Source: Tribonema minus
Lineage: Eukaryota; Sar; Xanthophyceae; Tribonematales; Tribonemataceae
DNA: 64,000 nt
Direction of reading: 5' to 3'
NCBI GenBank assembly: GCA_017506865.1
Contig: JAFCMP010000246.1
Coordinates: 248,001-312,000, forward strand
In this document: positions 1 through 64,000 of the stretch, one piece after another
How positions within the stretch are numbered: position 1 is the stretch's first letter
Layout of the letters: each line of letters opens with the position of its first letter
Position numbers and translations under genes: made by a program
Notes under the pieces: model-generated
Seen by the model: the letters and a program-made list of their open reading frames with translations, nothing else
Database searches by the model: none
Told to the model about the DNA's origin: nothing

Positions 1-882
1 ACAGCATGCTTTGAGCACCAGGCACCGCACCTGTGGCACTGCAGCTTCGTGGGCTGGTGCGGTCTCTGTGGAGGGCGCACAATGCGACAGGGCACGAGCA
101 TCTGCACATATGTGCGCCTCTGTGCGGAGATCGGAGCGACAGCGACCGTCATCGCAGCACGCCATTCACCCAATTTCCGCGCCATTCACCCAACTTCAAG
201 CTGTTGAGGTTGTCAACGGCTGTGGTTCTGCGCCTCGCTCCTGATCGCAAACGCGCAGTTGCGCATGGCCTGCTTGACGTCGGCAATAGCTCACACGTCA
301 CCATTGCGATCGGCAGCGAGGCATGGTGCAGCGGTTCACACGCACACGTCCCAAGGCTGGACCAAACACCTTCAGGCCTGGTCAGAGTGGTGCGGCGGTG
401 CCGTTGCTGTGCGGCTCTCTGTGCACTGGTCACGCATGCCACAGCGTCCAGAGGCGCTACGGACGGACCGTCCCGGCCGTGGCGGCGTAGCACAAGTGCG
501 CCAAGCCAGGCCCCGCATAGCGTGGAAGAGGTGCTCTGGTGCGCCGCTGCGGCAGCACATTCGTGGGCGGCCGTCTAGTGGTTGATCGCGTCAACAGGAT
601 GCACACGGCCGGCATGCAGCTGCGCCCACAATGATGTGCAAGGCCTGGCCACACTCATGTAGAGGCTCGCAGATCCCTGCAAAACATGATGAGGTTGTGT
701 GCGATACCCTCCTCTACCCCTGCTTTCTGTTGTCGTTGCAATGCATTCTTGTGTGCAAACCGCAAGCGGCTAAGATTTGGTAGCCATATGCAAATAGCAA
801 TCAAGAAGACGCGTGGCACTGCGACTGCATGCTGCGCTCTGCTGACGACAAATCATGTGCAAGATTGATTCACAATCTACCG
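1..882. other. no recognisable gene (left edge)
   Basis: GC-rich sequence downstream of the minus-strand methyltransferase. It has several overlapping open frames on both strands, the longest on the plus strand at about 33-578, but their translations are low-complexity Arg/Ala/Ser/His-rich and resemble no family I know. A short direct repeat of a CGCCATTCACCCAA-type word lies at about 160-195. Most likely 3' untranslated and intergenic sequence, or intron of a gene that starts outside the window. Confidence 0.4.
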
Positions 883-3800
883 TCATGACTTATGTGCGCA
901 CAGCGCTTTGCCATTGACGCCTATGCAGATCTGGACATGAAGAAGCGCATCAGTCAGAATACCAGATACCACAGCATGAAAGCAATGTGAAAGTGTGCAT
1001 CGATTACCGCCGCCGCCGCGAATCCTTTCCAACAAGCCAATATCCGCCCCCACTGCCACGGCCTGCCAGATGTCGTCCGCCTCGCGGCGCACTTCAACTT
1101 CAACTTCAACTTCAACATCTTGCGCCAGCGCGCCTGACCCCGCTTCGTGCTGCGCTACCGCCGCCGCCGCTGCAGCGCCCTGCACCGTTGCAAATACGAA
1201 GCCGTTGGCGACGCTGTGGATGCCCGCTTCTTGCAGCGCTTGCGCGTACGCAGCAGCGACGGCGTCGCCGTCGCCGTTGCCCTGCTCGGTTATGAGCGCA
1301 GCGTACTCCTCTGCTGTCCACGGACGGCCGTAGCTGACGGTCATCTGCACGTGCGGCTGTGGGCTGGACGCACCGCCTGCGGCGCCGCCTGCGTCGCTGC
1401 TCCACCAGCGCTTCGCCTGCGCGCGGCAAGTTTCAGAGAAGTGTCAAAGCTTAATGGCAATGTCGTTCAGAAGTAAACGCCAATTCGCGTCGAGGCACTT
1501 GTGAGCTGTTGCAGGATACATGTAGGATCCGGTAGCAAGCTGGACAACCACCATCTGGGCTTGTTTGCGCCCTAACTTAGTAAGCGAGATTAATAAAACA
1601 TTTCAAAGAAGCATGAATGTGCGCTGCATGCAAAACACCAAAGTCGAGGGTGCGCGTGCCAGCCGTTAACAGGCACTGCGCACCACTACGACCCTGTGCG
1701 TGCGTCTGTGTGTGGGGCGGGGGCAGCTGCTGAGCATCCGCGCGAGCGCACATCGCCTGCACACGTCAAATGACGCATCCGCGTTTCGACAGTCAGACAG
1801 GGAACAGCGGCGCCAAGACCTTTGCAGCCAGCTGCACTACAGCAGCGCGCTCGTCAACCGAGCAAAGCTCACTGAGGTCTGTACCCCCCTGCTGCTGTCA
1901 TTGAAGTGCTGCATACGCTCCTTCCGAGAGCGGCACGGTGCGCACAGACACCCCCAGGGAAAAGCACAAAGAGACTTGCAGCCATCGAGTCAAGTCTTCT
2001 GAAAACCAGCATGCAGTAGTCTAGGACTGTCCACAGCGCTCAACCGACCTTGTCGGCGTACTGCTCGGGGTTCACCAGGTTAGACACCACGTACAGCCCC
2101 CCGCCCTCCCCCTTCAGTCGTTTCTGCGCCCCCGCAACCACCGCTGACAGCACCTCCTCCCCGCCGCTGCCCCCTGCCCCAAACCCCTCGAGCGCTGCCG
2201 TGTCCCCCGGGTTGGGTATGTAGGGCGGGTTGCAGAGGATGACGTCGTAGCGCGCATCTGGCGGTAACGCGTCGTACAGGCTGCCGTGGAACACCTGCAA
2301 TTTTGAGCCAAAAACGAATCAGGTGAAACAAAGGATCGGAAGCGCTGGCCGTGAAGGCACGCAGAGTATTGCAGCACGCCAGACGACGAAGACTGCAGAG
2401 GATGGCGCCATAGCGTAGCGCGCATCCGGCGGTAACGCGTCGTACAGGCTGCCGTGGAACACCTGCAATTGTGAGGCAAAAACGAGTCAGCTGAGACAAA
2501 GGATCGACAGCGCTGGCCGTGAAGGCACGCTCTTGAGCATTGCAGCGTGTGCAAAGGAAAATGTTGTAGTGCAGTTATGCGCATGAGTCATTCGGACTCG
2601 TGAGTACAGCGTGGTTATGGAGGTCCATACGTGAATAGTCAACTGCTTTGAAGTACTTACTTGCATGATGCAGGCTGACATCGAATTGTGCGTGCTTCGC
2701 AGCATGCGTGCGTGCTGATGTCTCAAGCCCATGTGGACTTGTAGTCATATCGTGGCAGCCAAGGTCCCGAGAGCGGCCTGTTGTTGTGCATTCACAGGAA
2801 ACTGAAATGCACGCAGTACCTCCAACTGCGCCGTACCCCGGCTCTTTGCAGATTGGCTGTGCGGTGCCTCCCTAGCAGCATGTCCGCCCCACGTCTATGC
2901 GACCTTGGTAGCAGTACATGTTCAAGTTGAAGTGCAGGTTGTTCAGCAGACAGTGCTAGCCACTGCGTCCGACACAGACGGCCGCGGTGTACTTCAACTA
3001 CCGGCTGCCCATACGCGACCTGCAATGCATTGCAGCAGCGCGCATTCACCAAGTCTGGCAACCTACAAACCATGCCCTCCCAAGTCAGCCCCCCTATGAA
3101 CAACAAGTCGCACATGCCGCTCAGGGCCATCCCGTGCAGCGCACCCACTCAGAACAGCAAATCGCACAAAAAACAAACACTTCAAAGTTAATGTAAACTT
3201 CAACACTCAGAACAGCAAAGCGCACACACAAAAAAAACTTCACAGTCAATGTAAACTTCAACTTCAATATCCGCGCTCGCCTGTGCCTTGCTGAGCATGC
3301 CGTTGAGCGCCAGGTTGAAGCGCGCGAAGCGCGCGGCGCGCGCGCTGACGTCGGTGAGGTGCGCACTCCCCGCGCCGCCCGCGAGCGCGATGATGGCCTA
3401 CGCAAGCACAGCGGTGCAGCGCATCGAGGTCGGTGCGGTCCGTACAACGCCCGTGAGACAGTGTGACAAGCCGCCAAAAGCGACACAGAGCACTGCAGAT
3501 AGAAGTTTGGCTCTGTGGAGAATGGATGGTTTGTACTGTTGCTTGGTGCCTGGAAGACTTTTTCCAAGTGTCTGCTGGTCTGCCTGTAGTTGGCTGCACT
3601 TTTGGACATGGAGTTTCGAGTGTAGTTGGGGTCCCGCACTGTCTGCTACCAGTGACGGACGGTGCCCTGAGCGAACAGATTGAGGTATTGCGGGGGGCCC
3701 CGCAACACAGCGAACAAGCAATACAGGGCACTGCAGCCTCGACAGCGTGTACGGTGCTCATAAACCTGTAGGCTTGTAAGCGCAGCGCATCAGATCAAGG

Positions 3801-6711
3801 TCCTTGCCAGGGCCCATGATCCAATGTGACAAGAAAATGCAGGGCCGTTTGAACACTGATTATTGACACCTGGCTGACTGCGCACAGCGTGTCTGTTACT
3901 CTGGCCCAATGTTGGGCGGATGTCTGCGGCATCTGCACGCTTGTGCACAGAGGAATTTTGTGTGGCGGGTCTGCGGCGCTGCACAGTCCACCTACAGTAC
4001 AGTGAACTCTGACCGCTTCATGGCGACCACTCCCAGCAAGTCTGCAAAAGCCGCATGTTGGTCACTGCGCTGCCACAAACACTCTGCAAGGCGCGCATGA
4101 CGCGTGCGCCGATGGAAACACTCCTTCGCGCACTGCACGGCGGAGCCCTGCTACTCGCTCAGTGGCGATGCTTGCATCTTCACGGTAGCGCTGCTGTCGG
4201 GAGCCAGCGCGCGCGGTGCAGCTGATGCCGCAGCAGCAACTCAGCAAGCGCACTACTGTAAGATCGGGCTCGCAAACGGCGCGACGCGCACCTGCCCGCT
4301 CGCACCTTCGTGGCAGCACCGCTGCCGAGCGGCAGCGGCGGCGCTGCCGTCACGAGCCGGCACGCGCGCGATGCAGCCAACACACAAAAGCAACCCAGCC
4401 AGCAGCTGACCTGACTCTAACCCTAATCCTAGCCCTGACCATAACTCTTTGCTGTAAGCCACACACCCTGCGAGCTAGCAAATGGCGCGCAACACGCACC
4501 TGTACGCCGGAGCCGCAGCAGACGTCCAGCACCGCCGCGCTGCGCAGCGGCGGCGGCGGCGGCGCGGCGGCTGCGAGGCCGAGGCTGTCCACGCCGACGT
4601 GCATGACGGGGTCGACGCCGTGGCGGCGCGAGGACGTCTGCGCGAAGTCGGTGGCGACGACGGCGCCGTGCCGCAGCGGGCAGAGCTGCACGGTGGACGC
4701 GAGCCGGATGCTGCTGCGCGCAAAGGGGGATGTCACCTTCAAATTTGAAAGTTGAACTTTGGTGGACAAGAGCTGGCGCGTGCAGGAGGGGGCAAGTCAA
4801 CTTCAAATTTGCGAGTTGAGGTTATGCTGCGCGACGACGTCGGGGCGAAGTCTGCGGCGACGACGTCGGGGCGAAGTCTGCGGCGACGACGGCGCCGTGC
4901 CGCAGCGGGCAGCTGCGCTGTCGATGCCAGGCTGAAGCTGCGCACAAAGGGGAGTGCCAACTCGAGTTTGAAAGTGGGATGCTGACTTCAATTTTGAAGT
5001 ATTTGTTTTGCAGCGAAAGCGCGAGGACGTCTGCAGCAGCAGCGTGGAGGTGGCCTCGCCAATGAACGCAACTGAGCCATCGCGCTAACCCTGCCTGTAC
5101 TCCTGATGTACCCTCACCCTAACTGCAACCCTATCTTCAACCCCTGTCCATGTCGGCGGGCTTGCGCCCTTCGCCGCCGTGCAGCACGGCGAGCCACAGC
5201 AGCAGCGCGGCGGTGGCCTTGCCAACGAGCGCAACTGAAGCATCATGTCAAACCTACTGTTAACCTGATTTCCTAGCCGCAACCCGAACGTTCACCCACA
5301 CTTCAACCCCTGACCTGCCGAACATGTCAGCGGGCCTGCGCCCTTGCCGCCGTGCAGCACGGCGAGCCGCAGCAGCAGCGGTGGCCTCGCCAACGAGCGC
5401 AACCGAACCATCATGCTCAACTCACCCATTGATTCCTAGCCCTAGCCCTAACTCCGCCACCAACCTGCTGTCCATGTCGGCAGGTCTGCGTCCCTCGCCG
5501 CCGTGCAGCACGGCAAGCCGCAGCAGCAGCGCGGCGGTGGCGTCGCCGAGGAGCGCGACAACGAGCGGCGCCGGCAGCGTCAGGTTGAGCACAAACAGGC
5601 GTACCAGGTCGCACAGGGCGTCGCTGCCCTGCGGATCAGACACGGCAGAGGCATTTGCATTGGGTCAGCGCCGTGCTGAAGTATGACGCTGTTGCAGTCA
5701 TCATGCTGTGAATAAGAAGTACACTTTGAGGAGGATGCAGCGCCGGCAGCGTCAGGTCGAGCACAAACAGGTGCACCAGGTCGCACAGGGCGTCGCTGCC
5801 CTGCAGGCCATACACCGCAGAGAGGGTTTGCGCTGGTCAGCGTCATGCTGAAGTGTGCAACTGTCAACAGTCATACTGTGAAGTATGCTTCGAGGTAGAT
5901 GCGGCACGTGCAGCATCAGGTTGAGCACCAACAGGCGCACCAGGTCGCACAGGGCGTCGCTCCCCTGCAGATCACACACACGGCAGAGGGGTTTTTACGT
6001 GAGTCCGCATTGTATACGCGCGGCTGATGTTGTGTAACTCTCACAGTCGTTGGTGCATCACCGTGCTGCGAAGTGGATTACACACGGCAGAGGGGATTTG
6101 CATTGGTCCGAATTGTACGCGCGGGGCTGAAGATATGAGACTCTCATAATCATACCGTGAAGTACACTTTTGAGTACGTAGGATGCGGCATGAGCTTGCC
6201 GAGCACTGGCGAACTTCCTCAAGTACTTGAAGTACATGTCAACACGCATCCGCATACAGGCTGCACGAGCACCACTCCAACTTCTGCAGCTAACGCCTCA
6301 GCGCATCAGGATCCGCTCACTGCACCACACTCAAGATATGTTGTAACCACCGAAACGCTGCAGCGCATCATCACGCCACTGGCTCCTTGAAGTTATGCAC
6401 AGAATGTTGAAGTTTACCTCTTCCGGCAGCGCGTGCGACACCTCCGCCGCCACGGGCGGGAGGCTCAGCTTCTGCAGGGGGTACCCTACCGCCGCGTCGC
6501 CGCCGTCAAAGCCCAGGACGCGCGCCAGACCGGGCACCGTGAACGCCGCCTCCGCGAGCGTCTGCCTGAGCGGTGACAGCGTATGTTCCCACTGAGCATC
6601 GCTGCTGACGTCTGTCCGCTCCTCCTCCCCTTCTGCCGCTTCTGCAGTAAGCCAGGCGCGCGCACGCATCACGGCAGCTAGGGGATTAGGGTCAGCAGCA
6701 CGTGTGGACAT
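883..6711 (-). CDS. SAM-dependent methyltransferase, HemK/RlmG-like small-domain type
   Basis: Predicted class I methyltransferase using S-adenosylmethionine; the substrate is unknown. Exons, in transcript order: 6711-6418, 5628-5465, 4713-4500, 3397-3281, 2294-2049, 1416-883 (about 522 residues, all phases consistent). Exons 1 and 2 give an N-terminal helical domain (LRQTLAEAAFTVPGL, then DALCDLVRLFVLNL) like that preceding the catalytic fold in bacterial-type methyltransferases of this class. Exon 3 ends in SAM motif I (VLDVCCGSGVQ). Exon 4 gives the acidic-loop and helix region (TDVSARAARFARFNLALNG). Exon 5 carries the catalytic NPPY motif (VILCNPPYIPNP). Exon 6 has a Trp-Thr-Ala-Glu-Glu-Tyr stretch and an Ala-rich, (Val-Glu)n tail. 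The start is the ATG before Ser-Thr-Arg at 6711; an upstream Met in the same frame has no support. The intron after 3281 appears to have a GC donor. The last about 40 residues and the stop at 883 are uncertain. Introns contain echoes of exons 2, 3 and 5. Confidence 0.8.
2395..2475 (-). repeat. partial echo of methyltransferase exon 5 with its acceptor
   Basis: A second copy of the intron 4 acceptor and the first about 50 bases of exon 5 (reading GSLYDALPPDARY in the copy) lies about 165 bases upstream of the real exon. It then diverges. It sits inside the intron and is probably not used, because it lacks the NPPY half of the exon. Confidence 0.8.
4835..4975 (-). repeat. echo of methyltransferase exon 3 start
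   Basis: This stretch repeats the first part of exon 3 (the Leu-Cys-Pro-Leu-Arg-His-Gly-Ala-Val-Val segment), including the Cys-Ala-Gln acceptor context. A block of about 21 bases encoding part of the TDFAQTSS region is itself duplicated within it. It lies upstream of the real exon at 4713-4500. Confidence 0.7.
5000..5400 (-). repeat. three tandem echoes of methyltransferase exon 2 end
   Basis: Three decayed copies of the exon 2 tail (GDATAALLLRLAVLHGGEG region) follow the real exon in its intron, at about 5305-5400, 5140-5235 and 5005-5065. The first two are spaced about 165 bases. They are separated by degenerate CCCTAA-like sequence. The first two still read as recognisable peptides in shifting frames. 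Confidence 0.75.
5739..5980 (-). repeat. two tandem echoes of methyltransferase exon 2 start
   Basis: Two copies of the exon 2 start (QGSDALCDLVRLLVLNL-like, each next to a Cys-Ala-Gly acceptor context) lie upstream of the real exon at 5628, at about 5739-5812 and 5905-5978. Spacing between copies is about 165-185 bases. Exon 2 is therefore flanked by head echoes on one side and tail echoes on the other. Confidence 0.75.
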
Positions 6712-7009
6712 GGGGGAATGGGGGCGCGCACGCGCGTTGGCATGGCAACCAAGTATCAGCACCAAGTCGAATGCTAGCATACTTCTGAAGCAGCATTGCG
6801 AAACCAGCAGAATTGCATGAACAAACTTCAGCATGTGACGCCCCGACAGTCTCGCGCACCGCCATCAGCGCCGGCGCGCTCGCGCAGCCGCAGCACGCGC
6901 TGCGCGGACGTGGCAGGCACGCGCGGAAGCCACCTTGCACATGGAAGCCGCCGCAGCGAGCCCCGCTCACCGACAGCCCCGCTACGCGACGGCAGCGCTC
7001 CATCATCCA

Positions 7010-9002
7010 TCAGTACTCCAGGCAATAGGCAACAAATGCAACATTCGACGCCCAGTGACAAGGGCTCCACGCACCGCCGTCAGCGTCGTCACGGTCCCGC
7101 AGCTGCAGCGGCGCCAGTGCGCTCTGCACTGCACGCCACTTGGCCCGCCCCCGTGGCAGCCCCTCGCACGTGGCCACCTCGCCCTTGGCGGCGGCGCGGC
7201 GCGGCCAGATGGCGGTGATGGCGGCGCCGGCGCGCGCGTCGTACAGCAGCGCGGCGCTGCGATGGCGGCGGCGGCGGCGGCGCAGGGGGGGGGGGGGGCG
7301 TGAGTGTTTCGCGTGAGGCGAGGGGGGCTGCTCTAGGAGGTGGATGTTCTGATTGAATGGGTGGCGAAAAGGATCGGAGTGACGCATTGCGATGGAAGTG
7401 GCGTACGGTCACCGGTGGCGCGGCGTCTCTGGCAGCAGGCCGACGCGCTTGCGCGCCCTCGCATGGAGATGACATGTACTGCAGTCGCGATAATGACAGC
7501 TGCACCAGCGATGCAGCTCGATTCTCTAGGTCGCCGCCTTGGAGTATGCAAGGTGAAAATGTCGCCAAAACGACAACGGTCACGATGACTTGACGTACGC
7601 AAGGAGCTCACACAAGCACATACAAGAGTCCCAAGGAACTGGTGGTCTCACACATGTTTACAACTCGAACGGTTTGATAAAACCTCACAACACTGTGTAG
7701 CATTTGCATCTTTATGTTGCAGAGCTTCCTGGCGAGACTCTCGGGGTCCGCGCAGCGCTCGAGAGGTGCCCACATTCTGTGAGGCCTACTCAGTACGAGA
7801 ACTGAGGAGTATGCCACACATGTGCCAGTACACACACGATAGTCACGCCCCCTGCACCAGCTGGGAGAGCGCTGCTTTCTCTGAGACCTCCCGCGGTAGG
7901 ACAATACCAGCAGACAACACAAAGCTCCTGTGGTGGCACTGTGTGGCTCGTGGCCTCTGACCGCAGCAGCGGCGACGACGGTCATTGGTGAACGGCTTTC
8001 AATTTGACGGCTGACCACACCTTGTCACCTAGAGCTACACAATCTTTTGATCCGTTTCCACAAAACTCGACCATGTAGGCATGTACCTGAAGACGGCGCC
8101 GTCCCCGTCCCCCTCCTCCCCCCACGCATCCGGCGGCAGCAGCCGCGAGCCAACCTCGTCCATGACGTACGTGAAGTCGCCGTCCGCGCCCGCGCTGTAC
8201 GCGCCGGTGAGCGTCCACAGGCGGTCGAGCGCTGCCGCGGAAGTTTGAACTTCAAGCATGGCAGCGAGCCGCTCGCCGAGGGAGGGCACGGCCTCGAGCT
8301 GAGCGTCGCGCACACATGGAGGGGGTGTGAATGGCCGGTTGCTGAGCTACAGCAGGAGGATGAGATGCAGGGCATATGGAATAAGGCTGGACACACCACG
8401 CTGCTGGGTAGCTTGATGCTCGCTGCTGCGTCACTGGCGTAGCCTGATGCAGTATCAGACGGCACGCGTGATAGAATGCGAACAGCGTTGGTGTCTAGAG
8501 ACCGGGGCAAGGTTTACACCGACCTTGTTCTGCATCTTGTAGCAGCCACCGGCATCGACGATCATGCTCGACACCTCTTTGGTGCTGAATGGCATCACTT
8601 GGAGGAAGATGGAGGAAAAAATTGATGATGCAGAACCCCACTGCGCACAAAATGCAACTTGCACCAGCACTCAGCACACACAGAGGATGCCGCAACCTGA
8701 TGCGAGCGACGCACCTGCGCCTGTGCTGTCTCGGCCGTGTCGAAGGTCCACATATGGTCGATCAACCAGACACTTTCGCATCGCTCTACCTCCCTCGTCA
8801 ACACCATGCACATTTGGGGCTGCTCATCTTCCTGCAGCGCAAATGCCAACGCGTCGCCAGCGTCAAAAATCTCTTGGGTCCATTTCACATAGAGCGCACG
8901 CCATAAGCTCTCTGGGATGGCCTGATCTTCCAGCTGCTGCCTCAAGCAATCCAGCCATCCCGCGTAGGGATCTGCCGCCACTGCAATTGCAGCCATAGTC
9001 AT
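7010..9002 (-). CDS. short TTLL12-like protein (N-terminal region only)
   Basis: Exons in transcript order: 9002-8715, 8574-8524, 8298-8087, 7256-7010 (about 265 residues, phases consistent). Similarity is to the N-terminal, SET-like half of tubulin-tyrosine-ligase-like protein 12. Exon 1 has ADPYAGWLDCLRQQLED, EIFDAGDALAF and VWLIDHMWTF; exon 3 has FTYVMDEVGSRLL; exon 4 has AITAIWPRR. In animal TTLL12 these blocks precede a C-terminal ATP-grasp ligase domain of about 350 residues. Nothing of that domain is visible before the next gene starts at 6711, so this looks like a stand-alone N-terminal protein with unknown biochemical activity. The exon 4 tail holds a possible donor (GGC-G/GTGCGTGG), and an echo of that tail lies at about 6866-6915. 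The true 3' end could therefore differ from the stop at 7010. Intron 3 carries a copy of the dispersed repeat just after its donor. Confidence 0.75.
8010..8072 (-). repeat. dispersed ~60-bp repeat, copy a
   Basis: On the minus strand this reads like copies at 18131, 34577 and 44940: a GGAAACGGATCAAAAGAT segment, then an AGAGCTC-like block replaced here by TAGCTCTAGG, then GACAAGGTGTGG. It begins about 14 bases after the donor of TTLL12-like intron 3, in the sense of the gene. Confidence 0.75.
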
Positions 9003-9244
9003 GTAGTGCTTTTTCCTCGCTCATTTCTCGCATCGAACCTTGGGAGGTGACTCTCCACTTCGCCTGAAGTTGTTTTACGCCTGAAGTTGAAGGTTGAAAC
9101 AAGGACAAGTACACACAAAATCAGAGCTGGGAGCGGTGCAGCTGGTTTGTTGCTGCTGCCGATAAGCTGCTTCTCCTAATGCAGAGACTTGCATGCCTCT
9201 GCAAGGAGGCAGGCTGACGAGGGGGGGGGCGACTTTGATGCTTG
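9003..9244. promoter_or_regulatory. shared divergent promoter region
   Basis: The 242 bases between the start codons of the TTLL12-like gene (-) and the sulfotransferase gene (+). Both 5' untranslated regions and promoters must fit here unless there are upstream non-coding exons. It contains two near-identical GCCTGAAGTTG words at about 9062-9090 and a G run at about 9222-9230. No clear TATA box. Confidence 0.5.
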
Positions 9245-11462
9245 ATGCTGCAAATCATGCGGAGCTTCTGTCAGGCCCTGTCACTGGCATGGATAGCAGC
9301 AGCGGCATCGGCACAAGAGCTGCAGTTCAGCCTGGCAACATCAGACAACAGGACCAGTGACATGACGCCCTTCGAGAGGGCGGAGCTGTTCCACTCCCCA
9401 GCCTGCAGGAACTTCTATTCCTCCCAGCTGCCCCCCGAGGAGGCCCCTCCGGAGGGAGCTGCCATGCTCGTGTGGGAGAACCATGGCCAACCCTACACCT
9501 TCGGCACGGACATGGTCGTCTGCAAGAAGGCGGGTCTCGTGTACATCGACAACGTCAAGGCGGGCTCCACAGCAGTACAGGCTGTGCTGGGGACCCGTTT
9601 CGGTTGCACTTGGACGCGGCACAACAATTGGGCGCCCCCCGAGCTGAGCCGGGCCAAGTGTTGGGGGCTGAAGCCGCGCAAGTGCCGCGCAACGACGCAG
9701 TGGTTCGAGGACGAAACCGTTACGGGAGACCCTGGCATGCTGTTCTTCTCGGTCGTGCGCGAGCCCATCGACCGGTTCGTGTCGGGGTTCAAGCAGGCGC
9801 TGCTGCAGGACAAGGCCCTGCGAAACGAGACCATATCGAGCTTCATCCGCAGCTACCAGTGAGTGAGACTGCATGCTGACTGAGCGTTGTGCGTGACTGC
9901 TGCTGAGCTTCAGGGGACATACGACGTCAGGCGCACCACGGAGTCATACGCATAAGGCAGACATGCACATTGTGCTACACACTGTGCTAGGCTGCTTCGA
10001 CTGCTCAGATGTGGCCTGGTGGGCACCTCAAATATCGTTGCGTCAGCAACCACTACTTGGTATATACGCGTACCTGGCAAATGAAAGCGGGTGACTGTCT
10101 GCAGAAAGCGGGTAACTGTTTGCACTTGATGGCAGCATTTCACGCTAGCATCTGGCTCGGTTTGTTGCTCAGTAGCCAATGCAGAAGCCCTGGTTATCCG
10201 AATCGTTGAAGTTCAATCAGCATACAGGTGTTCAGCAGCCGTTGCTGTGAAATCGTGTGTAGGAGAGATTGCTCAGTGCCAACGACACTGCCGCAGCTCC
10301 ACACTCTGTGCATCAGGCGTCCGCTGCATGTTCTGCGGGTGGATGGCGGCACAGCAAACCATCGACTTGAGAGGTTCACGCAATCGCCACACGATTATGC
10401 AGCAGGTAACGGCACCAGTAGCACCATACTCACACTCTTGGTCCGCCTTTATCATTGTGTGGCAGGTATGCCTCCATGAACGAGCACACGCAGACGCAGG
10501 CGCGCAGGCTGAGCGGGCGCGACAAAGCCGGAAACCAGGTCAGTGAGATGAGTGCTGCTGACATCATCAATGTCATGTGCTTCTATTGAAGTATGCAGCA
10601 GGCAATCCGTATGTCGAAAGGTGCTTGCATGGCAGTATGAGCACGAGGCTTGCCGAGAAACATTCAGCTGTGAATTGGGCACGATGGCCGCACTTGCAGA
10701 CCAGTGCCTGATTAAGATGCAAATTGTCCCTTTTACCGTGGTCCGCCATGCACCAGCACCGATGCACTCGTACGCGTTGTCGTGATTCAGAACCGGGGTC
10801 GCTGCATCTCTGGCAACACAAGACGGCAGCAGCTGCCTTTGCTCGCTGGTATGAATGCCATGTGCTGCTGAGCCACGGTGCACCTGACATCAAACAGTGT
10901 GCACGCACGGACCGCATGTGCATGCCATCCCAAGCCCGCTTCTCAAAGCCATGAGAGAGCTGAACGCGTGCGCGCTCTGCCCCTTGAAACCCATCCCCGC
11001 CCGCTCCCCACAGCTATCCGAGAGCTGAACGAGTGCGCATATTCCACACGCGTCCCGCACACATTGTCCGCAGGTCCCTATGCACTTCATCGCGTCCATG
11101 GAGAACCTCGAGCACGACGTCGCGGCGCTCTTCGCGCACCGCGGCCTGCCGCCGGTCGACGAGTTCCCGCGCATGCGCGCCGCGGCCCGCGACCCCTTCA
11201 AGGCGAGTCGTGTACATTTGCACACGCATATGGACTTGTCAACATGCGGCGGTATGGACAACATTGTGGTCGGCACGACGCGCGCGCTGAGCGCTGACCC
11301 CCTCCCCCCCCCCCCCCTCCCCCCCCCCCCCCCTTCACCCCTCGCCGCGCGCAGGCGGAGCTCGGCACGGCACTCACGACCGCGGACGTGCGCCTCCTCT
11401 GCGCGCACCTCATGCAGGACTTTGTGTGCTTCGGCTACCTGCTGCCGCAGGAGTGCAGGTAG
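9245..11462 (+). CDS. secretory-pathway sulfotransferase
   Basis: Predicted PAPS-dependent sulfotransferase transferring sulfate to a carbohydrate or other secretory acceptor; the exact acceptor is unknown. Exons: 9245-9858, 10466-10538, 11074-11202, 11355-11462 (307 residues, phases consistent, stop TAG at 11460). Residues about 5-24 form a hydrophobic signal peptide or anchor ending AAASAQ. The 5'-phosphosulfate loop is at about 100-115 (VYIDNVKAGSTAVQAVL) and the 3'-phosphate site at about 169-182 (SVVREPIDRFVSGF). Exon 2 has NEHTQTQARRLSG, and exon 3 a FIASMENLEHDV helix, both typical of the Golgi-type Sulfotransfer_2 class. The first ATG after TTG at 9242 was chosen. The donor of intron 3 is GC (AAG/GCGAGT). 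Intron 3 ends in a long poly-C tract (11300-11333) just before the acceptor. Confidence 0.85.
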
Positions 11463-12818
11463 GTAGGTAGCGCGCGTGCTGGCAGCGCTCAGCGCTGCAC
11501 AGGAACACGGACGCGTGGCGGGCGACGGAGCGAAGGCGCGCGTCGCTCCGCGTGCTGCGCAGCGCATGCAGCAGCGGCGCCGGTCGCGGTCCGCGCAGGC
11601 ACTTGCGACGAGCAGTGCTCAGCGACTGGGCTGCCGTCGCAGGATGAGGGCATGCACAGGTCAGGGCGGGGACTGCTAAGCGCCGCACGCTGCACAGCCG
11701 CGGCGCAGGTGCACAGCGTGCGCACCAGCGCGGCAGTTCTCGCCGGCACGGCGTGCAACCGAATGTGATGCCCGGCTGGGAACATCAAGCTGCCTGACGA
11801 GCGCTGCGCAGCGCGCGTGCAGCGGAGCGTTGTACATCACGTGGGGCTCATGCGAGCCGGCGCACCCATCGACCGCAAGAGCGGTCTCTAGCAGGCGGTG
11901 GGGATGGGAACCATAGCCTGCGTGGCGTGACTGCAGCGGGGGCGCTCGTGATGCATGCACCCGTGTGCACGCACGCACGGGGCTCAGATGAGCGCTGCTG
12001 CAGAGGGGGGCGCCCCTGCCACCTCCATGAATTAGTTCCAGGTCCCCCAGTGGCTTGTCGCGCGCTTTGCTTTGGAATTGGCAGAGCCCTTGCAGGTGCG
12101 CCAGCAGCGCTCGTCAGTGAGCACTGCTGCAGGTGGAGCCGCGCTCCGCACATGGTACTGCACAACAAAGGTCTCAGGCATGCAGCACACTATGTAGTGC
12201 TAGTGCACCAGCAGCTCAGCATAAGCGCCCAACATGGCGAATGGCCAATGTTGACCAATTCTCCAGTACCGGAAAATGACATGACCTTTTTTTCTTTGAC
12301 ACAGTTTCATCACGCCTGCAAGATCTTTGTCACGTTTCATATCCTTCATCTTCTCGTGCTTCAAGTTCGCATTCATTCAGCAGGTGAACAGATCTGCAAG
12401 TGCCCATACTTTTTTATATTTCCTTCATTCACGTCCTGCTTCAAGTTTGCATTCAGCAGTGCGAACAAAGATTCTTGCATACGAGAGAGTGACCTCGTCA
12501 AGCGAGCTCGTCGGGGATTTGGTTCATTGAATAAGGCGGTTGAAAAAAAGAAGAGACGGCGAAAGAATAAATGTCTATTCGTCTCCTTTCAGGAAGAACG
12601 CTTCGGCAAGTGACACCCCGAAACAGAAAGCGTTCGCCTGACGACACATAGCGAACTCGCTGCTTGCGTGGCCTTTGTGAAGCGCGATGCTCCTCACAGC
12701 TCCTCCGAGAGCATTAGGGCACCGACCAACTCTACGGCAGGCTGCCGCTCCACCGCACCAGACGCTGTACAGCACTTCACTTGCAGCATCAGCCACGCCG
12801 TAGCGTCCTGCGCGCAGG
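11463..12818. other. intergenic; AT-richer tandem block at 12270-12610
   Basis: No gene recognised. The first half is GC-rich with many GCTCAGC/GCTGAGC words. From about 12270 the sequence becomes clearly richer in A and T, with T runs, A runs and two copies (spaced about 80 bases) of a block containing CTTCAAGTTCGCATTC or its variant, each ending CAGCAG. This AT-rich island lies about 200 bases upstream of the ankyrin gene and may contain its promoter. Confidence 0.45.
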
Positions 12819-13787
12819 ATGTGCCACGTTAGCTGCAACAGCATAGATGATACACCTGTAGGCGCGCACTTCCGAGGGCTCGACACCATCGCTGTCGACG
12901 CCACCTGCCGGACTGCCACGGATCACCCCTCGCCAGCGGCTGCTGCTTCTCAAGCGCTGCTGATTGAGGATATCCTGCTTCACATCTGCAGCTTCCAGGA
13001 TGGCCGTAGGGGAGAGGACTGGAATCAGCAGGGCCCTGATCATGGAGACTTGGCTGCGTACAATTCCCACCTGTCCCTGCTCCTGTCCAGACCGCTGTCG
13101 TGCAGCGCCAAGGCGCTAGAGCACGCAGCAAGCGCCGGAAACCTACCCCTCCTTCAGCACCTGTACTCTTCCCACCCCAATCTAAGGCAGCACACCACCG
13201 ATGCATTCAACAGTGCAGCAGTTGCTGGGCATTTGCACGTTTTGCTCTGGCTGCACTCGGAGCTGGCCCCGAAAATCACAGCCTGGGCGATTGACGGCGC
13301 TGCCAGAGAGGGCCATCTGCCAGTAGTGAGGTGGCTAGCACAAAATGGGGCAGCCAGCACAGTAAAGGCGTTCAACGGCGCCGCCGCCAACGGCCACCTG
13401 GCGGTCGCTCAGTACCTCCACACACAGCAGGGGCTCACAGGGACACCCTGGGCGCTCGACGCCGCCGCGATGAACGGCCACCTGCACGCAGTACAGTACA
13501 TACGCGCGAACTGCCGCTACGCGGCGGGCTTCACCGGCAACGCGCTGGACCTCGCCGCGATCAACGGCCACGCTGCCGTCGTGCAGTGGCTGCTCGAGAA
13601 CACGGAGGATACGTGGACGCGATGGGGGCTGGAGGGCGCCACAACTGGCAGCCACACGCGTGTGGCGGAGCTGCTGCTCACTGCCGGGCGCGGCCGCCAG
13701 GCGACGGACGGCCGCAGCAGCAGGGCCGGTTCGTCCGCCAGCGCCGCCGCCGCCGCTGCGCAGCCAGACGAGGAGCCTGTCGAGTAG
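12819..13787 (+). CDS. intronless ankyrin-repeat protein
   Basis: A single open frame of 322 codons from ATG 12819 to TAG 13785. About residues 47-60 (LLIEDILLHICSF) resemble a short F-box-like helix. Residues about 99-300 form seven ankyrin-type units with the pattern A-x3-AA-x-x-GHL-x-V-x-x-L (for example AAREGHLPVVRWL, AAANGHLAVAQYL, AAINGHAAVVQWL). The C-terminus is a disordered Ser/Ala tail ending DEEPVE. Function is unknown; ankyrin units bind proteins, and an F-box-like N-terminus would suggest substrate recruitment to a ubiquitin ligase. It is the only gene here without introns, which fits a recently spread or retro-copied family member. A CGCAG just before the ATG could be a splice acceptor, so an upstream exon cannot be excluded. 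Confidence 0.85.
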   Translation: MCHVSCNSIDDTPVGAHFRGLDTIAVDATCRTATDHPSPAAAASQALLIEDILLHICSFQDGRRGEDWNQQGPDHGDLAAYNSHLSLLLSRPLSCSAKALEHAASAGNLPLLQHLYSSHPNLRQHTTDAFNSAAVAGHLHVLLWLHSELAPKITAWAIDGAAREGHLPVVRWLAQNGAASTVKAFNGAAANGHLAVAQYLHTQQGLTGTPWALDAAAMNGHLHAVQYIRANCRYAAGFTGNALDLAAINGHAAVVQWLLENTEDTWTRWGLEGATTGSHTRVAELLLTAGRGRQATDGRSSRAGSSASAAAAAAQPDEEPVE

Positions 13788-14725
13788 CATGCCGTGTGTG
13801 AGTTCGTGGTCACATTTATCGTTGTGTGTCGCTTTCCGCGCGCCAGCTTCTCCGCTAGAAGCTGCGTTGGGCCAGCACGTTTCACATGGGCGCTCAGACG
13901 CCTTGCTTGTGGCATCCATGTAAGTAAAGAGTACGGCGCAGGGACACTTTTGCGGCCAGTCGAAAATGCCTCGCAGTGAGGCTCACGTGCGCACAGAGCC
14001 TTGGCTCGTAATATCCTATTCCTAAATGCATTCACTCCTTCGTGCACGGCTTGTTTTCTCAGTGCTGATGTTGCTCTGCCATTCGATGCTAAACACTGGA
14101 TGCGCAGTACCGCAGCAGCTGACTGCTTGTCGTATGCTATGCATAGACGCATCCCAGAGGCTGCACGCGGATGGTGTCAATGATTGCGGCGTTGTGTGCA
14201 TCCCGCCCGTCAGCACCAGCATGTGATGTGCTGCAGCATGTATGTTTGCTGCAATACATGCTTTGTAATGCAAGCTTTTTGAACGCAAGCTTTTGGGTTC
14301 ATCATTCGACGAGGCGCTAATAGTAGAGTAGTAGCCACACGTCCGCTATTAGCGGGAGGGGGCCCAAGAGGAGTGTGCACGCGGCGTGGGGCTCTCGCCA
14401 TCTGACAGCAGCATCTGCGTGTTGATCAAACGAAGCAGCTGCAAGCCGCATCCAGGCAAGTAAGTGCTTCGAGCCCGTCTGTGTGCCATGCCATGCCCAC
14501 TGAAATACATGTGACGTTATATTTGGTCAGTAGATATGGTCGAGCTGCGAAATCTTGTGCCGTGCCTCATACAGCTCCTGAAGGCTCTATATCTCCCTTT
14601 CTCTCTCTCTATGGGCTCATGCAGCTGGTGCATCGGCCTGCTGGAGTTGAACCAACTTCAAAAGCAGTGCGCCTGTGACAAAGTCGGCGCGTGGTAAGCC
14701 GCGGGGGACCAGCCCTGCGCCCAGG
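13788..14725. promoter_or_regulatory. intergenic and probable promoter/5' UTR of the CorC-like gene
   Basis: No coding exon recognised. A pyrimidine-rich, TATA-like stretch (CTCTATATCTCCCTTTCTC) lies at about 14585-14605, roughly 120 bases upstream of the chosen start codon, and is a candidate core promoter. An upstream in-frame ATG at 14675 would add 17 charged residues before the signal peptide and was not preferred. Confidence 0.35.
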
Positions 14726-27729
<13,004 letters not shown>

Positions 27730-29898
27730 GCACTGGGGGGGGGGCGTAATGCCCCCTCTTCCGCAAGCGGCCGCTGTCGCTGCTGCGACCGCTTTGACGC
27801 GGTTCAGTGTGGTCAGCAGCGGCACGCGACAGCAGCGGCAGCGGCAGCAGCAGCCTTCCCCCCTCTTTCCCTCAGAATAGCTGCTCCTCCCCCGCTGCTG
27901 CTGCTGCCGCCGCCGCCGCCGCCGCCGCTGCTGCTGCTGCGGCGGCCCAGCGCCCCGCCAGCCCCCGCTGAGCACCCATGTTTCGATGCCGGTGATTGCC
28001 ATGTTAGGATCAGATGGCTCAAACCCTAGCTGTCCAACCCTAGCGGTGAGCGCGCTATGCGTGGGGGGGGGGAAGGGGGAGCTGCTGCGCTCCACCGTCG
28101 CAGCGCTCTGTGGATCGCTGCTGTAGGCGCGCGTTTTCCCGCTGCTGGTGGGCAAAGCCCCGCTGCCGGAAAAAGCAGCTTTTCATTGGTGCGTCCCCCC
28201 TTGTAGTACGCATGTGCTTCAACAGCAGCTCCCGGGGTGTCTGGTGTGGCGGCGACAGCTGCTATGCGCGCACGAGGCGCGGGGGGCAGCATCAAGTTTC
28301 GTGTCCTTATCACCGCGACGCAGTAGACATTGATTGTAAGTTTGTGAACACAGCTCTCCGTGTGGGGCGCCCTTCCTGTATCTGCCGTCTCTCTCCTGTG
28401 TGTGTGTGTGTGTGTACATGGGTCCTTGCTGCCTGACTGCATGACATTCCAGCGGGTTTGATCAAGTTGCGTCGTGTACGCAATGGCGTGCTTAGTAGAG
28501 CTCAACGATCTTTTTGATTCGTTTTTCATTACTCACCACTCAGGTGGGTCAGTCAAGCCCAAGGGGCCAATCCTAGTCTGTACTGTTTACACAGGTGTGT
28601 GCTGCACACGCGCATGCAGAGACTGCCCGAGTTCAGCACCTGCGTGACATAGCACCTAGAGTACATGACACACATTTCACGTCTACTTGGGCACATACAG
28701 ACCCCTTCTCTGGTCAACGGACAGCTGCACATACTGCAGTGATTGACGCAGCAAGCGACAGCACCCACTGATGTTGCCACTGGGCGAATCGTACAGCAGT
28801 GACTTCAGTGGACGAACATCGAAGCAACTTGAGCACTTGAACTACAACAGACATGATCCATGCAGCAGATGCACAACGCACACAACACACCAAAGACGCA
28901 AAGCCGCTTCATGTTGTTGTAACCGTGCATGTAATGATGGCAGCTGTATGTCTCTCTTGGCAGCCGGCGCTGTCGGGGTGCACACAGCACGTGGCCGGAT
29001 TATTGACAAGCCGCAGCAACTTGAAGCTTCTGTGGGACGCGCCAAGCACAGACACAGGACCAAGCGTAGATCAGACATCAGGACAGGAATGAGCGTTGTG
29101 CGGTACATAAGAGTGAGAAGCCTTGCAGGAAGGCTTGAGACGAGCAGCAGGGGAGTGCAACGATGGTTGATTGGCAAATGCATCATCACTATGTGGGCAC
29201 ACAGCTGCAGCGTACCCTGCTCAGGTGGAGAGCAAAGCAAGATAGGGTGGCCTAACCATGCAAACAGAGCGCAGCACACAAAACGAGACGGACTCAACGA
29301 CAATGACCATATAATGGCAGGGCCAGCAGCACTTGAAACTGCAGCCTCTGTGACGCAGTCCATTGCAGCATCGATCAGCAGCGGCCCATCTCGCAACAGC
29401 GTTTGCGAAAGCGGTGCATGGCTCGTTGGCACCTCTGCGCCCTCGCATCCAAAGCTCAGCGGCCCGGGACACGGGCAATGACTAGATCAGCGTGTATATA
29501 TGTTGTAAATCGTCCAGACTTTTTGCTCCCGTGTCTTTGCGCCACACATTGGAACGCATGGGCACTAACACTGACTTGCGACGCCGGTTTTGGCTTGGAA
29601 GGCCACGCGGCACGAGATACAAGCGCTTGGGACACTTCAAAACTGACATTCATGCTGCCGATGTGCAGTTCGCCTGCGTCAGGTGCTCTGAAGTTCTCCA
29701 CACCTACATTCACCAACTTGGTCATGCACGATGCGGCACCGTGTCAAACCACATAGCACTTAAGATCAGCAGACAGTGATCCATCACCTCCGATACCATG
29801 TACTGCTCGCCGGCACATGCAATCACAGCGAAGACAGATCAATGTCATTATTAAGCCTTCGTACCTGAGCACTGCTGCTGAACGGCGGCGGCGGCGCT
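27730..29898. other. intergenic between two convergent genes
   Basis: Lies between the 3' ends of the CorC-like gene (+) and the DCN1-like gene (-). It contains GCAGCG-type and (CTG)n/(CCG)n trinucleotide runs at about 27815-27950, a (TG)n run at about 28398-28414, and a partial dispersed-repeat copy at 28494-28530. Open frames in it, such as minus 28842-29432, show no family resemblance. Confidence 0.5.
28494..28530 (-). repeat. dispersed repeat, partial copy c
   Basis: On the minus strand it reads GAAAAACGAATCAAAAAGAT then CGTTGAGCTCTA, matching only the first half of the element. It is the only copy found outside a modelled intron. Confidence 0.65.
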
Positions 29899-32800
29899 TC
29901 AGCAGGGCTTGGCGGCGGCGCCGCTCTGCTTGGCGCGCAGGAACTCCACCTGCGCAGCAAACAATATCAACAAGCAGCAGCCCTCAGGCGATGATGCGCT
30001 GCACGTCCGCAAAGGCGCGGCGCGGCGCGCAGCCTGCAGCGATGCTCAGCAGGGCTCAGCAGCGCAGCACAGCGCGTGTGTCTGCAACATTGCTCAGCAC
30101 GGATCTGCAGCGCGTACCGTGCACATGCATGCCAGCGCGCGCTTCCGCAGCATGGTTCAGAGAACAACTGCGATCCGCTTCAGCACTTTCTGTGGGGGTT
30201 GTGTGCCGTGTGCGCTGCGCGCGTTTCTTGAAAGTTTGCACGAGCGAGAGACAGCTCATGACCATCACCACACTCTTTGAATCCTTTTGTTTAGCGCTTT
30301 TGATACGCACAAAGATTGCGGCAGTCATTCTCATTTTCTTGAGCACTCTGGTCATGCGTCAGAATGCACATGTGTGTGTGTCCTGATGTTTACACACATA
30401 TCACTTGAAGTTTGCACTCACAAAGTCGTCTAGCAGCAGGGGCCACGAGCTGTCCGTGTCATATCTGTCAATGTCCTGAAAGCCATCAAACAGAGAGAGC
30501 AAGCGAGAACAAGGCGGGCAGTGTGAGCAGTGTACAACACAAAGGTCTGGGCGTGTGGTCTGGGATTCACTGCGCGGCGCGCTTCCAACTTCAAGTTGTA
30601 CGTGGCAGACGCGCACTTCATCGACTTGACTGCGCACTCGGCGGGCAGTAATGCGCGGCATAGGATCGTAGTCCGCATGCCACGATGTGCTGCCTAACCC
30701 TGAACCTAAGCGAGCCACCCGCTATGCGCTGCATAGCGACTAAGCGGCCCGTTCGCTGCACACAAATCGTCAACGTGACACAGATTGCCAACTCTGGCAT
30801 GTCCAAAACCCCACAATCTCATGGTCCATGCCGCAAAAAAAGCGGGTGCGGCAGGTGCTCCCCTTCTGTGACCGCCAGCATTGCAGCCGTGTGTAGGCGG
30901 GGAGCCGTGTCACAGTGCAGGGGACTCATTGGTGGCAGGCCGTCATTTGCATGTGACTTCAGCCAGCTGCGAGGAAGCGTGCAGTGCGCGCATGACCCTG
31001 TTCCCAACGCAAGGAGCATTTCACACTAGCACGCGGCTGCTGCTCAGTTGCCGGCGTGCGCACTAGCGACAAGCGCCGCCCCAGCAACGCAAGACTTCAG
31101 CTACTGCAACCGCTAACGCGGATGACACTGTAGTGTGTTCCAGACACTATGCCAATGACGGGCAGCGGCTCTGGCATGATTGTGTTGTAAGAGACTAAAA
31201 TACAGTTACAGTGCACACAGTGCTCAGCAGCGCGCGCTAAAGCTCACCGTGCCGACGCTCTTTGCGTACTCGAGGAAGCTGCTCCGCCGCCGCGTCCGAG
31301 GCAGCGCGGACACAGGCGCAGGGCAACAGAGAAGATAGTCAGCACTTGCGTGCAGAGCACGTGGCGTGTGCCAGTCAAGACGCCAACAGCAGCCAGCAGC
31401 AGTTTATGTTGGGAATGCACAAGAGCGCAATGCACCGAGCGCGACAAACCGAGACTAGTGGAATTCTGCCGCCGTGGTGATGGCAGGTGCGCTCAACACA
31501 CACTGGGGTAGGCATGTAGGCTTTCCTGCGTGTACTGAGCACTGCCCCAGTCACTGCGCCTGCGGCAGCGCTCAACCGAATCGCAGGAAAGAGTGGGCTC
31601 CAGCTTCATACGCGCAACTGAACCGCATTCGCAGTTAATAAAGCTGAGACGCAACCCCTATGTAAGCTCGTCCCAAGATGCGCCTCACCGCTGCGCGCAT
31701 TCCATCAGCACATACATCCATCCATGAGTCAACATCAGGTCTACATCAATGGCTGTCAAAGCAGCTGCCCTGGACAGTTTCGTACACATGTACATACGCA
31801 AAGCATGATGGGCGCCTCCACTTGTGCACCCACCACTGGTCTCACAATATAACCATGTATTTCAATGCACAGATCCATGCTGTAAGGACCGCATGTACTT
31901 CTATATATACTTGAAGTATATGGAGTCATGACCGTTCACCTGTTCCACTGGTCCTGCATCACGATTTCACCGAGTCCGTTTGAGCCCTTACGACCTGCCC
32001 CAATACATGTCATGTACTCCATTGCACATACCTATGCACTTTACGAAGCATGTACTTCAACTATGAAGTGTGACCATTCACCTGTTCCACTGGTCCTGCG
32101 TCACAATTTTCACCGAGTCCGTGGCCTCCAGGAACTCCACAAACTGCGATGTGGCTCCCTGCCCGCGTGTGCTGCAGCGCGCAGCAGCAGCGGCAGCGCC
32201 ACGATACAAGCGCATGAGAAAGATATCCAACACAATGGTGGGCACGACAGGCGATCGGTGCGCAGCAAGCCAGAACTGCGGTGCCACTCTGCAGCAGTGC
32301 TCAGAAATGGCCTGCACCATCGCTCAGCTCCGATCCCATGCCCTGCCAAACGCGCTACACTCCATGACGCGCACTCGTTGCTTCTCTGCGCAACACGATT
32401 CGATGGCATGCATGAGCCCAGACAGACGCCACTGCGCGCGCCAGCAAGCCGCACTGCCATCTGCAGTCAGCGCACTACAGGAGGCCCGGCAATCAGCCAC
32501 AAGGGCGGCGACGGCCGTGATAACGGGGACACTGTGCACGCCACGCCGCGTGACATGCGGCAACAGCACTCCGGTATTCTTGCTTGCTTCTCAGGCCAAC
32601 AACGGCAGAAGTAGCCCGCCCTGGGCTGCATTGCAAATGGTGCATTCAGCTCTGCACGCCTGCTCTGGTCTGAGGGCGGAACGCACGCAAACCCTGATAC
32701 TTTGAAGTACTTGAAGTTGAAGTTGAAAAAGGTTCGCAGGCGCGCGCTCACCTGTCGGGCAGCACGAGCGGCAGCAGCGCGCACACAATGTCCTTCTCCA

Positions 32801-35800
32801 CCGTCTTCTTGGTCCCCTCCCTCGAGAACGTGAACACAAACCTGTCACTTGCGTGCAACAATCGCAGATCAGATTTGCGCCTGCCCAGTTGCTAGGGTTA
32901 GGGTTGGGGCCAGGATTAGGTCAGTGCTCAGAGCAGAGCAAGTGCGCAGGCAAAGGTGCCTGCAGGGTATACACGCGTGCACCTGGTGTGCGTGAATGGA
33001 CCCAACCGTAACCCTCACGCTACGTTGTTACTGTGGCCACTGCATGCAATTTACGCGGTTCTGTGTGGTATGGTCTGACAGCGCCACCATGTGTGCACGT
33101 ACAGTGCCTGACGGCGTTCGCTCATTGAGCAATTGAGGCATCAACCTGGCAGCGCAGCACACGAACCTGCCTGGATTGAATGTGGACGCCACGGCAGCGG
33201 TAAGGTATCGTGAAGTGCCACAATGCTCAGACAAGTCAACCTGCACGCATCATCGCATCAGCCGCGGGCGTCCCTGGGGCAGCGAGTGCTGCAGCTTGAG
33301 CAGCTGCCGCACCATAAAGTAGGGCATGTACTCCATCGTACACACTTCAAAGTATATAGATTGAACACATGTACTTTTGAACTTCAACACATATACTTCA
33401 AAGCAAGTGTGACCACAACGAGTTGACGTCGCCTACCCTCTGGGCCTGTCGCCAGTGCGCACACATCAACTTCAACTGCAGGGGCTGCATACTTCAACTG
33501 ACTTGCCTCATTACGCATCAGAACCCACCTGTAGAAGTCCCTGAACTCGTACTGTCCCATGAACCCCGGGTCCAGCGACGGCAGCACCTGCTTGAGCCGC
33601 TCCACAGAGTCCACTCGCAGCTCCGTCATCCCCTTCACAAACTCCTGCGCTGGTGGCAGAATACACGTGTGCAGTGTGACATGTTGAAGTTAGTATTAAA
33701 GTTCAAACGCGCGGGGGGTTCCAATGCTCAGATCAAAAAGGGGGCATCAGCTGCTCCTTCTGAGGTAGCGAGAGGGTAGCCACGTCACGAGATCAGAGCC
33801 GCTTTGGGAGAGCGCACCGCTGCCGCAGCGCCGTCATCCCCTTCACAAACTCCTGCTCCGGCGGCAGAGACGCGTGCGTGCGCGACGTCAGGCATGCGCT
33901 TGTAAACAGATTTAGTGGTTGGAGATTACTAGTTCAGCTGCGCAGATTCCAGTGCTCAGATGAAGCAGGGGCATTCAGCAGCGAGGGCGTAGCCGTGGCA
34001 CAAGATCTGTCAAAGTGTATGGGTGCGCACTGCCGCGGCAGCGTCACAAACTCATGCGCAGGCGGCAGGGACGGGTGGCGATGAGCTCAACTTCAACTGC
34101 GCACACGTGCATCGTGCAGCTCACACAAGGGCATAAATGCTGACAGCAACTTCGACCCTGACCTCATCGCACGACCAATCGCCAGCGCCACGAGATCTGG
34201 GCGCAAGCGTACACGGACACACGACGAGCGCACTTCCCCTGTACACACCCTGATGCTACACAGCCCCCTGCCAAGGCACCCACGCAATGGAAGCCGCTGC
34301 ATGAGGTGGCGGGGGTGAGAAGGGGGGGGGGGAGGGGGGGGGGGAGGGGGGGAAAGGGGGGGGGGGTACTTGCCTCTTGCGAGATCTGCCCGGGCTTCTG
34401 CGCCTTGAGCTTGTAGCAGAGCACCAGTATGCTGACGTCGCTCTCGGGGTCGATGCCCATGTCCTGTAGGGGGGGCAATAGAGAGCGCAGCGGCATCCGC
34501 GTCATTAACTTCAAATCTTTTCCTCTTCCGGGTGATCCAGCCGTGCCCCCAGGGTATGTATGCACTGTGCACAGTAATGGAAACGATTCAAACGATCGCA
34601 GAGCTCTAGGTGACAAGGTGTGGTTAGCCGCAAATGCCTTCCACTGACAAGGTGTGGTTAGCCGCAAATGCCTTCCACCAATAACCTTATATCCGGTAGT
34701 GCGCTCGCCGTGACTCCGTTGCAGGAATTCTAGGCCTGTGGCGTCGCTGCCTAACGCGGGCGCACATAACAGTTGTGCTTGCAACCCGAAAGCTAGCGCG
34801 CTGCTGGTCCAAAACCCTTGCTCGAAGCGTGACCGGTGGCCTTACTTAACGTTGACTCTGTCTGAACTAATGACATGCAAGTGATCGCCTCATTCTCTTT
34901 GACCTTGCAAGTGACCACTCCGGAGAGCAGACGCAGTAAACTGCAACGCCAGCATTCCGCCCACTCAGTAGTTCAAACTTCAGCTGCTGGTACCAAGCGA
35001 ATTTGTTTGCAGGCACCACAAATGTCTTGAAACCAGAACTCGCGCCAAAAGCCGCACACGACATGCTAGCAATGTGTAGGGGATAGCGCGCCAGATCAGC
35101 CGCTGTTGCCCGCCTAGCATGTACTGGCATCTGCTCCGCTTGCTACTTGACGACACTAAAGGGCGCAGATAGCAGCCAGAGTACTATACGCGGCGCCACT
35201 CGCCTCGCCCAGCTTGCCAATCCCTTCCTCGTCGATGACGCCCTCGTTCTGCAGCAGCGCACAGCCGACAGTGAGCAGGGATGAGGCGCGTACACAGTTG
35301 TTGAAGTTGAAGTTGAAGTAATGCGTAATCGCAAGACAGCTGCTATGTGGCAGCACCCACAAGCCCACGCACTGGCTGGTGACCTGTAAGGCCACGTCGG
35401 AAGCGGGCCACGCCATCTAGGGCTGCAGCAAATCCTCACACAAATGTCGAGTCACCCCTATGAACTGCCCAGTACATCTACCACAAACAAGTTGTTGTCT
35501 TGTAATAAATCGCTGACACAGGAACATGCCAAGGTGTCTGCGCTGCGCCCCGCCTCAGTTCACATCTAGACTCACAACCAATGCAGCAATGCCGACGCCT
35601 TGAAGCAGGCCAGAACTTGACGCGCCAACGGCAGGCTGAGCTGCCATGCGTGATCCATCGCCATCTGTAGCTGCCACACCATCACTTCTGGCATAGTCTG
35701 TCCACAGAACAGATGCCGATGGGCTCTCAAAGGCAGCATGCACTGTACAGACGCGATGCACTCACGTCAGAGTCCGCAACGTTTTGACATCACTTCTACC

Positions 35801-36847
35801 AGTCCATGTGCAGGACAGGTGCACATGGGCTCTCAAAGGCAGCATGCACTGCACAATGTGAGGCACTGATGTACGGGTCCGTACACTTTTTGCCCTCACT
35901 TCTGCCGCAGTCCATTCGAAGGACAGATGCACATATGCACATGGCTCTCAAGTACAGCACATGCAAGTCACTCACGTCCGGGTCCGCATACTTTTTGAAC
36001 AGCTCCAGCACCCTGTCCGGCAGCTTTTGCCGCTCCGCCTGCGCCAGCGCCTGCTGCTGCGCCGGCCGCTGCTGCTGCAGCTGCTGCTGCTGCCGCTGCG
36101 CCGCGTACGCGTCATGCACGGGTGGCGGCGGCCTGGCGGACACAGGAGAAGCGCAAAACCAGCGCGTTGTTTACTTGCTGCTCACGCAACGCGTGTGCTG
36201 ACGTGCGACTGTCAGTGAATGGTGCACCAGAGGCTCGACCGTTGTGCGTGAGTGTGCGAGACTTCAGCACTGCCCTCGGCAGAGGGATGCAAGGCCAGAA
36301 TGAGTGGCAGCGACCAGCAACAAAAGCCAACGCAGTCGAATGGTGGCGTCCAACCGCAAGCACCAGGGCAAGGGCTTCGCAGCGCGCAGGTGGCAGCAGC
36401 TTTTACCTGTACTCAGTCGTCTTGGGCTTCTTCTGAACGTGCTCGTCATTGGAGGTGGTGGTCTGTGGTTTTGGCTTTGAGGAAGTTGCAGTGTGGTGCG
36501 CCTGCAGACGCGCCAGCAGCGCCGTCTTGTTGCCCGACACCGTCAGTCCTGCAGTCCGGCATGCTTCCTTGAGCTGGGCCTGATGGCAAGACCGGGAAAA
36601 TATACCGAACAGATGAACGTCATGAGAGACGAACAGACAACAACAAGCCAATGTGACCTGATCGACCAGAGAATCGGCTGCAGTGACGAGACTGGCCGAT
36701 CTATTGGCTAAAGCATCGGGCTCCCGTCTGCCCCTCCGGCGCCGGACAGTGGGCAACGAAGAAGAAGCGGACAAGGATGTGTGTTCGAGAAACACGTGAG
36801 TGACTCACCGCTGTCTGCCGCATGCTCCATGGGCACTCTGCACTCAT
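29899..36847 (-). CDS. DCN1-like cullin-neddylation factor with N-terminal SAP domain
   Basis: DCN1/DCUN1 proteins bind cullins and Ubc12 and stimulate Nedd8 transfer, activating cullin-RING ubiquitin ligases. Exons in transcript order: 36847-36809, 36579-36407, 36132-35976, 35248-35204, 34463-34374, 33644-33529, 32841-32752, 32171-32082, 31278-31248, 30475-30422, 29949-29899 (311 residues, phases consistent; exon 8 start is least certain). Exon 2 holds a SAP motif (AQLKEACRTAGLTVSGNK) followed by a basic KKPK stretch. A Gln-rich linker in exon 3 leads to LFKKYADPD. The potentiating-neddylation domain follows: NEGVIDEEGIGKLGE, MGIDPESDVSILVLCYKLKA, EFVKGMTELRVDSVERLKQ, FVFTFSREGTKK, FLEYAKSVGTDIDRYD, and the diagnostic SWPLLLDDFVEFLRAKQ. 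No UBA domain is seen; SAP, a DNA-binding fold, replaces it and suggests nuclear action. Introns 4 and 5 have GC donors. The 13-residue first exon is tentative. Confidence 0.88.
31930..31985 (-). repeat. echo of DCN1-like exon 8 end
   Basis: A decayed copy of the exon 8 tail (DQWN region) with its AACAG/GTGAA donor lies about 145 bases beyond the real donor at 32082, in the following intron. Confidence 0.8.
33825..34080 (-). repeat. echoes of DCN1-like exon 6 start
   Basis: At 33831-33872 the acceptor (GGAGCAG) and the exon 6 start (EFVKGMTA) are repeated about 190 bases upstream of the real exon. A second, more decayed copy of the same GAGTTTGTGA segment with the Gly-rich flank lies at about 34040-34075. 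Confidence 0.8.
34319..34368 (+). repeat. long G-run tract
   Basis: Nearly 50 bases of G interrupted by a few A. On the coding (minus) strand of the DCN1-like gene this is a poly-C tract placed just after the GC donor of intron 5, not before an acceptor. It may form a four-stranded G structure and is prone to assembly error. Confidence 0.8.
34577..34682 (+). repeat. dispersed repeat, copy d with internal duplication
   Basis: GGAAACGATTCAAACGATCG, an AGAGCTCTAGG block, then GACAAGGTGTGGTTAGCCGC and AAATGCCTTCCAC. The second half is repeated once more directly downstream (about 33-base unit). It sits in intron 4 of the DCN1-like gene, antisense to that gene. Confidence 0.9.
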
Positions 36848-37329
36848 GGCTGCCCCCACGCTGTGCAGGCTCGTAGGCCAGAGTGCTAATAGAGGAAGTG
36901 CCAGGTCGAGGGATGCCAGTGGAGCCGGTCGCCAGGTCCAGACGAGCCGCACGGGTGATGATCAAACCTGATTATGAAGCAACAGGCGTCTGCTTCTCCT
37001 GTTGCTTGGCGAAATGAGTTTGCGTCAGCTTGGCTCCCTTTACACACAACCTTGTTTCTTGTTCAAACGCAGATAGAGTTGAAGTTGTTGTCCCGCCAAA
37101 AGGAAAAGCTAAAAAGGTGACGCGCCCCCCAAATCTGTGATGGGGCTAGGTGCTGTAAGCGTGTAGACAACCGTTTTTGGAGTAAAAGCCTATACCTGGA
37201 CACCAAGGGTGACGTCTGCAGCGCTACAGCGTTGATCGAGCTTGGGGAGACGCAGGACTGCCAACGCTCGACGTCTTGCACATGATGGCAGGATCCTGTC
37301 GATAGCGGAGGCTTTGACCTGGGCTCGTA
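36848..37329. promoter_or_regulatory. shared divergent promoter region
   Basis: The 482 bases between the start codons of the DCN1-like gene (-) and RBBP5 (+). No coding exon recognised. It contains a GAAGTTGAAGTTG-type hexamer run at about 37077-37092 and a purine-rich AAAAGGAAAAGCTAAAAAGG segment. Both genes are housekeeping regulators, for which head-to-head arrangement is common. Confidence 0.5.
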
Positions 37330-40300
37330 ATGAACCTGGAACTCATAGGTGAGGCTAAGTATTCGACGTGACGGAGTGTGCACAACAGAAGTCCTCGCGC
37401 CTTCACAGCTGTGCGTTCAACAAAGATTGATCTGTCATGAGCCCATTTTCTCAACTCTTTGTTGCGCCTGCTGACACCACTGTGTTTTGCTGCTGGTAGA
37501 CCCCTTCACAAAGACTGTACCGGACAGGCTGGACAACAAGCTGGAGCGGTATGGCTTGGAAGAGGATGCCCTGTGCTGTGCGTTCAACAGGAGGGGCACA
37601 TACCTGGCGGCGGGCTATGACACAGGCAAGAAGCCAATCATTTCAGAACATGGATGTTAATACTTAAAAAAATATCAAACATGTCACTCGACAGTTTCAG
37701 ACGGAAATAATGCCACACCGTTACGAGCTGCACTTCAAGTGCCACCAAGCGGCATAAGAGGAGGTTTGACATATTCCAGCGGTAGTTTGCTGAAGGCCAA
37801 GCCTTTACCCCACGCGGGTCGCGCGTCACGACCATGCTACTGCGCTCATCACACAGCAATACGCAGGCAGGCTCTCACGCTTCTCAGCTGCCCTGCTGCG
37901 CAGCAACCGCAGCAAGCAGCTCCTGCTCTGAAAAGTCGCTGCGTAGCGTGCGCGTCGGCAGCTCCATCGCGCAGAAGCACAGTAGCACTGCCCACCAGAT
38001 CTGAATGCAAACAAAACCATACGCACTGCCTGAGAATCCAGCATTGCATGACCACGCACCCCTTTGCAAGACACGGTCACACGAGCTGAGCCGTACCACC
38101 GTCGCATGCCGCCCGCCCACGCATACGCCAGGCGACGTCGTCATCTGGGACTTTGTCACGCGCACCGTCAGCCGCGTCGTCGCTGCGCACACGGCGGCGG
38201 TGACGTGCGTCAGCTGGGCGCGACGGTCACGCGCGCTGCTCACGGCGTCGCACGACGGCCACGTCACGCTGTGGGACCTGACCAAAGAGTGAGTGGGCTA
38301 CAAATTGCCTCTGCTGAGTGCTGCGTCGCTGACTGGCCTGAGCGCTGCTGTCATATGTGAGGCTGTGGGACCTGACCAAAGAGTGAGTAAATCGCCTCTG
38401 CTGAGCGTTGATGTACTGCTCTCTGGCCTGAGCGCTTCTCACGGCGTCGCACGACGGCCACGTCACGCTGTGGGACCTGACCAAAGAGTGAGTAATCGCC
38501 TGAAGCACTTCAGGACTGATGGGTCCCCTTTCTCTATGGAAGCGGAGGGTGCCCAAATTTTGCGTGTGCTCGGCCCGTTGAAGCTTTTCCTCGTATCCTG
38601 CTGGGTTGTCCCCGTTGCTCAGCATGTCAGCCCCACGCACAATGCCAACTGCAACTGCTATGCGTGCCCATCATACAAGTGCCAAGTATGTAGTGACTCA
38701 CCCCCCCCCCCCCCCCCCGCGGCATGTGCGTCAGGCAGCCGGTGGCGTGCATGGTGGCGTGCATGGGCGAGGCGGTGCTTCAGGCGCAGCTGCATCCGTT
38801 CCGGGATCTGGCGGTGGCGGTGCTCTACGGCGGGGAGTGCTGGCTGGTGGACACCAGCACGGTGAGCACTTCTGACTCCATTACCCCCCCTGTGAAGTGG
38901 CACTGAGCACCTGCAAGTTTCAACTTCAACTTAAAGTTGTGCAGTACAAGTTTTCGAAAGCTCATGCTGCCTATGCGCTTCATCACTGACCACAGTCCGC
39001 TGCTGGAGCCCAGGCGGTCAGCGGTCACGCCCGCGCAGAGCGGGTTAGGGTTAGAGTTAGGGTTAGGGTTAGGATTAGGGTTAGGGTTTGGGTTAGGTCT
39101 GGTGGTGGGCGCATGTCGGCGGCAGGACGCCCGAAGCCTTTTCACGTCGTTCAACCTTCTGCCTGAGCTCAAGATGCTCTTTGAAGCCCAAACCCGCCAT
39201 CATTGGCCGCCGTGTCTGTCGCAGGGCAGGAAGCAGCAGCCGGTGCTCACATCCGCGCAGCGCGACAGGCACGCGCGCAGCGCGACGCCAGTGGTGGCAG
39301 GGCGCCCTCGAGGCCGTGTCATGTTCGTTTGATCTTTTTGACCTGAGTTGAAGCTGAAAACCCAGCAACACAGGTGAACCTTCTTGAACATCTTGAAGGC
39401 CGACAACGCTCCGCTGCAGGGGACGAAGCAGCCGGCGCTCACGCCCGCGCAGCGCGATAAGCACACGGGCGGCGGCGGCGCGCGGCGCGACGCCAGCGGC
39501 AGGGCGCACAAGGTCTTCTCATGATGTTTGCTTTTTTTTTTTGCCTTAGTTGAGGCTGAAAATGAAGCAATACTTTTCAAAGACTTCGGTGCTGCCTACT
39601 GTTTGTCGCAGGGGACGAAGCAGCCGGCGCTCACGCATGCGCAGCGTGACAAGCACGCGGTCGGCGGCGCGCGGCGCGACGCCAGCGGCAGGGCCCCCAA
39701 GGTATTCTGTGCAGCGTTCGACCCCACGGGGGACAGCCTCTACCTCGGCACGGGCGGGGGGCGCATCGTGGTGCTGGCGGGCGCGGGGGGGAGCGTGAAG
39801 TGGTCGTACGCGGTGGACGGGTGTGCGCAGGTGCGTCACGTGTTGAAGTTGGGATGCTGAGGGAGAGTGAAGTGGCTTGTGCAAATAAGAGTGTTTTGTG
39901 CGTTGCATGGGAAGTCGTGGTGCTGGCGGGCGCGGGGGGGAGCGTGAAGTGGTCGTACGCGGTGGACGGGTGTGGACGGGTGTGCGCAGGTGCGTCACGT
40001 GTTGAGGTTGGGATGCTGGCTGGGGGAGAGTGAAGAGGCCGTAAGCGAAACAGGGTGTGTGCTGTGCGTCACATGTTGAAGTTGTGGTGCTGGCGGGCCC
40101 GGGGGGGAGCGTGAAGGCAATGGACGTGTGCTCAGGTGCGTCACATGTTGTGGTTGTGATGCGGGCGGGCGCGGAGAGGAGCGTTAAGTCGCGCACGCAG
40201 TGAGTGTGCTCAGGTGCGTCACGTGTTGAAGTTGGGATGCGCGCGGGGGGGAGAGTGAAGTGGCCGCACGCGGAAACATGGGCGTTTTGTGCGTCACTTG

Positions 40301-43300
40301 TTGAATTTGTGGTGGCAGACTGAGTGTGCACGTGTGAGTCGCCCATGGTGGTTCAACGCCTGATTCGAGGCGCGCGCCGCTGCGGTTCGAGCATCACGTC
40401 ACTGTCACTGTCGCTTTCCTTGGGGGCGAGGGGCAGGTGTGCGTGGCATGGACGCAAAGGCATCACCGCTCAGCATCCTCCAGGTTGCGACGCATGCTGG
40501 TGTTACACCGCTGCGCTATCACGCCACCTCTTCACTCTCAAATTAGTCGCACACTTTAGAGTGTGAGCAGCATGTGACCGTCTCGTCCCTTGGGGGCGAC
40601 GTGCAGGTGGGACACAAGGGCATCGCCGCTCAGCATCCGCCAGGGTCGCATCATCTGCTGGGCTTCGCCATTGCGCTGTCACGCCACCTCTGCAGTCGCG
40701 CATTTGTTGCACACTTTAGAGTCACAAACACTGTATGCGAGTAGGTCGAGCGGAAGGTCACGGTGTGCGACATGACTGCCCATCTGACATCCGGGAAGGT
40801 GTTCAATCCCTGGCTAACTTCAGCAGTCCCCCTCGGAAGCGTGATGTTAATGCTACTCAACACCACACTTCCTCCATTCGCTGGCCTGACACGCCCACTC
40901 ACCACACCTAACCCTAACCCTAATCCCAACCCTAACCGTAACTTGATCGCGCTCACTCCAGGTGCACCAGATAGCTTTCAGCAGGGGGCGCACGAACCCC
41001 TACATGGTGGTCGGCGGGCGCGACCGCGCAGTGCGACTCATGCGGCGCGATGCGCGCGGCGGGCGCGCGGAACGCGAGTTCAGAGACGTCGTCAACCAGA
41101 CCAGGTATGTAGGTACCCAAATCCCCACCCTATCCTAATGATAGTACCCTTCACCCCGATCCTGACTTCACATGACTAAACCCCCACCCTATCCTCAATC
41201 CTGCGGTACGCGAGTTCAGAGACGTCGTCAACCAGACTAGGTATGTAGGTACCCCAATCCCCACCCCATTATTCACCTCAACCCTGACGCAACGTAACCA
41301 AACAGATCCCCACCCTATGCTCTCAACCCTGGACCCTGACTTGACGTGAAATGGGGTGTGGCTGCATTGCGCATGCGCGCGACGGCAGTCCAGAGAGGTC
41401 AGAGAGAGTTCACAGATGTCCTCAGTCAGACTTTGTAACCCTACCCTGCACCCCCCGATCCCGCCGCTGACTGCAACGGGAAAGAGGCGCGCGCGTGCGC
41501 TCAGACGCGGTCGCTGAGCACTGCTGAAGCTTTGCCGCCGCACATGCAACGTGCGCCAGCAGAGGCGCGATCACCTCAACGCGTGCAGCCGCGAGCGCGA
41601 CCTCACTGCGCAGGTACCACGCCGCCGCTCGCGCGCCTCGGACCGTGTGCCGCAGAGCAACCGCCGTTTGCCCTGTCCGCTCGCAACCCAGTTGCGGAAC
41701 ACTGCTGCGGTGCGTTGACGCGACAACGCTCAGGCCCTGCGCCGCTGCCGAGCGGTCGCTGCAGCGGAGCGGCTGCATTGCTCGTGTACATTGCACACGC
41801 GGCCCTCGTGCCCGTGGGACCTCATGGGCTTCAGCAGCGACGCGTAACGCACGCGCTGAATTGATAATTGCGGACAGTACAGCTGGACACTTGCCGCCGC
41901 CTGAGCATCTGCTGTCTGCACACATGCAGGGCGCGCAGGTGCGACTTGGCGGGCTTCGGCAGCGACGCGTAGCGCGCGCGTGCATCGATCGCTGCGGACA
42001 CCATGCGTCACTTGCTGTGCACGCGGAGCATCCGCCGCAAACGCTACGGCTGCAGCTGGATCTAGTGGGCTTGAGCACCGACGCGCAGCGCGTGCTGGCT
42101 GAGATTGCAAAGCCACATTATTAGTATTGCTGTGTAGCTGAGCATCTGCTGTAAACACTCCTGGCCGCAGGTAGGACCTGGTGGGCATAGTCAGCGACGA
42201 CGCGGAGCACGTAGTGGCTGAGCGTTGCTGACGATACATCACTCAGCTGCTGAGCACTGGCCGTCGCTGAGCATCCGCCGCATGTACTTGTAAATTACAC
42301 CCCATAAGTGTTCACATTGCCGTGTAGCTGAGCATCTGCCGTAAACACGCTGTGTTTGCAGGTGGGACCTGGTGGGCTTCAGCAGCGTTGCAGGGCACGT
42401 GGTGGCTGAGCGTTGCTGAGCACTGGCCGTCGCTGAGCGTGGGCTTTATGTACATGTACAATGACCGTTGAGGAGCATGTTCCTAATTCGCCAATGTCTG
42501 GGATGAAGAAGCTTCAGAATCAACTGCATTTGCCGGATGTGCAGGTGGGACCTGGTGGGCTTCAGCAGCGACGCGGAGCACGTGGTGGCTGAGCGTTGCT
42601 GACAACTTACTTGCTGAGCACTGGTCGTCGCTGAGCATCCGCCGTAATCGCTTCGGCTGCAGGTGGGACCTGGTAGGCTTCAGCAGCGACGCGGAGCACG
42701 TGGTGGCCGGCGCGACGCCGTCCGCGGGGCACTACCAGCTGTGCATATGGAGCAGCACCAGCGGCATGCTGCAGCAGCAGGTGAGACTAAGCGTGGACCG
42801 CTGAATACTGCTAGTTTAGGCATAGCTTCTGCTGTCAGTGGCTGGCAGGTCATGTATGCTCCTGGCGTCATCATATCTACTTCTACAGTATATGTATATA
42901 CATGTACATCAGCCTGAAAGTTGTATTTCAAAGTTGAAGTACACATTCTGATGCGTGCGGTTGCGCCAACGACAAACACGGTGATGGCCTACGCCGTCAG
43001 CGGCCGCGCACACGGCGCCTCACGCAGCAGCAGGCGGAACCGCGCACATCGCAGAGTAGGACAGGTACAGCGTGTATGCCGTGAGTGACTGCACACAGTG
43101 CGTCTCGGGCATGTGTTCGTTAGGTGCCGCTGATGGCCGCCACCACTGCCGTAATGGTTACGCGCGCGTGGCACTCAGGTGCAGTGGGCGTCGGGCTCGT
43201 GTGCGCATGCGCCCAACGGTGCGAGCGTGTCTAACCCTAACCCTAACCCTGACACACGTGACCGGGCACCTCAGGGGTACCGCTGCGCACTGCGACTGCG

Positions 43301-46300
43301 CCGGAACGGTCTCGAGGCCCGTCGATGTGTGTCGCCGGTGGCGCATGGCGCGTGCGCGTTGAGCGTTGATGCGTTTGTGCCTCTGCATGGGTCGGTCGTC
43401 ATCATCATCATCATCATCACTGGCAGCACTGCGCCGCTGGCTTGCAGGTCTCCGCTTGCCTGCCCGGCTGGCGCAGCGTCGGCGCGTCACAGGCGCACGT
43501 GCCAACGCATGTCGCAGCCGAGCTCGTTGCATTGTGCGCGATGACCTACAGCGGCCTGCGGCATTTGTTTTTGACTAGTTTTTTTCTCGGGCGTTTGTGT
43601 GGCGTCGTCGTGACGCTGCTCGCGAGTTCGCGCGCGCACCCTTGCAGCTCTCGGGCGAATGCCCTGCGGAAGATTCATCGAGCTCTGCAAGAGGCGATGG
43701 ACGCAGCAAGCACCTCATGCCTGCGCCGCAGCCCTTCCATTGATTGCACGCACCGATTCCTCCCACTTCTGGTCGCACGCTCACCGCCGCTGCGGCACTC
43801 TGCATGATTGGAGTGGCACACCTCAAGCCATCGGATCCGCCAATTGTTCGGCGCTCGCTAGATCGCCTTTGCTATGTGCTCCATGGTCGGACGGCACAGC
43901 TCAAGAAGCCAAACCCGCCAATCCATCGGCGCTCGCTTATCGCCCTCACTGCGTGCTGCATGGTCGGGCGCGCAGCTCAAGAAGTCAAACCCGCCAATTT
44001 ATCGGCGCTCGCTAAACCGCCCTCGCTGCGTACTCCCCGGACGGATGCGCAGCTCCATGACCGAATCCGCCAATTCATCGGCGCTCGCTAACCGCCTTCG
44101 CTGCGTGCTCCCTGGTTAAAGTTGAATCCGCCAATCTATCAGCGCACGCTAATCGCGCTCGCTGCGTGCTGCGTGGTTCGGTGCAAAGCTCAAGGGCTCG
44201 ACTGGCGCGGCGGCGGCGTGCTGCATCGCGTGGCACCCGCTGCTGCCGTTCATCGCGATCGCCGCAGAGCACGGCGGCGTCGACGTGTGGGGCTGCGACC
44301 AGGGCGCCAGCTGGACGGCCTTCGCCGCGAACTTCGTCGAACTGGAGGTGCGAAGGGCAAACTGCAATGTTAATGTCCATGGACGGTGTAGGCTATATGT
44401 TTTCTGAGTACGAGACTTCAATGATGATGTTTGTGGACGGGCAACATGCTAAAGAATGTGTGGCGCTGCGATCAGGGCGCCAGCTGGACGGGCTTCGTCT
44501 CAAACTTTATCGAACTGGAGGTGCGTGCGCAACAGGACGACTTCAATGTTTATGTTCGTCGGCGGCATGTGATACTTCGAAGTACTTCAATGTTGATATG
44601 TGCGGATGGCCATATACGTATAAAGGATGTACACAGTCAACGAGGGCGCCAGCTGGACGGCCTTTGCCATGAACTTCCTTAAACTGCAGGTGCGTGTGGA
44701 GGAGCAAACTTCAATGTTGATGTTCATGGATGGCATGTGAGACTTCAGTGTTGATGTTTGTAGACGGGGAGTACTGCTCAGGGTTGTGCAGAGTCGACCA
44801 GGGCACCAGCTGGACGGCCTTCGCCGCAAACTTCATTGAACTGGAAGCACGTACATGAACGGCACGGTCGGGTGCTCGTCGCTCAGCAATGCGAGACTTC
44901 AATGTTGATGTTCGTGGACGGCCATACTGTGTCTTGACTGAAAACGAATCAAAAGATCGTAGAGCTCTAAGTGACGAATGTACAGAGTGGCGGCGCGGCA
45001 CCTGCTTGTGGTAGCCACGAACAGCCTGGCGCTCAATCCGAGCGTGCTGCGTTGCTTGGGCGACTTCACCGCAACGGCATGAGCACATCATGTGGCTTAC
45101 CTACAGCCAGTAGCGTCGTTGACAGCAAACTCCAGCCTGCCTAAAGTTGCAGATTGCAGGCAGGAGCTGTGGTTGTGCACTTCTCAATGCATCTGCCAGG
45201 GACAGTCACTTCTTGCTGTGCAATGCGGCCGTATGTGTCACCCACGCCGCATGTCAACCTCCATGAGGACCGCGTCGCGCGACGCATGCGCCGCCTGCTG
45301 ACTATTGCATGACATACTTTCTGCTTACGTGACAACCCAAAACGCTGCGGCTACTTAGACATGATGTGTTTTGTCGAACAGCACCGCACCCAGAAGGTGA
45401 TGTCCCGGAGCTGAGTCGGAAGTTTGATCTACTTCACCATGTGGCCCGTGCAGGGAGCCGTACACTGCAGCACTTTTGGCTCATCTGGGCAGTTGCCTGT
45501 CATGCGCACTGGGACGTAGGCATTGCCAGCGACACTATAATGTCACACGCCCCGATGCTCAGCGCCTGTAACGCAACGGCTCTGCGCCAGTTAGTTATGT
45601 GTGACCGGTTTCAGCGCCGCAGACGTCCTAATGATCGGCTATGCTGTCTCAGAGCGCAGCGAGCTGCGCGCGCCGCCATTGTGTGTGCACCACCGCGTGC
45701 AGAAGCGCTGACGCTGCCAACAATGCCAGAGGCTGCTGCTGCTGCTGTCAGTTGTTGCTGTAGGCGCAGAGGCATCGGAGTACGCCAGGTGCTCGAAGCC
45801 GCATCTGCCGAGATGCTCTCCGCTGGCCACAGTACCACAGCACTCGGTGACTCCGCAGCACGCCGTCGCTGTACACGAACCACTCGGCATGCAAACGATC
45901 GGCATGCTTTCCTGACGACTGCGGCCGCGCTTCACCATAGCGATGAACAGCAAGTCCATGAGGACGCTGCTTCGTCAGTGCCGGTTGCTGCCGCACAGCT
46001 CTGCACGACTACCAATCGGTACAGCCTTGGTGTCTAAATATGCATGCAGATTGACAAAACTGCATGCAGTGGTGACGCCCGCGTTTCACGCCGCAATTGC
46101 TTGGTTTCACCGACCGCCGGTTGGCATGCATGGACGGGGACGTCGCTGGTGATGACACCTGCACGTGCTGCCGCGTCGGCTCAAGTAGAACAATCCGGTC
46201 GCGTCGCAGGCAGTCCCGCCTACGCGCCGTTGAGACTGGCGTGCTCTCGAATGCACGTCAGCACAGTCTCGATGCGTTGCGACAGATTCAGCAGCAGCAG

Positions 46301-46859
46301 TCAGCCCCCCTTGTTGAGCCGTACATTCCTGGGGTCAATCCCCAGAGAGCAGCGCCCGCGCCTGAGCGCTGAGTTGCACGCCGGCGCTGACCGCACCTGC
46401 GCCGCCGGACCCCCCCCATGCGCGCAGGCGAACGTGGAGTACGAAGAGAAAGAGGACGAGTTCGACATCGTCGTGGCGCCCGCGCAGCAGCGCGTCAGCA
46501 CGCCCGAGACGCCGCGCGGCGCGGCGCGCGCGGCAGCGGCAGGGGCGGCAGATGCGGACGCATCCCCCGCGCACTCCTCCCCCGGCGGTCAACTTGAAGT
46601 AGACGTGGCGTCCGTCTCGCGCGTGCCCGCGTTCGACAGCGACAGCGAGGACGAGTCGGAGGCGTTCTCGCTGAGCGCGCGGCCGGGGGATCAGGGGCGC
46701 CCCGGCGCCAGGGCCCCCCCTGTGTATGCGTGCTGCTGCGGCGGCGGCGGCGGTGCTGTGGCGGGCGGAGGCGGTGACGCCGCGTGGGGGCAGTCGCCGG
46801 CGGCGGCGGCCGCGGCGGCAGGGCGGACGGCCGGGCGCGATGCCATGTCTGTGGGATGA
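37330..46859 (+). CDS. RBBP5: RBBP5/Swd1, WD40 subunit of COMPASS (H3K4 methyltransferase)
   Basis: Scaffold subunit that, with WDR5 and ASH2L partners, activates SET1/MLL histone H3 lysine 4 methylation. Exons: 37330-37348, 37500-37625, 38132-38288, 38735-38861, 39612-39830, 40962-41104, 42663-42780, 44189-44347, 46428-46859 (499 residues, every phase consistent). The tiny first exon encodes MNLELI and joins as MNLELIDPF, close to the animal start. WD blades follow: CCAFNRRGTYLAAGY, VVIWDFVTRTVSRVVAAHT, HVTLWDLTKE, FDPTGDSLYLGTGGG, VVGGRDRAVRLMRRD, DVVNQTRWDLVGFSSD, LCIWSSTSG, CIAWHPLLPFIAIAAEHGG. The ASH2L-binding acidic hinge ANVEYEEKEDEFDI opens exon 9, and VDVASVSRVPAFDSDSED is the WDR5-binding-type region. 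A Gly/Ala-rich tail ends at TGA 46857. Intron 2 has a GC donor (ACAG/GCAAGA). Many introns are packed with exon echoes. Confidence 0.95.
38350..38492 (+). repeat. two echoes of RBBP5 exon 3 end
   Basis: The exon 3 end (LWDLTKE) with its GTGAGT donor recurs at about 38363-38388 and, in a longer copy including TASHDGHVTLWDLTK, at about 38435-38490. The real donor is at 38289. All three donors are intact. Confidence 0.92.
39040..39100 (+). repeat. TTAGGG interstitial telomere-like array
   Basis: About nine TTAGGG-like units (GGGTTAGGGTTAGAGTTAGG and variants) in RBBP5 intron 4. It is the cleanest G-strand array in the window; most others read CCCTAA on the plus strand. Confidence 0.92.
39220..39515 (+). 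repeat. two upstream echoes of RBBP5 exon 5 start
   Basis: Copies of the exon 5 head (GTKQPALTHAQRDKH region with the GTCGCAG or CTGCAG acceptor) begin at about 39226 and 39418, ahead of the real acceptor at 39611; spacing is about 190 bases. The 39418 copy runs through the RDASGRA segment and ends in AAG/GTCTTC, a possible donor. Confidence 0.9.
39832..40335 (+). repeat. tandem echoes downstream of RBBP5 exon 5
   Basis: The exon 5 tail (VVLAGAGGSVKWSYAVDG) and donor recur at about 39918-39995 nearly intact, and then as progressively decayed units to about 40330. Each contains a GCGTCACGTGTTGAAGTTG-like word. The period is roughly 70-160 bases. Confidence 0.85.
41200..41440 (+). repeat. echoes of RBBP5 exon 6 end
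   Basis: At 41205-41250 the exon 6 end (REFRDVVNQTR) and its GTATGTAGGTACCC donor region are repeated almost exactly. A further decayed copy is at about 41390-41432. Confidence 0.9.
41814..42662 (+). repeat. six tandem upstream copies of RBBP5 exon 7 start
   Basis: The exon 7 head (WDLVGFSSDAEHVVA) with its acceptor context recurs at 41814, 41939, 42055, 42171, 42362 and 42545 before the real exon at 42663. Spacings are 125, 116, 116, 191, 183 and 118 bases. Copies nearer the exon are better preserved. Each unit also carries GCTGAGCATC-type words between copies. Confidence 0.92.
43830..44188 (+). repeat. ~75-bp tandem repeat before RBBP5 exon 8
   Basis: Five units share a CCGCCAATNNATCGGCGCTC core at about 43838, 43916, 43989, 44066 and 44129. 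Each ends in a TGCGTGCTGC-CATGGTCGG-like stretch and an AGCTCAAG word that equals the acceptor and first codons of exon 8 (Leu-Lys). Confidence 0.9.
44460..44860 (+). repeat. three echoes of RBBP5 exon 8 end
   Basis: The exon 8 tail (DQGASWTAFAANFVELE) is repeated at about 44468-44525, 44640-44695 and 44795-44855. The first two keep a GTGCG donor and the third has mutated to GCACG. Spacing is about 155-180 bases. Confidence 0.92.
44940..44978 (+). repeat. dispersed repeat, copy e
   Basis: AAAACGAATCAAAAGATCGT then AGAGCTCTAAGTGACGAA, in RBBP5 intron 8, sense to the gene. The second half is lost. Confidence 0.8.
44980..46427 (+). other. rest of RBBP5 intron 8
   Basis: About 1.4 kb before the last exon, without echoes that I can recognise. 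A 223-codon open frame at 45366-46037 has no family resemblance. A C run at 46411-46417 precedes the acceptor. Confidence 0.5.
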
Positions 46860-47097
46860 CGCTTTGACCGCTTGACTGTCAATATAATGACTCAGTGCAA
46901 GAGGGTTGGGATGTGCGCATCCTTCATCTCCACACTCAATTTTCGGCATTTCTTAACTTCCAGAACTCGTCCGGCCAGTTCTTTCTTCACCGCAGTTCTC
47001 GGGAAAAACGGCGCGACCACAAATCCTTGACGCTCCTGGCTGGAGGACGCACACATACGATTAGAGCACGCTGAAGCCAGTCAGGGAGAGGCAGATT

Positions 47098-50000
47098 ATG
47101 CGATTGCGTGCGCTGCTGCCTCTTGCGGTGGTGGCGCTGGCGGGGGCGAGCACGCTGGCTCCTCCCAGGCCTGAGGCGATAGGGACACATGTGCATGCTG
47201 AGTTGCAGCCGAGGCACCACCACGCGGAGCAGGGCGTGCAGCTCACACAGCATCACCACATCACAGCGATTGTCAGCGACGTAGAGGATGTCCGGGAGCA
47301 GGAGCAGCCATTGCAGCAGCAGCAGCAGCGGCCGCCACTGCTCTCTCCCGCGAGGAAGCAGAAGGCCAAGGTGAAACTTCAGAACTGATGTTTGCGAAAG
47401 CCACTAGCTCAGCTTCGGTGACCATGCTTTAATCTTGAAGCGTTTCTGAAGTCTCTGCCAAGCTGGTGGCGACAGCAAATCAGAAACGAGCCCATCCGTA
47501 GCATTTGCATAGCTTTGGACACACTGTGCATGAAGTGATACTTCGTGATTCCCCCAGCGATCAACAACTTGCATCCACTGCTCATTGTGCTGCATGTTCG
47601 TCGCTTCTAGAGTTTTCTGCTTGCGCCTTGCCACCCACGTCATACCAACACGTGCATTGACATCTGGTGTCGGGGGTTCGAGTTCACTTCGCTTGACAGC
47701 TGTACAAGGTAGAAGTGTCAGCTCAACTTTGGTTCTGCTCTGGTCTGCTTCCCCACGCTGGTGCGCCTCAAGCGCAGTCCCTCTCCTCGAGCCTCACCAC
47801 CCAGCTCATTCCGCCTCACACGCACACACCTCCCACGCTTTGCAACACAAACAGCGGTTCCGTCGCCGAGCCCGCGCCCCCCCTACGACAGCTACTTATT
47901 GCGCTCCACACACGCACCACCCCCCCCCCGCAGGTCGCCTTCTACTTCGCCCTCTGGTACGCCCTCAACATCGCCTACAACATCGCCAACAAGCGCGCGC
48001 TCAACGCGCTGCCGCTGCCCTGGACCGTGGGCACGGCTCAGCTCGGCGCAGGCGCAGTATGGGTCGGCGCGCAGTGGCTGCTGCGCATCCGCGCGGCTCC
48101 CGTTCTCGAGCGCGGCGCGCTGCGGCGCGTGCTGCCGGTCGCGGCGTTCCACGGCGGGGGGCAGGTGGCAACAGTGCTCAGCCTGGGGGCGGGCGCGGTC
48201 AGCTTCACGCACATTGTGAAGGCCGCGGAGCCGCTGTTCTCGGCGCTGGTGGCGGCGGTGGCATTCGGGCAGGTCTTCAAGCCGCAGGTGCGCGCGTGAG
48301 AGTGGCGTCGCATCAATGCCCTGCGCATGTGATCTGGTGCGGTGCTCTGTTCTGGTGTGGTTGTGTTTGACGTGGCGTCTGGGATTTTCGTACTCTACGT
48401 TTGTGTGCGCAATGGTGTGTGCCAGCCGATTTCAGCTACACATTGTTGACTACCCCCACTGCTGCAGAACGAGTGACTCAATGGATGAGCTAGAGCAACA
48501 GCTTGACTCGTTGCGTTGTGATTGCTGAAACATGGGCTGTGTAACATAGCACTCTTGCCCATGCAATCTCGTATCGCGCCACAGGTATATGCAGCGCTGC
48601 TGCCGGTGGTGGGCGGAGTGGCGGTGGCGTGTGCGAAGGAGCTCAACTTTAGCTGGGTCAGCTTCGTTGCAGCCATGTCTTCCAACCTGTTCTTTGCGCT
48701 GAGGGCAAACTACTCCAAGGCAAGTTTCCCATCGCCAGTATGACCAAGTAGGCAAAGCCGGTGTTTTGCTAGCAGGTGAGGGAGTGCATGCATACAAGAT
48801 GGCATGCACGATGGCATGGGTATGCAGTAGGATGCGTTTTCACACTTTCCATCAAAGTTTGACGAGTCTGTTTGATGGCAATTGAAGTTTGCCATGAAAG
48901 TTTGTCAAGTGGCAGTGTGCAGCCAAAGCGGAGCAGCAGCTGTATTGCCACCATGGCCGCCCCACCACTCACTACACGCAAGGCTCCGCTGTGTCGCCTC
49001 ACCGCTGCCAGCTGCCGTCGTCGCACCCCCAGAGCTCATGCCCGAACTCTTGAAGTTGTACTCTTCGCTCTCACCACATACAACTGTAATCTTGAACTTG
49101 TACTCTTGAAGTTGACGCCCATCCACTTACCACCGCCAACGCAGGTCCTCATGCAGAAGCGCTCGGGCGCAATGTTGAGCCCGCAAACCTCTTCGCGCTC
49201 ATCACCGCGTACTCTTGAAGTTGTACTCTTGAAGTTGTACTCTTGAAGTTGACGCTCACCCACGCCAACCGCCCCACAACTGCAGGTTCTCATGCAGAAG
49301 CGCCTCGGGCGCAACGTGGAGCCTGCAAACCTCTACGCGCTCATCACGATGGTGGCATTTGTGCTGTGCCTGCCGCTGGCGCTGGCGGCGGAGGGCGCGC
49401 TAGTGGGGCCCGCGTGGGGGCAGGGGGTAAAGGACCTGGCGGGCGTCGTCGCGCGGCCGCGCGCGCAGCTCGCGTGGCTGGTGGCGCTGTCGGGGCTGAC
49501 ACACTACTTGAATAACGAGGTGAGAAAGAGGCACTTGAACTTGAAATACCTTCAAATGACTGCTGAAGCATGAACTTTCAAACATGCACGGGCGTGGCGC
49601 GGGCCGCGCGCGCAGCTGGTGTGGCTGGTGGCGCTGTCCAGGCTGACGCACTACCTGAATAACTAGGTGAACAAAGGCACTTGAACTTCACATAGAAGTA
49701 TGAGCATTCAAGTATGAACGTGCGCTGCACGGGCCGTACGCAAAGTTGACGGTGGTTGGTAGTGCTGTCAGGGCTGATGTTACCTGAACAATGGGGAGCA
49801 CGACAGCATTGCCCAAACTTCTCAACTTCAAAAAGCTTCTTCAGCTTCAATTCATGGAGACAGCGCACACGGCTGGTGGCGCTGTTGGTGCTGATGCACT
49901 GCCGGAACAATGATGTGAGTCTGCAGTGCTCAATCTTCAAATAAGAACGCACGTTGCTTTAAACAACAGCTGGTCGGGTGCCTCATGACGCTTTCACAAC

Positions 50001-50952
50001 TGGAATCAAACAACAGCTTACCGTTGAAATCTCAACAACAAAAAATATCTGTGGCTTTTGGGGCACTGCGAAAGACAACAGTAGAAGTAGGGGCGTACTC
50101 ACGTTATTTCATATGTCATACGGCGCAGCAGGCGCAGTTCGCATGACTGCTGCCTGCTGTCCCTGTCTTGTCTTGAAAGCGGGTACCTGAACGCATGTTC
50201 AACTTGCTTTAGGGTTTGAGGTAACAGGGGGCTCCACGGACCCCAGGCGTGGCTTGTGTGACCAGTGAATGGGCAAATGTGACCTGCGCTCTGTGATTGA
50301 TGCTTTGCCCGTCGCGGGTGTGAAGTTAACGCGCCATCCACTGCATACCGCTGCTGGCGTCTGTACACTCATATTGTCGAGTTAAGTGCTCTAGGTACAC
50401 ATGTACATGTGTACATGCTTTGAGAAGCGGACGACCATCTACATGCACTTTGTATATTCAGAAGTTCTGTACACATCTTGTCAGTTCCCGCGTTGGACGC
50501 GAAACGGATGGATGTCAAGCTTGGCACCAGGATCTCCACGCACCTCTTGACACAGCATCTCAAGGCGCATTGTTGACCATCACCCCTAACCGACATGGCC
50601 ACATGGCATCACCCCCCACTACATCCATGTGCACACTTGAAGTTCATATGTATACTTCAAGTTCATACTACAAGTTCATACTTCATTTAATCTAGTGCAT
50701 ACTTCAAGTTGAAGTATATCTGATCCCCATCCCCCCCCCCCCCCCCCCCCCCTGCCGCAGGTCATGTACCTGGCGCTCGGCTCCGTGCACCCCGTCACGC
50801 TCGCGGTCGGCAACACGCTCAAGCGCGTCTTCATCATCGTCGCCAGCCTCGTCGTCTTCCGCAACCCCATCACGCCCGCCGGCGCCGCGGGCAGCGCCGT
50901 CGCGATCGCGGGCGTGCAGCTCTACAGCTGGGCGCGGCAGCGCTACTCGTGA
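47098..50952 (+). CDS. plastid triose-phosphate-transporter-family protein (DMT superfamily)
   Basis: Predicted multi-helix antiporter exchanging phosphorylated C3/C5/C6 compounds for phosphate across a plastid envelope membrane; substrate not determined. Exons: 47098-47370, 47934-48287, 48585-48719, 49286-49519, 50761-50952 (395 residues, phases consistent). Exon 1 has a signal peptide (LLPLAVVALAGA), the plastid motif ASTLAP and a His/Gln-rich transit region. The TPT fold begins with FYFALWYALNIAYNIANKRA and continues with FTHIVKAAEPLFSALVAA, VGGVAVACAKELNFSWVSF, SNLFFALRANYSK, LSGLTHYLNNE and HPVTLAVGNTLKRVFIIVAS, and ends with FRNPITPAGAAGSAVAIAG. The TPT-family lysines and arginine that bind phosphate (in NIANKRA, KAAEP and NTLKRV) are present. 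Intron 3 has a GC donor (AAG/GCAAGT). Echoes of exon 4 occur on both sides of it. Confidence 0.93.
49143..49205 (+). repeat. echo of TPT-family exon 4 start
   Basis: A CGCAG acceptor and the exon 4 head (VLMQKR, then GRNVEPANLFALIT with small changes and a one-base shift) lie about 140 bases upstream of the real acceptor at 49285. The copies are separated by three CTCTTGAAGTTG units. Confidence 0.9.
49595..49925 (+). repeat. three echoes of TPT-family exon 4 end
   Basis: The exon 4 tail (QLAWLVALSGLTHYLNNE) recurs at about 49610-49670, 49745-49800 and 49860-49920, progressively decayed. The first still reads LVWLVALSRLTHYLNN before a stop. Spacing is about 125-135 bases. Confidence 0.92.
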
Positions 50953-52641
50953 GGCACGTAGGTAGGTATGGTGGCGCGCGCTCCATACCCCCTGCCACAC
51001 AGCTGTGCCCCCCGCACGTAGGGTCTGTAGGTATGGCAGTGTGCGCCTTCCATACCCTGCCGCACAGCTGCTGGGGCCGCAGCAGCAGCGTCACCCCTCC
51101 CTTTGGAGGCATGTAGGCATGACAGCGCGTGCAACGTACTCTGCCATATTGCGGTGCCGCGCGGCACGTCGCAGAGTGGGGGCGGACGGGCCTAGGGGCG
51201 TCTTTGAAAAATGCGCGTGCCGCAGGCAGCTGCGTCGTTGCGCGAACGCAATATCATCACTGATTACACGAGAGAGGCGCGGCGCCTGCCCACGGGCTTG
51301 CGCACAATGCGCGCAGATCACAGTTCGATTCACAGAACCCGTGTCAGCGCTTACCTGGGGTGAAAGAGTGGAGAGTAGCGCCAGGGGAGCAGGGGTGCTA
51401 AGGGGGGAAGTAGCGACGTCAAGGGGGCAAGTCTGCTTGGGAAGCAGAATCAAACGGGTGGCCATGGCACACGCGATGCTAGACACTGATGATGTTATCG
51501 CACTGTCCAGGTTGCACATGTCTGCTTGGACGTACATAGAGCAGCGCGCTGCATAGACATGCCAGCCAGTGTCTTGGACATTGTGGACGGAAAGGGGAAG
51601 GGGGGGGGGGGGAGGGGGGCTGTGTGTTCATGCTATGTATGCCGTCAGCATCTTTATACTGCAGCGTTTGCCGCGGTGTCCAAAGCCACCTCGGGCGCTG
51701 CGCTAACTGCGTCGTATATGCTGTTGTCATTTTCGTATCGATGAGCAAATGACCACTTTGTGTCGACAGGAGCTCATGGGTTTCGAAGTGTGCAGTGCTG
51801 CTTTTGGTTTGTCTTGTCTGCTTGCCAACCACTGTGAGTTGATGTTTCCTGTGGCTGCTGCACATAGCCTCCTCGTGTTCGCACGACGCACTGTCCGGAA
51901 AGTGCTGCACGCTTACTGTGCTGCTTCACTGATGTCGAACTCCGATGCACCATTGCAAACCTTTGAGGTACTGTGTGATGGAGCATCTGCAACTTGCAAT
52001 GAAAGAATCAAGTGACCAATGTTGGTACGTTGCAGCATCATTTGACCTTGCGTGAACACAGAGAGATGGCATCCGAAACATTTGCACTGGCAGTTGCTCC
52101 GTGCCGCACTGTTCAACACATTGATGACGTATTGTCAGCAAACGACTGGTGCAGTCACGCAACCGTTCACCAAAGCCACGTCTTGCCTTATGCGCATGCT
52201 GTGCGCTTGTCAGACCAGCACAATCTCATGCTATAGAATTAATCACTGCCAGTGCTTCACTCTCCTGAGTATGTGACTGCTATGTGATGCTTGAGGATTG
52301 ATGCAGGAAGCCTGTGTAGCGAAGGAACCAGAGTGTCTGGCACACAACACATGCTAGTAGACTTGTGGTAGTTGACAAATGTACGCCTCAGCATACAGCG
52401 CGTGCTCTACATGCAGGTATCGTGGTCTACTCACTGATGGTGCAATCTGGTGCCATGCACAAATCACAACAAGCGTTTCTTCGCCCTGTGTAGTTGCTAG
52501 GGACCCAGCAACTACACCACACAACTCGACCATGGCGCGTCGCCATGAAAAAGTTGAACCTTCAAACTTCTCCGAGCTTGGCTTGCTTGATAGCCTGGCA
52601 GCGATCTCGCAGCCTAGACCTGCAGCGAGAGGCTCACCAGC
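50953..52641. other. intergenic, no gene recognised
   Basis: Begins with a two-copy repeat of about 60 bases (GTAGGTATGG ... CCATACC ... CACAGCTG) right after the TPT stop codon. It has a G run at about 51600-51617. Open frames on either strand (for example minus 51091-51537) show no conserved motif. The last few hundred bases should contain the SF3A3 promoter; no TATA box is evident. Confidence 0.5.
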
Positions 52642-55600
52642 ATGTCCCTGCTGGAGAGGGCCCGCGCCTTCCATGAGGACATCGAGACCTATGAGATGGC
52701 GATCATCAAGGAGCTGGAAGCGAAGCCAAAGACCAACAAGGAAAGGGTGTATCAGCAGCATAGGGTGGCCAATCTGCTGAGCCAGGCCGTGGCGCGGAGC
52801 AAAGAGCTGGATGCCATATATGAGGACAAGGATGATTCAATGAAACAGGAGGTGAGGTTTGTTGTTTCAGTCTCTGTGCAGTGTAGCGCACGCGCAGGTG
52901 TGCACACAAGCCGAGGCAGTGTGCAGCAGCAGGCAGCCAAGAAAGTAGGCATTTCAGATAGGCGCAGGGTCTCTGGAACAGACGCAAGCTGTAGCGCAAG
53001 ACGGCTGCGTCTGGATGACTACTGGTCTGTGCAGGCCGCCGACGGCGAAGAAACGCAGCAGCGGAGCGGACTCGTTCGAGCACACCAGCAAGCATCGGCT
53101 GCAAGGCGTTGCTCCAGTACAATCCAGCTCAATGGAATCACAACGCAAATCTTGGACGTGTTCAGGCTGTTTTGTCTGTAGAACAAAAAAGAACGCTTGA
53201 TTGGTTTGGTTTTCTTCGTGGGAAGAGGGAGCCATCTGATCGTCAGCCATGATTTCAGGAAGAGACATACATGGCTGTCACCGTTATGTTGACGTCGCTC
53301 TCCAGCTCCAATACTGAACAGCAGCGTTTTCAAACATGTCTTGAGCACCGTCATTATGCCAGGGACCTGCAGACTTGCTCCAGAAAGGTTGGCACCAGTT
53401 GCTTTACGGCGTGTAGCATGGACAGGCACGGCAAGCAGCAACACAGGTTTTGTGGGACAGCCAAGTACTGAAGTTAGTCGGGACGTTAATGCATGCTGCT
53501 ATTATTGAACAGTGTGGTTGCTGTACAAGTAGCAGGCAGCCTCAATACGCTGGGTGCGTTTTGATTGGGTTGGGGGCGCGCAAGTTGAAGCTTGAAGCGC
53601 GCTCGCTCAGGATCATCTGATCAGCATTGCGAATTGTTTCAAGGTATCGATCAAAATGGCCGCCGTCGCATGGTGACATGAACTGTCCGCGCTCTGACTG
53701 CCTCTACAGCGCTGACGTGTGCGATGTCCAGCAACGGGCACACCAAGGCGACGTAATGATTGCCCCGTGCAGATCCTCAATACACGCAAGGCCCCCGACG
53801 AAGTTTCAGTGAAGCGGGATTTGGCAGTGCGAAATTGCAACTTGTGGCGTTGCACGATCTGTCCGGCAGTGGGCACAACGTGGTGACGTAGGATTGCTAC
53901 GTGCAGAGCCTCAGCACACGAGGCAGCTAATTTTTCTGAGCACCAGGGACAACAAAGGTTTCCCGGAGCGTGATCTTTGCAACGCCACACCTCAACATGT
54001 GGCATTACAAGTTGGATGTTGATGCGTGACCTCTGGTTGTAGTCTTCTGCAATTCAAGCCGTCGCAACACTGACAAGAGCTTCGGATGTTCAAGCAAACT
54101 TATACTTTTACGATAACCTGCAGTATACAAACAATGCGTCATGCAGTGTGGTTGCACACACACAGTTTTGGGAACGCCGGTTTGAGTTGGATCGCCTGTG
54201 TACTCACTTGAGGTAGAGATGGTGCTCTCACAATCGTGCACAGATGCGAAGAGGTGCATTTGGCTCCGATTCGCAGCGGTACTTTGAAACTTGTCATGAC
54301 AGGGCCAAGAGCCTCGGAGCCTCAGTCATACGGCTGATACGAAACAACAACCTGCACTTGCAGCCCAAGAGCTCGCGCCACGCGCGTCGGCAGCTGCACG
54401 TGACTTCAACTTCAACTTCAACTCATCGCCTTTCTTTGCACCTCCCTCTCTTTCTGCAAGTCGCGTGCAGTGGCGGCGACGGCGCGCTGTGAGGTACTCT
54501 GACATTTGTGCTTACTTCAACTTCAACCTTCGACTTCCCTCACGATGACTTGCCCTTGTGTCGCGTGCGCGTGCGCTGCAGGTGGCGGCCATGCGCGGCC
54601 GCGACGCGCTCAAAAACTTTTACGACCGCGCCAAGAGCTCGTGGAGCTACCACGCGCGCTACCCCGACCTGCCCGTCAACACGGGCCCCAACATCGACGA
54701 GGAGAAGGAGCCCAAGGTCCGTTGGCGCAGCGCGCGCCGCAGCAGCAGTACCCTGTGGCACGGCTCCGCAGAGATTTCACGCATATGTCCAGGAAGTTCA
54801 TCTATGGCTGTGTAAAGATGTACGCTCATTTTCATGGGGCTCATTTATGCTGCTCTGTTGCATGCTCATGGCCCGCCAGCTCGGGGCCGCTGCGAGTTTT
54901 TCGGTGCGGCAGCTGTTGCCCATCCATAGATGCATAAGAATATGCACAAGCATGGCGTAAGAATATGCAAAAGCCTCAACCTCCTCTCGCCGTCTCCTTC
55001 ATGGCATTGAGCTCGCCGCCGCAGGTCATTAGTGCCCCCCCCCCCCCCCCCCCAACAGTAGTGGTCGACTTGGTGATTGCTTTACTATTCCCCCCCACCC
55101 CCCTCAACTTGGTGATTGCTTTACTATCCCCCCCCACCCCCCTCTTACCCCCCCACCCCCGCAGGTCACCTTCAGCGGCGAGGAGCTCTTCGGCAAGCAC
55201 TTTGACCTGCACGACCTGTACGCGCGGTGGGTCAATTCGCCTCAGTGCTCCGACAAGCGCCTCGACTACGGCGCATATTTGGCGGGCCTCGCGGCGCTGG
55301 GCGACGTGCCGGAGCGCGCCAAGCGCAGCAAGGGATATGCTGGGTATGTGGCGGACCTGGAGGCGTACCTGCGCGGGTTCCTCGCGCGCACGCAGCCGCT
55401 CGTGGACGCCGACGAGGTGCGCGCTGAAACTTCAAGTTGAAGTATAACCGCACGCTGCGGTTTTGTACGCCCAGTGGTACTGGGTGTTCACGCACGCGTG
55501 TGCTGCAGAGTTTCCGGTTGCGCACAAGGTGCCGTAGGCCGCCGCCAGCAGAGCAGCAGGGTGATCAGTGCACGGGGCCTTGCTCGTACTACACTGCTGC

Positions 55601-58600
55601 TACTACGCGCCTGCTGCGTGTGTCTGTTTTTCACTACCGCCGCGCTACTGCCCCGACGCGCTACTGCCTGCGGGGGTTCCGCGCGTGCGCACGCAGCCTC
55701 TCGTTGACGCTGCCAAGGCGCGCGCGCTCGTGACCGTGTAGTCATTGCTCAGGCATCGCTGCGCCTATCGCAGCTGAGCGTTGCCTCCGCGACGCCTCGA
55801 ACGCAGCCGCTGGTGGGCGGTGCAGCGCGCGCGGCTGCACGCCTGACAATGTTCCGGGCTGGCAGGCGCCGGATGCAGTGTTGGTGCTGAAGACGGTCTG
55901 TGTATCTGCTCCAGTCGTGGACTTGAGAATGCGCTACGCTGTGAATGCGCTCATGTGGCCTAGCCCTCGCTAGCATCAAAGGTCTTTAACGCCGGCATCG
56001 AGTCACAAACGCGGGTGATTGCGTGAACATGGTTGCGTCCGCTGCTACTGCCAAGGCAGAAGCGGTTCCGCTGCGCTCGCACTGCACCCCAGCGCCCTGA
56101 GCCCGACCCTATCCCCTTACCACCATGACCTTGATCCTAAGCAATGGCCGTTGAGGCCTTCACGCAGGGCATGCGCATCATCTCCCCGACGCTTCCACGC
56201 CACATTCAACTTCACGCATTAACTTCAACCATTGACTTCAACTTATCGTCGCAGATCGTCAAGGAGGCGGAGGCCGAGTTTGACAAGGCCTGGGAGGCCG
56301 GTCGCGTTAAGGGGTGGCCGCGCGTGTCCAAGGCGGCGCCGCACAAGGCGGCAGCGCCAGGTGGCGGCCTCACAGCGCGCCACCTGGACCTCTCCCTGTA
56401 CCATGCCGCGGAGGACCTGATGCCGTTAGGGCTCGATCGGCTCAAGGAGGCGCTGGAGGTCAGTGCTCATGGCGTGGCTTGAGTAGAGTCATAGAGTCAT
56501 GACTTGTGGGCCTGAATATGTAGGAGGCGCTGGTCAGTGCTCGTGGCGTGGCACGAGTAGAGACGTATATTCATGACTCGTGTAGTGCAAGTAGAGTTGT
56601 AGCATCATGCCTCGTGGGCCTCGACAGGCTCAAGGAGGCGCTGGAGGTTGGTGCTCGTGCTGTGGATCAGGTAGAGACGTAGAATCATGACTTGTGCAGT
56701 GCAAATAGAGTCATAGAGTCATGCCTCGTGGGCCTGGACAGGCTCAAGGAGGTGCTGGAGATCAGTTTCTGTCGCCTGTCTCATGTCCAGTCGTAGTTTA
56801 AAAGTGGTTGTCATGTAGTACAAGGGTTAGGGTTAGGGGGGGGGGGTAGGGATGGGGAGAGTCACAGCTTGCTGCATGTAATTGCGCTGTCGTCGGTGGA
56901 TTACATGACATGAAATTATCTACATTGGCTCTACACGCGATGGGCCCTGCTTGACACGCCGCAGGCGCCTGGCCTCACTGATGCCAGCGCACCATGACCT
57001 GTTTGTACTGCCGCTAGTACACGGCAGTACACCGATGGTACGCTGCACTGCTGAGCGCTGTCGTGACAGTGCGCGCCGCGCGCAGGCACTCAACTTCAAG
57101 TGTGTCGCCCGCTCACTCACCGCTGGCTCGTGCATGACATTTTGCTGCTCAAAATCGCATGACCTTTGACAACGACATGTATTCAAAACAAAATGGGTGT
57201 TCCTTGACATGCCGCAGGCGCGCGGCTTCAAGTGCGGTGGCGTGAAGGCTTAGTCACTTGTTGATTCGCCCCTTCTCCCTCACACGCACTGCTGGTTCGA
57301 GTATACCATTTTGCTGCACGAAGTCGCGTCGACATCGATGACCATGTTGATTCTGAACGATTGCGCCCTTCTTGACATGCCACAGGCGCTCGGCCTCAAG
57401 TGCGGCGGCACGCTGCAGCAGCGCGCGGAGCGGCTGATGGCCGTCAAGGGGAAGAAGCCTTCCGAAATTGACCCCAAGGTGTGTGCTCGACGAGAAAGCC
57501 GCATGCATCACTTTACAGTTTCGAGTAATTCCACTGCTATCACCATTCAGCAAACGCAAGGGGAAGAAGCCCTCCGAGATTGGCCCCAAGGTGTGCGCTT
57601 CATCAAGAGAGCCATCAAGAGAGTCGCATGCATTAATGCCCATTTTCAAGTATGTTCACCTCTTCAAGTTTTCATGACTTGACGGCCAATAAGCCCTGCG
57701 GAATTGACCCCAAGGTATGTGGTCGATGAGAAACACGCATCAGTTCGCATGCATCAATTCTCAGTGCGCTCAACAAGAAAGTCGCATGCATCAGTCCACA
57801 TTTTCAAGCAACGTCACTTTTTCAGGTTCCGTGGTGAAGTGAAAACGGCTGTGCAGCTGGCCTTTGAGAGCACGAGGAGGCGGTGCCTACCGCGCTGCGC
57901 CTGGCTCAATGTTGGATCTGCAAACTTGTACTTCAAGTTGAGACATCATGGGGCTTCTACTCGTTGCCGCCACTCCAGCAGCATCAAGCAGTCCCACCAG
58001 ACTGCCGCGAGGGTTATCGCAGCAGGTTCACTGAGGTCGCTCTTAGCAGCTGCAGTCTGTGCGACGTGTGCCGTGCTGCGCTGGCTCAATGTTGGATCTT
58101 CGCAGTTGTACTTCTGGTTTAGACATTCATGGAGTCTCCTCCTCTCGCTGCTGCATAGCCCTGATTGCGCTTCTGCCCCGTCCCCTTTGCGAGCAGCTGT
58201 ACAAGGTGCAGGGGGGGGGGGGTATGCACATGGGTTTATTGACAAAGCGCAGGCAGTTGCCGAACCACCAGTAGAGAGTGAGTTGATTCGCCCAACTGGG
58301 GAGTCCATCTTCTCAGGGTTACGGTCAGGGTTTGAGTGACCTGGCCCTAGCACAATTTGCGCTGCTGCCCGGCGCTGCTTTGCGAGCAGCTGTACACAGT
58401 GCAAGAGGGGGGTGCGCATCCAAGGAGCGTGTGCAGTTGACGCACCGCAACAAGGAGTGGAATAGTTCGCGCACCTGATTCACAGAAACGGCTGATTTGC
58501 CGACATTGCGTGAGGGTGGGAACAGAATCAAAGGTCAGAGTTGCTGCCAGTTTGCTGCACCGCAGCACCAGTGGGGCACTTGGAAGCAGTGCTGGGTATG

Positions 58601-61600
58601 GTAGTATGTACAGGGTAGGGGGCAACACGCCTGGCACACGTCACGAAGACTGCAGATGTTGAGCGCGCCCTCAATCAAATTCTGCGATAACCCTCGGCAA
58701 TGGTAGGGCTGTTGAATGCTTCTGGAGGGTTAGGTCCCTCAAACCCTGACAGTAACCCTGAGAAGATGGACTCCCCAGTTGGGCGAATCAACTCACTCCC
58801 TACTGGTGGTGCATCAATTGCTTGCGGTCACTCAACGAACCCGGTGTGCATACCCCCCCCTTGCAATACGCGTACAGCTTTTGGCAAAGGGCGCGGGGCA
58901 GAAGCGTAATGGCCCCCCCTCTGATGGCCCCGCTGCCAAGCGCCAGAACGGCAACGGCGCAGACGCGGCGGATGCCTCCGGCGCCAAGACAAATGGCGTG
59001 CCCAACGGTGAGTGACTCTTTGACTCTAGACTCTGACTCCGCATCATGACAAGACGACAGGCAGAAATTGTGTCACACGCCAAGACACAATTGGCGTGCC
59101 GAATGTGAGTGACTTCTTGACTCTAGGCTCGGACTTCGCATCATGACAAGACAACGCACAGAAATTGGGGCAGACGCCAGGACAAATGGCGTGCTCAACA
59201 GCGAGCGACTTCGTGACCCTAGGCTCTGAGTCTACGTAATGACAGGACGACACACTTGAGCTGTGGTGGAGGTCGTCCGCTCCTCGCGCTGTGTGATGCT
59301 GAGCGCTGCCCTAACCCTAACCCTAAGCACTGGATGAATCTAACTCTGGCTGGTTGTTTGTGCTTGCGCTGGCAATGGCGCAGCCGCCTATCCCTACGTT
59401 TGACCCTTAACCCGCACCCTAACCGCAGGTTAACCCAAACCCATTCTGTACCGTCACCCAAACCCTCAACGCCAACCCTACTTTTCCCTGCTACATAGGT
59501 GAAGTTCTCAAACTGCGGGTGACGCTGCAGAGCTTGACTGTTTTGCCGGCAGTTGATTCTTGCTGCTGAGCAGTGAGCCTGTCTTTTGTGGCAGCAGTGT
59601 ATGTATGTATCTGTCGCTGCTGAGCACTGCATCCCGGCACCTGATGCATGTGTTTAGCGGGTGGTGTGAACACCGCACCTTAGGGTTAGGGTTAGGGTTA
59701 GCACACATCAAATGGCTGGCCAGACAAAGTGAGTGACCGGCAATTGCAAAACTAGGAGGTGGCAGTCGGCGCATGGGCACTTGCGAACGTCACTGCTGCT
59801 TTGCGCTTGAGCACTCATCAAGCAATAAGGCAAGCAGCTTAGGGTTAGGGTTACTTAGGTTTAGTGCGGCTCGCGTGATAGCCGCCGTGCGTGCAATCGC
59901 GTTGCTGCCCTGCCGCCGGCATTCATCAGTCCCCTGTCACCCTTCCGCAGCAGCAGTTGCAGCAGTTACCTCTGCCCTCTCCCATCCATGCCACACTCGG
60001 CGAGCGCTGAGCGCGTCTCGCTCACACCATGCGTCATGCGGCGAAACGGCACTGCAGTAGAACGAAAAGCGTGAATTGTCACACCTTATGTACCGTGACT
60101 GATGAACATCGTGCACTGCCACTGCAGGTAAGATCGAGGGGGGCGAACCACCCAAAGACTACGGTCCTTCAGCAGCAGTGGTTCTGGCGTTTGGCGCAGC
60201 TGCTCAGCATCGGTCAACTGCACTCGGCAAGTGTTGACTGTGTCTCATGTCGCGCGTCGCTTTGCCACACCATGCCGTTGCAGGCAAGAGCGATGGCGGC
60301 GACTGGCGGCGCAGCACAGCGGCCGCGGAGGCGCGCGTGCGCGCGTTCCTCGAGGCGCTGAGCGATGTGTGGGAGGCCACGCGCAAGCAGGTGACTCTCC
60401 CTCAAGATGCGCTGCAGATTATTGTATGTAGGTCGTGGTGGTGCCAAGGCAATGTTCACCACGGGTGGGGTGCAGCGGCGACGGTGGACGGCGTGTGTGC
60501 GTGGCCTGTGTGCGCACGTTTCTCGAGGCGCAGAGGGATGTTTGCGGGACCTCTGGCGTCGACTGATGCATGTTCGGTCCGCGACGTTGCCCGCGCGTGC
60601 GTGCATGCAAAGGTCGAGAAGCAGCAGACGCACGCCGTCACTTGTCACGAGGTACACGTAACTCCTGGCACAGTTGCAAGCTCGAGAGCAGTCGCCTGCG
60701 CCGTTCCGTGCCCCGAGCGAGAATCGTTCAACAGCCCCTGTGCGTCCGTGTGTGCGCATCGCCGGTGGCGGTATGCGTGGCGTTGGCTCATGCGTGCGCG
60801 GATCGCAACGCTGTTCGCGCCCTCGTGCAGGTCAATAAGTACACACTTCCAAGTATACATCATCTGTGTGAGCGCAATATGTATTGACGGCATGACATAC
60901 GGCGTTAACTCATCCATCATCGGTCTGCGACGCTGCCGGCGCGTGCGCGCGCCTGCGCAGGTGGAGAAGAAGCAGACGCGCACCGTTGAGGAGCGCGATG
61001 CCGAGATCGCCGACGAGGAGGCGGGGACGCTGCCCGAGGTCGGGGATGGTGAGCGCTGCTGCCCCTGTTACATGATACATGAACGAATGAATGGATGAAT
61101 TGCGTCATATATGTGATATAGAAGGAAGAAGCATCATGCTTGAAAGCACCATGTTATTTTATGTATCGAGGTTGAAGATGGTGAGCGCTGCTGCCCATGA
61201 TTTTAACACATAGACCTGAATGCATGAATGAATTGACATCGCAGTTTAAGTACATGATGAGAAAAATGAGCGTCATCCTTGAAAGTATTGTACTTGAAAA
61301 TCTCACGTTCTGATATGTGTTGAGGTCGGAGATGGTGAGCGCTGAGCGCTGCTGCAATACATAATTCATGAATGATGACTGAATGGCATTGTATCTTGCA
61401 CAAGTAGGAGAAAGAAGCATGAAAGTATCATGTTATGATACATAGTGAGAGGACGGAATTGGTGAGCGCTGCAGCCCCTGCTTGTGATGCATGATTTATG
61501 AATGAACGACAGTGCATCATACATGATCAAAAGAGACAAGCATCATAGTTGACGTATCACGTTATGATGTGTATGGTTGGTAGACATTGTATGTTATGAA

Positions 61601-63024
61601 CCTCAAAGGTTTATGCGAGTCATGATGTGTACTCACGGTACATATTGAGTGCTGCTGCACGCCGCCGCCAGGGCTGCCTGCTGCTGCCTCCACGCCGCAG
61701 CGCGAGCTCACCGCGCTAGTGTCTTCTCTCGTTCCTTCTCGCTTGTCTGTCCTAACCTGATCGGCGCTCGTTCATTGTGTCGTCAGCATCGTGAAGCGCT
61801 TGTCACTGTGTGCGGTGCGCCCGTCTCTCCTTTCGCCGCCGCTGCTGTCATGTGCGCGTTCACCCGTGCCGTGCTGCCACGCCGGCGCGAGGTGTGGTGC
61901 CGCCGACGCGCTGCAGCGCGCCCTTACCCTAGTTGTCATCCCAACCCCAACCCTAAACCCAAACATACTTGCTTCTTGCTCATCCGCCCACTCTGATCGG
62001 CGGTCGTCTGTCACCTTTTGTCTTGCAGCGCCCTGTCTTCTGGCTCGTCCGCGCTGCATGCCACTGTCATTCTTCCGTTCGCCACCTTCATGTATACTTC
62101 AGGTTAGGAAGTATGTTATATATACGCGTACTTTGTGACGTGCTCATATGTATGTGTGTCCGTCACTGCAGCCGACGAGGAGGACAGCGACGACGACGGC
62201 CCCATCTACAACCCCCTCAACCTCCCCCTGGGCTGGGACGGCAAGCCTATCCCCTTCTGGCTCTACAAGTTGCACGGCCTCGGGGTGGAGTACAAGTGCG
62301 AGATCTGCGGGGACTTCAGCTACTGGGGGCGGCGCGCGTTCGACAGGCACTTCCAGGTGATGATTCGAAGTTGGAGGAAAGTCAACTTCAACATCAACTT
62401 CAACATCACTGTGAGGTGTCAAATGTGGCTTCGCGGTAGGCTGGCCGCGTCCGATGAAATCTGCTCTGACTGCGTGCAATGCTGGGCGCCACATGTGTAG
62501 CGAGATCGGCAGCAGCGCGCGTGTGACAGGCACTTGCAGGTGATGATGACAGAATTGTCAAGACCAGCTTTAACAGCATGGTGTTGTTGACACACTGTTC
62601 AAGAAGGCCACGGCGCCTAAAATGTAGACTGTGTGCTTTGATCGCCCGCATGCTTGATGTCAACTGCCTTCTAGGGACCCCCTGCAACTGGAATGGTGTA
62701 CTTTTGAGTATGAGCACTGCTGTACTTTGAAGTATGAGCAGTGTGTGCGGAGCCTTCAGCTGCTGGGAGTGACATGCTATGCTGACTCTATGTAGCCCTA
62801 ACCCTAGTCTCAAACCCCTTGACTCAGATGCCCAACAGCAGATCCATCCCAGACTCGCTGATCCCTCATCGGGAAATGGAATGAGTGGCTTGTGTGTCTG
62901 ACCGAATGTCCGCGCCCTTCCCTTGTGCGTGCGCTCTGCACTGCAGGAGTTCCGGCACGCGCACGGCATGCGGTGCCTCGGTATTCCCAACACCAAGCAC
63001 TTCCATGACATCACTCTCATCCAG
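52642..63024 (+). CDS. SF3A3: splicing factor 3A subunit 3 (SF3a60/Prp9), 3' end incomplete
   Basis: Subunit of the U2 snRNP SF3a complex, needed for branch-site recognition. Exons: 52642-52851, 54582-54716, 55165-55416, 56255-56458, 57386-57478, 58878-59007, 60284-60390, 60961-61048, 62172-62356, 62947-63024 (494 residues, phases consistent). The start [18 protein letters not shown] aligns with the family N-terminus. Then [55 protein letters not shown], the SAP-like [20 protein letters not shown], and the hallmark [19 protein letters not shown]. The matrin-type zinc finger [18 protein letters not shown] continues into [19 protein letters not shown] in exon 10. The family has about 40 more residues; a candidate exon starts at 63811 (DAEIPLVYMRVKDK) but is weak, so the gene probably ends beyond the window. 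Most introns hold exon echoes. Confidence 0.93.
54470..54500 (+). repeat. decayed echo of SF3A3 exon 2 start
   Basis: GCGTGCAG followed by TGGCGGCGACGGCGCGC resembles the exon 2 acceptor and head (GTGGCGGCCATGCGC) about 110 bases downstream. Confidence 0.6.
56515..56775 (+). repeat. three echoes of SF3A3 exon 4 end
   Basis: The exon 4 tail ([10 protein letters not shown]) and following GTCAGTGCTCRTGGCGTGG recur at about 56522, 56617 and 56726. The second and third keep most of [10 protein letters not shown], the third with Leu-Lys-Glu-Val-Leu-Glu. Spacing is about 95-110 bases. Confidence 0.9.
56820..56850 (+). repeat. short TTAGGG run with poly-G
   Basis: GGGTTAGGGTTAGG followed by a G run in SF3A3 intron 4; another interstitial telomere-like site. 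Confidence 0.8.
56955..57245 (+). repeat. two upstream echoes of SF3A3 exon 5 start
   Basis: TTGACACGCCGCAGGCGCC at about 56950-56985 and TTGACATGCCGCAGGCGCGC at about 57205-57245 copy the acceptor and head of exon 5 (ALGLKCGG). The second still reads [10 protein letters not shown]. Confidence 0.85.
57545..57725 (+). repeat. two echoes of SF3A3 exon 5 end
   Basis: The exon 5 tail ([11 protein letters not shown]) and GT donor recur at about 57553-57595 ([10 protein letters not shown] when read in a shifted frame; base identity is clear) and 57685-57720. Spacing is about 115-125 bases. Confidence 0.9.
58208..58340 (+). repeat. inverted repeat, left arm
   Basis: About 130 bases in SF3A3 intron 5 that are the reverse complement of 58733-58862. 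The most conserved part contains GATTCGCCCAACTGGGGAGT. Arms are separated by about 390 bases. A C/G run (58208-58221) marks the outer end. Confidence 0.9.
58733..58862 (-). repeat. inverted repeat, right arm
   Basis: Reverse-complement partner of 58208-58340. It contains ACTCCCCAGTTGGGCGAATC and ends in a C run only about 15 bases before the exon 6 acceptor. A transcript could fold into a long hairpin close to the 3' splice site. Confidence 0.9.
60440..60645 (+). repeat. echoes of SF3A3 exon 7 and of exon 8 start
   Basis: About 60468-60550 is a decayed copy of the exon 7 middle ([13 protein letters not shown]: here [13 protein letters not shown] by frame shift; base similarity clear). About 60565-60640 copies the exon 8 acceptor region and head (VEKKQTRTV, here VEKQQTHAV). 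Both lie in intron 7. Confidence 0.85.
61165..61490 (+). repeat. three echoes of SF3A3 exon 8 end
   Basis: The exon 8 end and donor (GATG/GTGAGCGCTGCTGCCC) recur at about 61182, 61330 and 61455. Each is followed by an ATGATACATGA-like and GAATGAATGG-like segment, with a period of about 125-145 bases. Confidence 0.9.
62490..62550 (+). repeat. echo of SF3A3 exon 9 end
   Basis: GTGTGACAGGCACTTGCAG followed by GTGATGATG copies the exon 9 end (FDRHFQ) and donor about 180 bases after the real junction at 62356. Confidence 0.85.
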
Positions 63025-63072
63025 GTCAGTGTTGAACGTAATTCGCCGATGTTCAAACTTGAAATGCTGTGC

Positions 63073-63130
63073 TGCTGCATTCCCAACACCAAGCACTTCC
63101 ACGATCTCACTCTCATCGAGGTCAGTGTGC
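63073..63130 (+). repeat. echo of SF3A3 exon 10 end
   Basis: [14 protein letters not shown] plus the GTCAGTG donor, about 100 bases after the real end [14 protein letters not shown]. The copy ends in Glu where the real exon has Gln. Confidence 0.92.
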
Positions 63131-63734
63131 TTTACATTTCGTAAAGTTACTTGACGCTTGAGGCACGAAAAAGCCCAGGTGACTGGAATATGTGATGCTG
63201 GAATAGTGCCGATGCTTTGCCAGGACGATGCAGCGCAAAGGCCACAACAGCCCCTATTATCAGATCCGTATAGCGCCCCTTGCCCACGGCAGCCTTGTCC
63301 GCCCTCCCCCCATGTATCCACACATGCGCAATTCGTCATCCTTCCATTGCGTGCGTGCCGCGTGCGATTTGCGTCAGCGAGCAGCTGCGCAGGTGCAGCA
63401 CGGCTCAGTGGCGCACATGGCAGTCGCACACAGCAGCACGCGGCATAGTGCATGGCGTTCAGGCCAGGATTGGTGCACCACACCTGTATGCGATGCTGGG
63501 CATCACTTGAAGTTTGCTTCAGAGAACTTGTTGAAGTTCATGAACCCTACGCAGTTGTTGTGTCAGCGCGAGATGCAGCGCACGACTTGCACAACTGGAA
63601 GGTCCACCGTGATGTGTGTGCGCATCGCTTGCGGCGTCAACACACATGGACGCAATGACAGCGCACGCCCTTCATGACGCCCGGTTTCAGGGCCCCCCTC
63701 AGCCCCCTCGTGTGAAATGGTTCATGCAACGTCC

Positions 63735-64000
63735 CGCTATTCTACATGCGTGTCAAGGATAAAACCCACAACTGCTGTCAAGCGGTGCTGAATTCGTCGT
63801 TCCACACAGGTAATCGTGGACGCCGAGATCCCGCTCGTCTACATGCGCGTCAAGGACAAAGCTCACAACATGCACGCAGTCATGAAGACATCCTGCCCGA
63901 AGCTGATGACGCAACGGACAACGCGGGCGGTTGTCGCACAGTGTGGTGCCGCGCCAGTTGACGCACGCCGTCTCGCAATTGGCGATCAGTTGGGCGCATT
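63735..64000 (+). other. candidate last SF3A3 exon (63811 onward) and its upstream echo
   Basis: A CACACAG acceptor at 63804-63810 is followed by an open frame to the window end, starting VIVDAEIPLVYMRVKDK. This loosely matches the family segment after the zinc finger (DAVSLWAKLK-like). An echo of the YMRVKDKAHN part lies at about 63742-63775, which argues that this is an exon, since echoes elsewhere copy exon ends. The later translation does not show the expected acidic and NKKTYEDL-like C-terminus. Confidence 0.35.

Follow-up and report, generated by a model that had tools for sequence, protein, structure and literature searches.

Intronic copies of adjoining exon ends in the yellow-green alga Tribonema minus, probable products of frequent small tandem duplication

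Introns in a stretch of the Tribonema minus genome appear to hold sequence that echoes the ends of their neighbouring exons. This raises the question of whether the echoes are real copies, by what process they arise and how splicing accommodates them. The window, meaning the whole 64,000-nucleotide stretch of DNA that was analysed, is part of the 158-Mb genome of this yellow-green alga and lies on a contig of 1,077,546 bases.

Splice sites of four genes were obtained from protein-to-DNA matching with T. minus proteins or, for gene G, with the EukProt transcript protein P0123. The four are a methyltransferase gene (A; 886-8595, minus strand) as annotated in T. minus P0122, a 13-exon HlyC/CorC-family transporter gene (D; 15116-27726, plus strand) with an exact spliced match to T. 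minus P0121, a 5-exon phosphate-translocator-like gene (G; 47179-50946, plus strand) with a spliced match to P0123 at ∼98% identity, and the SF3A3 gene (H; 52642-63024, plus strand), which has 10 exons within the window in one open frame and a spliced match to T. minus protein P0001. SF3A3 exons 1-5 are located at 52642-52851, 54582-54716, 55165-55416, 56255-56458 and 57386-57478, and exons 6-10 at 58878-59007, 60284-60390, 60961-61048, 62172-62356 and 62947-63024. The donor of gene A exon 3263-3397 is uncertain, and the upstream part of gene A, fused to the methyltransferase in annotation P0122, may be a separate gene. An RBBP5-like WD40 gene (F; 37490-46844, plus strand), a gene which we take to be DCN1-like and a sulfotransferase gene have partial models, built from frames and splice consensus. 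Of 20 long frames scanned with Pfam, 3 were named, and an Rfam search of the window returned no match. The EukProt proteins P0002, P0123 and P0142 were taken as Tribonema on 97-100% identity. GC donors were observed at 48720, 37626 and 11203; one of the 32 donors in the exact models is of this type (GCAAGT) and 2 more fall in hand-modelled genes.

The 60 terminal exon bases at each junction were aligned to the adjoining intron with a score threshold of 29.6. A copy of the adjoining exon end was found in its own intron at 22 of the 64 splice junctions of genes A, D, G and H. The same exon ends gave 0/56 matches to the intron on the exon's other side (Fisher p = 1.3e-7), and 0.53% of 1872 unrelated exon-end/intron pairs reached the threshold. 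Exon-end copies at these junctions are more frequent than chance would give. With the score cut-off raised to 40, 16 of the 64 junctions were retained and no unrelated pairs. The partly modelled genes were searched over 800-nt flanks at a threshold of 30, leaving out 3 of 25 junctions that could not be placed; copies were present at 7/22 junctions (RBBP5-like 6/11, DCN1-like 1/7 and none at the 4 sulfotransferase junctions tested), with control matches at 1/22. Pooling the fully and partly modelled genes gave copies at 29/86 junctions, about one third. The upstream part of gene A contributed one weaker copy (score 36). Intronic copies of adjoining exon ends in T. minus were thereby confirmed as real.

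Chance or base composition as the source was ruled out by the unrelated-intron and other-side nulls and by loci outside the window. A dispersed element was ruled out as well, as each copy matches its own neighbouring exon. The only long-distance repeats within the window were 11 short pairs, 26-131 nt long and in part telomere-like.

Copies within the methyltransferase gene were read on the minus strand. Exon 2049-2294 has an acceptor-side copy at 2394-2470, with an exon part 97% identical and the AG kept, and exon 4500-4713 has one at 4857-4941 in which the AG is lost. Exon 5465-5628 has three donor-side copies (5313-5403, 5138-5235 and 5033-5072) and two acceptor-side copies (5737-5804 and 5901-5974) with AG kept. 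The farther of the latter two, 5901-5974, is read as an extra exon in annotated protein P0122. A further minus-strand copy, at 33824-33852, is an acceptor-side copy of the DCN1-like exon starting at 33644.

On the plus strand, within the transporter gene, donor-side copies were located at 19321-19367 for exon 19007-19153 (GT kept), at 22286-22311 and 22426-22446 for exon 22066-22164 (16 nt of exon each), at 24292-24362 for exon 24039-24182 (GT kept) and at 24908-24950 for exon 24676-24831 (33 exon bases identical). Acceptor-side copies were located at 20763-20837 (farther) and 20986-21037 (nearer) for exon 21161-21328, both with AG kept, and at 27383-27463 for exon 27572-27726, the last in a tandem pair with a unit of 179 nt.

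The RBBP5-like gene (plus strand) has a donor-side copy of the exon ending at 38288 at 38432-38487 (98% identical over 62 nt; a further pair member begins at 38362), an acceptor-side copy of the exon starting at 39612 at 39420-39477 with a further copy near 39229, and a donor-side copy of the exon ending at 39830 at 39920-39974, followed by more repeat pairs to ∼40314. The exon ending at 41104 has a donor-side copy at 41203-41240, the exon starting at 42663 an acceptor-side copy at 42545-42589 with further pairs back to ∼41808, and the exon ending at 44347 three donor-side copies within 44458-44845. In gene G (plus strand), exon 49286-49519 is copied on both sides, with an acceptor-side copy at 49137-49205 (AG kept) and donor-side copies at 49589-49670 (GT kept) and 49871-49919.

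Donor-side copies in the SF3A3 gene (plus strand) were assigned to exon 3 (55667-55725, GT changed to GC), exon 4 (56522-56562, 56617-56656 and 56741-56766), exon 5 (57557-57599 and 57688-57724, GT kept), exon 6 (59078-59114 and 59175-59210), exon 8 (61167-61235 and 61322-61344, with 13-14 nt of exon only), exon 9 (62512-62547, GT kept) and exon 10 (63064-63128). Acceptor-side copies were assigned to exon 5 (57208-57241, AG kept) and exon 8 (60603-60638).

These alignments bear out most of the descriptive claims of the first-pass annotation. Its copies of exon ends or starts together with the splice site were recovered at 24 of 25 coordinates, each in or within 25 nt of an aligned copy. The exception was the acceptor-side copy proposed at 26010 in gene D intron 11, where the exon start scored 17 against the threshold of 29.6. 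Additional copies were found, including those at 4857, 5033-5403, 55667, 59078 and 59175. The count agrees with its estimate of copies in at least six of the eight intron-containing genes, and its view that nearer copies are better preserved held at 7 of 9 multi-copy junctions, with 1 tie and 1 reverse. The junction-wise alignment also upheld its proposal that local tandem duplication recurs and carries the splice site along when it crosses a junction.

Similar copies were sought outside the window in 14 of 20 requested stretches, 13 on other contigs and one on the window's contig; short contigs were under-sampled because six contigs were too short. Exons were predicted from codon usage, giving 64, of which 58-59 were counted (the others had fewer than 40 residues or short flanks). 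End-copies were found downstream of 10/59 exons and start-copies upstream of 8/58 (p = 0.0009), against 1/58 and 2/59 for the other-side controls. Internally repetitive-looking proteins were the source of all three control hits and of at least 2 of the 18 expected-side matches (L018, L014). Some proteins in the sampled loci appear to resemble ankyrin, leucine-rich and coiled-coil proteins. Among confirmed gene models on other contigs, a DIM1-type gene has copies at 3/6 junctions and at its last donor, and neither a GH26 gene nor a BTB gene has any (0/12 junctions). In view of the excess in the outside stretches and of these differences between genes, the junction copies are genome-wide but uneven.

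Copies with at least 15 exon bases numbered 31 at 21 junctions, 20 donor-side and 11 acceptor-side; 1 of 32 copies was left out for having less than 15 nt of exon. Exon parts of copies range from 13 to 94 nt; their distance from the junction they copy is 61 to 392 nt, with one at 553 nt. The splice dinucleotide is intact in 24 of 29 readable copies, and the neutral expectation is 0.80. Scored with a weight matrix, copy donors (n = 18) had a median of 7.28 bits against 8.31 for authentic donors (p = 0.35) and copy acceptors (n = 11) a median of 7.04 bits against 7.19 (p = 0.69), a random GT or AG scoring about -1; 18 donors and 11 acceptors give this comparison little power, and similarity-based copy finding may favour intact sites.

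Divergence was calculated for 17 junction-spanning pairs, leaving out 6 of 23 with too few sites and keeping two low-identity gene A pairs. The Jukes-Cantor (JC) distance was 0.171 for the exon part and 0.291 for the intron part, a ratio of 1.70; constraint on the exon original combined with a free copy should give a value from 1 to 2. The exon part thus diverges at ∼0.6 of the intron-part pairwise rate, near the half that constraint on the original alone would give. Gap columns numbered 30 per 752 aligned exon sites and 180 per 1535 aligned intron sites, ∼3 times more per site in the intron part. The copies decay about neutrally, on average. The fit is one of averages only, because 3/17 pairs show greater divergence in the exon part than in the intron part, and a few have exon divergence well under half the intron value, such as 0.014 against 0.171 for the exon at 27572.

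Direct orientation prevailed among the repeats. Self-alignment of the window gave 83 plus-strand and 2 minus-strand local pairs within 3 kb, and the sampled loci (132.5 kb) gave 135 direct pairs and 1 inverted within 600 nt. The sole inverted pairs within 3 kb in the window self-alignment form an inverted repeat in SF3A3 intron 5 (57973-58348 / 58633-58910) that extends into exon 6. The median spacing was 218 nt (245 direct pairs up to 1500 nt, window and sample together). Of nine well-preserved tandem pairs, six abut, with overlaps of 4, 1, 8, 7, 1 and 1 nt, and in the other three 4 to 11 nt are unmatched. Pair identities range from 65 to 100%, a spread expected of a continuing process. A rough rate of 0.013 to 0.019 duplications per base per substitution per site was estimated from 21-31 copies at 64 junctions, assuming independent events and a 130-nt target.

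We consider it probable, at roughly 70%, that the copies are products of frequent small tandem duplications, of which those straddling a junction are hidden by splicing and made visible by the conserved exon. T. minus would have a high, continuing rate of such duplications, with units mostly ∼60 to 400 nt, probably arising by slippage or by repair of staggered breaks. A unit wholly within a coding exon would probably be removed by selection. A unit straddling a junction would be tolerated because the exon-proximal site is used and the protein is unchanged; splicing would keep the junction copy adjoining the exon, and the surplus exon tail and donor, or acceptor and exon head, would leave with the intron. 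The intronic copy would then decay about neutrally while the exon retains the ancestral sequence, producing ladders of exon echoes. Because the exon keeps that sequence, such copies would remain recognisable after duplications of equal age within introns had faded from view.

Tolerance of this kind depends on splice-site choice. The exon-proximal site must be used, as the protein is otherwise not intact. P0123 and P0142 follow the exon-proximal sites, and P0002 agrees by eye with P0001 through exon 7, although the strain behind these transcripts may carry other copies. Sites in the copies score like the authentic ones and mostly stand 60-390 nt further into the intron, which suggests pairing by exon definition. 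In mammals, splice sites in short introns take their closest partner across the intron, and those embedded in large introns take theirs across the exon (PMC9225289). T. minus may likewise splice these genes by exon definition, and pairing of this kind would render the copies harmless. After exon 7 (60391-60960) the SF3A3-like transcript protein P0002 diverges from P0001, with an apparently shifted frame (proteins compared by eye); this departure suggests an alternative acceptor.

The best-surviving alternative is that splice junctions are true hotspots of tandem duplication, for instance through transcription-, splicing- or chromatin-linked breaks or slippage at exon edges. We regard this as possible but rather unlikely. 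In the four modelled genes 19/30 families span a junction, where a uniform simulation with conserved exons predicted 27-33%, a ∼2-fold excess. This set leaves out 27/58 pairs that overlap another family and 1/31 families inside an exon, and the simulation ignores large deletions and repeated events. The p value for 19/30 is 0.0014 if the true fraction is 0.35, 0.008 at 0.40 and 0.10 at 0.50. Local-repeat coverage also declines with distance, being 0.28 over the 50 intron bases next to the junction and 0.11 past 400. With exons masked, however, coverage in 16 long introns was 0.18 within 300 nt of the junction and 0.09 farther in, which is not significant (p = 0.20), and tandem duplications also occur in stretches of the sampled loci without predicted exons (9.5% coverage). 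Four window stretches taken as intergenic (6370 bases) contained no repeat pair, which counts against a uniform process. A uniform process together with the visibility of conserved exons accounts for part of the junction excess. The more specific proposal that junctions are preferred for recurrent duplication coupled to transcription or splicing, that introns grow outward from their splice sites and that the spliceosome picks the true site among one or more near-perfect neighbours by distance across the exon is similarly held to be doubtful.

Several other sequence features were recorded in the same introns and their surroundings. The 8-mer AACTTCAA/TTGAAGTT occurs 54 times in the window against ∼1 expected and 67 times in the sampled loci against 2; in the modelled genes 27 occurrences are intronic and 3 exonic (e.g. 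1091-1116, 49209-49251 and 62382-62408). Telomere-like CCCTAA/TTAGGG arrays are present at chromosome-internal positions, some intronic (27206-27367, 39042-39097, 4409-4446 and 40906-40943), and a short dispersed repeat, possibly a small transposable element, is found in both orientations (7931-8061, 18131-18254, 34578-34658 and 44939-44975). As candidate breakpoint motifs, AACTTCAA-like and telomere-like 8-mers showed no clear concentration: of 450 copy edges, 17 had the former and 18 the latter within 15 nt, against 2.9% and 2.3% of random positions.

It is quite improbable that selection maintains the copies for a regulatory role in expression, as alternative or decoy splice sites and pseudo-exons. 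Such a role would fit copy sites that score like authentic ones, the copy taken as an exon in P0122 and the departure of P0002 after SF3A3 exon 7. Retention of GT and AG is nevertheless at the neutral expectation, copy number and position vary from junction to junction, and the exon-like part, at ∼0.6 of the intron-part rate, is near the half expected without constraint on the copy. The intron/exon divergence ratio between 1 and 2 speaks, on average, against selective maintenance.

The first-pass annotation had likened the copies to intron gain by duplication of an AGGT-containing segment. Intron gain by that route was not supported, as the copies adjoin existing junctions and no intron was demonstrated as new; for the latter reason the case is not classed as intron gain by tandem duplication. 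Under the Rogers model these introns would have been gained, or be remnants of gains, through tandem duplication of an AGGT segment of an exon; this is accordingly given a very low probability. The duplicated units extend over existing junctions and take in intron sequence, and the introns are at least 297 nt long and only partly covered. The copies lie in the intron adjoining the source exon end and in 0/56 cases in the intron on the other side. Hellsten et al. reportedly described a small tandem duplication in ATP2A1 that itself supplied the splice sites. In the potato RdRp gene an intron was created by tandem duplication across an intron-exon boundary (PMC4974935), the same class of mutation as considered here; the potato unit crosses that boundary as do the T. 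minus acceptor-side copies. The T. minus copies differ from both cases in lying in existing introns, in leaving the protein unchanged and in affecting about one third of the junctions analysed, some repeatedly. Misassembled repeats giving false tandem copies are scarcely credible, for although tandem regions are hard to assemble, most copies clearly differ from their original, the pattern is side-specific and the divergence of exon parts differs from that of intron parts in the manner expected biologically.

Tandem exon duplication is a familiar way in which local duplication yields extra exon-like sequence. It was rejected here, with 0/31 copies holding a whole exon and a longest match of 94 nt of a 164-nt exon (queries of up to 120 nt of exon). 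Whole-protein tblastn likewise gave partial copies only in the genes mapped. The T. minus copies are instead partial, beginning or ending at the junction, and none is known to be spliced in. In Daphnia pulex, newly gained introns carry direct repeats of exon ends, for which staggered double-strand breaks were held responsible; these repeats are 4-12 bp long and lie at the opposite end of the newly gained intron, and internal repeats are present in 61% of new and 16% of established introns (PMC4202315). Both systems repeat terminal exon bases in introns, and passive intron lengthening was proposed for Daphnia in the same paper. Exon parts in T. minus, however, are 13-94 nt, usually accompanied by the splice site, and lie 61-392 nt (one 553) from their own junction, so that repeats of the Daphnia staggered-break type were rejected. 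Introners and transposon-derived introns (PMC9860276) resemble the T. minus copies as a genome-wide process shaping introns. The copies themselves appear to share no element; they are gene-specific, each derived from the exon beside it, and 0.53% of the 1872 unrelated pairs reached the threshold. Among the listed titles and abstract openings from the open-licence PMC literature, there was no earlier description of junction copies in Tribonema or in such a form.

That tandem duplication is the main source of intron sequence, as the first-pass annotation suggested, was not borne out. Detectable local repeats of every kind cover ∼20% of intron bases, a lower bound, and 11% at 400 nt or more from the junction. 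Introns bearing echoes are longer (median 875 nt, 21 introns) than the others (662 nt, 20 introns; one-sided p = 0.03), which fits lengthening of introns by copies.

The junction copies offer a concrete route of intron lengthening. As one of them is read as an exon in P0122, they may also cause gene-prediction errors in the T. minus genome. The ancestor of each copy can still be read from the exon, so that every copy serves as a neutral fossil, and rates of intron substitution, indel formation and duplication could be measured within one genome. The introns of T. minus form a natural experiment in splice-site choice, in which duplicates of comparable strength are in competition and the exon-proximal one has to prevail if the protein is to survive, and exon definition is thereby made testable in a stramenopile alga.
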